A stretch of 64,000 nucleotides of DNA from Winogradskyella algicola (GTDB lineage: Bacteria > Bacteroidota > Bacteroidia > Flavobacteriales > Flavobacteriaceae): NCBI RefSeq assembly GCF_005869935.1, contig NZ_SZQF01000001.1, forward strand, positions 744,001 to 808,000, given 5' to 3'. The position numbers and the translations under genes were made by a program. The notes beneath the pieces are model-generated. The model made no database searches and was not told where the DNA came from. It saw only the letters and a program-made list of their open reading frames with translations. Within the stretch, counting starts at the first letter, position 1, and every line of letters starts with the position of its first letter. Of this stretch, positions 1-64,000 are shown in pieces.

Positions 1-91
1 GTAGCTTGTTAACCGCTTGAAATGAAGTCCAGGTTAGAGGTTTATCAATCAATAAAACCTGACCGTCTTTGTAATCTTCTAAAGTTTTCAT
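1..91 (-). CDS. truB: tRNA pseudouridine(55) synthase TruB, N-terminal fragment
   Basis: Partial gene running off the left edge; only the first 30 codons are present. The reverse strand reads from an ATG at 89-91 and contains LLIDKPLTWTSFQAVNKL, the TruB N-terminal signature (DKPxGxTS-like). TruB makes the T-loop pseudouridine of tRNA. Its start overlaps the uppP stop by 4 bases (ATGA), indicating translational coupling. The order ftsX, DUF3098, uppP, truB is a familiar Bacteroidota arrangement (family knowledge). The fragment is too short to judge catalytic residues. Confidence 0.85.
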   Translation of the reverse strand, partial: MKTLEDYKDGQVLLIDKPLTWTSFQAVNKL

Positions 92-882
92 GATGCGAAT
101 GACCAGATTATTGCAATAAGACCAACAATGATGCAGTAGATAGAAAAGTAAGTGAGTTTACTTTGTTTTACTAAAGCAATCATCCATTTACAAGCAAATA
201 ATCCTGCTACAAAAGCAGCTATAAAACCAATGCTTAGTGTTGTAAAGTTGGCACTGTCGTAAGTGATCTCTCCACCTAAAATATCTTTAGCAATTTTTCC
301 AAAAATTAAAGGAACAACCATTAAAAATGAAAAACGTGCAGCCTTGGTTTTGTCATTACCCAATAATACCGAAGTAGAAATGGTAGCGCCAGAACGAGAG
401 ATACCAGGCAACATAGCAATAGCTTGAGAAATACCAATAACAAACGCATTACTAAACGTTACATTTTTGTTGGTGTCCTTAGCTCTATCTGCCATAAACA
501 ACAAAATTGCAGTAACAATTAGCATAATGCCAACAAGTAAGATGTTGCCGTTAAAAAGAGCCTCGAGCTGTTCTTCAAAAAACAAACCAACAATTACAGC
601 AGGTATCATGGAGATTACAATTTTGCTTAGAAATTGTAAATCTTCGTTCCATTCAAATTTCAAGATACCTTTTATGATCTCTATAATATCTTTTCTAAAA
701 ATGACAATGGTACTTAGTGCTGTAGCAAAGTGAAGCACTACTGTAAATAATAAACTTTCTTTTGGTAAAGAATTATCGCCAAGAATAGCTTTTCCTAATT
801 CTAAATGACCACTAGAGGATACAGGTAAAAACTCAGTTAAACCCTGTACAATTCCTAAGATAATAGCATCAATAACTTCCAT
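88..882 (-). CDS. uppP: undecaprenyl-diphosphatase UppP (BacA)
   Basis: Integral membrane phosphatase that recycles undecaprenyl pyrophosphate to the monophosphate carrier used for peptidoglycan and surface glycans. The 264-residue length is normal. Both signature motifs are visible: EFLPVSSSGHL at about residues 17-27 and PGISRSG at 159-165, the latter supplying the phosphate-binding arginine and serine. Several hydrophobic segments span the protein. It lies downstream of DUF3098 and is coupled to truB through an ATGA overlap. Bacitracin resistance is the classical overexpression phenotype of the family. Confidence 0.96.
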   Translation of the reverse strand: MEVIDAIILGIVQGLTEFLPVSSSGHLELGKAILGDNSLPKESLLFTVVLHFATALSTIVIFRKDIIEIIKGILKFEWNEDLQFLSKIVISMIPAVIVGLFFEEQLEALFNGNILLVGIMLIVTAILLFMADRAKDTNKNVTFSNAFVIGISQAIAMLPGISRSGATISTSVLLGNDKTKAARFSFLMVVPLIFGKIAKDILGGEITYDSANFTTLSIGFIAAFVAGLFACKWMIALVKQSKLTYFSIYCIIVGLIAIIWSFAS

Positions 883-934
883 ACAACAAATGTATCAAAA
901 TTGATATGCTGATTGTTAAAATTAAAGTAGAATT

Positions 935-1198
935 TTATTTTTTAGAGTCCTTGTTAGGATTCAATAGAATGGCATACACCTGGAACCCAAAACCAATAAG
1001 CACTAAAGTTGGTGCTAAGCGAATACGTCTCCAGCTAAAAACATCAGGATTCCAAACATTAGGATCGTCACTTCCACCACCAGACATAAGGATAAACCCA
1101 ACAACAATACATGCCAAACCTATGAGCATAAACTTATAGTTCTTTTTTCCGAAGATAAATTCTGCCTTAGATTGTTCTTTACGTTTTTGTTCGCCCAT
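935..1198 (-). CDS. DUF3098 family small membrane protein
   Basis: An 87-residue protein with a charged N-terminus and two hydrophobic segments (about residues 23-40 and 62-80), separated by a glycine-rich loop and a WNPDVFSWRRIRLAP stretch typical of DUF3098. Function is unknown. Across Bacteroidota the gene sits between ftsX and uppP, as here, suggesting an envelope or division-related role by context only. The start is the ATG before GEQKRKEQ. It is probably co-transcribed with ftsX (67-base gap upstream) and uppP (52-base gap downstream). Confidence 0.85.
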   Translation of the reverse strand: MGEQKRKEQSKAEFIFGKKNYKFMLIGLACIVVGFILMSGGGSDDPNVWNPDVFSWRRIRLAPTLVLIGFGFQVYAILLNPNKDSKK

Positions 1199-1265
1199 GC
1201 TTATTGGATTATAATTGCAAAGTAATAGTTTTATTTAAAACTTTTGCGTTAAGAGCATCTAAAAT

Positions 1266-2144
1266 TTAATAATACAACTGATCCGTTTTTAAATTCAAGA
1301 AGCGTTGCGTAGCAATAAAAGTGCTAATCCAGGTGATGATTACACCCAACACAAAAATACCCACAAAAAGTCCAGTAATCATTACGGTATTTCTAAGTAA
1401 TTCTAACTCTGGAAAATACTGGTCTAAATAATATAAAACAACTGCCATGCCTGCTAAAGCGACGATGGCACCAACGATACCAAGTTGAACGCTTTTCCAA
1501 ACAAACGGTCTACGGATAAAACTTTTTGTCGCACCAACCATTTGCATAGTTTTAATAATAAATCGTTTAGAGTATACAGCTAAACGAATAGAACTGTTAA
1601 TTAATAAAACAGCGATAAGTGTAAATAATCCACTAATGATAAGGACCCAGAAACTAATCTTTTTAACATTATCGTTCATTAGTTCTACAAGGTCATTATC
1701 ATATCTTATGTCTTCGATAAACGATTTGGTTGAAAGACTTTCTGAGATTTCACTTAGCTTTTCAGTTGTGACAAAATCAGCTTTTAAGTACACGTCAATC
1801 GAATTTTTCAACGGATTATAACCCACAAAATCCATAAAATCTTCACCAGTTTCTGCTTTCATCATCTCGGCAGCTTCTTCTTTAGAGACATAGGTAGCTT
1901 CTTTAGAATACTCAGCCATGGCTAAACTTTTCTTTAACTGATTTACCTCAACCTCTTTTGCAGTATCATTCAAATAAATTGTCATCACAACTTGCTCCTT
2001 AAAATGATCAGCTACTTTTTTAGAATTAATAACCAAAAGACCAAGACAGCCTAAAAGAAACAAAACCAACGCAATACTAATCACTACAGAGATGTATGAT
2101 GATATTAATTTTCGTTTTTGATACTTGTCAAAAGATGATGCCAT
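1266..2144 (-). CDS. ftsX: cell division protein FtsX, permease-like
   Basis: The membrane subunit of the FtsEX complex, which couples ATP hydrolysis by FtsE to activation of periplasmic peptidoglycan hydrolases at division. The 292 residues show the FtsX layout: a short cytoplasmic N-terminus, one transmembrane helix (about 16-39), a periplasmic domain, then three C-terminal helices (about 164-184, 215-237, 255-275). The stretch MVGATKSFIRRPF between helices two and three is the family's conserved cytoplasmic loop. ftsE is not in the window, so its ATPase partner is encoded elsewhere. First clear member of the ftsX-DUF3098-uppP-truB cluster. Confidence 0.94.
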   Translation of the reverse strand: MASSFDKYQKRKLISSYISVVISIALVLFLLGCLGLLVINSKKVADHFKEQVVMTIYLNDTAKEVEVNQLKKSLAMAEYSKEATYVSKEEAAEMMKAETGEDFMDFVGYNPLKNSIDVYLKADFVTTEKLSEISESLSTKSFIEDIRYDNDLVELMNDNVKKISFWVLIISGLFTLIAVLLINSSIRLAVYSKRFIIKTMQMVGATKSFIRRPFVWKSVQLGIVGAIVALAGMAVVLYYLDQYFPELELLRNTVMITGLFVGIFVLGVIITWISTFIATQRFLNLKTDQLYY

Positions 2145-2163
2145 AGTAAAAAAAGATTAATTA

Positions 2164-2859
2164 TTAATTAGCAAATCCAGCTATTAGTCTGATTAAAGCA
2201 ATAATTACGATAATAACAGTAATAATTACATATTTATTTGAAGAAGATTGAGATTTTTTCAGAAAAGAATTGTATTTGAGTTGTTGCGTCTCATTCATTT
2301 TTATACTTCTCATTCGGTCTAAGATGCCATTAAACATAGAAAACTCAATCTCACTAGATGCTTTATATCTTTTCAATTCATCACAAACTGCAAGACAATT
2401 GTCTACAATTTCATTTTTTTTCTCTTGAATTTTTGGATGGTCTTTTTCAAAAATGGCTTTATTCACATAAGTGAGCACATTGTTTACTAAAGCGCCACTA
2501 ACTTTTAGAATAACTTCTAAATCTTTGTTACCATCAATTTTCTTCGCTAACTCTTGAGACAGTACATTTGTAGCTTCTAATCTTGGAAGTAAAAATTCAA
2601 CAATGTTTTCGGTAGTTTCAGCATTGCAAAACCAAGTTGAGTTTATTAGTTTAACAACTTTAGCTTCCTTTTTGGTACCTAAATGTGTATTGTAAATTTC
2701 TAAAAACGCCTCCTGATATTTTGGACTTAGCCAATCTATAAATTCACTACTAAAGTTGTTTTTAGTAGGAAACTTTGTAAAAGTATTAAGGTCTTTTTCC
2801 GTTATAAGTTTATTTAAGGTCTCGTGTTCTTGAAGAGTTGACTCAAAGTTTTTGCTCAT
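2164..2859 (-). CDS. hypothetical tail-anchored protein
   Basis: A 231-residue protein I do not recognise. Most of it is predicted soluble, helical and rich in Lys and Glu. A single hydrophobic helix at about residues 211-229 is followed by only a couple of residues, which is a tail-anchor topology with no signal peptide. It is 19 bases upstream of ftsX on the same strand and could share its transcript. A -7-like TAAATTTG lies on the minus strand at 2885-2892, before its start. No catalytic motif is apparent. It may be lineage-specific. Confidence 0.7.
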   Translation of the reverse strand: MSKNFESTLQEHETLNKLITEKDLNTFTKFPTKNNFSSEFIDWLSPKYQEAFLEIYNTHLGTKKEAKVVKLINSTWFCNAETTENIVEFLLPRLEATNVLSQELAKKIDGNKDLEVILKVSGALVNNVLTYVNKAIFEKDHPKIQEKKNEIVDNCLAVCDELKRYKASSEIEFSMFNGILDRMRSIKMNETQQLKYNSFLKKSQSSSNKYVIITVIIVIIALIRLIAGFAN

Positions 2860-2884
2860 CTATTTTCTATAAGTTTAAGTTGTA

Positions 2885-2892
2885 CAAATTTA
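2885..2892 (-). promoter_or_regulatory. putative -7 box for the 2859-88 gene cluster
   Basis: TAAATTTG on the minus strand matches the Bacteroidota -7 consensus TAnnTTTG and lies 25 bases before the start at 2859. No good TTTG -33 box is visible at the usual 19-21 base spacing, so this is a moderate call. It is divergent from the leuS promoter. Confidence 0.4.
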
Positions 2893-2992
2893 GTGAAATA
2901 AATATCCTATCGGTTGCGTTGATAGTCAATTTTTAATACCTATCTCTTCATAGATTTTTATGTTTCAGACTTTAATTCTCAGTCAATAAGTT

Positions 2993-3000
2993 TAAATTTG
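2993..3000 (+). promoter_or_regulatory. putative -7 box of leuS
   Basis: TAAATTTG followed by C lies 26 bases before the leuS start and matches TAnnTTTG. A convincing TTTG -33 element is not seen. A short leader of about 20 bases is implied. Confidence 0.45.
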
Positions 3001-3026
3001 CACCTTATTTCAAGGAAAACAGGAAG

Positions 3027-6000
3027 ATGAAATACAACTTCAACGACATAGAGAAAAAGTGGCAAGACTACTGGGCAAAAAACGAAACCTTTAAAGCGTC
3101 TAATAACAGCGACAAACCAAAATACTACGTGTTAGATATGTTCCCTTACCCAAGTGGAGCTGGTTTGCACGTTGGGCATCCGCTCGGCTACATCGCTAGT
3201 GATATTTATGCGCGTTACAAGCGTCATAAAGGATTTAATGTTTTGCATCCACAAGGCTACGATTCGTTTGGTTTACCTGCGGAACAGTATGCGATACAAA
3301 CAGGTCAGCATCCTGTGGTAACAACAGAGGCGAATATTAAAACCTATCGTCGTCAGTTAGACCAAATTGGATTCTCATTCGATTGGAGTAGAGAAGTACG
3401 CACAAGTAATCCTGAATATTACAAATGGACACAATGGATTTTCATTCAGTTGTTTGAATCATGGTACAACTACGATAGCAACAAAGCAGAAAATATTGAT
3501 ACCTTAATCAAAATGTTTGAAGCAGAAGGAAATACCAACGTGAATGCAGCTTGCGATGATGACATTAATCCGTTTACTGCTGAAGAATGGAGCGCTTTTT
3601 CAGAGACTGAAAAACAAAATATTCTTTTAAAATACAGATTGACCTATTTAGCAGAAACCGAAGTGAACTGGTGTCCTGCTTTAGGAACCGTTTTAGCCAA
3701 TGACGAAATTGTAAATGGCGTTTCAGAACGTGGTGGTCATCCTGTAATCCGTAAAAAAATGACTCAATGGAGTATGCGTATTTCGGCTTATGCAGAACGT
3801 TTGCTTCAAGGTTTAGATACCATTGATTGGACAGATGCACTTAAAGACATCCAAAAAAACTGGATAGGTAAATCGGTTGGTGCTTCAGTAACTTTCAATG
3901 TGATTCCAAATGATGCTGTCACTTCGAGCGCAGTCGAGAAGTCTCAAATCGAAGTCTTCACCACAAGACCAGACACCATTTTCGGTGTGTCGTTTATGAC
4001 CTTAGCACCAGAGCACGAGCTTGTGACACAAATTACAACAGACGAACAAAAAGCTGAGGTTGAAGCCTACATAGAAGCCACTGCAAAACGTAGTGAGCGC
4101 GACCGTATGGCAGATGTAAAAACCATTTCAGGGGTGTTTACAGGTGCGTATGCTGAGCATCCATTTACCAAAGAACCAATTCCGATTTGGATAGGCGATT
4201 ACGTATTAGCAAGCTACGGCACAGGAGCCGTTATGGCAGTACCTTGTGGAGACCAACGCGATTACGATTTTGCCAAGCACTTTAATATTCCGATTCCAAA
4301 TATTTTTGAAGGAGTTGATATTTCTGAGGAAGCCTTTGCGTCTAAGGATAACGTTAAGATTACCAATAGCGATTTCCTTAACGGAATGAACTACAAGAAA
4401 GCGACTAAGCGCGCTATTTTCGAATTAGAACAAATCGGTCAAGGCGAAGGAAAAACCAATTACCGTTTGCGCGATGCTGTGTTTTCTCGTCAGCGTTATT
4501 GGGGCGAACCATTCCCAGTATATTATAAGGATGGTATGCCACAAATGATAGACGAAAAACATTTACCATTAACCTTGCCAGAAGTTGAAAAATACTTACC
4601 AACAGAAGAAGGTGAACCACCATTAGGACGTGCAGACGTTTGGGCTTGGGACACTAATACAAACTCGGTTGTGTCAAATGATCTGGTGGCTGAGGCACTC
4701 GAAGCCACAAAATCAGACACTTCGAGAACCTCAGTGTCCGATGACGGCATTTACCCACTAGAACTCAACACTATGCCAGGTTGGGCAGGAAGCTCTTGGT
4801 ACTTCTTCCGTTATATGGAAGAGCAAGCCAACAGAGATGAAGCTTTCGCTACTGAAGATGCACTAAAATATTGGGAAAATGTAGATTTATATATTGGTGG
4901 TAGCGAGCACGCTACAGGACACTTACTGTACTCTCGTTTTTGGGTAAAGTTTTTATACGATAGAGGTTTTGTTGGAGTGGATGAACCATTTAAAAAGCTC
5001 ATTAACCAAGGGATGATACTTGGCACTAGTGCTTACGCATACAAGATTCATTGTTTTATAGCAGCGAAAAATGAAGAAGACACCTCTGAAAAAAGATGGT
5101 CTACAGAGGGAGAAGGCTTTATTTCAATAGACTTTTTAGAAAAAGTACTTGATGTAGATAAATTTGTGTATAATGGAAATGAATTTTTTAGTCACGGATT
5201 TGTTGATAATCTCGAAAAAAGACTCTCTTATCTAATGGAAGTTTTGGATATGCCAGAAAATATTCAAGAAATGATAATCAAAAAAGAGGAAACTTTAATA
5301 ATGACTGCTGTTTCAGTTCCTGTTATCGTTGACTATGTTAATTCTAGTGATGAGCTTGATGTTCAGGCCTTTAAAAACTGGAGGCCTGAATCTAAAAATA
5401 TGAAGTTCTATACACTACCTAATAAAAACTTTAAACTGGTCAGAACAGTCGAAAAAATGTCCAAATCCAAATACAATGTCGTTAATCCAGATGATATTGT
5501 AGAAGATTATGGCGCAGACAGCTTACGTTTGTACGAAATGTTTCTTGGGCCATTAGAACAATACAAACCTTGGAATACAGCAGGTATCACAGGAGTACAC
5601 GGTTTCCTTAAAAAACTTTGGAAGTTATTTCATACGGGAGAAAATGGTGCGTTCTATGTGGACTCTTCCCCTTTGGGGAAGTCGGAAGGGGCTGAGGCTT
5701 TAAAAACACTTCATAAAACCATTAAAAAGGTAGAGGAAGACATCGAGAATTTCTCGTTCAATACGTCGGTTTCTACGTTTATGATTGCGGTAAATGAGTT
5801 AACAGCGCAAAAGTGTACAAGTAAAGAAATCTTAGAGCCATTATTAGTGTTAGTGTCGCCTTATGCACCACACATTGCTGAAGAGTTATGGGAACAATTA
5901 GGGCATACAGAATCTATTTCAACAGCACCTTTCCCAAAATTTGAGGAAAAACATTTGGTAGAGCGTTCTAAAAATTATCCGATTTCGTTTAATGGCAAAA

Positions 6001-6152
6001 TGCGTTTCACGCTAGAATTACCATTAGATATGAGCAAGGATGAGATTGAAAAAACAGTCTTAGCACACGAAAAAACACAAGAACAATTACAAGGCCGCAT
6101 ACCTAAAAAGGTGATTGTAGTGCCAGGTAAGATTGTGAATATTGTAGGGTAA
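3027..6152 (+). CDS. leuS: leucyl-tRNA synthetase, enlarged by in-frame repeats
   Basis: Charges tRNA-Leu in the cytoplasm. Class I signatures are intact: HVGH at residues 48-51 and KMSKS at 810-814, with editing-domain text (TTRPDTIFG) between. At 1041 residues it is clearly longer than typical Bacteroidota LeuRS (roughly 920-950 from memory). Part of the excess is explained by palindromic repeats read in frame: residues about 298-307 (AVTSSAVEKSQ, a TCGAGCGCAGTCGAGA element), 554-571 (two 23-base palindromes) and 880-889 (SSPLGKSEGA, a CTTCCCCTTTGGGGAAG element). The leucine-specific insertion between GMILG (662-666) and KMSKS is also long, about 144 residues, and locally AT-rich. All catalytic segments remain in one frame, so the enzyme should be functional. 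Confidence 0.97.
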   Translation: MKYNFNDIEKKWQDYWAKNETFKASNNSDKPKYYVLDMFPYPSGAGLHVGHPLGYIASDIYARYKRHKGFNVLHPQGYDSFGLPAEQYAIQTGQHPVVTTEANIKTYRRQLDQIGFSFDWSREVRTSNPEYYKWTQWIFIQLFESWYNYDSNKAENIDTLIKMFEAEGNTNVNAACDDDINPFTAEEWSAFSETEKQNILLKYRLTYLAETEVNWCPALGTVLANDEIVNGVSERGGHPVIRKKMTQWSMRISAYAERLLQGLDTIDWTDALKDIQKNWIGKSVGASVTFNVIPNDAVTSSAVEKSQIEVFTTRPDTIFGVSFMTLAPEHELVTQITTDEQKAEVEAYIEATAKRSERDRMADVKTISGVFTGAYAEHPFTKEPIPIWIGDYVLASYGTGAVMAVPCGDQRDYDFAKHFNIPIPNIFEGVDISEEAFASKDNVKITNSDFLNGMNYKKATKRAIFELEQIGQGEGKTNYRLRDAVFSRQRYWGEPFPVYYKDGMPQMIDEKHLPLTLPEVEKYLPTEEGEPPLGRADVWAWDTNTNSVVSNDLVAEALEATKSDTSRTSVSDDGIYPLELNTMPGWAGSSWYFFRYMEEQANRDEAFATEDALKYWENVDLYIGGSEHATGHLLYSRFWVKFLYDRGFVGVDEPFKKLINQGMILGTSAYAYKIHCFIAAKNEEDTSEKRWSTEGEGFISIDFLEKVLDVDKFVYNGNEFFSHGFVDNLEKRLSYLMEVLDMPENIQEMIIKKEETLIMTAVSVPVIVDYVNSSDELDVQAFKNWRPESKNMKFYTLPNKNFKLVRTVEKMSKSKYNVVNPDDIVEDYGADSLRLYEMFLGPLEQYKPWNTAGITGVHGFLKKLWKLFHTGENGAFYVDSSPLGKSEGAEALKTLHKTIKKVEEDIENFSFNTSVSTFMIAVNELTAQKCTSKEILEPLLVLVSPYAPHIAEELWEQLGHTESISTAPFPKFEEKHLVERSKNYPISFNGKMRFTLELPLDMSKDEIEKTVLAHEKTQEQLQGRIPKKVIVVPGKIVNIVG
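3918..3945 (+). repeat. palindromic repeat, TCGAG type, inside leuS
   Basis: The core TCGAGCGCAGTCGAGA is flanked by complementary dinucleotides CT and AG, with GTCA before and TC after. The same core occurs at 46030-46053 (arms CA/TG), 60681-60706 (arms CC/GG) and inverted at 46064-46085. Here it is translated as part of the LeuRS editing-domain region. Confidence 0.85.
4686..4708 (+). repeat. palindromic repeat, CTGAG-TCGAAG type, inside leuS
   Basis: A 23-base element with core CTGAGGCACTCGAAG and perfect outer arms GTGG/CCAC. It is read in frame within LeuRS just before the conserved PLELNTMPGWAG segment. A second copy in the opposite orientation follows 7 bases later, and a third lies after leuS at 6170-6188. 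Confidence 0.85.
4716..4738 (-). repeat. palindromic repeat, CTGAG-TCGAAG type, inside leuS, inverted copy
   Basis: On the minus strand the core reads CTGAGGTTCTCGAAG with outer arms GACA/TGTC. The arms differ from those of the neighbouring copy at 4686-4708 but remain complementary, so pairing potential is kept while the sequence changes. Confidence 0.85.
5665..5699 (+). repeat. CTTCCCC-TTT-GGGGAAG element inside leuS
   Basis: The hairpin CTTCCCCTTTGGGGAAG at 5665-5681 is followed by TCGGAAGGGGCTGAGGCT. The same element opens hemW (60347-60380), and related copies end ruvC (60276-60300) and rimM (37041-37075). It is translated here as SSPLGKSEGAEA, between the C-terminal LeuRS helices. Confidence 0.85.
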
Positions 6153-6155
6153 CTA

Positions 6156-6199
6156 ATTCCTGCGTGTCACACTGAGCTTGTCGAAGTGAAAGCAGGAAT
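6156..6199 (+). repeat. nested hairpin repeat downstream of leuS
   Basis: Outer arms ATTCCTGC (6156-6163) and GCAGGAAT (6192-6199) pair perfectly over 8 bases. They enclose CACTGAGCTTGTCGAAGTG (6170-6188), the CTGAG-TCGAAG element also found twice in leuS. The hairpin begins 3 bases after the leuS stop and has no U-run, so it may shape mRNA 3' ends without being a classical terminator. Confidence 0.75.
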
Positions 6200-6212
6200 C
6201 TCAATATTAATT

Positions 6213-6258
6213 GTCAGTTCAAGTGTTCCAACCGGTAGTGTCGGAATGTATCGAGAAC
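6213..6258 (+). repeat. palindromic repeat, GTCAGTTC...GAGAAC type, intergenic
   Basis: GTCAGTTCAAGTG (6213-6225) and TATCGAGAAC (6249-6258) bracket an internal TTCC/GGAA hairpin. It belongs to the same family as 6721-6764 and the copy inside the glycosyltransferase gene at 57088-57129. It lies 30 bases before the small BamE-like gene. Confidence 0.7.
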
Positions 6259-6287
6259 GCAATAGCTAATAATTAAAATAAAAGATT

Positions 6288-6641
6288 ATGCAACTAAAAA
6301 GAATTGGTAAAATTAGTGTATTCTTTTTGGTTGCTGTAGTCTTAGCACTTATTCTTATAAGAATTCTGGAGGAGCCTTTTGATACGCAAAAGTGGCAATC
6401 AGAACCATTAAAACGCTACGAAATGGTAGATGATATCATAGAATCTCAAATTTTATCAGGCAAACCAAAGTCTGAAATTATTGAAATTTTAGGTCAACCA
6501 GATTCAAAACTAAATACATCAAAAGACGCTTTTATTTATAACATCGGAAATCCGCCAAGTTTTTTTTCATCTCAAAAAGAGTATTTACTTATTGTTTTTA
6601 AAAATGAACGTGTTGAAGATGTTTCTTTAGCTGTTGATTAA
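6288..6641 (+). CDS. small BamE/SmpA-like membrane-anchored protein
   Basis: A 117-residue protein with one N-terminal hydrophobic helix (about residues 8-25) and no lipobox cysteine, so it is probably inner-membrane anchored with the rest in the periplasm. The segment SEIIEILGQPDSK followed by short beta-like stretches (AFIYNIGN, YLLIVFKNERVEDVSL) resembles the BamE/OmlA-like fold, in which a helix-loop 'GxPD' precedes a three-stranded sheet. I infer fold similarity only; the specific role is unknown. It is flanked on both sides by palindromic repeats. Confidence 0.7.
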   Translation: MQLKRIGKISVFFLVAVVLALILIRILEEPFDTQKWQSEPLKRYEMVDDIIESQILSGKPKSEIIEILGQPDSKLNTSKDAFIYNIGNPPSFFSSQKEYLLIVFKNERVEDVSLAVD

Positions 6642-6653
6642 GTTTCGTCATCT

Positions 6654-6985
6654 AGCATCTCGATACTTTTCTTCGTGCCTCAGAAACACTCGATGTGACG
6701 CTATGTTGTTTTTAGTTCACGTCAGTTCGAGTGAAATCGCCATAAGCGATTTTATATCGAGAACTATTTTTTGGCATATTTTTAAAAGCATCTCGATACA
6801 ATTTTTCGTGCCTCAAAATCACTCGATGTGACGTTCTGTTGTTTTTCACTTTGTCAGTTAGAGTGAAATCACCAAAAAGCGATTTTGCACTTCGACAAGC
6901 TCTGCAGAACTATCGGGAACTATCAGAGGATATACTTTTTCTTTGTGCTTCGAAAATGCTCTATGTGACATTGTAGTTTCCTCTT
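6654..6985. repeat. tandem repeat array of about 133-base units
   Basis: The gap 6642-7173 has no convincing gene. Two units, starting at 6654 and 6787 (AGCATCTCGATAC in both), each hold an inverted palindromic element ending CACTCGATGTGACG and then a direct element starting GTCAGTT (6721-6764 is intact; the one from about 6854 is degraded). A third, decayed partial unit begins near 6920 (ATACTTTTTCTTTGTGC). In the intact copy the arms AAATCGC and GCGATTT pair perfectly. The remainder, 6986-7173, is AT-rich and shows nothing further. Confidence 0.75.
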
Positions 6986-7173
6986 CATCGAAAAAATAAT
7001 AATTTCGTCTATTGAGTTATTGTTCTGAAAAACAGCGTTTTATTTCAAATAATTTAAAATTCATTCTTCAAAATAATAATTCCGTAAAAATGACGCTCAA
7101 ACCATCCTATTATTTGGATAGCTAGATTTTTTGAGTGTATTTCATAGTGCTATTAACCACAATACAACAGCAA

Positions 7174-8274
7174 ATGAAAATCGGAGTCCCAAGAGAAATC
7201 AAGAACAACGAAAACCGTGTTGGTATGACACCAGCAGGAGTTTATGAACTTATTAAGAATGACCACACTGTTTATGTCCAAAAAAATGCTGGATTAGGCA
7301 GTGGTTTTTTTGATGAAGATTACAAAGAAGTTGGCGCTACCATTCTGGATACGATAGATGAAGTTTACGCTTCTGGCGAAATGATTGTAAAAGTAAAAGA
7401 GCCTATTACCGTTGAATATGATTTAATTAAACCACATCATGTGGTATTTACCTATTTCCATTTTGCGTCTAGCGAACCCTTAACTAAAGCGATGTTAAAA
7501 AGCAAAGCAGTTTGTATTGCCTATGAAACTGTTGAAGACGAAGATGGGTCATTGCCATTATTAACACCAATGTCTGAGGTGGCAGGTCGTATGGCGATTC
7601 AACAAGGAGCAAAATATCTTGAAAAACCAATTAAAGGACGAGGTGTCTTACTAGGCGGAGTGCCTGGAGTACCACCTGGAAAAGTATTAGTTTTAGGTGC
7701 TGGTACTGTTGGTATACAAGCCGCTAAAATGGCGGCTGGTTTGGGTGCTCATGTTACGATTATGGATATTAACATGAAGCAATTACGTTATGTTAATGAT
7801 GTAATGCCAAACCATGTAGTTACGGAATTTTCTAGCGAATTCAATATTAGAAAACGTATTAAAGATCACGATTTAATAGTTGGTGGTGTATTATTAAAAG
7901 GGGCAAAGGCGCCAAACTTAATCACCAGAGATATGCTTAAAAACATGCGACCAGGAACTGTTATAGTAGATGTTGCAGTAGATCAAGGAGGTTGTGTGGA
8001 GACCTCAAAACCAACTACTCACGAAGACCCAACTTACATTGTAGATGATGTGGTACACTATTGTGTGGCAAATATGCCGGGAGCTGTGCCATATACATCG
8101 ACATTAGCGTTAACAAATGTCACTTTACCTTATGTGATTAGATTGGCCAATCAAGGTTGGGAAGTAGCTTGTGCTAAAGACCAATCGCTGAAAAAAGGAA
8201 TAAATATAGCTAACGGTAAAATTATTTATGAAGAGATTGCAGAAGCTTTCAATTGGTCGGTAGATGCTATGTGA
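7174..8274 (+). CDS. ald: alanine dehydrogenase
   Basis: NAD-dependent oxidative deamination of L-alanine to pyruvate and ammonium. I chose the ATG at 7174, because MKIGVPREIKNNENRVG is the canonical N-terminus; an in-frame GTG at 7135 would add 13 unlikely residues. From this start it is 366 residues, the family size. Substrate-site text VKVKEP and YFHFA is present, as is the Rossmann motif VLGAGTVGIQAAKMA with the acidic residue of IMDIN following. It is preceded by a repeat-rich gap and followed by an independent gene, so it is probably monocistronic. Confidence 0.95.
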   Translation: MKIGVPREIKNNENRVGMTPAGVYELIKNDHTVYVQKNAGLGSGFFDEDYKEVGATILDTIDEVYASGEMIVKVKEPITVEYDLIKPHHVVFTYFHFASSEPLTKAMLKSKAVCIAYETVEDEDGSLPLLTPMSEVAGRMAIQQGAKYLEKPIKGRGVLLGGVPGVPPGKVLVLGAGTVGIQAAKMAAGLGAHVTIMDINMKQLRYVNDVMPNHVVTEFSSEFNIRKRIKDHDLIVGGVLLKGAKAPNLITRDMLKNMRPGTVIVDVAVDQGGCVETSKPTTHEDPTYIVDDVVHYCVANMPGAVPYTSTLALTNVTLPYVIRLANQGWEVACAKDQSLKKGINIANGKIIYEEIAEAFNWSVDAM

Positions 8275-8366
8275 AATTTCAATAACTGACATTTTTTCTT
8301 AACGTTAATTTGGCGCATTTTTTGCTATTCATTTAGTACATTTACATTAATTAAAAAAAGAAAATT

Positions 8367-9062
8367 ATGTTAGGATATTATATATTAATAGGTGCAATTG
8401 CTCTTGTTAGTTGGGCTGTTAGCAGTCAGTTAAAGCGTAAATTTGCTAAATACTCTAAAATTCAATTACGTAACGGAATGAGTGGTAGAGAAATTGCTGA
8501 AAAGATGTTAGCAGATAACGGCATTTATGATGTTGAAGTTATTTCTACACCAGGACAATTAACAGATCACTATAATCCAAAAAACAAGACCGTAAATTTA
8601 AGTGAAGCGGTTTATAACCAGCGTAATGCTGCTGCTGCTGCTGTTGCCGCTCATGAGGTTGGTCATGCAGTACAACATGCACAAGCGTATAGTTATTTGC
8701 AAATGCGTTCTCAATTAGTGCCAATTGTTAGTGTAACCTCTGGTATGTCGCAATGGGTTGTCTTGGGCGGATTAGTTCTCGGTGCTGCAGCAGGTGTTGG
8801 TCTTGGGTATTACATTGCTATAGCAGGTTTGGCCATGATGGGTTTTGCAACGTTGTTTAGCTTTATAACATTACCTGTAGAATACGATGCGAGTAATAGA
8901 GCATTAGCTTGGTTAAAAGCAAAAAACATGGTGACTCCAGAAGAATATAAAGGTTCTGAAGATGCTCTTAAATGGGCTGCTAGAACATATTTAGTAGCTG
9001 CTATAGGTGCTTTAGCTTCGTTGTTATATTGGGCATTGCAAGTTTTTGGCGGAAGAGATTAA
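8367..9062 (+). CDS. YugP-type neutral zinc metallopeptidase, membrane-bound
   Basis: A 231-residue membrane protein of the YugP/Zn_protease_2 family. HEVGH at residues 96-100 is the HExxH zinc motif, within AAHEVGHAVQHA. EYDASNRA further on supplies the usual third ligand region. There is an N-terminal helix (about 3-20) and further hydrophobic helices around 130-160 and near the C-terminus. Natural substrates are not established for the family. A clear terminator follows at 9075-9106. Confidence 0.9.
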   Translation: MLGYYILIGAIALVSWAVSSQLKRKFAKYSKIQLRNGMSGREIAEKMLADNGIYDVEVISTPGQLTDHYNPKNKTVNLSEAVYNQRNAAAAAVAAHEVGHAVQHAQAYSYLQMRSQLVPIVSVTSGMSQWVVLGGLVLGAAAGVGLGYYIAIAGLAMMGFATLFSFITLPVEYDASNRALAWLKAKNMVTPEEYKGSEDALKWAARTYLVAAIGALASLLYWALQVFGGRD

Positions 9063-9074
9063 AAAAATCATAAT

Positions 9075-9106
9075 AAAAAAAGCCCTTAGAAATCAGGGCT
9101 TTTTTG
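9075..9106 (+). terminator. bidirectional rho-independent terminator
   Basis: AGCCCT/AGGGCT stem, extended by A-run/T-run pairing, lying between the convergent genes ending at 9062 (plus) and 9124 (minus). T-runs on both sides allow use from either direction. Confidence 0.85.
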
Positions 9107-9123
9107 TTTTTATATAGTGTATA

Positions 9124-9723
9124 TTATTCTTTTACTTTAGGATTATAAATAACAATGATTTGTATAACAATAGCAAGAAACACCAAAAAATAAATTTCTA
9201 TCTGTGTAAAGAGTTCAACTGTATCTATGGCTTTTTTACTTATTGACATTTGTCTACCACCTTCTCTAATCTGAATTTTTGACAACTCATCTAGATTATC
9301 TTTTATACTTGAAATTAGTATCAGCGATGCTGATGTTTTTTCTGGATCAAAGCTTAATTTTTTAGTTTCAAGCTTAGATAATGACTTAAAATTCAATTTT
9401 AAATCTTCAAATATTACACTTTCTTCTTTTGTGAGTTTGGTTTGTTCAAAGCGTGATATTAAATTATTTAATTGTGTATTGACCTTAGAATTTTTTTCAA
9501 TAAAAAAAAGAGAGTCTCTGGATATTAGAGCAATTTCCTTTTTGTTAACCGATTTAGACATTTCAAAAATTAATTCCTTAGCAATTAATCGATCTTCATA
9601 AATAGTTACCACAGAATCTCTTACTCTTACAAAGTTATTTCTATCTATTAGATTAGTTGAGGCAATTAAAACAAAGACTAAAAGAATACCCAGAATCCAT
9701 TTTATCTTATTGAAGAATGACAT
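9124..9723 (-). CDS. membrane protein with chemoreceptor-like four-helix-bundle domain
   Basis: A 199-residue protein with one transmembrane helix at the N-terminus (about 7-26) and another near the C-terminus (about 172-192). The extracytoplasmic region between them is entirely helical. This is the topology of the 4HB_MCP sensory module without any HAMP or signalling domain after the second helix. I infer a periplasmic four-helix-bundle sensor-like protein; no output domain is seen and the ligand is unknown. It stands alone, convergent with the YugP gene. Confidence 0.7.
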   Translation of the reverse strand: MSFFNKIKWILGILLVFVLIASTNLIDRNNFVRVRDSVVTIYEDRLIAKELIFEMSKSVNKKEIALISRDSLFFIEKNSKVNTQLNNLISRFEQTKLTKEESVIFEDLKLNFKSLSKLETKKLSFDPEKTSASLILISSIKDNLDELSKIQIREGGRQMSISKKAIDTVELFTQIEIYFLVFLAIVIQIIVIYNPKVKE

Positions 9724-9824
9724 AAATACAGTAATTTAATATTGATATTATTTTAAAAATAAAAAATAGAACGGCATCGTTTAAAACAATTAGCGTCTAT
9801 TTAACAGTTTGTATAAAAAAAGCC

Positions 9825-10295
9825 TCAAATTTTGATTTGTCTACTGATTTGCTGTTGTAGTGAAATAAAAGTTTCGGTTCTAGAGACTCCTTTAATTCCT
9901 TGTATTTGAGTGTTAAGTAAATGCATTAAATGCTCATTATCTTTGGATAGAATTTTAATGAAAATACTCCAATCTCCTGTTGTGTAATGACACTCTATAA
10001 CTTCTGGTACGCGCTGGAGTTGTTTTACGGCCTCTGGATTACTTACAGCTTTATCTAAGTACACACCAACAAAAGCCATAGTTGTATAACCCAAAACTTT
10101 TGGATTGATAATAAATTTAGAACCAGCCAAAAGTCCAGATTTTTCAAGTTTTTTGAGTCGTTGATGTATGGCAGCTCCAGAGATACCAACATTTCTGGCA
10201 ATTTCTAAGATCGGAGTTCTGGCATCTTCCATTAAAGCTCTTAGAATCTTCTTGTCAATACCGTCTATGTATATGCCTTTGTCATTAACTTTCAT
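9825..10295 (-). CDS. Lrp/AsnC family transcriptional regulator
   Basis: A 156-residue regulator with an N-terminal winged-helix region (about residues 13-60; EIARNVGISGAAIHQRLKKL is the helix-turn-helix) and a C-terminal RAM ligand-binding domain (GVYLDK, then CHYTTGDWSIFIKI). It binds DNA as dimers or octamers, usually in response to an amino acid. It lies 50 bases downstream of a saccharopine dehydrogenase-like gene on the same strand, so lysine or a related amino acid is a plausible effector; that is inference from context. Confidence 0.9.
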   Translation of the reverse strand: MKVNDKGIYIDGIDKKILRALMEDARTPILEIARNVGISGAAIHQRLKKLEKSGLLAGSKFIINPKVLGYTTMAFVGVYLDKAVSNPEAVKQLQRVPEVIECHYTTGDWSIFIKILSKDNEHLMHLLNTQIQGIKGVSRTETFISLQQQISRQIKI

Positions 10296-10345
10296 GATCT
10301 CTACTTTTAAATCGAAAGTTAAAAATAAGAAAAGGATTATAAATT

Positions 10346-11710
10346 TTAAAGATTAAGAGGATTATAGCCTAAATATGGCACCTTTTTCTCTTTAAATTGA
10401 ACACCATAGGTTTTCAACTCTTCTAAAATAGGTGTGTACACTTCTTTTGAGATAGGGATTTGTACACCTGGGGTTTTTATTTTCCCATTTAAAATATCTA
10501 ACGTCGCCATAGCTACTGGTAAACCCACAGTTTTAGACATTGCAGTATATGTTTGATCTTCACCAACCACAACCATAGTAGAATCTATTTGGCGCTTCTC
10601 ACCATTAAGCTCATAGCCAAACTTGTGGTACATTACTATCATGTCCTTATCCTCAGGATCTAGCGTCCAGCTATCCATTAAAATTTTTTGTAGAATTTGA
10701 GCTGGAGTAGCTTTATCTAATTCTACCATTTTATCAGCACTAAAAAGATCGAGCTCTAAAAACTTATCCCAAACAATATCGTCTTGGTCAATTTTAAGCG
10801 CATGTCTAAATTTAAGTTCAACAGAATCTGTTGGACTGTATGGTAAGAAGGCATTTACAAAGTCGCGATAGCTCATGTTAATGCTATCGTCTATAGTGTA
10901 GCTATCGTCAGTCATACCAAGCTGTACAAAAACATTCCAAGCTCTACTAAAACCAACACGTCTCATTGTACCACGATATAGGGTACGAGCATGATCTAAC
11001 CCATAAACATGTTGATATTTTAAAGAATCTCTATTAGCATAGGCTTCAAAACGACCATAACCATCAATATCTAAAAATTCAGTTCTCCTAAATAATCTAC
11101 CGTACGGAATGTATTTAAATTGGTTTTCCTGTAAAAATTTGGCAGCACCACCTTGTCCTGCAACTACGACATTTCTTGGATTCCATGTAAATTTATAGTT
11201 CCATAGGTTGTCATCACTTTCTGGAGCAACTAAACCTCCAGTAAACGACTCAAATAAAAGTACCTTACCTCCATTGTCTCTAATGCGGTCTATAACTTGT
11301 ATGGCACTCATATGGTCTATGCCAGGGTCAACACCTATTTCATTCATAAAAATAAGGTTGTTTGCCTTTGCATCTTCATCTAGATCCTGCATTTCTTTAC
11401 TAACATAAGATGCAGTTACCATGTGTTTTTTGTAGGTGACACAATCTTTAGCTACCTCAACATGAAAACGAGCAGGCAACATAGAAATTACGATATCTGA
11501 ATTTTTAACAGCCTCACTTCTTGAGTCTGACTTAAAAACATCTAAATGAATGATGTTTACTTTTGAGTTTTCTCCTACTAGTTTTTTCGCATTTTCTGTG
11601 TTTAAATCTCCTATAGTTATCTGAAGATTTTCAGATTCGGACTTGTCTAGTAAGTATTTTATAAGGTATGATGAAGATTTCCCTGCACCAATGATTAAAA
11701 TCTTTCGCAT
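10346..11710 (-). CDS. saccharopine dehydrogenase family protein
   Basis: A 454-residue NAD(P)-dependent oxidoreductase. The N-terminus (KILIIGAGKSSSYL) is a Rossmann glycine-rich loop. The middle includes EIGVDPGIDHMSA, characteristic of saccharopine reductase/dehydrogenase, and the C-terminal half matches the saccharopine dehydrogenase C-terminal domain. Members of this group act in lysine metabolism through saccharopine. The partner lysine-ketoglutarate reductase activity is not visible nearby. A glutaryl-CoA dehydrogenase at 35028-36206 would fit downstream lysine catabolism, but the genes are not linked. Co-directional with the Lrp-type regulator. Confidence 0.88.
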   Translation of the reverse strand: MRKILIIGAGKSSSYLIKYLLDKSESENLQITIGDLNTENAKKLVGENSKVNIIHLDVFKSDSRSEAVKNSDIVISMLPARFHVEVAKDCVTYKKHMVTASYVSKEMQDLDEDAKANNLIFMNEIGVDPGIDHMSAIQVIDRIRDNGGKVLLFESFTGGLVAPESDDNLWNYKFTWNPRNVVVAGQGGAAKFLQENQFKYIPYGRLFRRTEFLDIDGYGRFEAYANRDSLKYQHVYGLDHARTLYRGTMRRVGFSRAWNVFVQLGMTDDSYTIDDSINMSYRDFVNAFLPYSPTDSVELKFRHALKIDQDDIVWDKFLELDLFSADKMVELDKATPAQILQKILMDSWTLDPEDKDMIVMYHKFGYELNGEKRQIDSTMVVVGEDQTYTAMSKTVGLPVAMATLDILNGKIKTPGVQIPISKEVYTPILEELKTYGVQFKEKKVPYLGYNPLNL

Positions 11711-11791
11711 AGTAGCTTTATATGACTAATTTTGTAATGCACGAATGTAATAAATACCCTAAGTAAAAGAAACCAAAATCACACTATACTT

Positions 11792-12181
11792 ATGAACAAA
11801 AAAATATTAATAGTTGGAAGTATTCTAGGATTGTTAGGAATAATTCTAGGAGCCTATGCAGCTCATGGCTTAGAAAAAATAGTTGATGCAGATGCTGTAA
11901 ATACATTTGAAACAGGTGTTCGCTATCAGATATACCATGCCTTTTTTCTTCTCATACTTGGTGGCACTTCTTTTGTTAATTCAAAGATAAAAAAAATAGT
12001 TTTTTACCTAGTACTCGTTGGTCTATTGTTCTTTTCGGGTTCTATATATGGTTTGGCAACGAACGACCTTTCAAGTTTTAATTTTAAGACAATTGCTGTA
12101 ATTACACCTGTAGGAGGATTGCTGTTAATATTGGCATGGGCAACGATGTTAATCGGTATTATAAGAAATAAGGTCGATTAA
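11792..12181 (+). CDS. DUF423 family membrane protein
   Basis: A 129-residue protein with four hydrophobic segments. The first contains LGIILGAYAAHGLEK, and the conserved FETGVRYQIYHAFFLLILG follows; both are typical of DUF423/YwdK-like proteins. Function is unknown. It is divergent from the saccharopine dehydrogenase-like gene and 64 bases upstream of pckA, from which it is separated by the pckA promoter. Confidence 0.88.
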   Translation: MNKKILIVGSILGLLGIILGAYAAHGLEKIVDADAVNTFETGVRYQIYHAFFLLILGGTSFVNSKIKKIVFYLVLVGLLFFSGSIYGLATNDLSSFNFKTIAVITPVGGLLLILAWATMLIGIIRNKVD

Positions 12182-12215
12182 TAGCTTTTAACAACGACTT
12201 TTTAAAATAAAGTTA

Positions 12216-12223
12216 TAATTTTG
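12216..12223 (+). promoter_or_regulatory. putative -7 box of pckA
   Basis: TAATTTTG followed by C matches TAnnTTTG and lies 22 bases before the pckA start. No strong -33 box is seen, so an activator could be involved. Confidence 0.45.
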
Positions 12224-12245
12224 CGTCCTAAACAACACAAAAATT

Positions 12246-13850
12246 ATGGTAAACCATACATCTTCAACGAAAACGATTTCGTTAGAAAAATATGGCATTA
12301 AAGATGCCACAACTCACTATCAATTAGAGCCAAAAAAATTACAAGCCATTACTGTAGAAAAAGGAATGGGTAAAGAAACACCTAATGGTACTTTGGCCGT
12401 AAATACTGGAAAGTTTACTGGTCGTTCTCCTGAAGATCGCTTTTTAGTGAAAGACGATTACACAAAAGACAGAATTTGGTGGGGAAAATCTAATAAGGCC
12501 ATCACGCCAGAGCATTTCGATTACTTACAAGGTGAAATTGAAAATTACCTAAGTGGTAAAGAGATTTTTGTTAGGGATGGTTACGTTTGTGCAGATCCTC
12601 AATACAAAATGAATGTAAGAACTGTAACAGAATATCCATGGTCTAATATGTTTATTTACAACATGTTTTTAAGACCTACAGCAGAAGAATTAGAGAATTT
12701 TGAAGAAGAGTGGTTGGTGCTTTGCGCACCAGGATATGTGTGTTCAGATCCTGAAAATCATGGATTACGACAAGGTAATTTTTCAATATTAAATTTTACA
12801 AAAAAGATTGCCTTAGTGGGAGGTTCTGCTTACACAGGTGAAATGAAAAAAGGTATTTTTACTGCCTTAAACTTTATACTGCCAGTAGAAAAAAATGTTT
12901 TACCAATGCACTGTTCAGCAAACGTAGGTGATAATGGTGAAACTGCTATATTCTTCGGACTCTCTGGTACTGGTAAAACTACCTTATCTACAGATCCAAA
13001 TAGAAAATTAATTGGTGATGATGAGCATGGCTGGACAGCAGAAAATACAATTTTTAATTTTGAAGGTGGTTGCTATGCAAAAGTTATTGATTTATCTGAA
13101 GAAAAAGAGCCAGACATTTATAGAGCAATTAAACCAGGTGCAATCCTCGAAAATGTGATTTTTAAAGAAAATGGGGAGGTTGATTATTTTGATAGCTCAA
13201 TCACACAAAATACAAGGGTAAGCTACCCTATTTACCACATAGATAATATTAAGACTCCTTCTTATGCATCTAACCCAAAGAATATCTTCTTTTTAACAGC
13301 AGATGCTTTTGGTGTGTTACCTCCGATCTCTAAATTAACACCTGGACAAGCTGCATATCATTTTATTTCAGGATATACTGCTAAAGTCGCGGGAACAGAA
13401 GCTGGTGTTGTAGAGCCACAGCCATCATTTTCGGCTTGTTTTGGTGCACCTTTTATGCCATTGCATCCTACTAAATATGCTGAAATGTTGAGTAAAAAGA
13501 TGCAAGAAGCTGGTGTAAACGTTTGGTTGGTTAATACTGGTTGGACAGGCGGACCTTATGGAGTTGGTCGCCGTATGAAATTAAAATATACAAGAGCAAT
13601 GATTACTGCCGCTATGAATGGTGATTTAGATAATGTAGAGTTTAGAAATCATTCTGTATTTAAAGTTGCAATTCCTAACACGTGTCCTAATGTGCCTACA
13701 GATGTTTTAAGTCCTAGGGAGACTTGGGGTAACGACGAAGGCTATTACAAGACTGCAGACAAACTAGCAAGATTTTTTAATGAAAACTTTAAGAAGTTTG
13801 AAGAGTATGCAAACGATGAAATTATGGCAGCTCAACCTGTCGTAAAGTAA
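12246..13850 (+). CDS. pckA: phosphoenolpyruvate carboxykinase (ATP)
   Basis: Catalyses ATP-dependent decarboxylation of oxaloacetate to phosphoenolpyruvate, the entry step of gluconeogenesis. The 534 residues match the ATP-type family. The P-loop GLSGTGKTT is at residues 238-246, followed by the kinase-2-like LIGDDEHGW. The oxaloacetate and metal-site text (TGRSPEDRF, HCSANVG, NTGWTGGPYGVG) is intact. It is transcribed alone, with a -7 box at 12216 and a strong terminator at 13873-13905. Confidence 0.97.
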   Translation: MVNHTSSTKTISLEKYGIKDATTHYQLEPKKLQAITVEKGMGKETPNGTLAVNTGKFTGRSPEDRFLVKDDYTKDRIWWGKSNKAITPEHFDYLQGEIENYLSGKEIFVRDGYVCADPQYKMNVRTVTEYPWSNMFIYNMFLRPTAEELENFEEEWLVLCAPGYVCSDPENHGLRQGNFSILNFTKKIALVGGSAYTGEMKKGIFTALNFILPVEKNVLPMHCSANVGDNGETAIFFGLSGTGKTTLSTDPNRKLIGDDEHGWTAENTIFNFEGGCYAKVIDLSEEKEPDIYRAIKPGAILENVIFKENGEVDYFDSSITQNTRVSYPIYHIDNIKTPSYASNPKNIFFLTADAFGVLPPISKLTPGQAAYHFISGYTAKVAGTEAGVVEPQPSFSACFGAPFMPLHPTKYAEMLSKKMQEAGVNVWLVNTGWTGGPYGVGRRMKLKYTRAMITAAMNGDLDNVEFRNHSVFKVAIPNTCPNVPTDVLSPRETWGNDEGYYKTADKLARFFNENFKKFEEYANDEIMAAQPVVK

Positions 13851-13872
13851 TTGAAGCAATTTCAATCAAATA

Positions 13873-13905
13873 AAAAAAGCGATTCTAAATGAGAATCGCT
13901 TTTTT
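13873..13905 (+). terminator. bidirectional terminator between pckA and hemD
   Basis: Perfect stem AAGCGATTCT/AGAATCGCTT with an A-run before and a T-run after, placed between convergent pckA and hemD. Confidence 0.9.
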
Positions 13906-13925
13906 ATATCAATATTTTAAAATAC

Positions 13926-14675
13926 TTATTTCCCTTTATTAACGCTGTCAATATACTTCTGCAGAGCCATTGTCATAGACGGAGTCTCAGGAGTTGGTGC
14001 AGCAATGTCTACACGTAATCCTTTTTCTTTAACAGCTTTTATTGTTGTATTTCCGAAAACAGCAATACGCGTATCGTTTTGTTTAAAGTCAGGGAAATTA
14101 TGAAATAAAGATTCAATACCAGATGGGCTAAAGAATACCAAGATATCATAGTAAACGTTAGCTAAATCAGACAAATCACTTATTACAGTTTTGTAAAATG
14201 TAGCTTGTTTCCAGTTAACACCTAAGCTGTCTAAGTTTTCAGGTATTATAGGTTTTACCTTATCTGTTGTAGGTAATAAAAACGATTCATCTTTATATTT
14301 TTTAATTAAAGGAGTTAAATCCTCAAAAGTACGTTTACCAACATAAATTTTACGTTTTCTGTAAACTACATATTTTTGCAAGTAGTAGGCAACAGCTTCA
14401 GATTGGCAGAAGTATTTCATAGTGTCAGGTACTTTAAAGCGCATTTCATCAGCTACTCTAAAGAAGTGATCTACAGAATTTCTACTAGTAAGTATAATAG
14501 CAGTAAACTTACTAAGATCTATTTTTTGTTGTCTGATATCTTTTGCTGAAACACCTTCTACATGTATAAAAGGTCTAAAGTCAACCTTAACTTTTTGCTT
14601 TTCTTGCAAATCAAAGTATGGTGAGTTCTCTATTTTAGGCTCTGGTTGCGATACTAAAATCGTCTTCACTTTCAT
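13926..14675 (-). CDS. hemD: uroporphyrinogen-III synthase
   Basis: Cyclises hydroxymethylbilane to uroporphyrinogen III in haem biosynthesis. The 249-residue protein has the two-lobed HemD pattern: TAIILTSRNSVDHFF in the first lobe and ILVFFSPSGIESL plus IAVFGNTTIKAV in the second, the stretch that lines the active-site cleft. Sequence similarity within this family is low, so the call rests on these segments and length. It lies 16 bases downstream of a DUF4271 gene, an arrangement common in Flavobacteriia. Confidence 0.88.
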   Translation of the reverse strand: MKVKTILVSQPEPKIENSPYFDLQEKQKVKVDFRPFIHVEGVSAKDIRQQKIDLSKFTAIILTSRNSVDHFFRVADEMRFKVPDTMKYFCQSEAVAYYLQKYVVYRKRKIYVGKRTFEDLTPLIKKYKDESFLLPTTDKVKPIIPENLDSLGVNWKQATFYKTVISDLSDLANVYYDILVFFSPSGIESLFHNFPDFKQNDTRIAVFGNTTIKAVKEKGLRVDIAAPTPETPSMTMALQKYIDSVNKGK

Positions 14676-14691
14676 ATGTAAACCCCTTTAT

Positions 14692-15342
14692 TTAAAAGTT
14701 ATACTCGCTAATTACCTTGTATAAAAGCACATAAGGCGCAATTTCGAGAGCGCAAAGATACAATAAAAAATAGAAAAAGTTGGGATTTATTAATTTTTGA
14801 TAGTTTTTAAATGAAGTTATAAAACCAATAAGATTTATTAATAAAATCAGAATAAAAGATACAGTTATTATAATCCTAGGATTTGTAAGCGTGTAGAGTA
14901 ACAGTGAGTTAGTGACAATTAAAACTAAACCAGAATAATTAAGAAAAGTGATTTTTTGAAATAAGTAGGCATCAATAATGCTGTCAATTTCAAAAAGACT
15001 AGCAATAAGTCGCTCTAATAATGTCTTAATTATCACAACGGTCGCAACGGCCAACAGTAGTTTTAAAAAAGAAATTAACTCAAATGTTAATGGTGAAACA
15101 AAAGTAGAATAGCTAAAAAATAAAAATATACTTCCTGAAAAAACCAGATTGACAAACAGTAATCCATCAAAAGGGTCTATAAACTTCTGATCTTTACTGT
15201 AGATTTTAAGGTATTTTGAATTTCCTATAATAGCTATAAAATCACTAAACCGTAGTGCGTTTAGAAATTTGGCAATAGCAAGTGCAAAAATTCCAAAAAC
15301 TGTAAAAACTGTAAACCATTCGTGAGTTATAAAGTTCCTCAT
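14692..15342 (-). CDS. DUF4271 family integral membrane protein
   Basis: A 216-residue polytopic membrane protein with about six hydrophobic helices. The stretch FLNYSGLVLIVTNSLLLYT and the overall placement directly before hemD fit DUF4271, a Bacteroidota family of unknown function. Co-transcription with hemD is likely because only 16 bases separate them. The start is the ATG before RNFITHEW. Confidence 0.8.
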   Translation of the reverse strand: MRNFITHEWFTVFTVFGIFALAIAKFLNALRFSDFIAIIGNSKYLKIYSKDQKFIDPFDGLLFVNLVFSGSIFLFFSYSTFVSPLTFELISFLKLLLAVATVVIIKTLLERLIASLFEIDSIIDAYLFQKITFLNYSGLVLIVTNSLLLYTLTNPRIIITVSFILILLINLIGFITSFKNYQKLINPNFFYFLLYLCALEIAPYVLLYKVISEYNF

Positions 15343-15427
15343 GGTGCTAAGTTATAAAGAAATTAAAGGTAACCATAATTAAAATCTTAATAAACTTATA
15401 ACAGTTTTTAATCCACTAAAAACTTTA

Positions 15428-15435
15428 CATTTGTC
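15428..15435 (+). promoter_or_regulatory. putative -7 box of the 15480 operon
   Basis: TACATTTG matches TAnnTTTG, 44 bases before the glycosyltransferase start. The -33 region has only a weak GTTTTT. Confidence 0.4.
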
Positions 15436-15479
15436 AAAATTCTATCGGTAAAACCAAAACGTGTTTTAAAAGTATATAA

Positions 15480-16205
15480 ATGTCTGACGCACTTGTCATA
15501 ATCCCAACTTATAATGAGATTGAAAATATTGAAGCTATTTTAAAAGCTGTATTTTCGCAAGACAAGTCATTTCACGTTTTAGTGGTAGATGACAACTCTC
15601 CAGATGGCACAGCAGACAAGGTTAAGTCTATTCAGCAAGATTATATAACTCAGCTACACTTGTTACAACGTGAAAGAAAAAGTGGTCTAGGAGCTGCTTA
15701 CATTTCGGGTTTTAAATGGGCTTTACAAAGTAATTATAAGTTTATTTTTGAAATGGATGCTGATTTTTCCCATAATCCGGATGATTTAATAAAACTGTAT
15801 GATGCTTGTGCCGTTAACGGTGCGGATATTGCTGTTGGATCGAGATATGTTAAAGGAATTACAGTTGTTAATTGGCCTTTGTCCAGAATATTGTTGTCTT
15901 ATGGCGCCTCACGTTATGTAAGGCTAATAACCGGAATGAAAGTAAAGGACTCTACTGCAGGTTTTATATGTTACAAGAGAAAGGTCTTGGAATCCATTAA
16001 CTTAAACAAAGTAAAATTTGTTGGTTATGCTTTTCAAATAGAAATGAAATTCAAAGCTTATAAAAAAGGCTTTAAAATTGTAGAAATACCTGTTATTTTT
16101 AAAGATAGAATTAAAGGGAAATCAAAAATGAGTGGAAGTATTATTTCTGAAGCAATTTTTGGAGTTATTAATTTAAAATTGAAAAGTTTATTCACTAAGT
16201 CATAG
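15480..16205 (+). CDS. polyprenol monophosphomannose synthase-like GT2 glycosyltransferase
   Basis: A 241-residue cytoplasmic-face enzyme expected to transfer a hexose (typically mannose) from a nucleotide sugar to a polyprenyl phosphate. The N-terminus has [13 protein letters not shown], then [12 protein letters not shown] and [12 protein letters not shown], the DxD-containing GT-A signature of dolichol-phosphate-mannose-synthase-like enzymes. The C-terminal membrane domain of longer homologues is absent. It lies 5 bases upstream of dihydroorotase, a conserved flavobacterial neighbour pair; the two look co-transcribed although functionally unrelated. Confidence 0.9.
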
Positions 16206-16210
16206 TAAAC

Positions 16211-17554
16211 ATGAAAAAACAAACCCTCATAAAAAATGCTAAAATCGTCAACGAAGGTAAAATAGTTGAAGGCGACATACTTATTGAAGACGAAATTATA
16301 AAAGAAATAGACAGTTCTATTAGTGTTAAATCCGCAGACATAACTGTTATTGATGCCGAAGGTAACTACGTTTTGCCTGGTATGATAGATGACCAAGTGC
16401 ATTTTAGAGAGCCTGGCTTAACCCATAAAGCTAATATAGAGTCAGAATCTAAGGCTGCATTAGCTGGTGGTATTACATCTTTTATAGAAATGCCTAATAC
16501 TAATCCACAAACGACAACTGTGGAAAAATTAGAAGAAAAATTTACCATTGCTGCAGAGACGTCTTACGCCAACTATTCCTTTATGTTTGGTGGTACAAAC
16601 GATAATTTAGATGAGATATTAAAAGTAGATCCTAAAACAGTTGCAGGATTAAAATTATTTCTCGGATCTTCTACAGGAAACATGTTAGTTGATGATCCAG
16701 AAGTATTAGAGAAAATATTCTCGAGTACAGATATGGTTATTTCAGTGCACTGCGAGGATGAAGCTACTATTAGAGAAAACCTAGAGCAATATAAAGCGGA
16801 GTATGGCGATGATATTCCAATGGAAATGCATCCAATTATAAGAAGTGAGGAGGCTTGTTATTTGTCATCTTCTAAGGCAATAGAATTGGCAAAAAAGACA
16901 GGAGCTAGATTACATGTGTTTCATTTGTCTACAGGGAAAGAAACCAATTTGTTTACAAATAAAATTCCGCTAAAAGAAAAAAAGATAACCGCAGAGGTTT
17001 GCATCCATCATCTATGGTTTTCTGATGAAGATTATGCAAAAAAAGGTAGCCATATAAAGTGGAATCCAGCTGTAAAGACAGCTAAGGACAGAGAACAGTT
17101 GCTTAAGGCGCTGTTAGACGGTAGAATAGATGTTATAGCCACAGACCATGCACCTCACACCTTGGAAGAAAAAAGCAATCCCTACACGAGCGCTCCTTCT
17201 GGTGGGCCATTAGTTCAGCATGCATTAGTAGCCCTATTAGAAATGCATCATCAAGGAAAAATTTCAATAGAAAAAATTGTAGAAAAAGCATGTCATAACC
17301 CAGCAATTCTTTTTGATGTTGAGAAGCGAGGCTATATTAGAGAAGGCTATTATGCAGATTTGGTCATAGTGGATGCCAATAGCCCATGGACGGTAAATAA
17401 AGGAAATATTTTGTACAAATGTGGTTGGTCTCCTTTTGAAGGTAATACCTTTAAAAGCAGAATAACGCATACTATTTTAAATGGTAACTTGGTTTACAAC
17501 AATTTTAAAGTATTAAACGTTAAAGCTGCGAAGCGATTAACTTTCAATAGATAA
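16211..17554 (+). CDS. pyrC: dihydroorotase (class I, amidohydrolase)
   Basis: Zinc enzyme that cyclises carbamoyl-aspartate to dihydroorotate in pyrimidine synthesis. At 447 residues it is the long bacterial type. The HxR metal and substrate motif HFREPG starts at residue 64 after GMIDDQ, and ATDHAPHT at about 312 carries the catalytic aspartate. The MPNTNP segment is also canonical. Symbol pyrC is by function; long-type enzymes may also be annotated as allB-like. Followed at 90 bases by a DUF4296 gene, as is usual in this family of bacteria. Confidence 0.92.
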
Positions 17555-17644
17555 AAGCCCATAATGGGCATTAGGCAAGTAGAAGCATTACACACCATGA
17601 TAATCAAATAGCTGAATCATATGTTTTTGCAAATTTTTTAATAG

Positions 17645-18094
17645 ATGAAACAATTCTTTTACATATTAGTTTTAATTGTCTTTGTGTTTTCTTGTGATAA
17701 TAAAAGCAAGCCACCAAAGCCAAATAATCTCATTTCTACAGATAAGATGGAAAATATTCTTTATGACCTATATGTAATTAATGCGGCTAAAGGAGTTAAT
17801 AGAAAGCTATTAGAAGATAAAGGTATTGTGCCAGAGTCATATGTTTTAAATAAACACAAAATTGATAGTGCTCAGTTTGCTGAGAGTAATGCTTACTATG
17901 CTTTTGATACGGATTTATATAAATCCATGGTATTGAAGGTAAAAAGCAGATTGCAGAAGGATAAAGAAAGGTTTGAAGATTTAGAGAAAAAGGAAAGTAA
18001 AATAGCTAAGCGTAGAAGAGATTCTATGAGTAAGATTAATAACAAACGAAAAGATTCTATCAAAAAAGCATTAAAACAAAAAGCTAGTAATTAA
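17645..18094 (+). CDS. DUF4296 lipoprotein
   Basis: A 149-residue probable lipoprotein. It has a short signal peptide ending in VFVFSC with the lipobox cysteine at about residue 17. The body carries the DUF4296 pattern (MENILYDLYVINAAKG) and a highly charged, lysine-rich C-terminal helix (about 105-149) likely to be coiled coil. Function is unknown. The dihydroorotase-DUF4296-epimerase order recurs in Flavobacteriaceae. Its stop region overlaps that of the convergent epimerase by 4 bases. Confidence 0.85.
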   Translation: MKQFFYILVLIVFVFSCDNKSKPPKPNNLISTDKMENILYDLYVINAAKGVNRKLLEDKGIVPESYVLNKHKIDSAQFAESNAYYAFDTDLYKSMVLKVKSRLQKDKERFEDLEKKESKIAKRRRDSMSKINNKRKDSIKKALKQKASN

Positions 18095-19113
18095 TTTACT
18101 TTTAAATCTTTTAGATACAACACACAAACTTCTTTAATTGATTGGTCAATAGACTTAAACTCAATACCTATTGCAGTTTTGATTTTAGAGTTATCGTATT
18201 TGGTAATGCTTATCGCAGATTTGGCAGTTTGCTTTGTAAGATTTCTTCTAGAGCCTGTTAATTTGTGTTTTAACCAATCTAAACGCCAAGCAATATTTAA
18301 AAGCCAAGGCTTAGCTTCTTTCTTAGGAGGGCTCACATCTAGATTTTGTGCTACTTTGTGTTGAAAATCTTTAAAACTCAGGTTTTCAGCGATTAAAATA
18401 TAATTTTCATTTTTAATATTACTCTCCATTAAGGAAATCATAGTATTTACCACATCAAATACATCAACATACCCAACAACTCCATTTACGTAATATGTCA
18501 TACCTTCATGTATTTTTCTGAACAAATTACCACTGCTTCCACCTTTCCAATAGCCAGCACCTAGTATAATTCCAGGATTTACAATCACAGCATCAATCCC
18601 TTCTTGTGTGCCTCGCCAAACCTCGAGTTCTGCACCATATTTTGTAATGGCATAAACGCTGTTGTCCTCTTCGGGATTCCAAGCCGTTTGTTCAGTAATA
18701 AGCTTTGAAGAATCTTCATGATGTCCAATTGCAGCTATTGAACTTACATAGCATAGTTTTTTAATAGAATAACTAATACAAAGATTAACAATGTTTGCGG
18801 TACCTTCTATATTAATTTTTCGCAATTGATGGTATTTGTCAGGTTCAAAAGAAACAAAAGCTGCACAATGATAAACATGTGTAATGCCTTCAAAAGCCTT
18901 CTGAAGTTTTGGGATGTCATTAAGATCAGCTTCTACCCATTCAATTTTATTAAATAGGTTTTCAGACTCATTAGAAAAATAACCAAAAACATGGGCAACC
19001 CGTTTTAAGGTTTTCTCTCGTCTGTAGATTGCACGAACACTTTGTCCATTTGAGACTAACGTATGGAGCAAATGTGAACCTACTAATCCTGTTCCTCCTG
19101 TGACTAAAATCAT
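18091..19113 (-). CDS. NAD-dependent epimerase/dehydratase family protein
   Basis: A 340-residue extended short-chain dehydrogenase/reductase. The N-terminal TGGTGLVGSHLL is the GxxGxxG nucleotide-binding loop, and YAITKYGAE holds the YxxxK catalytic pair. The family includes sugar epimerases, dihydroflavonol reductase-like and steroid dehydrogenase-like enzymes; the substrate cannot be read from sequence. It is divergent from tyrS with 83 bases between, which must contain both promoters. Confidence 0.88.
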   Translation of the reverse strand: MILVTGGTGLVGSHLLHTLVSNGQSVRAIYRREKTLKRVAHVFGYFSNESENLFNKIEWVEADLNDIPKLQKAFEGITHVYHCAAFVSFEPDKYHQLRKINIEGTANIVNLCISYSIKKLCYVSSIAAIGHHEDSSKLITEQTAWNPEEDNSVYAITKYGAELEVWRGTQEGIDAVIVNPGIILGAGYWKGGSSGNLFRKIHEGMTYYVNGVVGYVDVFDVVNTMISLMESNIKNENYILIAENLSFKDFQHKVAQNLDVSPPKKEAKPWLLNIAWRLDWLKHKLTGSRRNLTKQTAKSAISITKYDNSKIKTAIGIEFKSIDQSIKEVCVLYLKDLKVN

Positions 19114-19140
19114 AAGGCTAAATTACGTTAAAATTGTCTT

Positions 19141-19169
19141 TTGTCTTTTAAAGTGGAAACATATCTTTG
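19141..19169 (+). promoter_or_regulatory. tyrS promoter
   Basis: TTG at 19141-19143, an 18-base spacer, then TATCTTTG at 19162-19169, matching the Bacteroidota -33/-7 pattern. Transcription would begin near 19175, which excludes the in-frame upstream TTG codon at 19167 as a start. Confidence 0.65.
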
Positions 19170-19196
19170 CCTACATCATATTACACGAGTTTAAGA

Positions 19197-20492
19197 ATGA
19201 AAAATTTTGTCGAAGAATTAAAATGGAGAGGCATGTTACACCAAAGTATGCCTGGAGTAGAAGAACATTTGTTAGAGACTATGCGAAGTGCATATGTTGG
19301 TTTTGATCCAACGGCAGATTCTTTACACATCGGTAATTTAGTGCCAATTATGTTGTTGGCGCATTACCAGCGTTGCGGACATAAACCAGTGGCTTTGGTT
19401 GGTGGTGCAACAGGTATGATTGGTGACCCTTCAGGTAAATCTAGCGAACGTAATTTGTTAGACGAAAAAACGCTACGTCACAATCAAGAATCCATAAAAA
19501 AGCAATTATCTCACTTCTTAGATTTTGAAAGTGATGCTACTAATGCGGCAGTTTTGGTAAACAATTATGATTGGATGAAAGAATTTTCATTTTTAGAATT
19601 TATCAGAGATGTCGGTAAGCATATTACTGTAAACTATATGATGGCTAAAGACTCTGTGAAAAGTAGAATTTCTGGGGAGTCTTCTAATGATGGTATGAGT
19701 TTTACGGAATTTACGTACCAACTAGTACAAGGTTATGACTTTTTGCATTTGTATAGAGAGAATGACTGTACAATACAAATGGGAGGAAGTGACCAATGGG
19801 GAAATATAACCACAGGTACAGAGCTAATACGTCGTATAGGTAATGGTAAAGGTTTTGCAATTACTTGTCCGTTAATTACAAAGAGCGATGGCTCTAAATT
19901 TGGTAAGTCTGAAGGGGGAAATGTTTGGTTAGATGCTAAAAGAACGTCGCCTTATAAATTCTACCAATATTGGTTAAACTCAAGTGATGAGGATGCTGAA
20001 AAATATATTAAGATTTTCACTTTCTTAACAGAAGAAGACATTAAAGCGGTTATAGAAACTCATAGTGAAGCTCCACATTTAAGAACATTACAAAAGAAAT
20101 TAGCTGAAGAAATAACCACTATGGTGCATTCTAAAGAAGATTATGAAAATGCAGCTAAGGCTTCAAACATTTTGTTTAGTAAGACGTTTAAGGAAGATAT
20201 TAAGACTTTAGATGAAGCTACCTTTTTAGATGTTTTTGAAGGAGTACCTCAAGCATATATTTCTAAAGCAGAATTTGATGAAGGTTTAGATATGATTGGC
20301 GCATTGGCTGTAAAAACCAATTTTTTAAACTCTAATGGTGAAGCAAGACGTGCTTTAAAAGAAAATTCTATCTCAGTTAACAAAGAAAAAGTAAAAGAAG
20401 ATTATCAGTTAACATCAGAAGACTTGGTTAACAATACTTATATCATACTTAATAAGGGGAAGAAAAACACTTACATAATAAAGGTTGAATAA
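19197..20492 (+). CDS. tyrS: tyrosyl-tRNA synthetase
   Basis: Charges tRNA-Tyr. From the ATG at 19197 it is 431 residues ([14 protein letters not shown]), the usual size; an in-frame TTG ten codons upstream lies inside the predicted -7 box and is rejected. The class I HIGH motif appears as HIGN (44-47), and the KMSKS loop as KFGKS (about 232-236), the bacterial TyrRS form. The C-terminal S4-like RNA-binding domain ([17 protein letters not shown]) is present. Monocistronic. Confidence 0.96.
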
Positions 20493-20521
20493 TAAAAGTG
20501 CCCAAAATCTCTTTTGGGCAC
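20491..20521 (-). terminator. hairpin terminator after the LuxE-like gene, possibly also serving tyrS
   Basis: Perfect 10-base stem GTGCCCAAAA/TTTTGGGCAC. On the minus strand it is followed by TTTTATT, so it fits best as the terminator of the gene ending at 20598. On the plus strand there is no T-run. Confidence 0.65.
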
Positions 20522-20597
20522 CATCTAACCAATCAATCAACTATTGAAAATCTTTCTTTTCGATAGCACTTATTTGGTCGTAATAGATTAGAAAACC

Positions 20598-21578
20598 TTA
20601 CAAGGCCATTAAATTACAGCCTCTAATGTCAGAGTTGTCGAACCTGCCTATGATTTCAAACTGTCCATTTTCAGAAGTTTTGCCTAAATCATGAGAGGCA
20701 ATAAATGAACAAGAATTAATATTTGCCAAGTCAATAATATTGATACCACCTGTTTTATTTGAAGGTAATATAGTTAAAGCGTCCTCAGTATCTCTGGTTA
20801 AAATTTTCATCCAACGCGGACACTCAAAAATCCCGTTACCTTTAGAATATGCCTGACTCAAAAGTTCCGTCATACCATACTCACTATGAATTTGGTTAAC
20901 GCAAAAGCCTTTTTTAAGCTGGTCATGGAGTTCTTGTCTTATGATCTCTTTTCGTCTGCCTTTCATACCGCCAGTTTCCATTACAATGGTATGTTGTAAG
21001 TTAAATTGAAACTGTTCAATCAAATCTAATAATGCAAAAGAAACACCAATTAAAAGTGTTTTTTGGCCACTTGCTTCAAGCTTATTAAGTGTCTTTGATA
21101 AGTCTTCAAGATTGTTAAGGTAAAAGCCACTGACCGGATGTTTAGATTTCTGTATTAAATCATCAACCATGTAAATAAGCGATGAGCCTTCTCGCTCTAA
21201 GTAAGAAGGCAACAAAGCCAATACAACATAATCTTCAACACTACCATAAAAATGTTGAAAGCCTTTTAGATAGCTTTCTTCATAAATATTTAGATTAGTT
21301 ATTAAGTGTTTGCTTGTTGTAGTTCCTGTAGTGCCAGAACTTGTAAAGGTTTTTTCAATGCTATTTTGAGAGCTTAAAACCTCATGTGTTTTAAAGAATT
21401 GAATGGGTAAAAAAGGAATCTCTGTAAGACTATTTACATCGGATGGATGTTTGTATAATAAATCACAGAAAGAGCGATAAACAGCATTGTTTTCAAACTG
21501 AAATCTAAAGATATCAAGTGCTAATGCCTCAAATTCGGCATTGGTCTTAATATTAAAAATAGCATCTTCAGAAATCAT
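20598..21578 (-). CDS. LuxE-like acyl-protein synthetase / phenylacetate-CoA ligase-like
   Basis: A 326-residue member of the LuxE acyl-protein synthetase family, a relative of the adenylate-forming enzymes. The ATP-loop KTFTSSGTTGTTTSKH is clear, followed by ETGGMKGRRKE and the YGMTELLSQAY stretch that corresponds to the adenylation core. LuxE activates fatty acids for the LuxC reductase in luminous bacteria, but no luxC or luciferase genes are nearby, so another carboxylic acid substrate is likely. In Flavobacteriaceae such stand-alone genes are common and uncharacterised. Confidence 0.82.
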   Translation of the reverse strand: MISEDAIFNIKTNAEFEALALDIFRFQFENNAVYRSFCDLLYKHPSDVNSLTEIPFLPIQFFKTHEVLSSQNSIEKTFTSSGTTGTTTSKHLITNLNIYEESYLKGFQHFYGSVEDYVVLALLPSYLEREGSSLIYMVDDLIQKSKHPVSGFYLNNLEDLSKTLNKLEASGQKTLLIGVSFALLDLIEQFQFNLQHTIVMETGGMKGRRKEIIRQELHDQLKKGFCVNQIHSEYGMTELLSQAYSKGNGIFECPRWMKILTRDTEDALTILPSNKTGGINIIDLANINSCSFIASHDLGKTSENGQFEIIGRFDNSDIRGCNLMAL

Positions 21579-21600
21579 TTTACAAAAGTATTGAAAATAA

Positions 21601-21632
21601 AAAAGCGCAGCTAAGTATCAGCTGCGCTTTCT
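21601..21632 (-). terminator. terminator of the T9SS lamin-tail gene
   Basis: On the minus strand AAAGCGCAGCTGATAC forms a stem with its complement AGCTGCGCTTT, followed by a T-rich run. It lies just downstream of the stop at 21651. Confidence 0.8.
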
Positions 21633-21650
21633 TTATGATTAAAACAATGA

Positions 21651-23690
21651 TTATTTAATAACTAACTTTTTAGTCGTAGTAGCATTGTTTTGAGTAATCT
21701 TTAAAATGTATACACCAGTATTTAAATTTGAAACATTTAACGTATTGTGAATTAAAGTTTCATTCTTAACCTGCTTACCAAGAATATCAAATACTTGTAC
21801 GTTCATAACATCACTATTAGATGATGTAATTGTTACTATACCAGTATTTGTTGGGTTAGGGTAAATGGAGAAAGTAGTATTCTCAAAACTATTAGTTGAT
21901 AAACTATAATCGTTTACAGCACCTGGAGTTCCTAAATCTCCGTTACCGATATCAGAAGTAGCAACACCCCAATTAGCACCATCATCATTATCAGTAGCAT
22001 TAAGGGCTGTTACAGAAAGTTCCATACTAGCGCCTGATGGGTCAGGGAAGGTAGCTCCGTTATCCCAAATAACTTGATCAATAGTACCTCCACCACATTC
22101 TATAATAATACCATCTGTACTATTTCCTAACGAAATGTCATTACCATAGTTGTAGTCTAACGTTGGTACAGTTGTAGATACGTTGCCAATAACAATGTAA
22201 CCATTAGCAGGAATTACTAAAGAAGAAATAATTGTGTGTGTCTCGCCTGTTGAAACATCGTCTTTAATTACCCATCCTTGAAGATCTATACTAGAACCAG
22301 TTGTGTTATACAGCTCAAAATATTCACCAGCAGGATCAGTATCTGCACTAGGATTTTGCATAACTTCTGTAATGATTACATCACCTACATTTGAACAAGC
22401 AGCAGCAGGGTTCACGTTACCTACTACAGATTCTGTTCTGTCAGTAGCACCAGTAGAAGTAACAGTTACATCACCAGTGTAATTACCAACAGCAAGCCCA
22501 GCGTTTAACCTAACAAAAATATCAGTGGAAGTTACCTCGCCAGACATATCTGGTGTAATAGTTATGGAATTAGCAAAACCACTACCTGAAGTTAAAGAAA
22601 CTTGGAAGTTTGTTGGAGCTGTAATTACTAGGTCATCTGTTAAAAACAATGCAGATACACCAAAGCTGTCATCAGTTGAAGGGCCGTTTCCAACAGTATA
22701 TTCTAAATCAGAAATACTCCCTGAAGTGTTTATCAAAGGATCTGCAGGAGCAACAGTACCTGTTAATGCTAATGTAGCATCAGTAGCTCCCATAGAAGAA
22801 GCCGTTGCATCACCTGTGTAAGTGTTAACAGTTAAGCCAGAAACTAAGCGAATATAAACATCTGTTGGCATGACAGTACCACCTGTTTGTGTTATAACTA
22901 CAGAACTAGCATAAGGGCCACCAGAAGTTAAAGATACTTCAAAATCAGAAGGAACACTTAAAGTTATATCGTTAGTTAAGTTAATACCTGAAATTGAAAG
23001 TGTTTCTTCTCCTGAAGGACCATTGCCTTCATAATAAAATAAACTAACAGAACCATTAAGGTTTATAGTAGGTGTAGTCGATGCTGTTGTTGAATAAGAA
23101 CCTATAGGAAAAGGTACAGTACATTCAGCATTTGTTGCACCACCTTCTAATTGATTGGTTCCACTGTAAGTCCAATTTAAAGTGGTGAAAGTGGAGCCTT
23201 CTGGTCCTGTTCCATCAATTCTATATGCCCATCCATCAGTATGTTCCCATTCAGGACATGTTGTTCCGCCAGCGTTTGGATCACAATCAATTGTTCCGAA
23301 AACATCTATCACAACAGGTGTTGTGTCAACATTAGAAAATAATTCAACGGCGTCATCACCATTAATACCCATAGATCCAGTTGTATAATTTGGTGCAAAA
23401 CCAAAAAAGTTTGTAAATTGAGTAGATTCCGTAGCAACGTATAAGAAAGTACCTGCTGTAACTGCATCTGCAGGAAACGTAAATTCAACACCATCAGAAC
23501 CACCACCATTATTTGCACTCCCGATACCGTAAGTGCTTAAATCAGCGATATCGTTAACAACATATATTTCAACACCCTTTGGTGTACCACCAGAAAGTGG
23601 GCCATCATAAGCTCCCGTTATAATAAGGTCTTGCCCAAAAGACAATGAAGTAACTAAGACTGTTACTAACAAAAAGTAAAGTTTTTTCAT
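21651..23690 (-). CDS. secreted lamin-tail-domain protein with T9SS sorting domain
   Basis: A 679-residue exported protein. An N-terminal signal peptide ends near SLSFGQ. The first region (ITGAYDGPLSGGTPKGVEIYV) resembles an extracellular lamin-tail-like domain. Two related repeats of about 110 residues follow (each with SFEVSLTSG- or NFQVSLTSG-like text and TxDVYIRL/TxDIFVRL), then a canonical lamin-tail domain (ITEVMQNPSADTDPAGEYFE). The C-terminus has YPNPTNTGIVTI...GVYILKI...KKLVIK, a type A type IX secretion sorting domain, so the product is probably secreted or surface-attached. No enzyme domain is seen. Monocistronic with its own terminator. Confidence 0.9.
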   Translation of the reverse strand: MKKLYFLLVTVLVTSLSFGQDLIITGAYDGPLSGGTPKGVEIYVVNDIADLSTYGIGSANNGGGSDGVEFTFPADAVTAGTFLYVATESTQFTNFFGFAPNYTTGSMGINGDDAVELFSNVDTTPVVIDVFGTIDCDPNAGGTTCPEWEHTDGWAYRIDGTGPEGSTFTTLNWTYSGTNQLEGGATNAECTVPFPIGSYSTTASTTPTINLNGSVSLFYYEGNGPSGEETLSISGINLTNDITLSVPSDFEVSLTSGGPYASSVVITQTGGTVMPTDVYIRLVSGLTVNTYTGDATASSMGATDATLALTGTVAPADPLINTSGSISDLEYTVGNGPSTDDSFGVSALFLTDDLVITAPTNFQVSLTSGSGFANSITITPDMSGEVTSTDIFVRLNAGLAVGNYTGDVTVTSTGATDRTESVVGNVNPAAACSNVGDVIITEVMQNPSADTDPAGEYFELYNTTGSSIDLQGWVIKDDVSTGETHTIISSLVIPANGYIVIGNVSTTVPTLDYNYGNDISLGNSTDGIIIECGGGTIDQVIWDNGATFPDPSGASMELSVTALNATDNDDGANWGVATSDIGNGDLGTPGAVNDYSLSTNSFENTTFSIYPNPTNTGIVTITSSNSDVMNVQVFDILGKQVKNETLIHNTLNVSNLNTGVYILKITQNNATTTKKLVIK

Positions 23691-23919
23691 AATTGATTTT
23701 TAAAAAATTAGTTCGTAAATATACTAACAAATACTGAGCTTTAAGAGAAGTTTTTGTCAACAACGTGCTTTTTTACAATAAGTTAACATCCGATTTTTTT
23801 TAATTGTTTTAAAATCATAGCCTTGAAATTCAATGTTAGAGAATTGTTATCAATTTGGATAAACGGATTACTTAATGAGATATATTTTATATTTACGCTA
23901 GCTTAAAATTATCTTAACA

Positions 23920-24603
23920 GTGAAAAAAAAGGATATTAAGATACTATTGGTAGATGATGAGCCAGATATCTTAGAAATAGTAGGTTATAACTTATCTTCA
24001 GAAGGTTATCAGGTTATAACGGGAGAAAACGGTGTAGAAGCTATTGAAAAAGCTAAAAAGCACAAACCACATTTAATTATATTAGATGTCATGATGCCTG
24101 AGATGGATGGTATTGAAGCTTGTGAGCGTATTCGACAAGACTCTAAACTCAACAATACTATTATTACATTTTTAACAGCAAGAGGTGAAGATTATTCTCA
24201 AGTTGCTGGTTTCGATGCAGGTGCGGACGACTATATTACAAAGCCTATAAAACCAAAAGTTCTTGTTAGTAAGGTAAAAGCGTTGTTAAGAAGACTAAAA
24301 GACACTGATAATCCAAACGATTCTATTAAAATAGGGGATTTGGTAATTAATAGAGAAGAATACAAAATCACAAAAAAAGGTGAAGAAATTATTCTTCCTA
24401 GAAAAGAGTTTGAATTATTATCTTTGTTAGCAACAAAGCCTGGTAAAGTTTTTAAGCGCGAAGAAATCTTAGACAAAGTTTGGGGTAACGAAGTGGTTGT
24501 TGGTGGAAGAACAATAGATGTGCACATTAGGAAACTTCGCGAAAAGATTGGTGACAAATCTTTTAAAACAGTAAAAGGCGTTGGGTACAAGTTTGTAGAC
24601 TAA
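23920..24603 (+). CDS. OmpR/PhoB-type response regulator
   Basis: A 227-residue two-component regulator starting at GTG. The receiver domain has the acidic pair in LVDDEPD, the phospho-acceptor D56 in LIILDVMMPEMDG, and the conserved lysine in TKPIKPK. A winged-helix DNA-binding domain follows (PRKEFELLSLLATKPGKVF, then GGRTIDVHIRKLREKIG). The stop overlaps the start of the kinase gene by one base (TAATG). PhoB-like by architecture; I cannot assign phosphate as signal. The 229-base upstream region contains no other gene. Confidence 0.93.
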   Translation: MKKKDIKILLVDDEPDILEIVGYNLSSEGYQVITGENGVEAIEKAKKHKPHLIILDVMMPEMDGIEACERIRQDSKLNNTIITFLTARGEDYSQVAGFDAGADDYITKPIKPKVLVSKVKALLRRLKDTDNPNDSIKIGDLVINREEYKITKKGEEIILPRKEFELLSLLATKPGKVFKREEILDKVWGNEVVVGGRTIDVHIRKLREKIGDKSFKTVKGVGYKFVD

Positions 24604-25646
24604 TGCAGAAAAAAAATCTAAAAAAAACATACAAGTTCGCCATTAGAACATCATTGTATGTTACTTTTTTCGCAACACTCCTAGTGAGTGTTTTTTTATA
24701 TTACTACCATACATTTAATTGGCAGGTTATATTCTTTCCCATAATATGTTTTCCATTATGTTTTGCTATTGTACAGTATAGAGTAGAGCACTTTATATAC
24801 AGAAGAGTAAAAAAAATATATGACGACTTAACGCTTTTGGAATCAACAAGTCTGAGGCAACAACCTATAACGACAGACATGGGGACGTTAACCAAAGAGA
24901 TTGATAAATATGCTAGAGGCAAAAAAATTGAAATAGAAACCTTAAAAGTAAGAGAAGAATATAGAAAAGAGTTCATAGGTAATGTATCGCACGAACTTAA
25001 AACCCCTTTATTTACAGTTCAAGGTTATATAGATACACTATTAGATGGTGGTATTGAGGATGAAAAAATAAGAAAAAAGTACTTACAAAGAGCAAGCAAA
25101 GGTGTTGAGCGTTTAACTTATATCATAAAAGATTTAGATATGATTACAAAGCTCGAAGTAGGTGATCTAAGTCTTAATAAAGAGAAATTTGATATTGTTA
25201 AACTCGTTCAGAATGTATTTGAGTTGTTTGAAATGAAAGCAGCAAAAAAAGAGATTACCCTCACTTTTGATATGGATTATCCCAATCCAATTTATGTTTA
25301 TGCAGATGTAGAGCGCATACAGCAAGTGCTTACTAACTTAATAGTAAACTCTATAAAATACGGACGAAAAAAGGGAACTACTGAGGTAAGTATAGAAAAC
25401 CTTATAAAAAATAAAGCGATCATCCGAGTAACAGATAATGGTGAAGGTATAAAAAAAGAAAATGTACCTCGTTTATTTGAGCGTTTCTATAGAGTTGATA
25501 AAAGTGGATCGAGAAAAGAAGGTGGCTCAGGTTTAGGCTTGTCCATTGTAAAGCATATTATCGAGGCTCATGAGGAAAAGATGTATGTGGAGAGTGAGTT
25601 AGGAGTAGGTAGTGAATTTTCGTTTACTTTAGAAAAGGCCGAATAA
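24603..25646 (+). CDS. PhoR-like sensor histidine kinase
   Basis: A 347-residue membrane kinase that partners the response regulator immediately upstream. Two transmembrane helices (about 15-35 and 40-59) leave almost no periplasmic loop, so it probably senses within the membrane or cytoplasm. The H-box is SHELKTP with phospho-acceptor H130, then the HATPase domain with N-box (LTNLIVNSIKYG), DNGEGI and GSGLGLSIVKHI. No PAS or HAMP domain is evident between membrane and H-box. Its 3' end overlaps the convergent glycosyltransferase gene by 18 bases. Confidence 0.93.
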   Translation: MQKKNLKKTYKFAIRTSLYVTFFATLLVSVFLYYYHTFNWQVIFFPIICFPLCFAIVQYRVEHFIYRRVKKIYDDLTLLESTSLRQQPITTDMGTLTKEIDKYARGKKIEIETLKVREEYRKEFIGNVSHELKTPLFTVQGYIDTLLDGGIEDEKIRKKYLQRASKGVERLTYIIKDLDMITKLEVGDLSLNKEKFDIVKLVQNVFELFEMKAAKKEITLTFDMDYPNPIYVYADVERIQQVLTNLIVNSIKYGRKKGTTEVSIENLIKNKAIIRVTDNGEGIKKENVPRLFERFYRVDKSGSRKEGGSGLGLSIVKHIIEAHEEKMYVESELGVGSEFSFTLEKAE

Positions 25647-26672
25647 TTTTTTATAGTTAAGGTCGTACTGCAAATATTTAAATCCTGAATAATTTTCAAT
25701 CTCATTTAGCATTTCAATTTTAAATGCGTTCTGTTTACAAGTAGGAGCTACTTGTTCTTCTGCAAATTTCTTTGCTAAATATTCTTGTTCAAACTGCCCT
25801 GGAGTAGGTATTAAAAACGCTTTCTTTTCAAGTTTTGCATAATCCATAATGGATGTATAGCCAGATCTACTTAAGACGAGTTCACTCTCATTCAAAGCTT
25901 TTGCAAGCTCAGTGCTTGTCATAAAATTGTATGTTGTAATATGGTTGATTTGTGTTTTACGCTGTTCGTTTTCAATAAGGCCTTTTACAAAACAAATTTT
26001 ACCATTATAGGACTGTAATTCATCAAGAAGCTTTATTTCTAAAAATGAGCGTTGAGGTTCTGGTCCTGATAAAACTACTAGAAGATCATACTTTTTCTCT
26101 AAATCTTTTTTTTCAAATCTACTCAAAGGGCCTAAGTATTTTATGGTAGAATTAAATCCTTCAATATGTCCCAAGTCTCCACTCAAGTTTTTTGTACCTG
26201 TATGATCTGGCACCCAGCATTCGTCAAATTTTGAAATGATTTTTTGATGAAGTTTAGAGCTTAGCCATGTTGTACTTCCACTTAACACACGTAATTGATG
26301 TGTGATAAATACCGAAGGAATACTTTTATCTCTAACACCAAATCTGTTGTCAGAAATAATACCTGAAATATTTTCAGATTTTATAAGACTTTCGGTAACT
26401 TTTTTTTCCCTTTTTATTGTTTTTAATAGACTTGGGGAATCTTTAATGAGCTTTAGCCTAAAACTATTAGCTTTTTTAGAATAAGTAATATTGTATGAAG
26501 GAAGTTCTAGCGCCTGAAGTTTGGGAAACTCTTTTTGCAATAATCTCAGAGCTTCACCATCACTGGCAATAACAGGTTCAAAATTATTTGCTATTAAAGC
26601 ATTTATAATAGGAATGCTTCTGGTTGCATGTCCTAAGCCCCAATTTAATGGGGCAACTAAAATCCTTTTCAT
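25629..26672 (-). CDS. MurG-like glycosyltransferase family protein
   Basis: From the ATG at 26672 (MKRILVAPLNWGLGHATR) the protein has 347 residues; a start three codons earlier would put a non-canonical MLL before it. The N-terminal PLNWGLGHATRSIP is the glycine-rich loop of GT-B enzymes of the Glyco_trans_1_3 type, and SRSGYTSIMDYAKLEKKAFLIPTPGQFEQEYLA is the C-terminal nucleotide-sugar site region. These proteins are often annotated as UDP-GlcNAc transferase-like. Acceptor unknown. Convergent with the kinase gene and divergent from trmB. Confidence 0.82.
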   Translation of the reverse strand: MKRILVAPLNWGLGHATRSIPIINALIANNFEPVIASDGEALRLLQKEFPKLQALELPSYNITYSKKANSFRLKLIKDSPSLLKTIKREKKVTESLIKSENISGIISDNRFGVRDKSIPSVFITHQLRVLSGSTTWLSSKLHQKIISKFDECWVPDHTGTKNLSGDLGHIEGFNSTIKYLGPLSRFEKKDLEKKYDLLVVLSGPEPQRSFLEIKLLDELQSYNGKICFVKGLIENEQRKTQINHITTYNFMTSTELAKALNESELVLSRSGYTSIMDYAKLEKKAFLIPTPGQFEQEYLAKKFAEEQVAPTCKQNAFKIEMLNEIENYSGFKYLQYDLNYKKLFGLF

Positions 26673-26737
26673 CAAAAGCAAAGATAAAGCTTAAAATGTT
26701 TCCTTAATTTTACCAAATTATTAATAAGCAGTAAAAC

Positions 26738-27412
26738 GTGGGAAGTAAAAATAAGCTCAAAAGATTTAAAGAAAATGAAACCTTTGATAATGTGTTTCAA
26801 CCAACCAGAGACGAACTTACAGGTGGCAATTTTGTTTTAAAAGGTAAATGGAGAGAAAAGGTGTTTAAAAACGAAAATCCATTAGTATTAGAATTGGGCT
26901 GTGGCAAAGGGGAATATACTGTTGGTTTGGCACAACGTTATCCGAACAAAAATTTTATTGGTATAGATATAAAAGGTGCTAGATTTTGGAGAGGCGCAAA
27001 AACAGCCATTGAAGAAGATATCAATAACGCAGCTTTTATAAGAACTCAAATAGAACTCATAGAGTATGTGTTTGAAGCCAATGAAGTTGATGAAATATGG
27101 ATTACATTTCCAGATCCGCAGATCAAGTATAAAAGAACAAAGCACAGATTAACTAATATTCAGTTTTTAGAGCGCTACAAGAAAATTCTAAAACCAAATG
27201 GATTAATGCATCTTAAAACTGATAGTGAATTTATGCATGGGTACACTCTAGGATTGTTACATGGTCTAGGTTATGAAGTACTGTATGCCAATCATAATGT
27301 TTATAAATTAGAAGGTAGTCCAGAAGAAGTTACCCAAATACAGACCTTTTACGAAAATCAGTATTTAGAAAAAGACAAAGCAATTACGTATATTAGATTT
27401 AAAATCAACTAA
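26738..27412 (+). CDS. trmB: tRNA (guanine(46)-N7)-methyltransferase
   Basis: SAM-dependent formation of m7G46 in the tRNA variable loop. It starts at GTG and has 224 residues. The SAM motif LELGCGKGEYTVGLA, then GIDIKGAR, and the family signature ITFPDPQIKYKRTKHRLT are all intact. It is first in a tight three-gene plus-strand set with a LysE-type exporter (3-base gap) and an alkyltransferase-like gene (1-base overlap). Confidence 0.95.
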   Translation: MGSKNKLKRFKENETFDNVFQPTRDELTGGNFVLKGKWREKVFKNENPLVLELGCGKGEYTVGLAQRYPNKNFIGIDIKGARFWRGAKTAIEEDINNAAFIRTQIELIEYVFEANEVDEIWITFPDPQIKYKRTKHRLTNIQFLERYKKILKPNGLMHLKTDSEFMHGYTLGLLHGLGYEVLYANHNVYKLEGSPEEVTQIQTFYENQYLEKDKAITYIRFKIN

Positions 27413-27415
27413 AAT

Positions 27416-28045
27416 TTGAGTATTACAGTTGTTTTCTTCCTTGGTCTTTTTGTGGCACTAATTGGTGTTATTCCGCCAGGTTTGCTAAATATGACAGCCG
27501 CTAAGATAAGTCTTAAGGAGGGGCCAGGTCGTGGAATTACTTTTTCTTCAGGTGTTTGTTTAGTTGTTTTTATTCAAACGTATGTTGCGGCTATTTTTGC
27601 ACGCTATTTATCTAATAGACCAGATATTGTAGAGATACTGCAACGAGTTGCTTTTGTAATTTTTGTGCTTATTACGATTTACTTTTTGGTTATTGCAAGA
27701 AATCAAAAAGAAACAAAAGTTGAAGCAGATACTCGAAGCAAAAGAAGTCGTTTTTTTCATGGTATGCTTCTATCTGCCCTGAATGTTTTCCCAATTCCGT
27801 ATCAAGCTTACATGACAATCACTCTGGCGTCTTTTGGCTGGATGAATTTTGAAAAAACAAGCATTGTAACTTACGTTACCGGAGCTGCAATGGGTACGTT
27901 TGTAATGCTTTACTTCTATATTTTCTTTTTCGACAAGATAAAAGATAAAAAATTCACGTCTCAAAAAAGTATGAACTACAGCATTGGAATCATAACAGGA
28001 ATCGTAGCTTTAGTCACCTTTATAAATATTCTTAAAGAGTTGTAA
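27416..28045 (+). CDS. LysE family translocator
   Basis: A 209-residue integral membrane protein with about six helices. The N-terminal GVIPPGLLNMTAAKISLKEG is the conserved LysE/RhtB-type first loop. The family exports amino acids; the substrate here is unknown. I use the TTG at 27416, 3 bases after the trmB stop, because the first in-frame ATG lies inside the PPGLLNM motif and would delete the first helix. Translationally coupled to the next gene through a one-base stop/start overlap. Confidence 0.85.
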   Translation: MSITVVFFLGLFVALIGVIPPGLLNMTAAKISLKEGPGRGITFSSGVCLVVFIQTYVAAIFARYLSNRPDIVEILQRVAFVIFVLITIYFLVIARNQKETKVEADTRSKRSRFFHGMLLSALNVFPIPYQAYMTITLASFGWMNFEKTSIVTYVTGAAMGTFVMLYFYIFFFDKIKDKKFTSQKSMNYSIGIITGIVALVTFINILKEL

Positions 28046-28374
28046 TGAAACCCGAAACGCTTGGTTTTTTTGAAAAAGTGTATGATGTAGCAAGGCTTAT
28101 TCCTTTTGGAAGAGTTACTAGCTATGGTGCAATTGCAAAATATTTAGGGGCTAAAAGAAGTGCTCGTATCGTTGGTTATGCTATGAATAATTCTGGCGGA
28201 AAAGATGTGCCAGCGCACCGAGTAGTTAACAGAAAAGGATTGCTAACAGGTAAGCACCATTTTGAAGGAACAAACCTTATGCAACAACTTTTAGAGAATG
28301 AAGGGGTTGAAGTTGTAGAAAATCAAATACAAAATTTTGATGCATTATTTTGGGATCCTTCAAAAGAACTATAA
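28045..28374 (+). CDS. alkyltransferase-like DNA-binding protein (MGMT family, no active-site Cys)
   Basis: A 109-residue protein corresponding to the C-terminal winged-helix domain of O6-alkylguanine-DNA alkyltransferases (GRVTSYGAIAKYLGAKRSAR, VGYAMNN). The active site PCHRV of true transferases reads PAHRV here (residues 56-60), so the acceptor cysteine is replaced by alanine. This defines an alkyltransferase-like (ATL) protein. ATLs flip and bind alkylated bases, flagging them for nucleotide excision repair, but cannot demethylate them. Last gene of the trmB set. Confidence 0.9.
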   Translation: MKPETLGFFEKVYDVARLIPFGRVTSYGAIAKYLGAKRSARIVGYAMNNSGGKDVPAHRVVNRKGLLTGKHHFEGTNLMQQLLENEGVEVVENQIQNFDALFWDPSKEL

Positions 28375-28377
28375 ACT

Positions 28378-28410
28378 GTCTTTAAGAACTCATTTTAGAG
28401 TCCTAAAGAC
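28378..28410. terminator. imperfect hairpin between convergent genes
   Basis: GTCTTTAAGAACT pairs imperfectly with AGTCCTAAAGAC across the short gap between the ATL gene and fic. There is no T-run, so the terminator call is weak. Confidence 0.35.
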
Positions 28411-29723
28411 TAATTGAATGTCGAATCAAAAGTATCACCTTTCCAATAATTGTATGTTTTTTTATTGACTGCAATTTTCTTTAAAAAATTTAATTTTACT
28501 AACTCTTCAATATCTGTCCTAGCAGTTTGGTTTGTAATGCCAAAAGTGTTTTCAATTTCTTTAACAGTAAAGAAGCGGTTACTGTCTTCTTCAACTTTTT
28601 GAAGTATAATGGCCTGTCTTTCGTTAATACCTTCAAATCTCAAATATTTAGACAACTTAGGTTGTTCTTTTTTCTTTTTGGCAACATAGGTCTTTAACTC
28701 TTCAAAAGCTCTTAAAAGAACTTTTACTTGGTAGTGAATGAAATAGGTAACATCCATATCGTCAATCTCAGTGTAGATATATGCTTTTTCATATTGCACT
28801 TTGGTTTTCATTATTACACGAGAAATAGACATATACTCTGTTAACCAATATCCGTTTTTTAATAGATACCAATAAAAAATTGCTCTAGCGGTTCTTCCAT
28901 TGCCATCTACAAATGGATGAATATAACCTATTAAAAAGTGAAGAATACTACCTTTAACTATTGGATGTATAAAATCTTCAGTAGGGTTGTTATTGAAAAA
29001 TTCGCAAAACGAATTCATTAATCCAAACAATTCCTCAAAATTTGGTGGTGTATGAACAATCTCTCCTGTTAGCTCATTAACTACGTTTATTTCATTATTG
29101 TTTCTAAACACACCAACGTTCTCGCTCTCAAGTGTGTTTTCGGTTACAAGTCTATGGATTTCAAATAACTTCTCAATGGATATATCTTCGCTTTGGTGCT
29201 CGCTTATGTACTGAATGGTCTTATAATTATTTAAAATCATTTGCTCAGATTTGTTCTTTGGTTTTTTCCTTTTTCTGAGCATATCTTTTGCCTTTACCCT
29301 TGTTGTTGTGGCACCCTCAATCATAGAAGAAAAGATTGATTCTTCCATTAAGGCATTGTTGAGGTAGTCTTGTCGGTCTAAATCTGTAAGCAATTGTTCC
29401 TTTTGAAGACCTGCACCGAAATTGAAGTCTAGATAATGGAGTTTTTGTTCTAGAAATGTATTTATATTGTAGTAAAGGTTGTTAAGAGACTGGTTTCTTA
29501 GTTTAATTAAATTCTCTCTCAGCGCTCTTCTAGTTTTAGTAACGGACCATAATAGTTCAGAATCTATATTTTTGTAATTCAAATATTTAATTTTATCCCA
29601 ATAGAGATAATTCTCGTCTATTTTATTATAGATTTCACCAGCTTTAGATAATCTATTTAAAATAACGGCATACCAAATATCTGATTCAGGTTCTATATTA
29701 AATTTAGGCGCTTTCTCAATCAT
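28410..29723 (-). CDS. Fic family protein with C-terminal winged helix
   Basis: A 437-residue Fic-domain protein, probably an AMP transferase (AMPylator) acting on an unknown target. The catalytic motif HPFVDGNGRTAR at residues 269-280 is complete. An N-terminal inhibitory helix is indicated by SSMIEG at 132-137, matching (S/T)xxxE(G/N), so activity should be self-restrained as in class II Fic proteins. The N-terminal 100 residues resemble the Fic/DUF4172-like partner region. The C-terminus (about 375-430; FTVKEIENTFGITNQTARTD) is a winged helix-turn-helix. Direct repeats flank its -7 box, suggesting autoregulation. No antitoxin gene is adjacent. Confidence 0.88.
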   Translation of the reverse strand: MIEKAPKFNIEPESDIWYAVILNRLSKAGEIYNKIDENYLYWDKIKYLNYKNIDSELLWSVTKTRRALRENLIKLRNQSLNNLYYNINTFLEQKLHYLDFNFGAGLQKEQLLTDLDRQDYLNNALMEESIFSSMIEGATTTRVKAKDMLRKRKKPKNKSEQMILNNYKTIQYISEHQSEDISIEKLFEIHRLVTENTLESENVGVFRNNNEINVVNELTGEIVHTPPNFEELFGLMNSFCEFFNNNPTEDFIHPIVKGSILHFLIGYIHPFVDGNGRTARAIFYWYLLKNGYWLTEYMSISRVIMKTKVQYEKAYIYTEIDDMDVTYFIHYQVKVLLRAFEELKTYVAKKKKEQPKLSKYLRFEGINERQAIILQKVEEDSNRFFTVKEIENTFGITNQTARTDIEELVKLNFLKKIAVNKKTYNYWKGDTFDSTFN

Positions 29724-29737
29724 AATTCATTAATATT

Positions 29738-29764
29738 TCCTAATTATTTAAAAATTTACAAATA
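29738..29764 (-). repeat. direct repeat copy 1 upstream of fic
   Basis: A 27-base sequence beginning TCCTAATT and ending ATTTACAAATA, 23 of 27 identical to the copy at 29794-29820 by my count. It lies between the fic -7 box and the start codon, a position suitable for repression. Confidence 0.6.
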
Positions 29765-29768
29765 CTAT

Positions 29769-29776
29769 CAAATATA
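29769..29776 (-). promoter_or_regulatory. putative -7 box of fic
   Basis: TATATTTG on the minus strand, 46 bases before the fic start, sitting between two direct repeats. No TTTG -33 box is visible at the usual distance. Confidence 0.5.
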
Positions 29777-29793
29777 CAAAATATCTAAATATC

Positions 29794-29820
29794 TCCTAAT
29801 TTTTAAATTATTTACAAATA
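29794..29820 (-). repeat. direct repeat copy 2 upstream of fic
   Basis: Second copy of the 27-base repeat, placed on the upstream side of the -7 box. The centre-to-centre distance of 56 bases is a little over five helical turns. Confidence 0.6.
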
Positions 29821-29894
29821 ATCACATATTTATTTCCTCAATCGAGCTATAAATAACTTCTAGATTACCACTTCTTACTTCTACCTTTATTAAC

Positions 29895-29902
29895 TATCTT
29901 TG
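29895..29902 (+). promoter_or_regulatory. putative -7 box of the mrp-nifU operon
   Basis: TATCTTTG followed by C, 26 bases before the mrp start; the same form is seen at tyrS and rpsP. No clear -33 box. Confidence 0.5.
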
Positions 29903-29928
29903 CATTTAGATTAAATCTAGATAAAAAC

Positions 29929-31065
29929 GTGAAACTTAATAAGAAAGATATATTAGAAGCCCTAAAAACCATCACTGCTCCTGGCGAAGGGGAAAATATG
30001 GTAGATAGTGGCGCGGTAACAAACGTTGTAACATTTGCAGATGAGGTTATCGTAGATGTAACTATTAAAAATCCGAGCCTTCAGGCGAAGAAAAAAACTG
30101 AGGTTGAAATTTTGCAAACCATTCATAAAGAGGTTTATGAAAAGGCAAAAATAAAAGTAAATATTAAGGTAGATGCACCTGCTAAACCAACAAAAAACGA
30201 AATCAAAGGAAAACCAATTCCTGGAATTCAAAATATTGTAGCTGTAGCCTCTGGTAAAGGTGGTGTTGGTAAATCTACGGTAACAGCTAACTTGGCAGTA
30301 ACATTAGCAAAAATGGGCTTTAAAGTAGGTGTGTTAGATGCAGATATCTATGGACCTTCAATCCCAATAATGTTTGATGTGGCAAACGAAAGGCCACTGT
30401 CTGTAAACGTAGAAGGTAAATCTAAAATGAAACCTATAGAAAATTATGGAGTTAAAGTATTGTCTATAGGGTTTTTTACAAAACCAGATCAGGCAGTAAT
30501 ATGGAGAGGTCCAATGGCTTCAAAAGCACTAAACCAAATGATATTTGATGCCGCTTGGGGAGAATTAGATTTTCTTTTGCTTGATTTACCTCCAGGTACT
30601 GGAGATATTCATCTTAGTATCATGCAGGCATTACCTATAACAGGTACTGTAGTAGTAAGTACACCTCAAAATGTAGCTTTGGCAGATGCTAAAAAAGGTG
30701 TGGCAATGTTTCAGCAAGATAGCATCAATGTACCTGTGTTAGGGATCATTGAAAACATGGCGTATTTTACTCCTGCCGAATTACCAGAAAATAAATATTA
30801 TATTTTCGGACAAGAAGGGGCTAAGAATTTAGCCGAAGATTTAGACGTTCCGTTTTTAGGTGAAGTGCCAATAGTACAGAGTATTAGAGAAGCGGGCGAT
30901 TTAGGTAGGCCTGCAGCTTTACAGACTGCAACTCCAGTAGAAAAAGCGTTTGAAGACATTACAAGAGAGGTGGTGCAAGAAGTTGTGAATAGAAATGAAA
31001 ACCTACCTGCAACCGAAGCAATAAAAATAACAACAATGGCAGGATGTTCTGCAGTAAAGAAATAA
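29929..31065 (+). CDS. Mrp/NBP35-type Fe-S cluster carrier ATPase
   Basis: A 378-residue P-loop ATPase of the Mrp/ApbC group that carries or inserts Fe-S clusters. It starts at GTG. An N-terminal MIP18/DUF59 domain (about 1-80) precedes the deviant Walker A GKGGVGKST (109-117) and LDADIYGPS. The usual CxxC cluster site near 'NMxYF' is replaced by NMAYFTPAELPENKYY, lacking cysteines, as I recall for other Bacteroidota members. A single C-terminal cysteine (AGCSAV) remains. It is followed 3 bases later by a NifU-like gene, strengthening an Fe-S role. Confidence 0.92.
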   Translation: MKLNKKDILEALKTITAPGEGENMVDSGAVTNVVTFADEVIVDVTIKNPSLQAKKKTEVEILQTIHKEVYEKAKIKVNIKVDAPAKPTKNEIKGKPIPGIQNIVAVASGKGGVGKSTVTANLAVTLAKMGFKVGVLDADIYGPSIPIMFDVANERPLSVNVEGKSKMKPIENYGVKVLSIGFFTKPDQAVIWRGPMASKALNQMIFDAAWGELDFLLLDLPPGTGDIHLSIMQALPITGTVVVSTPQNVALADAKKGVAMFQQDSINVPVLGIIENMAYFTPAELPENKYYIFGQEGAKNLAEDLDVPFLGEVPIVQSIREAGDLGRPAALQTATPVEKAFEDITREVVQEVVNRNENLPATEAIKITTMAGCSAVKK

Positions 31066-31068
31066 TAG

Positions 31069-31308
31069 ATGAGCTCAGAAGAACTTAAAATAAACGTAGA
31101 AAAGGCGCTAGACGAAATTCGTCCGTTTCTCCAAAGTGATGGTGGTGACATCAATTTATTATCTATTGATGATGGTAAGCTGGTAAAAGTACAATTAACA
31201 GGTGCGTGTACATCTTGCAGTGTTAACCAGATGACCTTAAAGTCTGGTGTTGAGATGACTATAAAGAAATATGCTCCGCAGATAGAACGTGTAATCAATG
31301 TAGAATAA
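31069..31308 (+). CDS. NifU-like C-terminal domain Fe-S scaffold
   Basis: A 79-residue stand-alone NifU C-terminal (Nfu) domain that binds and transfers an Fe-S cluster. The cluster motif is C47-T-S-C50 in GACTSCSVNQMTLKSGVE. The N-terminal IRPFLQSDGGDI is the family signature. Three bases separate it from mrp, so the two are co-translated. A perfect 16-base palindrome lies 5 bases after its stop codon. Confidence 0.93.
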   Translation: MSSEELKINVEKALDEIRPFLQSDGGDINLLSIDDGKLVKVQLTGACTSCSVNQMTLKSGVEMTIKKYAPQIERVINVE

Positions 31309-31312
31309 ATAG

Positions 31313-31328
31313 TGTGACAATTGTCACA
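31313..31328. promoter_or_regulatory. perfect CRP/FNR-type palindrome
   Basis: TGTGACAATTGTCACA is a perfect 16-base inverted repeat, equal to the classical CRP pattern TGTGA-N6-TCACA. Its centre is about 40 bases upstream of the start site implied by the -7 box at 31350. That is the class II activator position, and no -33 box exists there. The regulator is not in the window. Confidence 0.65.
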
Positions 31329-31349
31329 TTATATCTTATATCGCATTAT

Positions 31350-31357
31350 TACATTTG
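31350..31357 (+). promoter_or_regulatory. -7 box of the ferredoxin reductase operon
   Basis: TACATTTG, 18 bases before the ATG at 31376, implies a leader of about 12-15 bases. The upstream in-frame TTG at 31355 lies within this box and is therefore unlikely to be the start. Confidence 0.55.
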
Positions 31358-31375
31358 TTCCCAATTCGCAACAAC

Positions 31376-32437
31376 ATGATTACTACAGATATTCTTATTA
31401 TTGGTGCTGGTCCAACAGGCCTTTTTACAGTTTTTGAAGCAGGTTTATTAAAGTTAAAGTGTCACCTTATAGATGCGCTTCCACAACCAGGAGGGCAATG
31501 CTCGGAAATTTATCCTAAAAAGCCCATTTATGATATTCCTGCGTATCCTGAGATTTTAGCTGGTGATTTAACAGACAAGTTGATGGAACAATGCAAGCAG
31601 TTTGAACCTGGTTTTACTCTAGGAGAACGTGCTGATACCATTGAGAAGCAAGAAGATGGGTCGTTTATTGTAACTACAAACAAAGGAACTAAGCATAAAG
31701 CACCAGTTGTAGCCATTGCAAGTGGTTTAGGTAGCTTTGAGCCTAGGAAACCGTTAATTCATAATATTGCAGATTTTGAAGATAAAGGAGTAGAGTATAT
31801 GATTAAAGAACCAGAACTCTACAGAAATAAAAAGGTTGTTATTGCTGGCGGTGGAGATTCTGCATTAGATTGGAGTATATTTTTAAGCGATGTCGCTTCA
31901 GAGGTCACCTTAATTCACCGTAGAAACGAGTTTAGAGGGCACTTAGATTCTGTTGAGAAAGTTCAGGAGTTAAAAAATAAAGGAAAGATTAACTTAATTA
32001 CACCAGCAGAAGTTATCGGTATCGTTGGTGATAAAAAAGTAAATGCTGTTGTTGTAAAACAAGCGCAACATATCGAAAAGGAGTTTGAGATAGAATGTGA
32101 TCATTTTGTGCCACTTTTTGGGCTTTCTCCTAAGTTAGGGCCAATCGCAAATTGGGGATTAGAAATTGAGAAGAATGCTATTAAAGTCAATAACGCATTA
32201 GATTACCAAACTAATATTCCAGGTATTTTTGCCATTGGTGACGGTAATACCTATCCTGGAAAATTAAAGTTAATACTTTGCGGTTTTCATGAAGCCACTT
32301 TGATGTGTCAAGCTGCCTATCAAATCATAAATCCTGGAAAACGCTATGTGTTAAAATACACTACCGTGAGTGGTGTTGATGGTTTTGATGGTACACGTAA
32401 AGAAGCACCAAAAGCCGTTGTAAAGGCTATTGAGTAG
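31376..32437 (+). CDS. ferredoxin-NADP reductase type 2 (thioredoxin reductase-like)
   Basis: A 353-residue flavoprotein of the bacterial TrxR-like ferredoxin-NADP reductase family. The FAD loop ILIIGAGPTGLFTVF is at the N-terminus, PQPGGQCSEIYP follows, and the NADPH site is IAGGGDSALDWSIFL. The redox CxxC of true thioredoxin reductase is missing, as expected for ferredoxin reductases. The start is the ATG at 31376; the TTG at 31355 would place seven extra residues over the promoter. A 2Fe-2S ferredoxin gene lies downstream and is the likely electron partner, with a four-helix-bundle gene intervening. Confidence 0.9.
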   Translation: MITTDILIIGAGPTGLFTVFEAGLLKLKCHLIDALPQPGGQCSEIYPKKPIYDIPAYPEILAGDLTDKLMEQCKQFEPGFTLGERADTIEKQEDGSFIVTTNKGTKHKAPVVAIASGLGSFEPRKPLIHNIADFEDKGVEYMIKEPELYRNKKVVIAGGGDSALDWSIFLSDVASEVTLIHRRNEFRGHLDSVEKVQELKNKGKINLITPAEVIGIVGDKKVNAVVVKQAQHIEKEFEIECDHFVPLFGLSPKLGPIANWGLEIEKNAIKVNNALDYQTNIPGIFAIGDGNTYPGKLKLILCGFHEATLMCQAAYQIINPGKRYVLKYTTVSGVDGFDGTRKEAPKAVVKAIE

Positions 32438-32468
32438 TTAGTAAATAGTAGAAAGTAATTAGTAAATG
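32435..32468. repeat. left flank of the four-helix-bundle cassette
   Basis: Sequence made of TAGTTAGTAAATAGTAG and AGTAATTAGTAA units. The right flank (32811-32845), read on the other strand, carries AGTAATTAGTTG and AAATAGTAGTTAG, giving an imperfect inverted repeat around the gene. Confidence 0.55.
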
Positions 32469-32816
32469 GCCGTTCAAAAATTTGAAGATTTATTAGTTTG
32501 GCAAAAGTCTCAGGCTTTAGCTGTTGCTATTTATAATGTCTTCAAAGATAATAATGACTTTTCTTTTAGAGATCAAATAAAAAGAGCGTCAGTTTCAATT
32601 TCTAATAACATTGCAGAAGGTTTTGATAGAAATTCGAATGCAGATTTCACAAGATTTTTGTATATAGCTTTATCATCGAATAGTGAAGTAAGGTCAATGT
32701 TATATTTATCTATTAGTTTAAATTTCTTAAGTCAAGATGAATCAAGAGAATTAATAGAAATGACTAACGAGATTTCTAAAATGTTACATGGTTTAATCAA
32801 ATCTATCAAAAACTAA
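32466..32816 (+). CDS. four-helix-bundle protein (S23/IVP family)
   Basis: A 116-residue protein with the S23/IVP signature FRDQIKRASVSISNNIAEG. The family (TIGR02436-type) occurs within 23S rRNA intervening sequences and scattered through Bacteroidota genomes, and is related in fold to the Avd accessory protein of diversity-generating retroelements. A molecular function is not established. Here it separates a ferredoxin reductase from its ferredoxin and is bounded by AT-rich inverted repeats, suggesting recent insertion as a small mobile cassette. No reverse transcriptase is nearby. Confidence 0.88.
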   Translation: MAVQKFEDLLVWQKSQALAVAIYNVFKDNNDFSFRDQIKRASVSISNNIAEGFDRNSNADFTRFLYIALSSNSEVRSMLYLSISLNFLSQDESRELIEMTNEISKMLHGLIKSIKN

Positions 32817-32845
32817 CTACTATTTCCTAACAACTAATTACTATG
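32811..32845. repeat. right flank of the four-helix-bundle cassette
   Basis: Contains CTAACTACTATTT and CAACTAATTACTA, reverse complements of units in the left flank at 32435-32468. It ends at the ferredoxin start codon, so the ferredoxin ribosome-binding region lies inside the flank. Confidence 0.55.
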
Positions 32846-33169
32846 GACATAAATATAACTATCATTGATCGCGACGGTGTAACACATCAAATTGAAGCGC
32901 CAACAGATATGGCAATGAATCTTATGGAAGTAGTACGTTCTTACGAACTCGCTCCAGAAGGTACTATTGGTGTTTGTGGTGGTATGGCCATGTGCGCATC
33001 GTGCCAATGTTATGTCCTAAGTGATACCGAATTACCAGAAATGCAGGATGACGAAGAAGCTATGCTTTCTGAAGCTTTTTATGTAAAAGATAATTCTCGT
33101 TTAGGTTGCCAGATACCAATTACGCCAGAATTAGAAGGTTTGGAGGTGGAGCTGGCACCAGAGAGCTGA
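32843..33169 (+). CDS. 2Fe-2S ferredoxin, adrenodoxin type
   Basis: A 108-residue electron carrier. Cysteines C45, C51, C54 and C89 form the C-x5-C-x2-C...C pattern of adrenodoxin-like ferredoxins (GVCGGMAMCASC, then RLGCQI). An additional C56 lies beside the cluster loop. The acidic segment LPEMQDDEEAML is typical for partner docking. It is probably reduced by the flavoprotein encoded upstream and may supply electrons for cluster assembly or oxygenases. Confidence 0.93.
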   Translation: MDINITIIDRDGVTHQIEAPTDMAMNLMEVVRSYELAPEGTIGVCGGMAMCASCQCYVLSDTELPEMQDDEEAMLSEAFYVKDNSRLGCQIPITPELEGLEVELAPES

Positions 33170-33180
33170 CCATAAAACTT

Positions 33181-33211
33181 GTAATTGTGAGGACACAGGA
33201 TGTGGCAATCT
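33181..33211 (+). repeat. intergenic repeat, GTCATTG...GGCAATCT type
   Basis: A degenerate copy of the element seen intact at 62999-63030: GTAATTGTGAGGACACAGG then TGTGGCAATCT. It lies between the convergent ferredoxin and metallophosphoesterase genes. Confidence 0.6.
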
Positions 33212-33221
33212 TTTCTTTATA

Positions 33222-34118
33222 TCAAGATGTCTTATATTCAATTAAAGGAGTAGGTCCTTCTAACAAAAAACGATCAATTTTTAATGTACCATCTTCAGTA
33301 GTGACGATTTGCCATTTAATGAGAGAAATTTTTCCATTTTCAATTTCAAGACCAGTAATACTTCTTGGATGTACACAGCTACCATCGTTAAAAAAAGCAA
33401 TATCACCTGGCTCAGGGAAACGTGGTCTGTGTGTATGACCAGCAATGGTTACTAAATTGTTATTTTCTACAATCCATTTTTTAGTTCTGCGTTCTACTTT
33501 TATGAGCTCTTTGTAGTTTTTAGCAGGACTTGTAGGATCTGCTATTCCCATAACATTTAAGGGCTTCCAAAGAATACGAACCATAAACCGGCTCCATTTC
33601 CAGAATAAGTAATTCCACCAATCGGCTTGGTGACCATGACAGAGAAACAATTCCTGTTCTGTTTCAGAATGCTTTAAAACAATACCTTCATGATATTTTA
33701 TATTACAAAACAACTCAACATCTTCGCCTACTTTAGGATCAAAATAAGTCGATAATGTCTTCTCTACATATTTAGGGTCGCGATAAACCATATCATGATT
33801 TCCCCAAATCATATGCAGTCTATCTTCTTCATGAAATTGCTTCATGAGCAAATAGACATTCTTGTGTGCGTTGAGTATAGATTCAAAAGACAAGTTTTCC
33901 CATAATTCGTCACCATCACCTAGTTCACAATAACTAAAACCTTCGGTATAATAATGTTTTAGTGCATGAAAATATATGTTCCTGTTATTAGCGAAATCGT
34001 CTGCAAAGCTATTATCACCACGATGGCAATCACTAAATAAAATGAATTTTGAAGCGTCATCAAAACTAATGCGATGCGCATTTTTGTAAGCACGATCTAA
34101 TCTAGATTTTGAAGACAT
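33222..34118 (-). CDS. calcineurin-like metallophosphoesterase
   Basis: A 298-residue cytoplasmic phosphoesterase. The dimetal motifs appear in order: FSDCHRGDN near residue 28, then GDGDE, WGNHD near the middle, and GHTHRPRFP towards the C-terminus. SCVHPRSITGLEIENGKISL ends the fold. The substrate is unknown; UDP-2,3-diacylglucosamine hydrolase LpxH shares the motifs but this protein is longer and differs around the active site. A minus-strand SGNH hydrolase gene lies 33 bases upstream. Confidence 0.88.
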   Translation of the reverse strand: MSSKSRLDRAYKNAHRISFDDASKFILFSDCHRGDNSFADDFANNRNIYFHALKHYYTEGFSYCELGDGDELWENLSFESILNAHKNVYLLMKQFHEEDRLHMIWGNHDMVYRDPKYVEKTLSTYFDPKVGEDVELFCNIKYHEGIVLKHSETEQELFLCHGHQADWWNYLFWKWSRFMVRILWKPLNVMGIADPTSPAKNYKELIKVERRTKKWIVENNNLVTIAGHTHRPRFPEPGDIAFFNDGSCVHPRSITGLEIENGKISLIKWQIVTTEDGTLKIDRFLLEGPTPLIEYKTS

Positions 34119-34151
34119 ATAATTGAAATTGTTTGTCTAAAGTAGTAAAAC

Positions 34152-34847
34152 TTATTGAAGTTTTTCTGTGGCAATAGGTAACAATCGTTGTACAAACAAA
34201 GAATATGCAAGTTCAGAAGGATGAAGCTGGTCTTGTGCTACCAAATCTGGGTTATTTAACCCTTCTCTTGTAATATCTGTAATGTTTACAAAGCTAATAT
34301 CGTTAGCCAAACAATAGTTTTCTGCAAAGCTATTATACTGGTCAATCTCTTCTGATGTTGTTGCCGAAAACCCAAAACCTTGCCCAAATGGAGTAAACGC
34401 ATAATCTGGTATAGAAACTACAATAACTTTACTTGCATCTCCTTGCGCTAATGCTATTGCTCTATTCGCTAAAATTGGAAATTCTTCCTCGTACAGTGAG
34501 AATGGCCTATTTTGATATTGGTTATTCACACCAATGAGCAAGGTCACTAAATTAAAGGTGTTTGGTGGATTTTCATTTTCAATTGCATTTATTAGGCTTG
34601 TAGTTGTCCATCCAGTCTGCGCTATAACTTGCAGATTGAACGTGTCCTCTACCGGAAAATTAGAGATTAAACTATCTTTCAATTGTTCAGGAAAACGACA
34701 GGTTTCGCATACGCTTTGCCCAATAGTATAACTGTCACCTAGCGATAAAATAGAATAGGCTTGAGGTAATCTTGGTAAAACATCATCATTAGAGTTGCAG
34801 CCAAGTACACTAAGAATTAAACATATGTAAATTATCAACTTCTTCAT
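34152..34847 (-). CDS. SGNH/GDSL hydrolase lipoprotein
   Basis: From the ATG at 34847 (MKKLIIYICLILSVLGC) the protein has 231 residues with a lipobox cysteine near residue 17, so it is likely a periplasmic or outer-membrane lipoprotein. Block I SLGDSYTIGQ holds the catalytic serine, block III is LIGVNNQ, and DQLHPSELAY carries the Asp/His pair. It should be an esterase or acylhydrolase; the substrate is unknown. A TTG start three codons upstream is less likely. Confidence 0.88.
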   Translation of the reverse strand: MKKLIIYICLILSVLGCNSNDDVLPRLPQAYSILSLGDSYTIGQSVCETCRFPEQLKDSLISNFPVEDTFNLQVIAQTGWTTTSLINAIENENPPNTFNLVTLLIGVNNQYQNRPFSLYEEEFPILANRAIALAQGDASKVIVVSIPDYAFTPFGQGFGFSATTSEEIDQYNSFAENYCLANDISFVNITDITREGLNNPDLVAQDQLHPSELAYSLFVQRLLPIATEKLQ

Positions 34848-34974
34848 ATAAATCAATGACCTTGAAGCAAGCCTGCGAATTATTAATAAGAAACAAATTC
34901 AGATTTTGTAGCGCAAGAATTGAATCATTCAAATCTCGATTATCGAGTAAAGATACGGCATTCTTAAAAATTAA

Positions 34975-35004
34975 AAATGCTTCCCCAAAAAAGAGAAGCA
35001 TTTT
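34975..35004 (-). terminator. terminator of the acyl-CoA dehydrogenase gene
   Basis: Stem AAAATGCTTC/GAAGCATTTT with an 11-base loop, just downstream of the stop at 35028 on the minus strand and followed by a T-rich stretch. Confidence 0.75.
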
Positions 35005-35027
35005 AATATTTAGAATATAGTATTCTT

Positions 35028-36206
35028 TTATTTAAAAGCGTTTAAGCCAGTAATATCTAAACCTGTAATTAGTAAATGGATATCGTGTGTGCCTTCGTAA
35101 GTAATTACACTTTCTAAGTTCATAGAATGACGCATTATACTATATTCACCAGTAATTCCCATACCACCAAGCATTTGTCTGGCTTCGCGAGCAATGTTTA
35201 TAGCCATTTCTACATTGTTACGTTTTGCCATAGAGATTTGAGCTGATGTAGCTTTATCTTCATTACGCAACACACCTAATCTCCAAGTTAATAATTGTGC
35301 TTTTGTAATTTCGGTAATCATTTCGGCTAACTTCTTTTGTTGTAACTGAAACTGACCAATTGGCTTACCGAATTGAATACGCTCTTTACTATATCTCAAA
35401 GCCGTATCATAACAGTCCATAGCTGCTCCAATCGCTCCCCAAGCAATACCATAACGTGCAGAATCTAAGCAACCAAGTGGAGCGCCTAAACCAGATTTGT
35501 TTGGCAGTAAATTTTCTTTAGGAACTTTAACGTTATCAAAGATAAGCTCACCTGTAGCAGAAGCTCTAAGCGACCATTTGTTATGTGTCTCTGGAGTAGA
35601 AAAACCTTCCATACCACGCTCAACAATTAAGCCGTGAATACGTCCTTCTTCATTTTTTGCCCAAACTACAGCTACTTGGCAGAAAGGAGCATTAGAGATC
35701 CACATTTTAGCACCATTTAAAAGGTAGTGATCTCCCATATCTTTATAATTGGTCGTCATGCCACCTGGATTACTTCCGTGATCTGGTTCAGTTAAACCGA
35801 AAGAACCCATCCACTCACCAGAAGCTAATTTTGGCAAGTATTTTTGACGTTGTTCTTCTGTACCATATTTCCAAATAGGATACATTACTAAAGACGACTG
35901 CACGGATGCTGTACTACGTACTCCGGAATCTCCACGTTCTATTTCTTGCATGATTAAACCGTAAGAAATCTGGTCTAATCCTGCTCCACCATATTCTTCA
36001 GGAATGTATGGTCCGAAAGCACCAATTTCTGCTAACCCACCAATAATAGATTTTGGAAATTCTGCTTTTTGAGCAGCCTCTTCAATTATTGGAGAAACAT
36101 CTCGTTTTACCCATTCTCTGGCTGCATCACGAACCAATTTGTGTTCTTCAGTAAGTAATTCGTCTAAGTTATAATAGTCAGGAGCTTCAAATAAATCTGG
36201 TTTCAT
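35028..36206 (-). CDS. glutaryl-CoA dehydrogenase-like acyl-CoA dehydrogenase
   Basis: A 392-residue FAD enzyme that would oxidise and decarboxylate glutaryl-CoA to crotonyl-CoA in lysine and tryptophan degradation. The catalytic base is E371 in TYEGTHDIH, placed as in glutaryl-CoA dehydrogenases. The FAD-binding FGLTEPDHGSNPGGM and RIQFGKPIGQFQ segments are intact. Assignment within the acyl-CoA dehydrogenase superfamily rests on the overall pattern near EGTHDIH and ARYGIAWGAIGAAMDCY. It is monocistronic with its own terminator. Confidence 0.88.
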   Translation of the reverse strand: MKPDLFEAPDYYNLDELLTEEHKLVRDAAREWVKRDVSPIIEEAAQKAEFPKSIIGGLAEIGAFGPYIPEEYGGAGLDQISYGLIMQEIERGDSGVRSTASVQSSLVMYPIWKYGTEEQRQKYLPKLASGEWMGSFGLTEPDHGSNPGGMTTNYKDMGDHYLLNGAKMWISNAPFCQVAVVWAKNEEGRIHGLIVERGMEGFSTPETHNKWSLRASATGELIFDNVKVPKENLLPNKSGLGAPLGCLDSARYGIAWGAIGAAMDCYDTALRYSKERIQFGKPIGQFQLQQKKLAEMITEITKAQLLTWRLGVLRNEDKATSAQISMAKRNNVEMAINIAREARQMLGGMGITGEYSIMRHSMNLESVITYEGTHDIHLLITGLDITGLNAFK

Positions 36207-36317
36207 TCTGATTATGATATTTATAACTTCTAATCTTGAAGATTTATCAAAATAGAAGCTGTTATTTTATAAGTTTCACAAAAGTAACGAAATCGATTTC
36301 ATTGCCCAACAGAAGCG

Positions 36318-37031
36318 TTACATTTTCAAATAAAAATCTTTTGTTAGATTGATGTAATCTTTAGTGTAGTTATGACGTTCATTTTCAATAATTAATTCTG
36401 AAGTTTCAGTTTCTTTTTCAGTATAACTAAATTCAATTAAGCTACGTTTTACATCAGCATCTGGATTCCCTTTAACATGAAGTATACGCACAGGAAAAAG
36501 GCCAATAGTATTGGCTAAAGCTATAAAATCCTTTTCCTCTTTTCTGGGAATAACTATTGAAAACAAACCATCTTCAGTAAGTAAATGTGCTACAGCGTAA
36601 ATAATATGTTTAAAAGGCATGGAATCATTAAAACGAGCTAAATCTCTGGATTTATTTTCGGTTTTATAATCTTCGGAATAAAAAGGAGGGTTGCAAATAA
36701 TTAAATCGAAAGCATCTTCAACTTCCTCAACAAACTCTAAAAGCGAAGCATGGTAGCAAAACAAGCGGTCGTTCCAAGGCGAATTCTCGAAGTTTTCGGA
36801 GCATTGTTCATAAGCATCATCATCAATTTCTATCGCTTCAATTTGCTCGGCATGACTTCTTTGAGCTATCATAAGGCTCAGAATGCCTGTGCCAGAACCA
36901 ATGTCTAAAACACTAAAGGGATTATGTTTTACAGAAGTCCATGCACCTAATAAAACTCCATCTGTGCCAATTTTCATAGCACAGCGATCTTGTTTTACTG
37001 TAAACTGTTTGAATTTAAAAGGCTTTTCCAT
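36318..37031 (-). CDS. trmN6: tRNA1(Val) (adenine(37)-N6)-methyltransferase
   Basis: A 237-residue SAM-dependent N6-adenine methyltransferase of the YfiC/TrmN6 group. Motif I is LDIGSGTGILSLMIA and the N6-adenine catalytic motif is NPPFYS in IICNPPFYSEDY. The N-terminus FKFKQFTVKQDRCAMKIGTDGVLLG is characteristic of the family. It follows rimM on the minus strand after 31 bases, and a palindromic repeat fills most of that gap. Confidence 0.92.
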   Translation of the reverse strand: MEKPFKFKQFTVKQDRCAMKIGTDGVLLGAWTSVKHNPFSVLDIGSGTGILSLMIAQRSHAEQIEAIEIDDDAYEQCSENFENSPWNDRLFCYHASLLEFVEEVEDAFDLIICNPPFYSEDYKTENKSRDLARFNDSMPFKHIIYAVAHLLTEDGLFSIVIPRKEEKDFIALANTIGLFPVRILHVKGNPDADVKRSLIEFSYTEKETETSELIIENERHNYTKDYINLTKDFYLKM

Positions 37032-37040
37032 AAGAGTGAA

Positions 37041-37075
37041 AGTCCTTCCCTTTGAGAAGGATTTAGGATGGGCTT
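37041..37075 (-). repeat. CCTTC-GAAGG element at the rimM 3' end
   Basis: On the plus strand AGTCCTTCCCTTTGAGAAGG is followed by ATTTAGGATGGGCTT, a variant of the element in leuS and hemW. The stem CCTTC/GAAGG keeps pairing despite base changes. It supplies the last codons and stop of rimM. Confidence 0.7.
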
Positions 37076-37596
37076 GTATAAAGTTCTATTAACCCCTCAG
37101 GAGTTTCAACTTCTATGGTTTTGTTTGGTTTATCTACTTTAATTATAAACTCATCATTCATAGGTATTAAAATTTCAATACCATTTCTGTCAATTTCAAA
37201 TAGTGCTTGGGCTGTAGTATCATTAATAGCTTTTATAATTCCAACAGTGCCAAAATTGCTGTCTGTGATAGTAAAACCTATAACTTCGTGGTAATAGAAT
37301 TTATCTCCTTCTAGTTTTGGTAGTAAGTCTAAGGGTAAGTAGAGCTCAGATTTTATTAAAGCTTCAGCATCAGCTTCGGTATCGATATCTTCAAACTTTA
37401 ATCTAAGTAAATCAGATTTGTGTAATTGCGAAGATTCGATAAAAAACGGTACAAGATTTCCTCTAAGATCCATAAAAACGGCATCAATATTTTCATAAAG
37501 ATCGGGTTCATCTGTGTCTAGTTTAGCTAAAAGTTCTCCTTTATAGCTGTACTTTTTTACAATTTTTCCTAAGTAAAAACAATCTTCTTTTTTCAT
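37063..37596 (-). CDS. rimM: 16S rRNA processing protein RimM
   Basis: A 177-residue ribosome maturation factor that binds S19 and assists 30S head assembly. The N-terminal domain opens CFYLGKIVKKYSYKGELLAKLD; the PRC-barrel C-terminal half contains KFYYHEVIGFTI. It sits downstream of rpsP, the classical rpsP-rimM order. The normal end 'PEGLIxLY' is followed here by TSPS, encoded by a palindromic repeat that also provides the stop codon, so the gene has been extended by a few residues. Confidence 0.94.
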   Translation of the reverse strand: MKKEDCFYLGKIVKKYSYKGELLAKLDTDEPDLYENIDAVFMDLRGNLVPFFIESSQLHKSDLLRLKFEDIDTEADAEALIKSELYLPLDLLPKLEGDKFYYHEVIGFTITDSNFGTVGIIKAINDTTAQALFEIDRNGIEILIPMNDEFIIKVDKPNKTIEVETPEGLIELYTSPS

Positions 37597-37704
37597 AACA
37601 AATTAATGATTTATCAACCTGAATTTATTCTATGGTCTATATCATTTAAGTTTTAGATACTGAAACAAGTTCAGCATTATGCAAAAGAAAGTTTTTTGCA
37701 TAAA

Positions 37705-37731
37705 AAACCCTGACGATGAATGTCAGGGTTT
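37705..37731 (-). terminator. terminator between rpsP and rimM
   Basis: Stem AAACCCTGAC/GTCAGGGTTT. On the minus strand it is followed by a T-run, just after the rpsP stop at 37753. It may be partial, letting some transcription reach rimM. Confidence 0.8.
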
Positions 37732-37752
37732 AAAAGTATAAAAATAAATTTT

Positions 37753-38253
37753 TTACTCTTCTTCGTTAGAAGCAGTTGTCTCTTCAGCAACTTCTTCTTC
37801 AACTACAGGAGCATTTGCTGCGATACGAGCTTCGTTTACAGCTTTCTCTGCTTCAAGTGCTTTAGCTTTAGCATCGGCATCTGCTTTAGATAAACCATCA
37901 GCTTTAGCTTGTACTTTTGCTGCTTTTTCTTCTAACCAAGCGTTGAATTTAGCTTCCGCTTGTTCTTCAGTTAAAGCACCTTTTTTAACACCACCTGCTA
38001 AATGCTTTTTTAATAAAGCACCTTTGTAAGATAAAATAGCTTTAGCAGTATCAGTTGGTTGTGCACCATTTTCTAACCACTTTACAGCACCATCTACGTC
38101 AAGGTCTATTGTTGCAGGATTTGTGTTTGGATTGTAAGCACCTAATTTTTCTAGGTATTTACCATCTCTTTTAGCGCGAGAATCCGCTGCTACGATCCAG
38201 TAATAAGGTTTTCCTTTCTTACCGTGTCTTTGTAATCTAATTTTTACAGGCAT
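37753..38253 (-). CDS. rpsP: 30S ribosomal protein S16 with long C-terminal extension
   Basis: The first 80 or so residues ([37 protein letters not shown]) are canonical S16, a component of the 30S body. The protein continues to 166 residues with an alanine-, lysine- and glutamate-rich tail (about 90-166) of predicted helical, low-complexity character. Such tails are usual in Bacteroidota S16. It is first in the rpsP-rimM-trmN6 series and has a promoter-like TATCTTTG at 38300-38307. Confidence 0.97.
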
Positions 38254-38299
38254 AATAATTAATTAGTGAGGTTCTCGACCTCCGTTATTAATGAGGGCG

Positions 38300-38307
38300 C
38301 AAAGATA
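38300..38307 (-). promoter_or_regulatory. putative -7 box of rpsP
   Basis: TATCTTTG on the minus strand followed by CG, 46 bases before the rpsP start. The leader between 38254 and 38299 contains GGTTCTCGACC-like sequence but no recognised ribosomal-protein binding site. Confidence 0.5.
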
Positions 38308-38467
38308 ATACAATTTTTTAATTTTTAAGCTTTTTAGCCATTTTAACTAAAAGATTATCACTTTAAACAAAAGTGCTGTCGGAGAGTAAGTCTAGTATAA
38401 AAAAATATTATACTTTTGGAATTCTTGTTTCGTTATATTTGAAACAAAGATTAATTACCGCTCAATA

Positions 38468-39730
38468 ATGAAAAAATTAATTGTCTTATCTCTTATCTTA
38501 TTATCAGTATTTAGCTGTGGCGATGAAGTTGAATTTAACTCACCAGCATTTCAGGGTTCTTTAGATGGAACATCTTGGAGAGCAAAAGCTTTCTCAGCGA
38601 GTATTGATGAAAATGGATTCCTAACACTTTACGGTACAAATAATATTGAAACATTAGAGTTGATAATACCTACAGTTGCAGTTGGTGTTTACGTCTTTGG
38701 GGATGTAAATACAATAGAAGCACGTTTTACAGCTGCAGATGGTACTATTTACTCAACAAATAATAATCCTAGACCTAACGATGATCCGCCTTCTTACCCA
38801 GAGTATGGAGAAATAAGATTAAATGAAATTGACAATAATACATTTACAGGTACATTTAGGTTTACTGCTTTTAACGAGACAGCGACACAATCAATTAATT
38901 TCACAGGATTAACGGGTGAAATAGGTTTGGATCCTGTAACAGGACAAAATGGGCCAATTTATGGAGGTGTATTTTATAGAGTGCCTTTAATTTCTGGAAC
39001 AATTCCCGCAGATCCTATAACGTGTACAGATACAGAAATGGCAGCAGAAACAGCTCTGAATGCATATGAAATGGCTCAGCAAGTTAATGAAGATGGATTT
39101 GTAAGTAGCACCGAATTCGAAACGGCATGTAATGCTTATGAACAAGCCTTAATGACTCAGCGTGACTATTGTGGTGATTTAGATGGTTCTATTCAGCAAA
39201 TGATTGAGGATTTAGGAAATTGTCAAATAAGCTGTGAAATAGCAACTAATAACCGTAACGAAGCTGAAGTACAGTATAATACTGCAACCATGGGTGAATT
39301 TGCTGAGAAATGTGCGCAGTATCAAGTTTACTTACAAGAACAGATTAATTTTTGTGGAGATGAAGATGGTGCAATTCAGGCTGAAATTGATAGTTTGGAT
39401 TGTGGTGACGATGATGAAGATGGCGTACCTAATGTTTTTGAAGATTTTAATGGCGATGGTGATTTAACCAACGACGACACAGATATGGATGGTATAGCAA
39501 ATTACTTAGATGACGACGATGATGGTGATAGTGTGCCAACATCTTTAGAGTTGCAATTAGATGGTAATGGTAATCTTACAGATACTGATGGAGATGGTGA
39601 TGCAGATTATTTAGATACAGACGATGATGGTGATGGTATACTAACCATAAACGAAGACGCCAACATGGATGGAGACCCAACTAATGATGATGCAGATGGA
39701 GATGGTGTGCCAGATTATCTACAGTTATAA
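38468..39730 (+). CDS. lipoprotein with DUF6252-like domain and acidic TSP3-like repeats
   Basis: A 420-residue exported lipoprotein with signal peptide ending SVFSC. Residues about 25-175 resemble the DUF6252-type beta domain common in flavobacterial lipoproteins. The middle (about 185-310) has two related blocks, each with paired cysteines and a '[10 protein letters not shown]' or '[10 protein letters not shown]' stretch. The C-terminal 100 residues are aspartate-rich repeats ([30 protein letters not shown]), resembling thrombospondin type 3 calcium-binding repeats. Function unknown; probably calcium-stabilised and surface-located. It has its own terminator at 39751-39786. Confidence 0.85.
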
Positions 39731-39750
39731 AAAAGCTAAAAGTAAAATTA

Positions 39751-39786
39751 AAAGCGCTATTTGAAATTTTCAAATAGCGCTTTTTT
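39751..39786 (+). terminator. strong bidirectional terminator
   Basis: Long perfect stem AAAGCGCTATTTGAAA with its complement TTTCAAATAGCGC, followed by TTTTTT. It ends the lipoprotein transcript. Confidence 0.9.
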
Positions 39787-39910
39787 GTTAAAGGCTGTTA
39801 AAGACTATTAAATGGTGTTAAATAACTTGACTTCATGGTGTATGAATGTTATACTATAAGTGCAGATGTGAAACAATACGCATCTATAAAGAACTTATTG
39901 AAATTAAAAA

Positions 39911-40375
39911 ATGATTAAAGATATTATGAAGTACGAAAAAATAGTTTCAGACAAGTTAAATGAATTATTAGTAAAAAATTATGACGCCGAAAAAGGTTAC
40001 ATTAATGCTATGCAAGAAGTAGACAACGTTAGTGTTAAAAACTTCTTTAAAAACAGAGCGGAAGAACGCTCCAAATTTGCACGCCAATTGAGAACAGAAA
40101 TTTTGACTTATGGTGAAATACCAGAAGATTCGGGAAGCTTAAAAGGAATAATGCATAGAAATTGGATGAGTTTAAAAGCCACCTTCTCTTCCAATAATGA
40201 AGAGACCATTTTAAATGAAGCCTTAAGAGGTGAAAAGGCCAGTTTAGAAGAATATAATGAGTTGCTAAGCGACAACAATTTTCCATCAAGGTTAATAGAG
40301 CTGTTACGCGAACAAAGAAACGCGATAGAAGCAGCTATCAACTCAGTAAAACTTTATGAAGAAGTCTTATCATAA
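39911..40375 (+). CDS. PA2169-family four-helix-bundle protein (paralogue 1)
   Basis: A 154-residue helical protein of the PA2169/DUF2383 group, ferritin-like in fold. The signature KNFFKNRAEERSKFARQLRTE and HRNWMSLKATFSSNNEETIL are present. Function is unknown; homologues are often stress-induced. Start may be the ATG at 39911 or the one five codons later (MKYEKIVSDK). A paralogue of similar length follows 137 bases downstream after a terminator, so the two are separately controlled. Confidence 0.85.
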   Translation: MIKDIMKYEKIVSDKLNELLVKNYDAEKGYINAMQEVDNVSVKNFFKNRAEERSKFARQLRTEILTYGEIPEDSGSLKGIMHRNWMSLKATFSSNNEETILNEALRGEKASLEEYNELLSDNNFPSRLIELLREQRNAIEAAINSVKLYEEVLS

Positions 40376-40399
40376 TATCTTAAGTTAGATTAAGACCCT

Positions 40400-40424
40400 A
40401 AAAGCCATGATTTTCATGGCTTTT
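40400..40424 (+). terminator. terminator of PA2169 paralogue 1
   Basis: Stem AAAAGCCATGA with its complement TCATGGCTTTT, followed by a T-rich stretch. Confidence 0.8.
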
Positions 40425-40512
40425 ATTTTAAAAATTACTGGACTAAACAACTCTAGTAGATGCAAAATCAGTAGGCATCAAATTAACTACTGTAAACAAA
40501 ACACAAAACATA

Positions 40513-40962
40513 ATGAACAATACCAAAGAAAGATCAAATAAATTAAACGAACTTATAGAAAAGAATATGAACGCCAAGGATAGTTACGAAAAGGCTATTG
40601 AAAAGGTTGACAGCGCTGACATAAAAAACTTTTTTAAATCTAGAGCAGAAGAACGCGCAAGATTTGTGAAGGAGCTACGAAGCGAAGTTTGGGAAAATAA
40701 AGATATACCTGAAAATTCAGGTAATATTAAAGGAGAACTTCATCAAAATTGGATGTCTCTTAAATCGCTTTTTTCATCAAACGATGAAGAAGCTATGCTG
40801 CAAGAAACTGTAAGAATAGAAAAAACAAGTTTAAAGGAATATAATGAAGTTATTTCTGGACATGCAATGCCTTCACCTCTAATCAATACTCTTAAAAATC
40901 AAAAAAGTGCCATAGAGACAGCCATAAGAAGTGCTGAAAATTTTGAAAACATAGTTTCGTAA
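40513..40962 (+). CDS. PA2169-family four-helix-bundle protein (paralogue 2)
   Basis: A 149-residue paralogue of the preceding gene: IKNFFKSRAEERARFVKELRSE and HQNWMSLKSLFSSNDEEAML align directly. By eye roughly half the residues are identical, so the duplication is not recent. It has its own leader and a terminator at 40983-41012. Role unknown; a storage or stress function is only inferred from family reports. Confidence 0.85.
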   Translation: MNNTKERSNKLNELIEKNMNAKDSYEKAIEKVDSADIKNFFKSRAEERARFVKELRSEVWENKDIPENSGNIKGELHQNWMSLKSLFSSNDEEAMLQETVRIEKTSLKEYNEVISGHAMPSPLINTLKNQKSAIETAIRSAENFENIVS

Positions 40963-40982
40963 ATACGATAAATTGTTAAGCA

Positions 40983-41012
40983 AAAAGCCATGCAAAATGC
41001 ATGGTTTTTTTA
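40983..41012 (+). terminator. terminator of PA2169 paralogue 2
   Basis: Stem CCATGC/GCATGG extended by A/T pairing, with a run of seven Ts. Similar stem sequence to the terminator of paralogue 1, consistent with duplication of gene plus terminator. Confidence 0.85.
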
Positions 41013-41124
41013 TGTTTAAAACTCTTAACAACTTCCGTTAAAGTAAGTCGATATTCTATGTAATTTTAAGGGCTATTTTTACGACAAATTCATACTCTTT
41101 TTCAAGGTCTAAAACAGGTAACTT

Positions 41125-44100
41125 ATGTACTTAATCTTCGATACTGAAACCACAGGTTTACCAAAGCGGTGGGATGCACCAATAACAGATACAGATAACT
41201 GGCCAAGATGTATTCAGATAGCATGGCAGTTGCATGATGCTATGGGTAATTGCATAGATCATCAAGATTATTTGGTTAAGCCAGATGGTTTTAATATTCC
41301 GTATGATGCTGAGAAAATTCATGGTATTTCTACAGAGTTGGCAGAAGAACAAGGTATTTCTCTTGCCGAAGTTTTAGAAAAATTCAATGCTGTTTTAGAG
41401 AAAACTAAATTTGTGGTTGGTCAGAATGTTGGGTTTGATCTCAACATTATGGGAGCCGAATTTGTTAGGGAAGGTGTCGCAAACCAACTACAAGAATTAC
41501 CAGTATTAGATACCTGTACAGAGCATACGGCCGAGTTGTGTAAAATTCCTGGCGGTAGAGGTGGAAAGTTTAAACTGCCAACCTTAACAGAGTTACACGA
41601 GTTTTTATTCAACCAACCATTTGCCGAAGCGCATAATGCAACTGCCGATGTTGAAGCTACGACACGTTGTTTTTTAGAATTAGTAAGGCGAAAAGAATAC
41701 ACTAAAGAACAGTTAGACGTTCAACCAGATTATTTTGAGAAATTTTCTGAAGCCAATCCGCAACCAATTCAGCTAATTGGGCTAAAACACCTTAATCTTA
41801 AACGCGAAAGCGCTAAGATGAATGCAAGGCTTCAAAAGAAGCAGTCTCAAGATACTCCGACACACACAAACAAAGAAGCTATTGCAAAATTGGCTAATGC
41901 AGCGTTTGTGCATTTGCATAACCACTCTCAGTTTTCAATTTTACAATCTACCATCAGTATTGGTGATTTAGTAGCGGCAGCGGCAAAAGAAAATATGCCT
42001 GCTGTTGCGCTAACAGATCACGGAAATATGATGGGAGCCTTTCACTTTGTTCAAGCAGTTTCTAATCATAACAAGTCTGTAAAAGCAAAGCATAAAGAGG
42101 CTGAAGAAAATGGTGAAGAAAAGAAAGGGAAACTAATAAAACCTATTATCGGTTGTGAGTTTTTTGTTTGCGAAGATCATACCGATAAAACCCGAAAAGA
42201 TAACGGTTACCAAATTGTTCTTTTAGCAAAGAATAAAAAAGGCTATCACAATTTGGCAAAGCTGTCTTCTGCAGCTTTTACGGACGGATTTTACTATGTG
42301 CCAAGAATTGATAAAAAACTAATAGAGCAATATAAAGAAGACCTTATTTGCTTAACAGGAAATCTTTATGGTGAGGTGCCAAGCAAGGTGCTGAATATTG
42401 GTGAAAATCAAGCTGAAGAAGCCTTAATCTGGTGGAAGGACACCTTTGGAGATGATTTGTATATCGAGTTGATGCGTCATAATCAGGAAGATGAAAATCG
42501 TGTTAATCAAGTACTTATTCAATTTGCTCAAAAGCACGATGTAAAGCTAATTGCTACAAATAATACTTACTACGTAGAACAAGAAAACGCCAATGCACAC
42601 GATATTTTATTGTGTGTAAAAGATGGTGAAAAACAAGCCACACCAATAGGTCGTGGTCGTGGTTATCGTTACGGATTACCAAATCAAGAATATTACTTTA
42701 AGTCAACTGAAGAGATGAAAGCGCTCTTTAGAGACATTCCTGAGGCTATTGTGAACATTCAAGAAGTGGTTGATAAAATTGAACCGTTTGAATTGGCTCG
42801 TGATGTATTACTTCCTGCTTTTGATATACCAGATGAATTCAAACATCAAGAGGATGAAGTAGATAATGGTAAGCGCGGAGAAAATGCCTATTTAAGACAC
42901 TTAACATACGAAGGTGCTAAAAAGCGCTACGGTGAGATTACGCCAGAAATAGCAGAACGCCTCGATTTTGAGTTGAGCGTTATTGAAAATACAGGATATC
43001 CTGGTTACTTCCTTATTGTAGAGGATTTTATTCGCGAAGCCCGAAAAATGGATGTATCCGTTGGTCCTGGTCGTGGTTCGGCAGCAGGTTCGGTAGTAGC
43101 ATACTGTTTGTGGATTACCAACATAGATCCAATAAAGTACGATCTGCTTTTTGAGCGTTTCTTAAATCCAGATCGTGTGAGTATGCCAGATATCGATATC
43201 GATTTTGATGATGAAGGTCGTGGTCGCGTTATGCAATACGTTATCGATAAATATGGAGCTAATCAGGTGGCACAGATCATCACTTATGGTACAATGGCTG
43301 CTAAATCTTCAATTAGAGATACGGCACGTGTGTTGGATTTGCCATTAAATGAAGCGGATCATATTGCTAAACTAATTCCGAATATGTCCAAACTCGGAAA
43401 GATATTTGGTAAGAGCGAAAAAGAATTAGCAAGCAAGTTTAGAGCTGAAGAATTAGAAAAAGTCAATCAACTATTAAATATCTCAGACGGTTCAGATTTA
43501 CAGGCAGAAACGGTAAACCAGGCAAGAGTTTTAGAAGGCTCTGTAAGAAATACTGGCATTCATGCTTGTGGTGTTATCATTACACCAGATGATATTACCA
43601 ATTATGTTCCGGTTTCGGTAGCCAAAGACTCAGATTTATACGTTACGCAGTTTGATAACTCTGTTGTAGAAAGTGCTGGATTACTGAAGATGGATTTCTT
43701 GGGATTAAAGACCTTAACTTTAATTAAAGATACGGTTAAGATTGTAAAGGCACGACACGGTATTGAACTCGATCCTGAAAACTTTCCGTTAGATGATGAA
43801 GAAACCTATGCGTTGTTCCAAAGAGGTGAAACGGTTGGGATTTTTCAGTATGAATCGCCAGGAATGCAAAAGCATATGAAGCATCTTAAGCCAACAGTTT
43901 TTGATGACCTCATTGCAATGAACGCCTTGTATCGTCCTGGACCTATGGAATATATTCCAAGTTTTATTAATAGAAAACATGGTAAAGAAGAGATTATCTA
44001 CGATTTACCTCAAATGGAAGAATACCTCAAGGAAACTTATGGGATTACGGTTTATCAAGAGCAAGTAATGTTATTGTCCCAGAAACTGGCTGATTTTACC

Positions 44101-45510
44101 AAGGGTGAAGCCGATGTGTTGCGTAAGGCCATGGGTAAAAAGCAAAAGGCAGTACTAGATAAAATGAAACCTAAATTCATTGAACAGGCTGCTGCTAAAG
44201 GAATGGACAAGGAAAAGCTAGAGAAAATCTGGAAGGATTGGGAAGCCTTTGCTAGTTATGCATTTAACAAATCGCACTCTACGTGTTATGCTTGGATTGC
44301 ATACCAAACAGCTTATCTAAAAGCGCATTATCCAGCAGAATATATGGCTGCGGTATTGTCCAACAACATGAATGATATTAAGTCCGTAACCTTCTTTATG
44401 GAAGAGTGTAAACGTATGCGTTTGCCAGTACTTGGGCCGAGTGTTAATGAAAGTTACTATAAGTTTTCGGTAAACCAAGATAACGCAGTGCGTTTTGGTA
44501 TGGGAGCTATAAAGGGTGTTGGTCACGGAGCCGTAAAAACCATTGTAGAGAATAGAAAAGAGGGTGGTAATTACAAATCTATTTTCGATTTAGCCAAACG
44601 TGTAGACCTAAGAGCAGCAAATAAAAAGTCATTCGAAGGTTTAGCTTATGCTGGTGGTTTTGACTGTTTTGAAGATACACATCGTGCTCAATATTTTGCC
44701 CATGATGGAGATGGTATAACCTTTTTAGAAAAGGCCATGAAATATGGCGCTAAACACCAAGAAAACGAAAATTCTGCACAAGTGAGTTTGTTTGGTGAGG
44801 CCAGTGGAGTAGAAATTGCAGAACCACAAGTACCACCATGTGAAGATTGGGGAACGATGGAAAAACTTTCAAGAGAGAAGGAAGTGGTTGGTATTTATAT
44901 TTCTGGTCATCCGTTGGATGATTTCAAAATTGAAATGAAGAATTTCTGTAATGGTACAATTTCTGTTTTTAATGATTTAGAAGCAATTGTTAACAGAGAA
45001 ATTACTTTTGGTGGTGTTGTTACAGACGTGCAACATCGTGTAAGTAAGCAAGGCAAAGGCTGGGCATTATTTACCATCGAAGATTATACAGATAGTTATG
45101 AATTTAGAATTTTTGGGGAGGATTATCTAAAGTTTAGACATTTCTTTGTGGTAAATTCATTTGTCTATGTGCGAGCTTTTGTGCGCGAAGGTTGGACTAA
45201 TAGAGAAACAGGTCAAAAAGGAGATCCTAGAATTCAGTTTAATAATTTTCAATTATTGCATGATGTTATGGAAACGTATGCAAGAAAATTATCTATCCAA
45301 TTAAATATTCATGATTTAGAAGAAGACACGATTTTAAAGCTTCAAGATTTAATAAGAATGCATGAAGGGACTAAGAGTTTGAACTTTTCGGTTTACGATA
45401 ATTCTGAAAAGTTAAAACTCACTATGCCTAGTAGAATTCAGAAAGTTAATATTTCGCAAGAGTTGTTAAATGAGTTAAAAGGTCTTGATGTAAAGTACAA
45501 GCTAAATTAG
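41125..45510 (+). CDS. dnaE: DNA polymerase III alpha subunit with N-terminal proofreading exonuclease
   Basis: The replicative polymerase, 1461 residues, fused to a DnaQ-like 3'-5' exonuclease. Residues 1-195 form the exonuclease: D6 and E8 in FDTETTG, and HNATADVEAT near 170. The PHP domain begins at about 260 with HLHNHS (263-268). The polymerase palm has GPGRGSAAGSV and catalytic aspartates in PDIDID (688-693). Finger and tandem helix-hairpin-helix segments follow, then an OB fold (ITFGGVVTDVQHRVSKQGKG) and a C-terminal tau-binding region. Exonuclease fusion to DnaE (not PolC) is a feature I know from Bacteroidota. It is followed by trxA from a separate promoter. Confidence 0.96.
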   Translation: MYLIFDTETTGLPKRWDAPITDTDNWPRCIQIAWQLHDAMGNCIDHQDYLVKPDGFNIPYDAEKIHGISTELAEEQGISLAEVLEKFNAVLEKTKFVVGQNVGFDLNIMGAEFVREGVANQLQELPVLDTCTEHTAELCKIPGGRGGKFKLPTLTELHEFLFNQPFAEAHNATADVEATTRCFLELVRRKEYTKEQLDVQPDYFEKFSEANPQPIQLIGLKHLNLKRESAKMNARLQKKQSQDTPTHTNKEAIAKLANAAFVHLHNHSQFSILQSTISIGDLVAAAAKENMPAVALTDHGNMMGAFHFVQAVSNHNKSVKAKHKEAEENGEEKKGKLIKPIIGCEFFVCEDHTDKTRKDNGYQIVLLAKNKKGYHNLAKLSSAAFTDGFYYVPRIDKKLIEQYKEDLICLTGNLYGEVPSKVLNIGENQAEEALIWWKDTFGDDLYIELMRHNQEDENRVNQVLIQFAQKHDVKLIATNNTYYVEQENANAHDILLCVKDGEKQATPIGRGRGYRYGLPNQEYYFKSTEEMKALFRDIPEAIVNIQEVVDKIEPFELARDVLLPAFDIPDEFKHQEDEVDNGKRGENAYLRHLTYEGAKKRYGEITPEIAERLDFELSVIENTGYPGYFLIVEDFIREARKMDVSVGPGRGSAAGSVVAYCLWITNIDPIKYDLLFERFLNPDRVSMPDIDIDFDDEGRGRVMQYVIDKYGANQVAQIITYGTMAAKSSIRDTARVLDLPLNEADHIAKLIPNMSKLGKIFGKSEKELASKFRAEELEKVNQLLNISDGSDLQAETVNQARVLEGSVRNTGIHACGVIITPDDITNYVPVSVAKDSDLYVTQFDNSVVESAGLLKMDFLGLKTLTLIKDTVKIVKARHGIELDPENFPLDDEETYALFQRGETVGIFQYESPGMQKHMKHLKPTVFDDLIAMNALYRPGPMEYIPSFINRKHGKEEIIYDLPQMEEYLKETYGITVYQEQVMLLSQKLADFTKGEADVLRKAMGKKQKAVLDKMKPKFIEQAAAKGMDKEKLEKIWKDWEAFASYAFNKSHSTCYAWIAYQTAYLKAHYPAEYMAAVLSNNMNDIKSVTFFMEECKRMRLPVLGPSVNESYYKFSVNQDNAVRFGMGAIKGVGHGAVKTIVENRKEGGNYKSIFDLAKRVDLRAANKKSFEGLAYAGGFDCFEDTHRAQYFAHDGDGITFLEKAMKYGAKHQENENSAQVSLFGEASGVEIAEPQVPPCEDWGTMEKLSREKEVVGIYISGHPLDDFKIEMKNFCNGTISVFNDLEAIVNREITFGGVVTDVQHRVSKQGKGWALFTIEDYTDSYEFRIFGEDYLKFRHFFVVNSFVYVRAFVREGWTNRETGQKGDPRIQFNNFQLLHDVMETYARKLSIQLNIHDLEEDTILKLQDLIRMHEGTKSLNFSVYDNSEKLKLTMPSRIQKVNISQELLNELKGLDVKYKLN

Positions 45511-45554
45511 TATAAGCCTAAACAATAAATGTATAATCAAAACAAATACAAGCA

Positions 45555-45588
45555 TTGTAAGGTTTGGCAGAATTTTTGACTAATTTTG
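45555..45588 (+). promoter_or_regulatory. trxA promoter
   Basis: TTG at 45555-45557, a 23-base spacer, then TAATTTTG at 45581-45588, 36 bases before the trxA start. Confidence 0.5.
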
Positions 45589-45624
45589 TGTAATTAAAGT
45601 AGAATTAAATTAATATTAGATATT

Positions 45625-45942
45625 ATGGCATTAGAAATAACAGATGCAACGTTTGAAGAAACAGTATTAAAAAGTGATAAACCAGTAATGGTAGATTTTT
45701 GGGCAGCTTGGTGCGGACCATGTCGTATGGTTGGGCCAATCATCGACGAAATATCTACAGAATACGAAGGTAAAGCTGTTGTAGGTAAGGTAGATGTAGA
45801 TGCTAACCAAGAGTTTGCAGCTAAGTATGGTGTAAGAAATATCCCTACGGTTTTAGTATTTCAAAATGGAGAAGTTGTAGGTCGCCAAGTAGGTGTAGCA
45901 CCAAAAAACGCTTACGCTGAAGCAATCGATGCACTTTTGTAA
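45625..45942 (+). CDS. trxA: thioredoxin
   Basis: A 105-residue cytoplasmic thioredoxin. Active site WCGPC has the redox cysteines C30 and C33 within VDFWAAWCGPCR. The cis-proline loop NIPTVLVF is intact. No signal peptide, so it is cytoplasmic. It has a promoter at 45555-45588 and a terminator at 45967-45996, hence monocistronic. Confidence 0.97.
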   Translation: MALEITDATFEETVLKSDKPVMVDFWAAWCGPCRMVGPIIDEISTEYEGKAVVGKVDVDANQEFAAKYGVRNIPTVLVFQNGEVVGRQVGVAPKNAYAEAIDALL

Positions 45943-45966
45943 ACATACTTTCAAAAAGAAATGATA

Positions 45967-45996
45967 AAAGGTTTGTCTTTACGACAAACCTTTTTT
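45967..45996 (+). terminator. trxA terminator
   Basis: Perfect stem AAAGGTTTGTC/GACAAACCTTT with a five-base loop and a T-run. Confidence 0.9.
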
Positions 45997-46026
45997 AGTT
46001 TCGGTATTATGTTAATCAAAGTATTC

Positions 46027-46085
46027 TGTCACATCGAGCGCAGTCGAGATGTCTGCAGTAGAGATTTCTCGACTGCGCTCGAAAT
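46027..46085. repeat. inverted pair of TCGAG-type palindromic repeats, intergenic
   Basis: GTCACATCGAGCGCAGTCGA continues to GATGTC (46027-46053), and TTTCTCGACTGCGCTCGAAA is at 46065-46084. Each is itself palindromic and together they can form a longer hairpin. They lie between the trxA terminator and the DUF58 gene and show the element in a non-coding setting. Confidence 0.85.
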
Positions 46086-46118
46086 GATAGATGAATAAAA
46101 GATTTGCAATAAGATATT

Positions 46119-47048
46119 TTGAATTTACAACAAGAATTAAACAAAGCAGGTGGTTTTAAAAACCTTGAACTTTTAGCAAAACAAGTTGTTGAAGGCTTTA
46201 TTGCTGGGATGCATAAAAGTCCGTTTCATGGGTTTTCGGCAGAGTTTGCTGAACATAAGATTTACAATCAAGGTGAAAGCACCAAGCATATTGATTGGAA
46301 GCTATATGCCAAAACTGATAGATTGTATACTAAGCGCTATGATGAAGAAACCAATTTAAGATGTCATCTCATCTTAGATAATAGTACTTCTATGCACTAT
46401 CCAGAATCTGCTGGTACAACAATAGATAACCTTAATAAATCTGCTTTTTCTGCTTTAGCTTGCGCATCTTTAATGCATATTTTAAAAAAACAGCGTGATG
46501 CCGTTGGCTTAAGTATTTACAGTGATGCTTATGATTTTTATGCACCGGAGAAAGGAAGTGAACGCCATCACCAAATGTTATTAAGTAAACTGAGTGAGGC
46601 TGTAGTGTCAAAACCAGAATCAAAGAGTACAGAGACATATATGTATTTGCATCAAATTGCAGAAAAGATTCATAGACGCTCTTTAATTTTTGTGTGTACG
46701 GATATGTTTCAAACCTCAGAAGATGATGAAAAATTATTTGAAGCATTAAGGCATTTAAAGTATAATAAACATGAAGTTGTGCTCTTTCATGTATTTGATA
46801 GGGACAAGGAGCTGACCTTTGATTTCGACAATCGACCAAAACGATTTATCGATATCGAGACAGGTGAGTTTATTAACTTATACCCAGATAATATTAAGGA
46901 GAATTATGAAAAGGCTGTAAGTGAGTACTTCAAAACCTTAAGGTTAAAATGTGGGCAGTATAGAATAAAGTATGTTGAGGCTGATATAAGACAAGGTTTT
47001 AATCAAATACTTACTACATATATGATTGAGCGTCAAAAATTTATTTAG
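46119..47048 (+). CDS. DUF58 domain protein (vWA-like)
   Basis: A 309-residue cytoplasmic protein of the DUF58 group. It has GESTKHIDWKLYAKTDRLYTKRYDEETN, the family signature, followed by a von Willebrand A-like fold (HLILDNSTSMHYP with a MIDAS-like DxSxS). DUF58 genes normally accompany MoxR ATPases and batA/batB aerotolerance genes, but none is adjacent here. Start is TTG at 46119, the first candidate giving the NLQQELNKAGGFKNLELLAK N-terminus. Role unknown beyond the MoxR association. Confidence 0.85.
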   Translation: MNLQQELNKAGGFKNLELLAKQVVEGFIAGMHKSPFHGFSAEFAEHKIYNQGESTKHIDWKLYAKTDRLYTKRYDEETNLRCHLILDNSTSMHYPESAGTTIDNLNKSAFSALACASLMHILKKQRDAVGLSIYSDAYDFYAPEKGSERHHQMLLSKLSEAVVSKPESKSTETYMYLHQIAEKIHRRSLIFVCTDMFQTSEDDEKLFEALRHLKYNKHEVVLFHVFDRDKELTFDFDNRPKRFIDIETGEFINLYPDNIKENYEKAVSEYFKTLRLKCGQYRIKYVEADIRQGFNQILTTYMIERQKFI

Positions 47049-47074
47049 AGTGGTAAATATTTTTTTATTTTTTG

Positions 47075-47105
47075 TTTGCGGAATTAAAAAGACAGTGTAT
47101 ATTTG
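47075..47105 (+). promoter_or_regulatory. tRNA-Asp promoter
   Basis: TTTG (47075-47078), a 19-base spacer, then TATATTTG (47098-47105): a full match to the Bacteroidota housekeeping promoter, ending 18 bases before the tRNA. Confidence 0.8.
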
Positions 47106-47123
47106 CCCTCGCAATTATGCAAC

Positions 47124-47197
47124 GGTCTGGTAGTTCAGTTGGTTAGAATATCTGCCTGTCACGCAGGGGGTCGCGGGTTCGAGTCCCGTCCAGACCG
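47124..47197 (+). tRNA. tRNA-Asp(GTC)
   Basis: Acceptor arms GGTCTGG (47124-47130) and CCAGACC (47190-47196) pair fully, with discriminator G. The D arm GTTC...GAAT, the anticodon loop CTGTCAC with GTC, and a T arm around TTCGAGT are all present. The 3' CCA is not encoded. It is a single tRNA gene with its own promoter and terminator; no integrated element is seen next to it. Confidence 0.97.
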
Positions 47198-47201
47198 CAA
47201 A

Positions 47202-47228
47202 AAGCTTCTGGCAATAGGAAGCTTTTTT
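47202..47228 (+). terminator. tRNA-Asp terminator
   Basis: Stem AAGCTTC/GAAGCTT with a nine-base loop, followed by a T-run, 5 bases after the tRNA. Confidence 0.85.
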
Positions 47229-47280
47229 AGTATAAAAGACGTTGTGTTGTGCTCAGAGTAATATCTGAGACGTAGTAAAA

Positions 47281-47298
47281 ATCCAATAAAAATTGGAT
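47281..47298. other. small hairpin in the tRNA-to-micro-protein gap
   Basis: ATCCAAT-AAAA-ATTGGAT is a perfect 7-base stem. The stretch 47229-47683 has no gene other than the leader described next; this hairpin and a CT-rich tract at about 47310-47330 are the only other structures I see. Confidence 0.35.
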
Positions 47299-47456
47299 AT
47301 TTACCAATGAAAGGCTTTCCTTTTTTCTTATAGAAAATCGGGATGCTTTTTTGTTTTTAAGCACTTCTAGCTATAGAGAAATATCTACTTTTCAACAGGA
47401 TTTCAACACTAGAAATGCATTTAAACGATATTTTATATCGTTTTGTCGGTGATTTA

Positions 47457-47487
47457 TTTGTATGTATGGCAAATACTTATATATTTG
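47457..47487 (+). promoter_or_regulatory. promoter of the secreted micro-protein
   Basis: TTTG (47457-47460), a 19-base spacer, then TATATTTG (47480-47487). It would produce a leader of nearly 190 bases containing hairpins AAGGT-GATA-ACCTT (47581-47594) and AGCGAT-T-ATCGCT (47630-47642), so post-transcriptional control is possible. Confidence 0.65.
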
Positions 47488-47683
47488 TAAACTCTTGAAA
47501 GCCCTCAAATTCAACTTCCAAGAATTTTAATTCATTAAACACATAACTAAAACGTCCCTCGTTTTATTTTAGTACAATTTAAGGTGATAACCTTATAATA
47601 GTTAATTATCCATTCCCTTCCCTCGTCGTAGCGATTATCGCTGCAAAATATAATGTTAACTATTTAACCCTAAATTGATACTT

Positions 47684-47857
47684 ATGAAAACCCTAAAAAT
47701 TACTTTAGTTTTAGTAGCTGTTGCTTTGTTAACTGTGTCTGGTGTGCAATCTGATAAGGTTGTTTCTAATGAAGGTGAGCCAACGTATAAAGATTACAGC
47801 AATAAAAATCTAGTAGTGTTAGACAAAAAGAAATTAAAGAAAAAGTCAAATATCTAA
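47684..47857 (+). CDS. small secreted protein of unknown function
   Basis: A 57-residue ORF from the ATG at 47684. The N-terminus MKTLKITLVLVAVALLTVSG is a convincing signal peptide. The mature part is about 35 residues, lysine-rich at the end (DKKKLKKKS). It has a strong promoter and long structured leader, and precedes a two-component pair by 126 bases. I infer a real small exported protein, possibly connected with the neighbouring TPR kinase, but there is no direct evidence of a signalling role. Confidence 0.6.
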   Translation: MKTLKITLVLVAVALLTVSGVQSDKVVSNEGEPTYKDYSNKNLVVLDKKKLKKKSNI

Positions 47858-47983
47858 ATCGTTTCTAAGTCCTTAAAGACTTAAGAAGATGTTTACTGCA
47901 AAGCTAGTCTTATATTTGATGTAAGTCTAGCTTTGTTATTTAATAATTTAATATAATTTTATATTCATTAAACTAAAGTTATA

Positions 47984-50023
47984 TTGAGTTATAAAAATCA
48001 TTTTATATTTCCTTTCATTCTCTTCACATGTTTTTGTCTGAATGCACAAGAGCATAAATTCAATCAAGAAATAATTGATTCTCTAACGCAATTATCTCTT
48101 GATGATGAGCTACCGAAATTAGAGCGCCTCAAGTATTCTAAAAAGCTTTCTAAAATAGCGAAAGAGACAGAAAATGATTCGTTAATTCTTCGTGCAAATA
48201 GAATTCTATCAATGGTTTATTATCAGCTAGATATGGATTCTGACTACATCTCTATTAATAAAAGTAATTTAGAGTTAGCTAAAAAGCTAAATGATTCTTT
48301 TGCCGTAGTTGTTGCAACAACAAATTTAGGATCAATATATAGATATCAGCTAAAAAATGACAGTTCATATTTTTACTACAAAAAATCTTTAAAATACTTT
48401 TCTCCAACTGAGAATACTTACTTAGAGTCTAATTCTTACTTATATATAGCTGATATTTTTGAAGAAGAAAATGATTTTACAAATTCTGAAGTAAATGCAA
48501 TAAAGGCAATAAAAATATTAGAAAGCCTAAAGGAAACCGAGATCGTTTTGGACGACTTGTGGATAGCAAATAATCTTTTGGCTATAATTAATAAAGAATT
48601 AAAAAATTATGAAAAATCTCTTGAATATTATGATATAGCTATTGAGATTGCTAATAGGAAAGAGAGTGGATACCTGAATGAGGTATACTCACTACATAAC
48701 AAAGCTATTGTGTACAGGTTGTTAGGTGATTATGATGAAGCTATTATGATTTTTGAAAATCTAATTTCAGATAAAGAAAAATATAATCTAGAAGACCCAA
48801 AATTTTATCCTTCTTTATTAGATAATTTGGCTTACACAAAGTTTATATCTGGCGATTATGATTATGCAAAAGTAGAAGGTATTTTTAAAGAAGGCTATAC
48901 TTTAAGTGAAAGTATTGATGATAGCTATACCAAAATGAGCTTAGCATCAAATATAGCTAAATTCTATTTGGCACAAGGCGATAAGACAGCAGCATTAAAT
49001 TATGCACAAGAAGCTTATGATTTAGGGAAAGAACTTTCTACTACAGAAATAATATTAGAGTCTTTAGTAACTCTTTCTAAAATTAAAGAGGGTGATGAAG
49101 GTATTAAGTACTTAAATGAACATATTAGGCTTTCAGACAGTTTACTTTATCTAGAAAGAGCAAATAAAAATAAATTCGCTAGAATAGAATACGAAACTGA
49201 CCAATTAGAAGCTGAAAACGAACAAATCTCCAAAGAAAACTTTTATCTTCTCATTCTATCAGCAGGATTATTGCTTACTGCGGTTTTAGTGTATTTAGTT
49301 ATCTCCCAACGCGCTAAAAATAGAAAACTAAAACTTATACAAGTACAACAAAAAGCCAACGAGGATATTTATAACTTAATGTTAAGCCAACAGGATAAAG
49401 TAGATGAAGCCAGAACATTAGAAAAGAAAAGAATTTCTGAAGAATTACACGATGGTGTTTTGGGACGATTGTTTGGCACGCGTCTTAGTTTAGATAGCAT
49501 AAACTTTAAGGATGGTAAAGAAGCAATGATGACTAGGGCCAATTACATTGGTCAACTAAAAACCATTGAAGAAGACATCCGCAAGATTTCTCATGAGTTA
49601 AATACCGATTTTGTTTCAGGTTCTGGTTTTATGGATATTGTTTCAGAACTAATTGAAAACCAGACAAAGGCTTATGGCCTAACCTATGACTTTAACTATA
49701 CCGACGATATCAGCTGGGATTCTGTGTCAAATAAAACAAAGATTAATATCTACAGAATCATTCAGGAATCTATGCAAAATATTTACAAGCACGCCAATGC
49801 TAAAGCTATAAAAATTAGTATTTCTTTAGAAAATGATGTAATTTGCCTAGACATCATTGATGATGGAGAGGGCTTCGATACATCGAAAAGCAAAAAAGGT
49901 ATTGGTTTAAAGAACATGACATCTCGTGTTGAAGATATTAATGGAAAAATCACCTTCACTTCTCAATCAGGAAATGGTACAACTGTTAATGTTAAGATTC
50001 CCTACAATAACCAATCGACATGA
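47984..50023 (+). CDS. TPR-containing sensor histidine kinase (HisKA_3 type)
   Basis: A 679-residue membrane kinase. A signal peptide (FPFILFTCFCLNAQ) leads into a periplasmic region of tetratricopeptide repeats (about 30-400; for example NYEKSLEYYDIAIEIA and GDYDEAIMIFENLI). One transmembrane helix (about 420-440) is followed by a coiled-coil linker and the HisKA_3 motif ISEELHDGVLGRL with phospho-acceptor H489, then an HATPase domain (IIDDGEGFD, KGIGLKNM). The start is TTG at 47984, needed for the signal peptide. The NarL-type regulator downstream is its likely partner. Confidence 0.9.
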   Translation: MSYKNHFIFPFILFTCFCLNAQEHKFNQEIIDSLTQLSLDDELPKLERLKYSKKLSKIAKETENDSLILRANRILSMVYYQLDMDSDYISINKSNLELAKKLNDSFAVVVATTNLGSIYRYQLKNDSSYFYYKKSLKYFSPTENTYLESNSYLYIADIFEEENDFTNSEVNAIKAIKILESLKETEIVLDDLWIANNLLAIINKELKNYEKSLEYYDIAIEIANRKESGYLNEVYSLHNKAIVYRLLGDYDEAIMIFENLISDKEKYNLEDPKFYPSLLDNLAYTKFISGDYDYAKVEGIFKEGYTLSESIDDSYTKMSLASNIAKFYLAQGDKTAALNYAQEAYDLGKELSTTEIILESLVTLSKIKEGDEGIKYLNEHIRLSDSLLYLERANKNKFARIEYETDQLEAENEQISKENFYLLILSAGLLLTAVLVYLVISQRAKNRKLKLIQVQQKANEDIYNLMLSQQDKVDEARTLEKKRISEELHDGVLGRLFGTRLSLDSINFKDGKEAMMTRANYIGQLKTIEEDIRKISHELNTDFVSGSGFMDIVSELIENQTKAYGLTYDFNYTDDISWDSVSNKTKINIYRIIQESMQNIYKHANAKAIKISISLENDVICLDIIDDGEGFDTSKSKKGIGLKNMTSRVEDINGKITFTSQSGNGTTVNVKIPYNNQST

Positions 50024-50115
50024 ACATGAATCAGTATAAGTATAAAAGTTTTAAAATTAAATAAACCTTTTGCTGATGAATTGCCTGTGTCTTATTAAAA
50101 ACGAGAGACAAGAAG

Positions 50116-50784
50116 ATGAAACATATTAACATCTTAATGGTAGATGATCACCCTATAATTATTGAGGGTTACCAAAACGTGTTAATGGCCACAAAGGACG
50201 ACGACCAAACCTTACTTATCGATACAGCTAATAATTGCGATACTGCACAATTAATGATTAATAGAGCAGCTAAAGGCACACCTTACGATGTGTTTTTTTT
50301 TGATATTAGCCTGCCTCCATCAGAAGATGGAAGATATGCTTCAGGCGAAGATTTGGCACTTCTAGCAAAAAAAGTACTTCCAGAGGCCAAAATTATAATT
50401 CTTACAATGTTCAATGAATCCTTTAGAATTCATAACATTATAAAAGAGATAAATCCAGATGGTTTTCTCATAAAGAGCGATTTAACCTCCATGGAATTAG
50501 CCGATGCTTTTCAGCAAATTCTCAAATACCCTCCGTATTACAGTAGTACTGTAAGTAACTACGTAAAAAAGACAATTACCAGTGAAATTTATGTCGATGA
50601 CATTAACAGAAAAATTCTACACCTCCTGTCACAAGGAATAAAAACCAAAAGCTTAAGTGAGTATATTCCTCTGTCAACCAGTGCTATAGAAAAGCGTAAA
50701 AAACAGCTGAAATTATTGTTTTCTGTTGCAGATGGAAAGGACGAAACATTGCTTCAAGAAGCAAGAGAAAAAGGGTATTTGTAA
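50116..50784 (+). CDS. NarL-like response regulator
   Basis: A 222-residue regulator. The receiver has MVDDHPIIIEG and phospho-acceptor D63 in FFFDISLPPS, with lysine in LIKSDLT. The C-terminal part (about 165-222; RKILHLLSQGIKTKSLSEYIPLSTSAIEKRKKQLKLLF) is a LuxR-type helix-turn-helix that is rather degenerate. It is 92 bases downstream of the TPR kinase gene and is its probable partner. Targets are unknown. Confidence 0.88.
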   Translation: MKHINILMVDDHPIIIEGYQNVLMATKDDDQTLLIDTANNCDTAQLMINRAAKGTPYDVFFFDISLPPSEDGRYASGEDLALLAKKVLPEAKIIILTMFNESFRIHNIIKEINPDGFLIKSDLTSMELADAFQQILKYPPYYSSTVSNYVKKTITSEIYVDDINRKILHLLSQGIKTKSLSEYIPLSTSAIEKRKKQLKLLFSVADGKDETLLQEAREKGYL

Positions 50785-50988
50785 AAATATTAAAGAAAAT
50801 AGGTGTATTCACGAGGTTAAAAAAACGTTTGAATCTATTGGTATAGTTAGAAATTACGGTTTTTCCGCAACAAGTCTATGGTTTTACCACAACAAAAAAC
50901 TAAAATGATATTATACATTTACCACAGGTCAACAAGAATTAATTAATCCCTCATTTAAGTAATTGTTGAGTTAATAGCAAGAAAAATT

Positions 50989-51024
50989 AAACCTAGTTGT
51001 ACTTTTTACGACTAGGTTTTTTTC
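50989..51024. terminator. hairpin terminator between the regulator and DUF456 genes
   Basis: Stem AAACCTAGT/ACTAGGTTT with a T-run on the plus side, about 200 bases after the regulator stop and just before the convergent DUF456 stop. It may serve both. The stretch 50785-50988 holds no convincing gene. Confidence 0.7.
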
Positions 51025-51035
51025 TTGCTTTTTTG

Positions 51036-51533
51036 TTAAAACCAACTCGCATTATGCTCCGTTAGTTTGGCTATAAAAAGGCCTAAATAAACTACTGTGA
51101 CAATAAATTTTAAGAATGTAGAAGCTATAAATCCTAAGAATGAGCCAAAAGCTGCCTTCAACGCCTTGTTAATATCATTTCTGTGAACCATTTCTCCAAC
51201 TAAGGCACCAATAAAAGGACCTATAATAATTCCAAATGGAATAGGAGTTATAAGTCCAATAACCAAACCTAGTGTAGTGCCAATCATACCTTCTTTGCTA
51301 CCACCAAAACGTTTTGTTCCAATTGCAGGTATAATATAATCTAACACATAAATAAATATGGCGAATAATAGCGTAACGATTAAAAATGTATTACTGAGTT
51401 GTACGCCTTCAGTAAAATGTAAAACTAAGAGTCCAAACCAACTCGTAAGTGGACCAGGTAATACAGGCAAAAAACTTCCTAAAACACCTAAAATCATTAG
51501 GATTACTCCAACTGAAACTAAAAAAATTTCCAT
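51036..51533 (-). CDS. DUF456 family membrane protein
   Basis: A 165-residue integral membrane protein with about four helices and glycine-rich turns (GSFLPVLPGPLTSWFGLLVL, then GMIGTTLGLVIGLITPIPFGIIIGPFIGALVGE). These duplicated glycine-zipper-like segments are typical of DUF456. Function unknown. It is divergent from the BlaI operon across a 214-base region dominated by the blaI operator array. Confidence 0.88.
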   Translation of the reverse strand: MEIFLVSVGVILMILGVLGSFLPVLPGPLTSWFGLLVLHFTEGVQLSNTFLIVTLLFAIFIYVLDYIIPAIGTKRFGGSKEGMIGTTLGLVIGLITPIPFGIIIGPFIGALVGEMVHRNDINKALKAAFGSFLGFIASTFLKFIVTVVYLGLFIAKLTEHNASWF

Positions 51534-51575
51534 ATAAAATCGTTACGTTCAGTTATATGACGTACAAATTATGCA

Positions 51576-51656
51576 TTAGTTACATTTTTAACTAAAAGAT
51601 TAGTTTAAACTAAATATTTAGTTATATTTGTTTTGATATTCAAATAAAAACTTAGT
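51576..51656. promoter_or_regulatory. array of TTAGT/ACTAA half-sites: candidate BlaI operator
   Basis: Half-sites occur at 51576 (TTAGT), 51591 (ACTAA), 51600 (TTAGT), 51609 (ACTAA), 51618 (TTAGT) and 51652 (TTAGT); four of them are spaced 9 bases apart. Pairs form the perfect palindromes TTAGTTTAAACTAA (51600-51613) and AACTAAATATTTAGTT (51608-51623), which share the ACTAA arm. The second abuts the -7 box at 51623-51630. Position and symmetry suit autorepression by the BlaI-type regulator downstream. Confidence 0.7.
51623..51630 (+). promoter_or_regulatory. -7 box of the blaI-M56 operon
   Basis: TATATTTG, directly following the palindrome; repressor binding would block it. The leader of about 115 bases contains a 14-codon mini-ORF at 51660-51704, of uncertain meaning. 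Confidence 0.6.
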
Positions 51657-51747
51657 TCAATGAAACACCTATTATCAAACTTTAAGCACACAGCAGAATG
51701 TTAATTGGGTGTTCCATGTGACCTTTGAAAAAAATAAATATTAACAC

Positions 51748-52107
51748 ATGAAACAATTAACCAAAGCAGAAGAAGAAATAATGCAAGCCCTTTGGCAGCT
51801 AAAAAAGGCTAATGTAAAATCTATAATTAAGGTTTTGCCAGAGCCAAAACCTGCTTATAATACTGTGTCTACAATTGTTAGGATTTTAGAGTCTAAAGGT
51901 TTTGTGGATTATGAAAAGGAGGGTAAAGGTCACACGTATTTCCCGATTGTAGCAAGAGAAGCTTATAGTAACCAGTCTATAAATAAGTTATTAGACAATT
52001 ATTTTCAAGGCTCTTTTAAGAGTATGGTGTCTTTTTTTGTGAAAAAGAATGATGTAGATATTAATGATATAGAGCGTTTACTGAATGAAATTAATAAAGA
52101 GAAGTAA
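51748..52107 (+). CDS. BlaI/MecI/CopY family transcriptional repressor
   Basis: A 119-residue winged-helix repressor. LTKAEEEIMQALWQLKKANVKSI and AYNTVSTIVRILESKGFVDY form the DNA-binding domain, and the C-terminal helix mediates dimers. It lies 2 bases before an M56 peptidase gene, the BlaI-BlaR1 arrangement: the membrane peptidase relieves repression after sensing a signal. There is no beta-lactamase nearby, so the signal is unlikely to be only a beta-lactam. Confidence 0.93.
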   Translation: MKQLTKAEEEIMQALWQLKKANVKSIIKVLPEPKPAYNTVSTIVRILESKGFVDYEKEGKGHTYFPIVAREAYSNQSINKLLDNYFQGSFKSMVSFFVKKNDVDINDIERLLNEINKEK

Positions 52108-52109
52108 TT

Positions 52110-53909
52110 ATGTTGTACTCCATCATTCAAATTGTATTGTTTCAAACACTTTTTCTGCTAGTCTATGACTTGTTTTTAAGACGTGAAACCTTTTTTAATT
52201 ATAACAGAATCTATCTATTGCTAACATCGGTTTTTTCTATTGTGTTACCATTTGTAAAACTTCCAGAATTAAGAAAAGTTACAACCCAAGAAACCGTAAT
52301 AAGACTGCCAGAAATCTTTATTGGTGACGGTTCAAGCATCAATGCAAATCCATATTTGGCCGGACAAATAAATGAAGCTGCCATTACAAATTCACAATTA
52401 CCAATATGGCAAATAGTGTTATACATCGGTATGGTATTAGCAGTACTAATGTTTGTGGTAAAAATTGCAAAACTCTATTTTATAAAAAACAATAATCCTA
52501 AGCGCTGGAAGGGAGATGTCCTTGTTGTTAATCTTCTTAAAAGTTCAGCTGCTTTTTCATTTTTTAACACCGTCTTTTTAGGAGATAATATACCAAGTTC
52601 CGAGAAGGACACCATATATCAACACGAATTGGTTCATGTTAGAGAAAAACACAGTTTAGATCTGTTATTTTTTGAAGTGCTAAGAATCCTCTTTTGGTTT
52701 AGTCCTTTGGTTTATATCTACCAAAATAGAGTTAAAGAATTGCACGAGTTTATTGCAGATGCCAACGCTGTAAAACATCAAGGTAAGTCTAATTATTATC
52801 AAAGTTTGTTACATCAAATATTAGACACTAACACGTTGTCTTTTACCAATACATTTTTTAAAAAATCATTAATCAAAAAACGAATTGTTATGTTACAAAA
52901 ATCAAAATCTAGCCAAAAGAGTTTGCTTAAATATGCACTTATACTTCCTGTGATATTTGCAATGTTGGTTTATACATCAACAGAAGTTAAAGCACAAGAA
53001 AAATCTGATATTAAAACAGAAATGGATCAGGAGTTAACAGATGAAGAACTTCTAGAGATTTATTACAATGAGATTGTTAAAATGGAAGAAGAGAAAGTCG
53101 ATTTTAAAGAAATAGCTAAATATGTTGGTGTAGGTGCAGAAGAATCTCTAGATAAATATATTGAATCTAGAGAAGATTATTTAAAAGCAATTGCTTTTGT
53201 GAGGTATATAGCAGATAGTATGCTAAAAAGAAAAAAAGCCGAAGGTACCCTATCAGATGAAGATATTGTTTCTTATGATAAAATGAAAGAGTTACCTCGT
53301 AAAAACTATAAGGGTTATTTAGAATGGAAAAAAACAGATGAGGCCAAACGAAAGTGGGAATCTTACACAGAAAATGGATCATTAAAACTATTTGTTGAGA
53401 ATATGTCAAACAAAACCCAAGAAGAACAAAAACGCTTTGATGATTTAATGAAACAACTAGAAACAGATTCATATTACAAAAAGCTTATTGTTACTGATGG
53501 AAAAACTACCTTTGTTATTGATTCACCATTACTTACAGAAGAAGATAAAGTCGAAGTGATAGAAGTTCCATTTAGTGCTGTGGATGAAGTACCATCATAT
53601 AAAGATTGTGAAAGTTTAATGTCAAAAGAAGAAAAAAAGCAATGCTTCAATGAGTTTATTAATGCTCATGTTAAAAAGCATTTCAATACAAATGTAGAGA
53701 AGAACATGGAGCTACAGAAAAAGCGAATTTTTGCACGTTTTTTAATAGATACAGATGGTAATGTAACCAGAATTCAAGCCAGAGCAGCTAGTAAGGTTTT
53801 AGAAGAAGAAGCAAAACGAGTTCTAAGCTTATTACCTCAATTTATACCAGGTCGTCAAAAAGGTGAGGTGGTTGCTGTTGCATTTTCTCTGCCAATAACT
53901 TTGAATTAA
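52110..53909 (+). CDS. M56 (BlaR1-like) metallopeptidase with C-terminal TonB-like domain
   Basis: A 599-residue membrane protein. N-terminal helices (about 1-20, 32-52, 95-115) lead to the cytoplasmic gluzincin domain with HELVH at 172-176 and the downstream EFIADANAV third-ligand helix. A further helix (about 270-290; YALILPVIFAMLVYTS) precedes a long charged periplasmic region. The last 110 residues form a TonB C-terminal-like domain with a C-x9-C pair (DCESLMSKEEKKQC). Instead of BlaR1's penicillin-sensor domain it carries this TonB-like module, so a different envelope signal is likely. Two stand-alone paralogues of the module lie at 54003 and 59141. Confidence 0.9.
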   Translation: MLYSIIQIVLFQTLFLLVYDLFLRRETFFNYNRIYLLLTSVFSIVLPFVKLPELRKVTTQETVIRLPEIFIGDGSSINANPYLAGQINEAAITNSQLPIWQIVLYIGMVLAVLMFVVKIAKLYFIKNNNPKRWKGDVLVVNLLKSSAAFSFFNTVFLGDNIPSSEKDTIYQHELVHVREKHSLDLLFFEVLRILFWFSPLVYIYQNRVKELHEFIADANAVKHQGKSNYYQSLLHQILDTNTLSFTNTFFKKSLIKKRIVMLQKSKSSQKSLLKYALILPVIFAMLVYTSTEVKAQEKSDIKTEMDQELTDEELLEIYYNEIVKMEEEKVDFKEIAKYVGVGAEESLDKYIESREDYLKAIAFVRYIADSMLKRKKAEGTLSDEDIVSYDKMKELPRKNYKGYLEWKKTDEAKRKWESYTENGSLKLFVENMSNKTQEEQKRFDDLMKQLETDSYYKKLIVTDGKTTFVIDSPLLTEEDKVEVIEVPFSAVDEVPSYKDCESLMSKEEKKQCFNEFINAHVKKHFNTNVEKNMELQKKRIFARFLIDTDGNVTRIQARAASKVLEEEAKRVLSLLPQFIPGRQKGEVVAVAFSLPITLN

Positions 53910-54002
53910 GAAATATAACTTAAGCTATATTTAACCAGGTATTTAGTAGATAGAAGTGTAAATCCTAAAAATATTGTACATTTCGCTATTAGAAATGTGC
54001 TA

Positions 54003-54479
54003 ATGAACCGACTAGCTTGTTTTTTGTTAATTTTTCTGCTAACCGCTTGCGACTATTTTGAGAAGCAAAAAGTAAATTCAGAAGATTTACTCGAAGAAGA
54101 ATTACAAACCTTCAATTGGAACGATGTAGACACGTATCCAACTTTCGATAATTGTGAGGCTATGACAACTAAAGAGGATAGTAGGGTTTGTTTTCAGAAT
54201 ACCTTATTACAGCACGTTAATGAGTATTTAGGAAGTCAGAACATCATAGTTTCAGAAGATGTTTATGATACCATTCGATTAAAATTAATCATTGACAACA
54301 AAGGACTTTTACAAATAGAAGATATTACCTTAAAACCAGAAACCGAATATCAAATTCCTCATATAGATAGTTTATTGCGTCAAAGTTTAAAAGGTGTACC
54401 AAAAATATTTCCTGCTATAAAAAGAGGACAGCAAGTTACAACAGCTTTTGAGTTGCCTGTTATAGTTAAGATAGATTAG
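54003..54479 (+). CDS. TonB-C-like lipoprotein, paralogue of the M56 C-terminal module
   Basis: A 158-residue protein from ATG 54003; an in-frame GTG two codons earlier is less likely. A lipobox FLLTAC gives an N-terminal lipoprotein. The rest matches the module at the end of the M56 protein: NCEAMTTKEDSRVC keeps the spaced cysteine pair, followed by RLKLIIDNKGLLQI and AIKRGQQVTTAFELPV. Being next to the M56 gene (93-base gap), it may be a soluble partner or decoy for the same signal; that is inference. Confidence 0.8.
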   Translation: MNRLACFLLIFLLTACDYFEKQKVNSEDLLEEELQTFNWNDVDTYPTFDNCEAMTTKEDSRVCFQNTLLQHVNEYLGSQNIIVSEDVYDTIRLKLIIDNKGLLQIEDITLKPETEYQIPHIDSLLRQSLKGVPKIFPAIKRGQQVTTAFELPVIVKID

Positions 54480-54527
54480 TTTGTTAGTAGTTAGTGGTTG
54501 TAAATCAATTAGATGAAAACAGAAAAA

Positions 54528-54560
54528 ACTTCGCGTCTTTGCGCCATAGCGAGAAAAACT
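54528..54560. repeat. short intergenic repeat, CTTCGCGTCTTTGCG type
   Basis: AAACTTCGCGTCTTTGCGCC continues ATAGCGAGAAAAAC. I recognise this as resembling a sequence scattered through many Bacteroidota genomes, but I can point to no second copy in this window. It overlaps the 3' end of the YccA gene by 2 bases. Directly before it, TTAGTTTGTTAGTAGTTAG resembles the flanks of the four-helix-bundle cassette. Confidence 0.45.
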
Positions 54561-55296
54561 AAAACCGTATCGCCAATTTCTGCATCAATCGCAACACTTC
54601 TACATACAACCAAATAAGCGTTGCTAAAAGTCCCCAAGTAGCTAACCACTCTTTGTATTTTGGTGCTCTATTTTTGTAACGCTCTATGTAATCAAAATCT
54701 AAAAGCAGTGCAAAGGATGCAACAATAGCTGCTAAAATATTAAAGACAATGGCAAACCAAGAGGTGCCTCTGATGTAGGTTTTTATACCAAAAAAGCTCA
54801 ATATCCAAGAAATAAGATAAGTAACCATTATACTTATTGTGGCAGTAATTATAACACTTCGTAGCTTTTTGGTTACAACAATAACTCTAAATTGATATAG
54901 CAAAAGCATTACAAAAAATGTAATGATGGTTACTCCAATAGCTTGGTATGGTAATTCAGGAAAATTTCGGTGTGCATAAGACGAAAAGCCACCTAAAAAA
55001 AAGCCTTTGGCAATAACGTAAAGCGGTACTAAAATATGTGCCCAGTTTTGCCTTACAGAAATTAAAACACTCACAACTACTGCGCCTAACATACCACCTA
55101 ATGTAAACCAGCGCATTGGAGTTCCGGCTTCGTTAAGTTTCCACAAGTATCCTGTAATAGCAGCAATAACTAAAATACCAATCATGGATTTAAAGAAAAT
55201 ACCAGCAACAGACATGGTTTTTGAAGATGATTTGCCATCATCCCAAAAATAACCATTAAAAACAGGGTTAGAGGTTTTAAAATTTCTTAGGCTCAT
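54559..55296 (-). CDS. Bax inhibitor-1/YccA family membrane protein
   Basis: A 245-residue seven-helix protein of the YccA subgroup. The start is ATG at 55296 (MSLRNFKTSNPVFNGYFWDD), the family N-terminus; a longer reading frame adds ten residues overlapping the upstream gene. In the family, members act as pH-sensitive calcium leak channels or interact with FtsH; which applies here is unknown. One base separates it from the stop of the upstream minus-strand gene, so translation is coupled. Confidence 0.9.
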   Translation of the reverse strand: MSLRNFKTSNPVFNGYFWDDGKSSSKTMSVAGIFFKSMIGILVIAAITGYLWKLNEAGTPMRWFTLGGMLGAVVVSVLISVRQNWAHILVPLYVIAKGFFLGGFSSYAHRNFPELPYQAIGVTIITFFVMLLLYQFRVIVVTKKLRSVIITATISIMVTYLISWILSFFGIKTYIRGTSWFAIVFNILAAIVASFALLLDFDYIERYKNRAPKYKEWLATWGLLATLIWLYVEVLRLMQKLAIRF

Positions 55297-55297
55297 T

Positions 55298-56161
55298 TTA
55301 CAAGTTGAATTTATAACCAACCGCAATATCTGTGGAGAAGTTTCCTTGGTTGTCTAAAAGAAGTGCAAATAACTCACCATAAATTATAGTGATATAACTG
55401 TTACTTCCTACTTTAATATCAGAGCCAACACCAAAAATAAAAGGAATGTCAAACGAGGTTTCGCTTGATTCAATTTCCATATCGCTTTCGTTTAGGAATG
55501 TAACATTAGAAAGGTTGAGTGTTGCTAATTTTACTTGTCCATAAATTGAAAATGTTTCCTTGTTTATAAATCTGTAACGATATCCTAACGAAAATTCTGT
55601 AGTACTGTAAGGAAAATCATCACTTTCAAAAGCGTGTCTAGCTTGCAAAAAACCAGAGTGTCTTGGTAAAACATTAGCTTCATAAATTTCTAATTCAGCA
55701 CCAAGCATTGGTGTTTTAGTGTTATCAGGATTACCAACAAATGGATTATTTGTAATTCCACCAGAAAACCCAAGTCTAAACTGAACACTACTTTCAGTAC
55801 TCGTAGAAGTGTAGTTAGAATCTACAGAAGCATTATAACTGTCTATATAGTTCCTAAGGCTGTAAAGCGTTAATTTTAGCTTGTCTGTAGGTATGCCATT
55901 GGTAAGGCTGCTAAGTGTAGATTTATATTCTTCTTGATAATCATTATTATCGTCTTTGGTATTCTTCAGTTCAGTAATACTGCCATCTTCAGTTTTAACA
56001 AAATAACGGTATTTACCATCAATAACATTCCAAAGTAAATCGAGTTTGCCGTTAATTTCGGTTTTAAGTTCTAAGGATTCACCATTAACGGTGTAGGTTT
56101 CCTGACTATAATTCAACTGAAAAGCCAGACAGAACAGTATTGCAAAAAGAATTTTTTTCAT
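55298..56161 (-). CDS. predicted outer-membrane beta-barrel protein, unknown
   Basis: From the ATG at 56161 (MKKILFAILFCLAFQLNYSQ) the protein has 287 residues with a clear signal peptide. The N-terminal third is polar; from about residue 130 alternating hydrophobic strands (VQFRLGFSGGI, YSTTEFSLGYRYRF, SIYGQVKLATLNL, SYITIIYGELFALL, STDIAVGYKFNL) end in an aromatic/hydrophobic C-terminus, which fits an 8-10-strand barrel. I do not recognise the family. Tightly followed by the YccA gene. Confidence 0.75.
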   Translation of the reverse strand: MKKILFAILFCLAFQLNYSQETYTVNGESLELKTEINGKLDLLWNVIDGKYRYFVKTEDGSITELKNTKDDNNDYQEEYKSTLSSLTNGIPTDKLKLTLYSLRNYIDSYNASVDSNYTSTSTESSVQFRLGFSGGITNNPFVGNPDNTKTPMLGAELEIYEANVLPRHSGFLQARHAFESDDFPYSTTEFSLGYRYRFINKETFSIYGQVKLATLNLSNVTFLNESDMEIESSETSFDIPFIFGVGSDIKVGSNSYITIIYGELFALLLDNQGNFSTDIAVGYKFNL

Positions 56162-56250
56162 TTGTTCGTTTTTAAGTGATTTGCGGTATATCAACTACTC
56201 ATTACAGGTGTTGGTTTCAGTAAAGCTATTAAAAATATCTTAAGAAATGG

Positions 56251-57399
56251 TTACTTTTTAAAAGTTCTACCTTTCCATTTGTATGGCTTAAAAAGCGATA
56301 GTACAACAATGTATACGCTAAAGAAAGGATAAATTAGGCAAGACCAAATGTATGAAAACAAGACGTTTTCTTGTTTAAAAAAACGTGAGGTTTTAAATAA
56401 TAAGAGAAAATCAATACTGAATTTTATTACCAATAAAGCAATTACAATTCTTGTTGGTATGAATCCAAAAAATAAAAGCGGAAGTACTGTGATACAAGCA
56501 AGATTTCCTAAAAAAATAACGAGTCCAACTAACTTTGAAAACCAATTAGGATTATGGCTTGTTTTAGAAGCCCAGCGTAATCGTTGTTGAATTAAAGTGC
56601 GGCGGTTTGAAACAGGTTTTGTAGTTACTATGGCTTTATCAGATTTTAAATAAAAGACTTTTTTAGAATTAGCGTTTTTGAATTTCTCAAGTAGAAAAAT
56701 GTCGTCGCCACTAGCCAAATTGTCGTTGCCACTAAAACCATCTACGGATTGAAATATAGATTTTTTATACCCAAAATTAGCACCATTACATAGAAAAGGA
56801 AGTTTAAGACCAAAACCACCAATATTAGCACCTTGTAAACTTAAAACATCAAGTATTTGAAAACGTTTTAAAAAGGAACTGCCATCATTGTAAGTCACTG
56901 GAGCAACAATACAATTTGGTTGGTGAGTTTGAATACATTCATCATAAGTGTCTAGCCAATATTTTGGTAAAACGCAATCTGCATCTGTGGTAATAATCCA
57001 ATCGTGTTTTGCGATTTTGATTGCTGTAGAAATAGCGTCTTTTTTTGGGGAATTAGTAACACTATTGTTCTTTATAACCTTAATGATGTCAGTTCGAGTA
57101 TCACGCTTTTTTCGTGATGTATCGAGAACGTTTTGGATCAATTCAACTGAATTATCTTTAGAATCATCATCAACCAAAATAATTTCGAACATTGTCTTAG
57201 GGTAATTCAACCTATGTATTGAGTTCAATAGTTCACGTAAATTTTCAGCCTCATCTTTAAAAGGAATAACAACAGAAAACTTAGTTTTTGGTTCTAAATC
57301 CTGAAGCTCAAAATCTTCAACCTTGTCAAAACCATAGATGAAACCAACTATAAAAATTAAATAGACAATTACAATTGTTATGAGTGTTGTAGAAATCAT
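56251..57399 (-). CDS. membrane-anchored GT2 glycosyltransferase with in-frame repeat
   Basis: A 382-residue family 2 glycosyltransferase with an N-terminal transmembrane helix (about 3-23) and two or three C-terminal helices (from about 290). The GT-A motifs are FSVVIPFKDEAENL, EIILVDDDSKDNS, ITTDADC and the Q/RxxRW-like QQRLRWASK. Residues 91-104 (VLDTSRKKRDTRTD) are encoded by a 42-base palindromic repeat lying between the VDDDS strand and the next conserved block. The gene overlaps the UPF0104 gene by 4 bases; the pair probably builds or exports a glycolipid. Confidence 0.88.
   Translation of the reverse strand: MISTTLITIVIVYLIFIVGFIYGFDKVEDFELQDLEPKTKFSVVIPFKDEAENLRELLNSIHRLNYPKTMFEIILVDDDSKDNSVELIQNVLDTSRKKRDTRTDIIKVIKNNSVTNSPKKDAISTAIKIAKHDWIITTDADCVLPKYWLDTYDECIQTHQPNCIVAPVTYNDGSSFLKRFQILDVLSLQGANIGGFGLKLPFLCNGANFGYKKSIFQSVDGFSGNDNLASGDDIFLLEKFKNANSKKVFYLKSDKAIVTTKPVSNRRTLIQQRLRWASKTSHNPNWFSKLVGLVIFLGNLACITVLPLLFFGFIPTRIVIALLVIKFSIDFLLLFKTSRFFKQENVLFSYIWSCLIYPFFSVYIVVLSLFKPYKWKGRTFKK
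57088..57129 (+). repeat. palindromic repeat, GTCAGTTCGAG...TCGAGAAC type, inside the GT2 gene
   Basis: GTCAGTTCGAG at the left, TATCGAGAAC at the right, and internal arms ATCACG/CGTGAT around a T-rich loop. It is the same family as the intergenic 6721-6764 copy, whose internal arms are AAATCGC/GCGATTT. It is translated on the opposite strand within the glycosyltransferase. Confidence 0.85.
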
Positions 57400-58364
57400 G
57401 CTTTGGTTTTAGGGAGTTTAAAATTTAAAACAAAATAGCTGCCAAGCACGCTAGGGATGGCAAAATTTATTATCCACATAATTAAAACAATGCATAAAAT
57501 GGTTAGCTCATCTACACCAATATGACTAAATAAAAAAACAGCCACACTTCCTTTTATTACAACATCGAATATAGAAATTGTTGGTATTATAGAAGCTAAT
57601 AGATACATACTTGTGATAACAACCATATCGTCATAGTAGCTGAGGTTAACTTCAAAAATTGTTAACAGATAATAAAATTGAAATGAAAAAATAAGGTATC
57701 GTAATAGTGATAAGATAATATTACTTACTTGCACTTTTAATGGTATATTTTTAATATAATCTATAATTTGATTAACAGAATATCCTCTAATATTAAAGCG
57801 TTTATACTTCATTCCGAAAATAGCAAAAACAGATATTAATAAAATTAAAGCACCAAATCTTACGACTTTATAATAATCAACTTCTAGTTGATAGCGATTA
57901 ATAAAAATTACTAATCCTATAACACCAAAAAGGGTTGTTATGGTCATTTGCCCAATATTACCCAAGAGATTAAGTAGTAAAACACGTTTTCTATAGGTTT
58001 TGGTAAAGTAGGCAGCTTTTGCACCATAATCGCCAATTCGGTTTGGTGTAATTAGCGATGCTGTTAGACCACCAAGACTTTGCTCTAAAGCGTCTTTAAA
58101 AGAAATTGATTTAATAGTTTTAACTAAAGTTTTCCATTTCAAAATTTCAAAAAACCAATTAAAACCACTTAAAATGACTAAAAAAATGATGTTTATTGTT
58201 GAAAAAGTCTTGTTTTCTTTCAAAAAAGCTATAAAATCACTCAGATGAAGTTGCCCATTTTCGGTGAGTTTTGAATAAATAAAATAAAATGCACCAACAA
58301 CAATGCTTAACTTAATCAGCACAAAGAAGAATTGCTTAGTTTTGTAAGGCACATTGTTGTACAT
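57396..58364 (-). CDS. UPF0104/lysylphosphatidylglycerol synthase-like membrane protein
   Basis: A 322-residue polytopic protein with about eight helices, matching the membrane domain of MprF-like (UPF0104) proteins: LSGFNWFFEILKWK, GGLTASLITPNRIGDYGAKAA and YLLASIIPTISIFDVVIKGS are the conserved stretches. The aminoacyl-transferase domain of MprF is absent, so it is probably a flippase-like transporter for a lipid or glycolipid. It precedes and overlaps the GT2 gene by 4 bases (ATGA), suggesting a shared pathway. Confidence 0.88.
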   Translation of the reverse strand: MYNNVPYKTKQFFFVLIKLSIVVGAFYFIYSKLTENGQLHLSDFIAFLKENKTFSTINIIFLVILSGFNWFFEILKWKTLVKTIKSISFKDALEQSLGGLTASLITPNRIGDYGAKAAYFTKTYRKRVLLLNLLGNIGQMTITTLFGVIGLVIFINRYQLEVDYYKVVRFGALILLISVFAIFGMKYKRFNIRGYSVNQIIDYIKNIPLKVQVSNIILSLLRYLIFSFQFYYLLTIFEVNLSYYDDMVVITSMYLLASIIPTISIFDVVIKGSVAVFLFSHIGVDELTILCIVLIMWIINFAIPSVLGSYFVLNFKLPKTKA

Positions 58365-58391
58365 ACTGCAAATTAAACCAAAAACTCACAC

Positions 58392-59030
58392 ATGAAACTT
58401 AATTTAAAACAATACCTTTTTTTAGTTAGTGTCTTATGTATTGCGTTACATAGTAATGCGCAATTCAAAGCTACAAGCAAATGGAAAGCTCTTTTTGCTG
58501 TGGGTTTTAATTATCCTACAACAGATGGTTTTGTAGATGGTACATATGCTCAATCCCTAAACTTTCCTACCGTAAATATTGGTGTACAACACATGTTTAA
58601 GCGTACATATGGAGTAAAATTAGATTATGGTTTTAATCGTTTTAGCAATGATGATGAATCACCGGAGTTTAAGATAAATTACTCGCGAATAAACGCACAA
58701 TTTGTATTTGACCCTACAGAATATTTAGGTTTTTTACCACCACGTTTAAGAACCATTTTGCATGCAGGGCCAGGATTTAGTTTCGCAAAACCTTTGGGTG
58801 GTTTAGAAGATAACAAGCAGTCTTATTTAAATCTATTAGGTGGTTTAGAATTACACTATGCTATTAACGAAAAAGTATCTGTTTATACAGATCTGGCATA
58901 TATTTATGGTTTAACATCTTTAGAAGAATATGATCCTGCCATAAGTGGGCTAGGTGCATTCAACGGAAGTGTATTCAATGTTACTTTTGGTATTGCTGTA
59001 TCGCTAAGTGGTTGTCAGTATTGTGATTAA
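58392..59030 (+). CDS. outer-membrane beta-barrel protein, OmpA-barrel-like
   Basis: A 212-residue exported protein with signal peptide ending SNAQ. Strand-like alternation (WKALFAVGFNYP, YGVKLDYGFNRF, NAQFVFDP, LNLLGGLELHYAI, VYTDLAYIYGLTS, NVTFGIAVSLSG) indicates an eight-stranded barrel as in the OmpA N-terminal domain. It ends GCQYCD, a cysteine pair that in longer flavobacterial OmpA-family proteins precedes calcium-binding repeats and the peptidoglycan domain; these are missing here. It may be a barrel-only member or the remnant of a longer gene. Confidence 0.78.
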   Translation: MKLNLKQYLFLVSVLCIALHSNAQFKATSKWKALFAVGFNYPTTDGFVDGTYAQSLNFPTVNIGVQHMFKRTYGVKLDYGFNRFSNDDESPEFKINYSRINAQFVFDPTEYLGFLPPRLRTILHAGPGFSFAKPLGGLEDNKQSYLNLLGGLELHYAINEKVSVYTDLAYIYGLTSLEEYDPAISGLGAFNGSVFNVTFGIAVSLSGCQYCD

Positions 59031-59140
59031 ATAACTCAAAATAAATTATAGACTTGATTTAGATAAAGTTGAAATAATTTTTGAGACTTTTGAAATATTA
59101 GTTTTCAGTAAAAAACAATCTTATGTTATTAAAAAACAAA

Positions 59141-59708
59141 ATGAAGTTAATAGTTTGTGTAAGTGTTTTAATGGCTATGACTAGCCTTAGTTATGCACAG
59201 GAAAAAAAAATCAGAAAATGAGCCAATAGAAGAAGTAGAAGAAATAGAAGAAGAGGTAGAAGAAGAATTTCAGGAGGTCGAAATTTTAGAAATAACTTCT
59301 AATGAAGAATCAGATTTTATTCCTTTTTATGTCGTGGATGAAGTGCCTTATCTATCAGATTGTAAAAGTATTAAAGAAAAAAAGAAAAGAAAGACGTGTG
59401 TACAGGAGTATATCCAAATGCATGTAATGCGAAAATTTAACTCGGAAGTAATTGAAGGATTAGGACTTGCAGCAGGTAAAAAACGCATTTTTGCACAATT
59501 TAAAATTGATAAACAAGGTAAGGTTATTAATGTATTAGCAAGAGGACCACATCCTGTATTAGAGAGAGAAGTAGAAAGAGTCATTAACCTTTTGCCTGAG
59601 TTTACACCAGGAATACATCAAGGTGAGACTGTAATTGTAGCATATTCTTTGCCTATTATTTTTACTGTTGAAGAATATGAGGTGAAGGATGATCAGCAGA
59701 AAAACTAA
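59141..59708 (+). CDS. TonB-C-like exported protein, frame interrupted at an A9 tract
   Basis: The signal peptide MKLIVCVSVLMAMTSLSYAQ starts at 59141 (or six codons earlier at 59123). It runs into a tract of nine A residues at 59202-59210 and then, in that frame, stops at once. The rest of the protein (SENEPIEEVEEIEE onward) continues in another frame that would be joined if the tract had eight As. The downstream part has a Glu-rich stretch, DCKSIKEKKKRKTC with the spaced cysteine pair, and a TonB-C-like fold matching the M56 protein C-terminus. A downstream-only product (ATG at 59193) would lack export. Slippage, phase variation or a sequencing error are all possible. Confidence 0.7.
59202..59210 (+). 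other. A9 homopolymer at the frame break
   Basis: GAAAAAAAAAT within the signal-peptide/mature-region junction. Loss of one A restores a single exported reading frame. Confidence 0.75.
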
Positions 59709-59725
59709 TACTTGTTAGACTTTAA

Positions 59726-60304
59726 ATGGGTAAAGAAAAGATAATATTAGGTATAGATCCAGGAACAACTATAATGGGATTTGGACTCATTAAAGTGATT
59801 GGTAAGCAGATGCAGTTTATGCAGCTCAACGAATTGCATCTTAAAAAGTACGATGATCATTACCTGAAACTTAAACTCATTTTTGAGCGTACCGTAGAAC
59901 TCATCGATACCTATCATCCAGATGAAATAGCCATAGAAGCTCCTTTCTTTGGTAAGAATGTACAGAGTATGCTAAAACTTGGTCGCGCTCAAGGTGTTGC
60001 CATGGCAGCAGGATTATCTCGCGAAGTGCCTATTACAGAGTATTCGCCCAAGAAAATTAAAATGGCAATTACGGGCAATGGTAATGCCAGTAAAGAACAG
60101 GTGGCAAAGATGTTACAAAGCACACTCAATCTAAAAGAGTTGCCAAAAAATCTCGATTCTACAGATGGATTAGCGGCAGCGGTTTGTCATTTTTATAATC
60201 AAGGTCGCGTTGAGGTTGGTAAAAGTTATACAGGCTGGGCAGCTTTTGTAAAACAGAATGAAAATCGAATAGAAAAGCCCCTTAATCCCCAAAGGGGAAA
60301 ATAA
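59726..60304 (+). CDS. ruvC: Holliday junction resolvase RuvC
   Basis: Endonuclease that cuts Holliday junctions with RuvAB. Acidic catalytic residues are in order: D11 in LGIDPGTT, E71 in IEAPFFG, and D144/D147 in LDSTDGLAAAVCH. It has 192 residues; the last eight or so (KPLNPQRGK) are encoded by a palindromic repeat that also supplies the stop. The normal end 'GWAAFVK' precedes it. hemW begins 5 bases after the stop, within a second, oppositely oriented repeat region. Confidence 0.95.
   Translation: MGKEKIILGIDPGTTIMGFGLIKVIGKQMQFMQLNELHLKKYDDHYLKLKLIFERTVELIDTYHPDEIAIEAPFFGKNVQSMLKLGRAQGVAMAAGLSREVPITEYSPKKIKMAITGNGNASKEQVAKMLQSTLNLKELPKNLDSTDGLAAAVCHFYNQGRVEVGKSYTGWAAFVKQNENRIEKPLNPQRGK
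60276..60300 (-). repeat. CCCC-TTT-GGGG element forming the ruvC 3' end
   Basis: AGCCCCTTAATCCCCAAAGG continues GGAAA: on the minus strand TTTCCCCTTTGGGGATTAAG, a relative of the element at 60347-60380 but in opposite orientation. It encodes the last ruvC residues. Confidence 0.75.
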
Positions 60305-60309
60305 ATATA

Positions 60310-61536
60310 ATGGATAAACAATCAAAAAAAGGATTGAGTTATCGTTCTTCCCCTTTGGGGAAGTTAGAACGGGCTGGAGGCATCTACATACATATTCCTT
60401 TTTGTAAACAAGCTTGTTATTACTGTGATTTTCATTTTTCAACATCAATGAAAAAGAAAGATGAATTGGTAAGCGCTTTAGTAAAAGAGCTACAGTTACG
60501 TAAAGATGAATTCAAAAACATTGAAGTACAAACTATCTATTTTGGTGGAGGAACCCCTAGCCTATTGACGAATGACGAATTAAGATTATTGATTGAAGAA
60601 GTTTATAAAAATTACAAGGTAATTAATAATCCCGAAATCACGCTCGAAGCCAATCCAGATGATTTGATAGGAACTCAGCTGTCACCTCGAGCGCAGTCGA
60701 GAGGTCTTTACGAAAATTATAGAAGTATTGGTATTAACAGACTAAGTATAGGTATTCAATCATTTTTTGAGAGTGATTTAAAATTGATGAATCGTGCGCA
60801 CAATGCCCAAGAAGCAAAAGAATGTTTGTCTGTAGCAACGCAATACTTCGATAATATTTCAATCGATTTAATTTACGGAATTCAAGGGGCATCACATACA
60901 CAATGGCTTCAAAATATTGATATAGCATTGAGTTATAATGTTCCTCATATTTCGAGTTATGCATTAACAGTTGAGCCCAAAACAGCTTTGGCGTCATTTA
61001 TAAAAAAAGGAATAATAGATGATGTAAACGATGAGCAAGCACATGAACAATTTCATTTGCTCAAGGCTAAACTTGAAGATTCAGGCTTTGTACATTATGA
61101 GCTTTCTAACTTTGGTAAAGAAGGTTACTTTAGTAAAAATAATTCTGCCTATTGGCAAGGTAAACCTTATATGGGAATTGGGCCATCTGCACACTCTTTT
61201 AATGGTAAACAACGTGGTTGGAATGTTAGAAATAATACTAAGTACATCAAAACAATAGAACAAAACGAGCTGCCAATTGAGATTGAAACTTTAACCACAA
61301 CAGACCGTTACAACGAGTATATAATGACAGGTTTAAGAACCATTTGGGGAGTGTCTTTAGATAAGGTTGAAAAAGATTTTGGAAAAACTTATAAAGAATA
61401 CCTAAAAGAACAAGCCGAAACTTTTATAAACCAACATTTATTGTATATTGATGATAAGCACATACGCGTCACTAAAAAAGGACAGTTTTTAAGTGACGGT
61501 ATTGCGAGCCAACTCTTTAAACTTAATTTAGCGTGA
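60310..61536 (+). CDS. hemW: HemW, haem chaperone / radical SAM protein, with two in-frame repeats
   Basis: A 408-residue radical SAM protein of the HemN-like HemW group; HemW carries haem and is not the coproporphyrinogen oxidase itself. The cluster motif CKQACYYC has C32, C36 and C39, and FGGGTPSLL and LSIGIQSF follow. The usual N-terminus is roughly 'AGIYIHIPFC'; here about 20 extra residues (including RSSPLGKLERAG) come from a CTTCCCC-GGGGAAG repeat, because no later start is available before the CxxxCxxC. Residues about 124-134 (LSPRAQSRGLY) are a TCGAG-type repeat inserted just before the conserved INRLSIGIQSF. The 3' end overlaps the cyclase gene by 4 bases. Confidence 0.93.
   Translation: MDKQSKKGLSYRSSPLGKLERAGGIYIHIPFCKQACYYCDFHFSTSMKKKDELVSALVKELQLRKDEFKNIEVQTIYFGGGTPSLLTNDELRLLIEEVYKNYKVINNPEITLEANPDDLIGTQLSPRAQSRGLYENYRSIGINRLSIGIQSFFESDLKLMNRAHNAQEAKECLSVATQYFDNISIDLIYGIQGASHTQWLQNIDIALSYNVPHISSYALTVEPKTALASFIKKGIIDDVNDEQAHEQFHLLKAKLEDSGFVHYELSNFGKEGYFSKNNSAYWQGKPYMGIGPSAHSFNGKQRGWNVRNNTKYIKTIEQNELPIEIETLTTTDRYNEYIMTGLRTIWGVSLDKVEKDFGKTYKEYLKEQAETFINQHLLYIDDKHIRVTKKGQFLSDGIASQLFKLNLA
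60347..60380 (+). repeat. CTTCCCC-TTT-GGGGAAG element at the hemW 5' end
   Basis: CTTCCCCTTTGGGGAAG (60347-60363) followed by TTAGAACGGGCTGGAGG. It is in the same orientation as the leuS copy (5665-5699) and inverted relative to the ruvC copy 47 bases upstream. Confidence 0.85.
60681..60706 (+). repeat. TCGAG-type palindromic repeat inside hemW
   Basis: GTCACCTCGAGCGCAGTCGA then GAGGTC: core TCGAGCGCAGTCGAGA with arms CC/GG. Its reading frame differs from that of the leuS copy (here T-CGA-GCG-CAG-TCG-AGA), so the DNA element rather than a peptide is what is conserved. Confidence 0.88.
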
Positions 61537-62282
61537 TTGCACAAATTCAATACAATTCTAGAAAACTAAAAATAGATTTAACCAAACCTTTAGACATATC
61601 AATACCAATAACGAATGGTGCTTCAAATGTTAATGCTTGGTATATTGGTCCGCCAAAAATAGAACCTGAGGTTTTTGAGGAGGATGTGATTAGTGTAGAA
61701 AATGGTGCGTCGGTTAATTTTAATAGGATTACTTTTAATCCACATTCTCACGGTACACATACAGAAACTGTGGGTCATATAACAAAAGAAAAATACTCTA
61801 TAAATAAACATTTAAAGCGATTTTTCTTTTTGGCTGAAGTGATTACCGTAGCACCAGAAAAACAAGGTGAAGATTACGTAATTTCTGCAAAACAGCTGCA
61901 ATTTGCAATAGGAAACAAAAAGCGAGAGGCATTGGTAGTAAGAACAATACCAAATACCAAAGACAAAAAAACAAAACAATACTCTGATACTAATTGGACA
62001 TACTTTGAAGAAGATGCTATTAAGTTTTTGGTAAAAAAGGGAATTAAACATTTATTAATTGATTTGCCAAGCGTCGATAGAGAGGAAGATGGTGGCGAGC
62101 TAAAAGCACACAACGCATTTTGGAACACAAAAGGCGTTATAAGAAAAGATGCAACTATTACAGAGTTTATCTATGTATCCAATAAGATTGAAGATGGAGC
62201 TTATATGCTAAATCTTCAGATTGCACCTTTTGAAAATGATGCTACGCCAAGTAAACCTGTGCTGTATAAAATATTAGATTAG
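61533..62282 (+). CDS. cyclase family protein (kynurenine formamidase-like)
   Basis: A 249-residue member of the metal-dependent cyclase/arylformamidase family. The metal-binding stretch NPHSHGTHTETVGHI parallels the family's HxGTHxDxPxH, with changes at the later positions, and DLPSVDREEDGG is present later. Start is GTG at 61533, overlapping the hemW stop by 4 bases (GTGA). The substrate is unknown; kynurenine formamidase activity would need confirmation because other tryptophan-degradation genes are absent here. Confidence 0.85.
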   Translation: MIAQIQYNSRKLKIDLTKPLDISIPITNGASNVNAWYIGPPKIEPEVFEEDVISVENGASVNFNRITFNPHSHGTHTETVGHITKEKYSINKHLKRFFFLAEVITVAPEKQGEDYVISAKQLQFAIGNKKREALVVRTIPNTKDKKTKQYSDTNWTYFEEDAIKFLVKKGIKHLLIDLPSVDREEDGGELKAHNAFWNTKGVIRKDATITEFIYVSNKIEDGAYMLNLQIAPFENDATPSKPVLYKILD

Positions 62283-62296
62283 ATAAGTTACATCTT

Positions 62297-62321
62297 GTCA
62301 TGCTGAATTTATTTTAGTATC
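62297..62321 (+). repeat. degenerate intergenic repeat (GTCATGCTGAA type)
   Basis: GTCATGCTGAATTTATTTTA then GTATC: TGCTGAA and a decayed TTTAGTA form an imperfect palindrome. The element occupies the gap between the cyclase and DUF4230 genes. Confidence 0.45.
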
Positions 62322-62384
62322 AGTGACTTGATAGGAAGCATAGCAATGTGACGAGGGCACGATAAAAGTGTCTCAATAATACAT

Positions 62385-62993
62385 ATGGAAACATTTTTTA
62401 TAATAATCATTAGCGTCCTGGTAACACTGGGTTTGGTTACCATTTTTAGACAATGGAAAATTAAAAAGAAAACCAGTGAACAATCTATCGTTTTGTTAGA
62501 TAAAATAAAACGTGTTTGTAAATTTATTACTGTAGAAGGGGATTTTGCAGAGATTTATCACTATGAAGATGTAAAAGAAAAATTCTTAAAGCTTATATCT
62601 AGTAGAAAGAAAGCTTTGGTAGTCATTAATGCTAAGGCACATGTTGGTTTCGATTTAAGTAAAGTGCAGATGCGTTCAGATTTAAAATCCAAAACAGTAG
62701 TGCTTTCACATTTTCCACAACCAGAAGTTTTGTCTATAGAAAGTGATATCAACTACTACGATAAGCAAGATGGTATGTTTAATAAATTTGAAGCATCAGA
62801 TCTTACTGAACTTCATACCAAAGCCAAAGAACATATTATGGATAAAATTCCAGAAAGTGGCTTGTATAATGTTGCGAAATTAGAAGCCTTGGAAGCTATA
62901 CAGCTCATAGAAAATCTTGTGCAAACCATAGGCTGGACTTTAGATTATTCAGGTTTAAAAGTTGAAGGAGAAGACAAAAAGCTCTTAAAATAG
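62385..62993 (+). CDS. DUF4230 family membrane-anchored protein
   Basis: A 202-residue protein with an N-terminal transmembrane helix (about 3-21), a basic stop-transfer (WKIKKKT), and an extracytoplasmic domain with the DUF4230 pattern (KRVCKFITVEGDFAEIYHY, then KKALVVINAKAHVGFDLSKVQ). Function unknown. It is separated from the next gene by a repeat module. Confidence 0.85.
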   Translation: METFFIIIISVLVTLGLVTIFRQWKIKKKTSEQSIVLLDKIKRVCKFITVEGDFAEIYHYEDVKEKFLKLISSRKKALVVINAKAHVGFDLSKVQMRSDLKSKTVVLSHFPQPEVLSIESDINYYDKQDGMFNKFEASDLTELHTKAKEHIMDKIPESGLYNVAKLEALEAIQLIENLVQTIGWTLDYSGLKVEGEDKKLLK

Positions 62994-62998
62994 TATTT

Positions 62999-63030
62999 GT
63001 CATTGCCAGGACGATGGGACGTGGCAATCT
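62999..63030 (+). repeat. intergenic repeat, GTCATTGCCAGG...GGCAATCT type
   Basis: Perfect terminal arms ATTGCCA/TGGCAAT around GGACGATGGGACG. A degenerate relative is at 33181-33211. A second small hairpin CCTGC-CATC-GCAGG follows at 63061-63074 and is reminiscent of the outer arms after leuS (CCTGC...GCAGG). Almost the whole 88-base gap is repeat-derived. Confidence 0.75.
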
Positions 63031-63081
63031 ATAGCTAAAAGGTATTAATTTAATAAGATCCCTGCCATCGCAGGAAGTTGT

Positions 63082-63441
63082 ATGAACATAGAAGACTACA
63101 GAAATTACTGCATGCAGAAGAAGGAAGTTACAGAACACTTTCCTTTTGATGATGATGTTTTGGTTTTTAAAGTTTGCCACAAAATGTTTGCGTTAGCGTC
63201 TTTATCTAAGTGGGAAAAAGGAGAAGGTTTTATAAACCTTAAGTGCAACCCAGATTATGCCGAAGAACTACGTGCAGAGTATGATAGTGTTACACCTGGT
63301 TACCATATGCACAAAAAACTATGGAACAGTATTAAAATTCACGACACAGATCTATCTACACAACTCATTCTACAACTCATAGACCATTCTTATGATGAGG
63401 TAGTAAAAGGGCTTCCTAAAAAAGTAAGAGATAGTTTATAG
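63082..63441 (+). CDS. MmcQ/YjbR family protein
   Basis: A 119-residue protein with the YjbR fold pattern: MNIEDYRNYCMQKKEVTEHFPFD at the N-terminus, then KVCHKMFALASL and YHMHKKLWNSI. The family has a double-wing DNA-binding-like fold but no established function. It begins just 7 bases after a small CCTGC/GCAGG hairpin, so the repeat may affect translation initiation. Confidence 0.88.
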   Translation: MNIEDYRNYCMQKKEVTEHFPFDDDVLVFKVCHKMFALASLSKWEKGEGFINLKCNPDYAEELRAEYDSVTPGYHMHKKLWNSIKIHDTDLSTQLILQLIDHSYDEVVKGLPKKVRDSL

Positions 63442-63523
63442 CTGTTACACTGTATGTTAGATTAAAGACAATGATCTTCCACTCGTCGCTTACAAATGTT
63501 TACTCGTCTAAAAACAATCTTTT

Positions 63524-63979
63524 ATGAGAAGTTGGGATTTTAAATTTGTCATATCAAACAATCAAAGTCCCTCAAAAGCCATGAGTAATATATTGACATT
63601 TTTTTCATTAACACTAACACAAATAGGAGTCTACTTGTATTTAAAGAATAGTTTAAAAGACTTTATAGAAAACTTTATACAAAATTATTCAATAGATAAA
63701 AAATCAACTGAAGTTAAGATACAGAAGATAGAAGCTCAAAAGAAGATTAAACCTAAAACGATTACTTATGAAGTTGAAGATAATAATCACGTTATTTTAA
63801 ATAAAACCTTAAGGCATTTAGAGTTTATATCTCAGTTTGAAATGTATTTAGAAGAAAAGCATTACAAAAACTTCTCAATAGAGTTTCTACAAGAGTTTGA
63901 AAAAATAAAGCACGAAGCACAGATAACAACAATAAAAACTACTAATAAGCTTAATTGCCAAGGATCTATAGCTGCTTAG
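63524..63979 (+). CDS. hypothetical membrane protein
   Basis: A 151-residue ORF with one hydrophobic segment near residues 22-42 (NILTFFSLTLTQIGVYLYL) and a lysine-rich helical remainder. I recognise no family. The start could be the ATG at 63524 or a later one at residue 20 (MSNILTFF), which would make the hydrophobic segment N-terminal. Base composition is AT-rich. It ends 22 bases before the edge of the window. Confidence 0.55.
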   Translation: MRSWDFKFVISNNQSPSKAMSNILTFFSLTLTQIGVYLYLKNSLKDFIENFIQNYSIDKKSTEVKIQKIEAQKKIKPKTITYEVEDNNHVILNKTLRHLEFISQFEMYLEEKHYKNFSIEFLQEFEKIKHEAQITTIKTTNKLNCQGSIAA

Positions 63980-64000
63980 CTAAAAACCATTCGTCGACAC

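What the first reader, a model, noticed from the sequence alone, without database searches (positions are those of the whole stretch)
3918..60706. A family of palindromic repeats with co-varying arms lies both between genes and inside conserved genes
Three copies share TCGAGCGCAGTCGAGA, but the flanking dinucleotides are CT/AG (3918), CA/TG (46030) and CC/GG (60681): always complementary, never the same. A second type, CTGAG-nnnn-TCGAAG, has arms GTGG/CCAC, GACA/TGTC and CA/TG. A third type has internal arms that differ but pair (AAATCGC/GCGATTT; ATCACG/CGTGAT). Sequence changes that keep pairing mean the foldable structure is selected, or copied by a mechanism needing it. Rickettsia palindromic elements inside genes are the nearest analogue I know. 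No transposase is present here, so mobilisation would be in trans. I know of no formal name for this family.
Basis: partly seen in the sequence, partly recalled or inferred. Interest (0 to 1): 0.8.

Follow-up and report, generated by a model that had tools for sequence, protein, structure and literature searches.

The report
Palindromic repeats tied to GIY-YIG nucleases
Short palindromic DNA repeats in this marine bacterium have inserted into several working genes, and the same repeat families bracket small nuclease genes in its relatives, with similar repeats doing so in some other bacterial phyla, which points to an enzyme that may spread them.

Summary
The TGTC-tagged repeat (core TCGAGCGCAGTCGAGA) occurs 14 times exactly in this Winogradskyella-group genome. 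Its free arm dinucleotides are fully complementary in 138 of the 150 genus copies listed, against a shuffle mean of 22. Copies lie in frame in leuS, hemW and a glycosyltransferase in the window; at these sites sister species lack them or hold other repeat families. They resemble the published CGTC-tagged REPs (PMC3733652), which have intragenic copies and "apparently lack a dedicated transposase"; the window types deviate in stem and tail.

None of 27 Y1-transposase loci has these repeats nearby. Instead, small GIY-YIG nuclease genes sit between inverted pairs of them. On a tree of 44 GIY-YIG proteins the four repeat types need 3 changes, the minimum; shuffles never gave fewer than 12. In 73 loci fetched by protein alone, 49 have flanking inverted repeats, against 2 of 142 shifted controls.

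My reading: REP–GIY-YIG–REP is the autonomous element; lone repeats and doublets, as in the window, are its derivatives. Association and cognate pairing are shown; nuclease-driven movement is inferred. Four paper searches found no such link.

The parts
3917..3945 (+). T1 repeat (TGTC + palindrome + CTC) in frame inside leuS site 1
   Evidence: absent in G001 and G026; the same position holds other repeat families in other genus members
4686..4738 (.). inverted pair of type-2 repeats (GTGG..CCAC and GACA..TGTC) in frame inside leuS site 2
   Evidence: G028 has the same pair, G001 and G026 a different palindrome, other genomes T1, other palindromes or none
5664..5694 (+). CTTCCCC-TTT-GGGGAAG palindrome with GGGG foot inside leuS (SSPLGK); a separate family
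   Evidence: absent in G028, G001, G026
6166..6189 (+). type-2 repeat TGTCACACTGAGCTTGTCGAAGTG nested in the loop of another palindrome just after leuS
   Evidence: G026 has the uninterrupted palindrome, G001 a different insert in the same loop, G028 the same insert
6156..6199 (.). ATTCCTGC..GCAGGAAT palindrome, host of the nested type-2 copy
6720..6765 (+). third-type repeat (CGTCAGTTCGAGTG + internal arms AAATCGC/GCGATTT + TATCGAGAACT), intergenic
6852..6904 (+). degenerate third-type copy merging into a type-2-like end
46027..46089 (.). inverted doublet of T1 repeats, tags outward, intergenic
   Evidence: shared with G028, absent in G001 and G026
57087..57129 (+). third-type repeat (ATCACG/CGTGAT) inside a glycosyltransferase family 2 gene (56251-57399, -)
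   Evidence: G001 has the same type, G028 and G026 a TGTCACCTTGAGCGCAGTCGAAAGGTC repeat at the same place
60346..60376 (+). CTTCCCC-TTT-GGGGAAG palindrome at the N-terminus of the hemW ORF as called from the first ATG
   Evidence: G028 has a near copy, G001 and G026 lack it; may lie upstream of the true start
60680..60706 (+). T1 repeat in frame inside hemW (adds about 10 residues, LSPRAQSRGL)
   Evidence: present in G028 and G001, absent in G026, G023, G031, G011, G002, G005 (the 9 rows printed before it stopped)
62998..63031 (+). TGTC-tagged palindrome ATTGCCA..TGGCAAT, intergenic
   Evidence: present in G028, absent in G001 and G026

Best explanation
The repeats are the ends, and the internally deleted or solitary remains, of a small mobile element whose autonomous form is REP - GIY-YIG nuclease gene (about 105 aa) - inverted REP, with the TGTC/CGTC tags at the two outer ends. 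Each nuclease clade has its own cognate repeat family. Proposed working: the nuclease recognises the tagged palindrome of its own family, cuts near the tag, and repair or strand transfer copies the repeat (alone, as a doublet, or with the gene) to a new place. Recognition of the common kernel and of pairing, rather than of the outer arm letters, lets the outer arms change only in compensating ways. Copies that land in frame in tolerant loops of conserved proteins persist. In this genome the T1 family may be dormant: its cognate nuclease clade was not found, while the sister genome G028 has two copies. Shown: repeats, covariation, sites lacking them in kin, association, cognate pairing, conserved GIY-YIG motif residues. 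Inferred: that the nuclease acts on the repeats, where it cuts, how the copy is made, and the direction from element to solitary repeat.
For: Nine T1-flanked elements (TGTC-palindrome, GIY-YIG ORF, palindrome-GACA) were printed; in G036, G032 and G028 the gene had been predicted from repeat spacing alone (note) and was then found. Flanking inverted repeats of score 14 or more: 17 of 25 small GIY-YIG ORFs against 3 of 129 control ORFs in the genus (some of the 25 loci had been chosen for their repeats); 49 of 73 against 2 of 142 in named loci fetched by protein only. Palindromes after YGTCA: 2.62 per kb within about 250 bp against 0.146 per kb further away; 103 against 0 to 4 for six other tag patterns. 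Cognate pairing: 34 of 44 distinct GIY-YIG proteins carry one of four repeat types; 3 parsimony changes (the minimum for four states), shuffled mean 17.9, minimum 12 of 5000. Y, Y, G, R and E of the GIY-YIG domain are the same in 44 of 44. T1 core counts: mean 9.5 in 10 genomes with the T1-flanked clade A, 3.4 in 27 without, p = 0.004 one-sided, not corrected for kinship. 14 of the 19 T1-like copies tested (of 35) are at the same site in G028; for the other 5 the G028 piece was not held.
Against: No biochemical evidence. 24 of 73 named loci lack flanking inverted repeats at score 14, and 10 of 44 genus and order proteins lack a typed repeat. T1 cores are numerous in genomes without clade A: G012 17, G000 14, G021 11, G033 10, G019 8; and G020 has clade A but no exact core. 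Seven of the ten T1-labelled proteins in the tree are at one orthologous site, so they are not independent. Repeats could instead be the target sites into which nuclease genes insert. T1/T2 palindromes fold no better than shuffles. Other palindrome pairs at the same intergenic site carry another ORF or none, so a palindrome pair is not unique to GIY-YIG. No T1 gain in a clade-A genome was proven by a clean empty site. The genus control ORFs are not free of repeats: 25 of 194 have one of the four types on at least one side.
Confidence: 0.58

Rival explanations
1. The repeats are only the recognition and landing sites of homing-type GIY-YIG genes: the nuclease gene inserts into or between pre-existing repeats and does not spread the repeats themselves.
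For: Short inverted doublets without a gene occur (window 46027-46089; 12 of the 35 T1-like matches lie in inverted pairs within 60 bp) and could be vacant sites; pairing by clade would follow from target specificity; at the shared site the GIY-YIG gene is more alike than the neighbouring SDR gene in 20 of 21 genome pairs and than the upstream gene in 19 of 21, as homing would give, though stronger constraint would do the same.
Against: Does not explain how the repeats multiplied or entered leuS, hemW and other genes; G063 keeps only the right-hand repeat at the shared site, as loss of an element would leave.
Confidence: 0.22
2. The repeats are mobilised by REP-type Y1 tyrosine transposases (RAYTs) acting in trans.
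For: RAYTs are the proposed mobilisers of GTAG REPs (PMC3733652, abstract); 14 of 38 genomes searched have a Y1 match.
Against: This genome has only one weak Y1 match, in a 499-aa frame; 0 of 27 Y1 loci have any of the four repeat types within 330 bp; flanks of 13 of them, read by eye, carry other palindromes; PMC3733652 found no transposase gene flanked by CGTC repeats.
Confidence: 0.06
3. Ordinary intergenic regulatory or terminator palindromes, with pairing arms kept by template-switch correction of quasi-palindromes and intragenic copies tolerated as neutral.
For: Many copies are intergenic; palindrome correction by template switching is recalled knowledge, from no call.
Against: Sites lacking the repeat in close kin, inverted doublets, in-frame copies in at least 9 genes and clade-specific pairing with a nuclease are not expected.
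Confidence: 0.05

Closest known systems
CGTC-tagged REPs (Di Nocera, De Gregorio, Rocco 2013, PMC3733652)
   Same: CGTC/TGTC tag, palindrome, short tail, inverted dimers, mostly intergenic with some intragenic copies including tRNA synthetase genes, heterogeneous stems, Bacteroidetes included, no transposase gene beside them.
   Different: The window's T1 and T2 types have a bulge, a longer loop and a CTC-like tail instead of an 8-9 bp stem, 4-5 nt loop and CCA tail; the sections and passages I read report no GIY-YIG association.
Rickettsia palindromic elements RPE-4 and RPE-6
   Same: Palindromes in frame inside protein genes; assigned to CGTC REPs in PMC3733652.
   Different: Other host; no nuclease partner described in the passages read; sequences not compared here.
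REPtrons: GTAG REPs with RAYT (Y1) transposases (PMC3733652 sections; PMC6006769 passages)
   Same: Nuclease-type gene flanked by copies of its own cognate REP family; solitary REPs and doublets elsewhere.
   Different: Enzyme family is GIY-YIG, not HUH/Y1; tag is YGTC, not GTAG.
GIY-YIG homing endonuclease genes and UPF0213-type small GIY-YIG proteins
   Same: Single GIY-YIG domain; nearest solved structures by sequence are UPF0213 proteins 1zg2 and 1ywl.
   Different: No intron or intein seen; palindromic ends occur as a repeat family through the genome.

Membership tests
CGTC-tagged REP superfamily | unpaired CGTC (or TGTC, CCTC) tag at one end | tested here: met
   10 of the 14 exact T1 cores, found without asking for a tag, carry TGTC, the other 4 TTTC, TATC, TGCC, TGTG; tag specificity near GIY-YIG 103 against 0-4
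CGTC-tagged REP superfamily | stem of 8-9 bp, loop of 4-5 nt | tested here: not met
   T1 folds as about 5 bp, a bulge and 2-3 bp around a 6-nt or larger loop; the clade-D type TGTCATTCCTGCGCAGGCAGGAATCCA in named loci does fit
CGTC-tagged REP superfamily | 3-nt unpaired tail, mostly CCA | tested here: not met
   T1 copies end in CTC, CTG, CTT and the like; many clade-D repeats end in CCA
CGTC-tagged REP superfamily | head-to-head dimers predominate | tested here: inconclusive
   12 of 35 T1-like matches in inverted pairs within 60 bp (coordinates); head and tail ends of the paper not mapped
CGTC-tagged REP superfamily | intragenic copies occur; no Y1 transposase genes flanked by them | tested here: met
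   in-frame copies; 0 of 27 Y1 loci
GTAG REP / RAYT REPtron | GTAG tag and flanking Y1 transposase gene | tested here: not met
   tag is YGTC; 0 of 27 Y1 loci flanked by the four types
Rickettsia palindromic elements | RPE sequence families | not tested
   no RPE sequence was fetched; the link rests on the text of PMC3733652
GIY-YIG nuclease family (partner gene) | GIY-YIG domain with its conserved Y, Y, R, E | tested here: met
   PF01541 E 1e-16 to 2e-18 for four clades; Y, Y, G, R, E in 44 of 44; that these are the catalytic residues is recalled
GIY-YIG nuclease family (partner gene) | nuclease activity on the repeat | not testable with these tools
   needs biochemistry

The most novel reading that the evidence does not exclude
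A phylum-crossing class of palindrome-ended mobile elements, REP - GIY-YIG - REP, is the source of CGTC-type palindromic repeats in bacteria. Each GIY-YIG lineage co-evolves with its own repeat family, as RAYTs do with GTAG REPs but with an unrelated enzyme. This would supply the partner that PMC3733652 says CGTC REPs lack and would explain how such repeats enter conserved genes in frame.
Probability: 0.55. Interest if true: 0.9.

Novelty: new variant of a known kind. Interest (0 to 1): 0.8.

Why it matters
CGTC-type palindromes occur in several phyla, including inside protein genes (PMC3733652), and no enzyme is tied to them in what I could read. A cognate GIY-YIG nuclease makes an open question directly testable with one purified protein and a set of oligonucleotides. 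It would show that REP-type systems can be built on unrelated nucleases, and would give a role to many small orphan GIY-YIG genes. The leuS, hemW and glycosyltransferase sites also show how mobile palindromes can lengthen conserved proteins.

Tried and rejected
Y1/RAYT partner: searched, 13 of 27 flanks read, 27 of 27 checked by pattern; rejected for these families. Rfam: no family at these places, only a tRNA and an S16 leader. TGTC as part of the target site: suggested by leuS (GTTGTCAGTAAT, AATGTCAATGG), but at 6166 the site without the repeat has no TGTC, so the tag seems to travel with the repeat. Stable hairpin as the selected feature: single repeats fold no better than shuffles. DUF559 nuclease as partner of these repeats: its flanks carry a different palindrome family; kept as a side observation. 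The loose type-2 pattern within the window alone is not clearly above chance. A first comparison of T1 counts (13 genomes, p = 0.0003) wrongly counted G012, G019 and G029, whose best match is a T2-flanked clade; repeated with the 10 true clade-A genomes it is weaker (p = 0.004), and the confidence was lowered from 0.60 to 0.58 for that. Of 17 loci where the match lies well inside an ORF of 120 aa or more, five (L026, L027, L028, L030, L051) were dropped as likely chance coding matches, judged by eye because tag and pairing arms are missing; 12 loci in 8 genes remain. That call examined 60 loci: 30 of 35 T1-like and 30 of 44 type-2 matches. One search stopped with an error after 9 rows; the hemW counts use those rows. 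In some searches, 7 of the 80 loci were left out for short flanks (six by hand, one by the script). Paper searches: general ones on palindromic repeats in Flavobacteria, Bacteroidetes and Rickettsia; GIY-YIG with REP or palindromic repeat; DUF559. None of the listings showed a paper tying GIY-YIG or DUF559 to such repeats; for I saw 20 of 45 listings. Only PMC3733652 was read in sections (6, 8, 15, 17 part 1, plus abstract and passages); PMC6006769 and PMC9465073 in passages. Subscription papers and bioRxiv are not held.
Full report
WHAT IS THERE. The window lies in a 3.36 Mb genome (G000). The T1 repeat reads TGTC-ANN-TCGAGCGCAGTCGAGA-NNT-CTC. It is at 3917 (leuS), 46027 and 46067 (inverted intergenic doublet) and 60680 (hemW). 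Genome-wide there are 14 exact cores and 35 with up to 3 mismatches, against 3 for the reversed control; type 2 has 44 exact against 0. T1 cores occur in 26 of 60 relatives, 25 of them in this genus, and the arm-free pattern in 30 of 41 genus genomes.

COVARIATION. With the arm dinucleotides left free, 138 of the 150 copies listed are fully complementary, 22.1 expected by shuffling, maximum 39 in 10,000 shuffles; 67 of 78 distinct sequences; ten Watson-Crick arm combinations occur. The pattern fixed tag and kernel, so strongly decayed copies are not in this count. The single-stranded hairpins are weak and no better than shuffles, which tells against stability itself being selected.

INSIDE GENES. 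Of 39 LeuS read at site 1 (between GASVTFNV and VFTTR), 7 hold T1 or a T1-like repeat (G000, G028, G032, G019, G022, G029, G021), 8 another tagged palindrome (G008, G011, G012, G015, G017, G018, G030, G009), G036 a type-2 pair, G006 a decayed one, 3 a nuclease domain of the DUF559 kind (G010, G023, G034; PF04480 matched in G010 and G023, G034 by likeness), and 19 none. Site 2 is likewise variable. hemW has a 30-bp net T1 insertion in 3 of the 9 genomes printed. In the glycosyltransferase gene at 57087, G000 and G001 carry the third type and G028 and G026 a T1/T2-like repeat at the same place; neighbouring bases also look more alike within these pairs, so exchange of the gene segment between species is possible. 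Elsewhere in G000, copies lie in a class I tRNA synthetase (valS by recall), a 2-oxoacid dehydrogenase acyltransferase, a diphosphomevalonate decarboxylase-like gene (two copies), NamZ, an ABM-like gene and a GIY-YIG fusion whose second half looks like a kinase (recalled; Pfam gave only GIY-YIG). In all, 12 of 60 loci examined, in 8 genes.

SITES LACKING THE REPEAT. Four-way alignment with G028, G001 and G026 shows presence or absence at 3917, 5664, 6166, 46027, 60680 and 62998, and a different palindrome at 4686. At 6166 a 24-bp type-2 repeat with its TGTC sits in the loop of a palindrome that is uninterrupted in G026; G001 has another insert there. The edges at 3917 and 60680 are not clean: a few neighbouring bases differ too.

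THE PARTNER. Inverted T1 pairs about 345-365 bp apart coincided with small GIY-YIG genes. From spacing alone I predicted such genes between three further pairs (note) and found them. The element reads TGTC-palindrome, 5 to about 25 bp, ATG, GIY-YIG ORF of about 105 aa, stop, palindrome-GACA, about 370 bp; nine were printed, eight of them at one orthologous site. In the genus 17 of 25 distinct small GIY-YIG ORFs with full flanks have flanking inverted repeats of score 14 or more, against 3 of 129 other small ORFs; at 16 or more 12 of 25 against 0 of 129 (some of these loci had been chosen for their repeats, a few are from other genera of the order, and L241, whose right repeat overlaps the ORF end, was scored as a miss).

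COGNATE PAIRING. A tree of 44 distinct small GIY-YIG proteins was labelled by repeat type within about 160 bp: T1 10, third type 11, T2 10, ATTCCTGC-type 3, none 10; no protein had a mixed label. The labels need 3 changes, the minimum for four states; shuffles gave a mean of 17.9 and a minimum of 12 in 5000. The type follows the protein, not the host: G000 has third-type and T2 pairs with different genes, G001 T1 and ATTCCTGC pairs. Some loci in this set were fetched because of repeats. By my count from the table, 27 proteins entered through protein searches (L208-L237, L258-L287); of these 18 have a typed repeat on at least one side and 14 the same type on both. Control small ORFs: 25 of 194 have a type on at least one side, 1 of 194 the same type on both; that control includes pieces rich in repeats.

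BEYOND THE GENUS. One scan with five clade-D proteins kept the best 80 of 549 relatives, named, many of them metagenome bins. Of 73 with long enough flanks, 49 have flanking inverted repeats of score 14 or more against 2 of 142 shifted windows in the same loci; 30 have YGTC palindromes on both sides; 107 such palindromes in 40.9 kb near the genes against 20 in 136.6 kb further out; tags face outward in 76 of 107. Positive loci include Flavobacteriaceae, Bradyrhizobium, Rhodoplanes, a deltaproteobacterium, Nitrotoga, Ignavibacteriaceae, Cloacimonadota, Moraniibacteriota and Aquicultor; the two Clostridiales and the Methylomonas locus are negative. The repeats there, such as TGTCATTCCTGCGCAGGCAGGAATCCA, match the published CGTC description closely (PMC3733652). 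That paper states that CGTC repeats apparently lack a dedicated transposase.

ONE SITE IN MANY SPECIES. Upstream of an SDR gene, 28 of 30 loci could be read (long inserts printed at their ends only): 7 carry the full REP-GIY-YIG-REP, G063 only the right-hand repeat, G015 and G022 none, G000 and G003 a CCCC/GGGG palindrome pair (with and without an ORF), 8 an ATTCCTGC-like palindrome at one or both ends, and 8 other content.

DORMANCY HERE. The T1-flanked clade A (E of 6e-49 or lower, 75% identity or more) is in 10 of 41 genus genomes, not in G000, twice in G028. T1 core counts are higher with clade A, mean 9.5 (10 genomes) against 3.4 (27), p = 0.004 without kinship correction; G012, G000, G021, G033 and G019 have many cores without it, G020 none with it. 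14 of 19 T1-like copies of G000 tested are shared with G028; 5 could not be tested.

MECHANISM. I commit to nuclease-driven spread of tagged palindromes by a cognate GIY-YIG enzyme (0.58). GIY-YIG enzymes include structure-selective and homing nucleases (general knowledge, recalled). The cut site, the copying step and the cause of arm covariation are inference. The main rival is that repeats are only targets for nuclease genes.

Noticed in passing
L173, L174, L121 (leuS); L176, L178, L179, L180, L188 (recG-like); L166, L187 (metH-like); L183, L190, L192, L193, L181: DUF559 nuclease domains sit in frame inside leuS, recG-like and metH-like genes, or before a dehydratase-like gene, with CCCC/GGGG palindromes at the junctions; five free-standing or fused ones have 28-34 bp inverted repeats of the type TGTCCCCTTGAGGGGACTTTAGGGGTGT. 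Gene names other than leuS and DUF559 are recalled from sequence.
   Followed up: partly
L381 (G000) and L408 (G003), SDR-gene site: A CCCC/GGGG palindrome pair carries a small hydrophobic ORF in G000 and no ORF in G003 (126 bp), so this family can carry other cargo than DUF559.
   Followed up: partly
window 51660-51750; G026 region aligned near window 62305: An about 88-bp sequence (GAAACACC..TTAATTGGGTGTTCCATGTGACC..) present in G000 and G028 but absent in G001 and G026 at that place; a near copy lies elsewhere in G026.
   Followed up: no
window 5040-5320 (leuS codons about 675-762): A stretch of about 80-90 residues in LeuS that is very different or missing among genus members.
   Followed up: no
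L139-L148: Y1 transposase genes of the genus and order are flanked by their own other short palindromes (read by eye).
   Followed up: no
window 38258-38292: S16-Flavobacteria ribosomal protein leader (Rfam RF03138).
   Followed up: no
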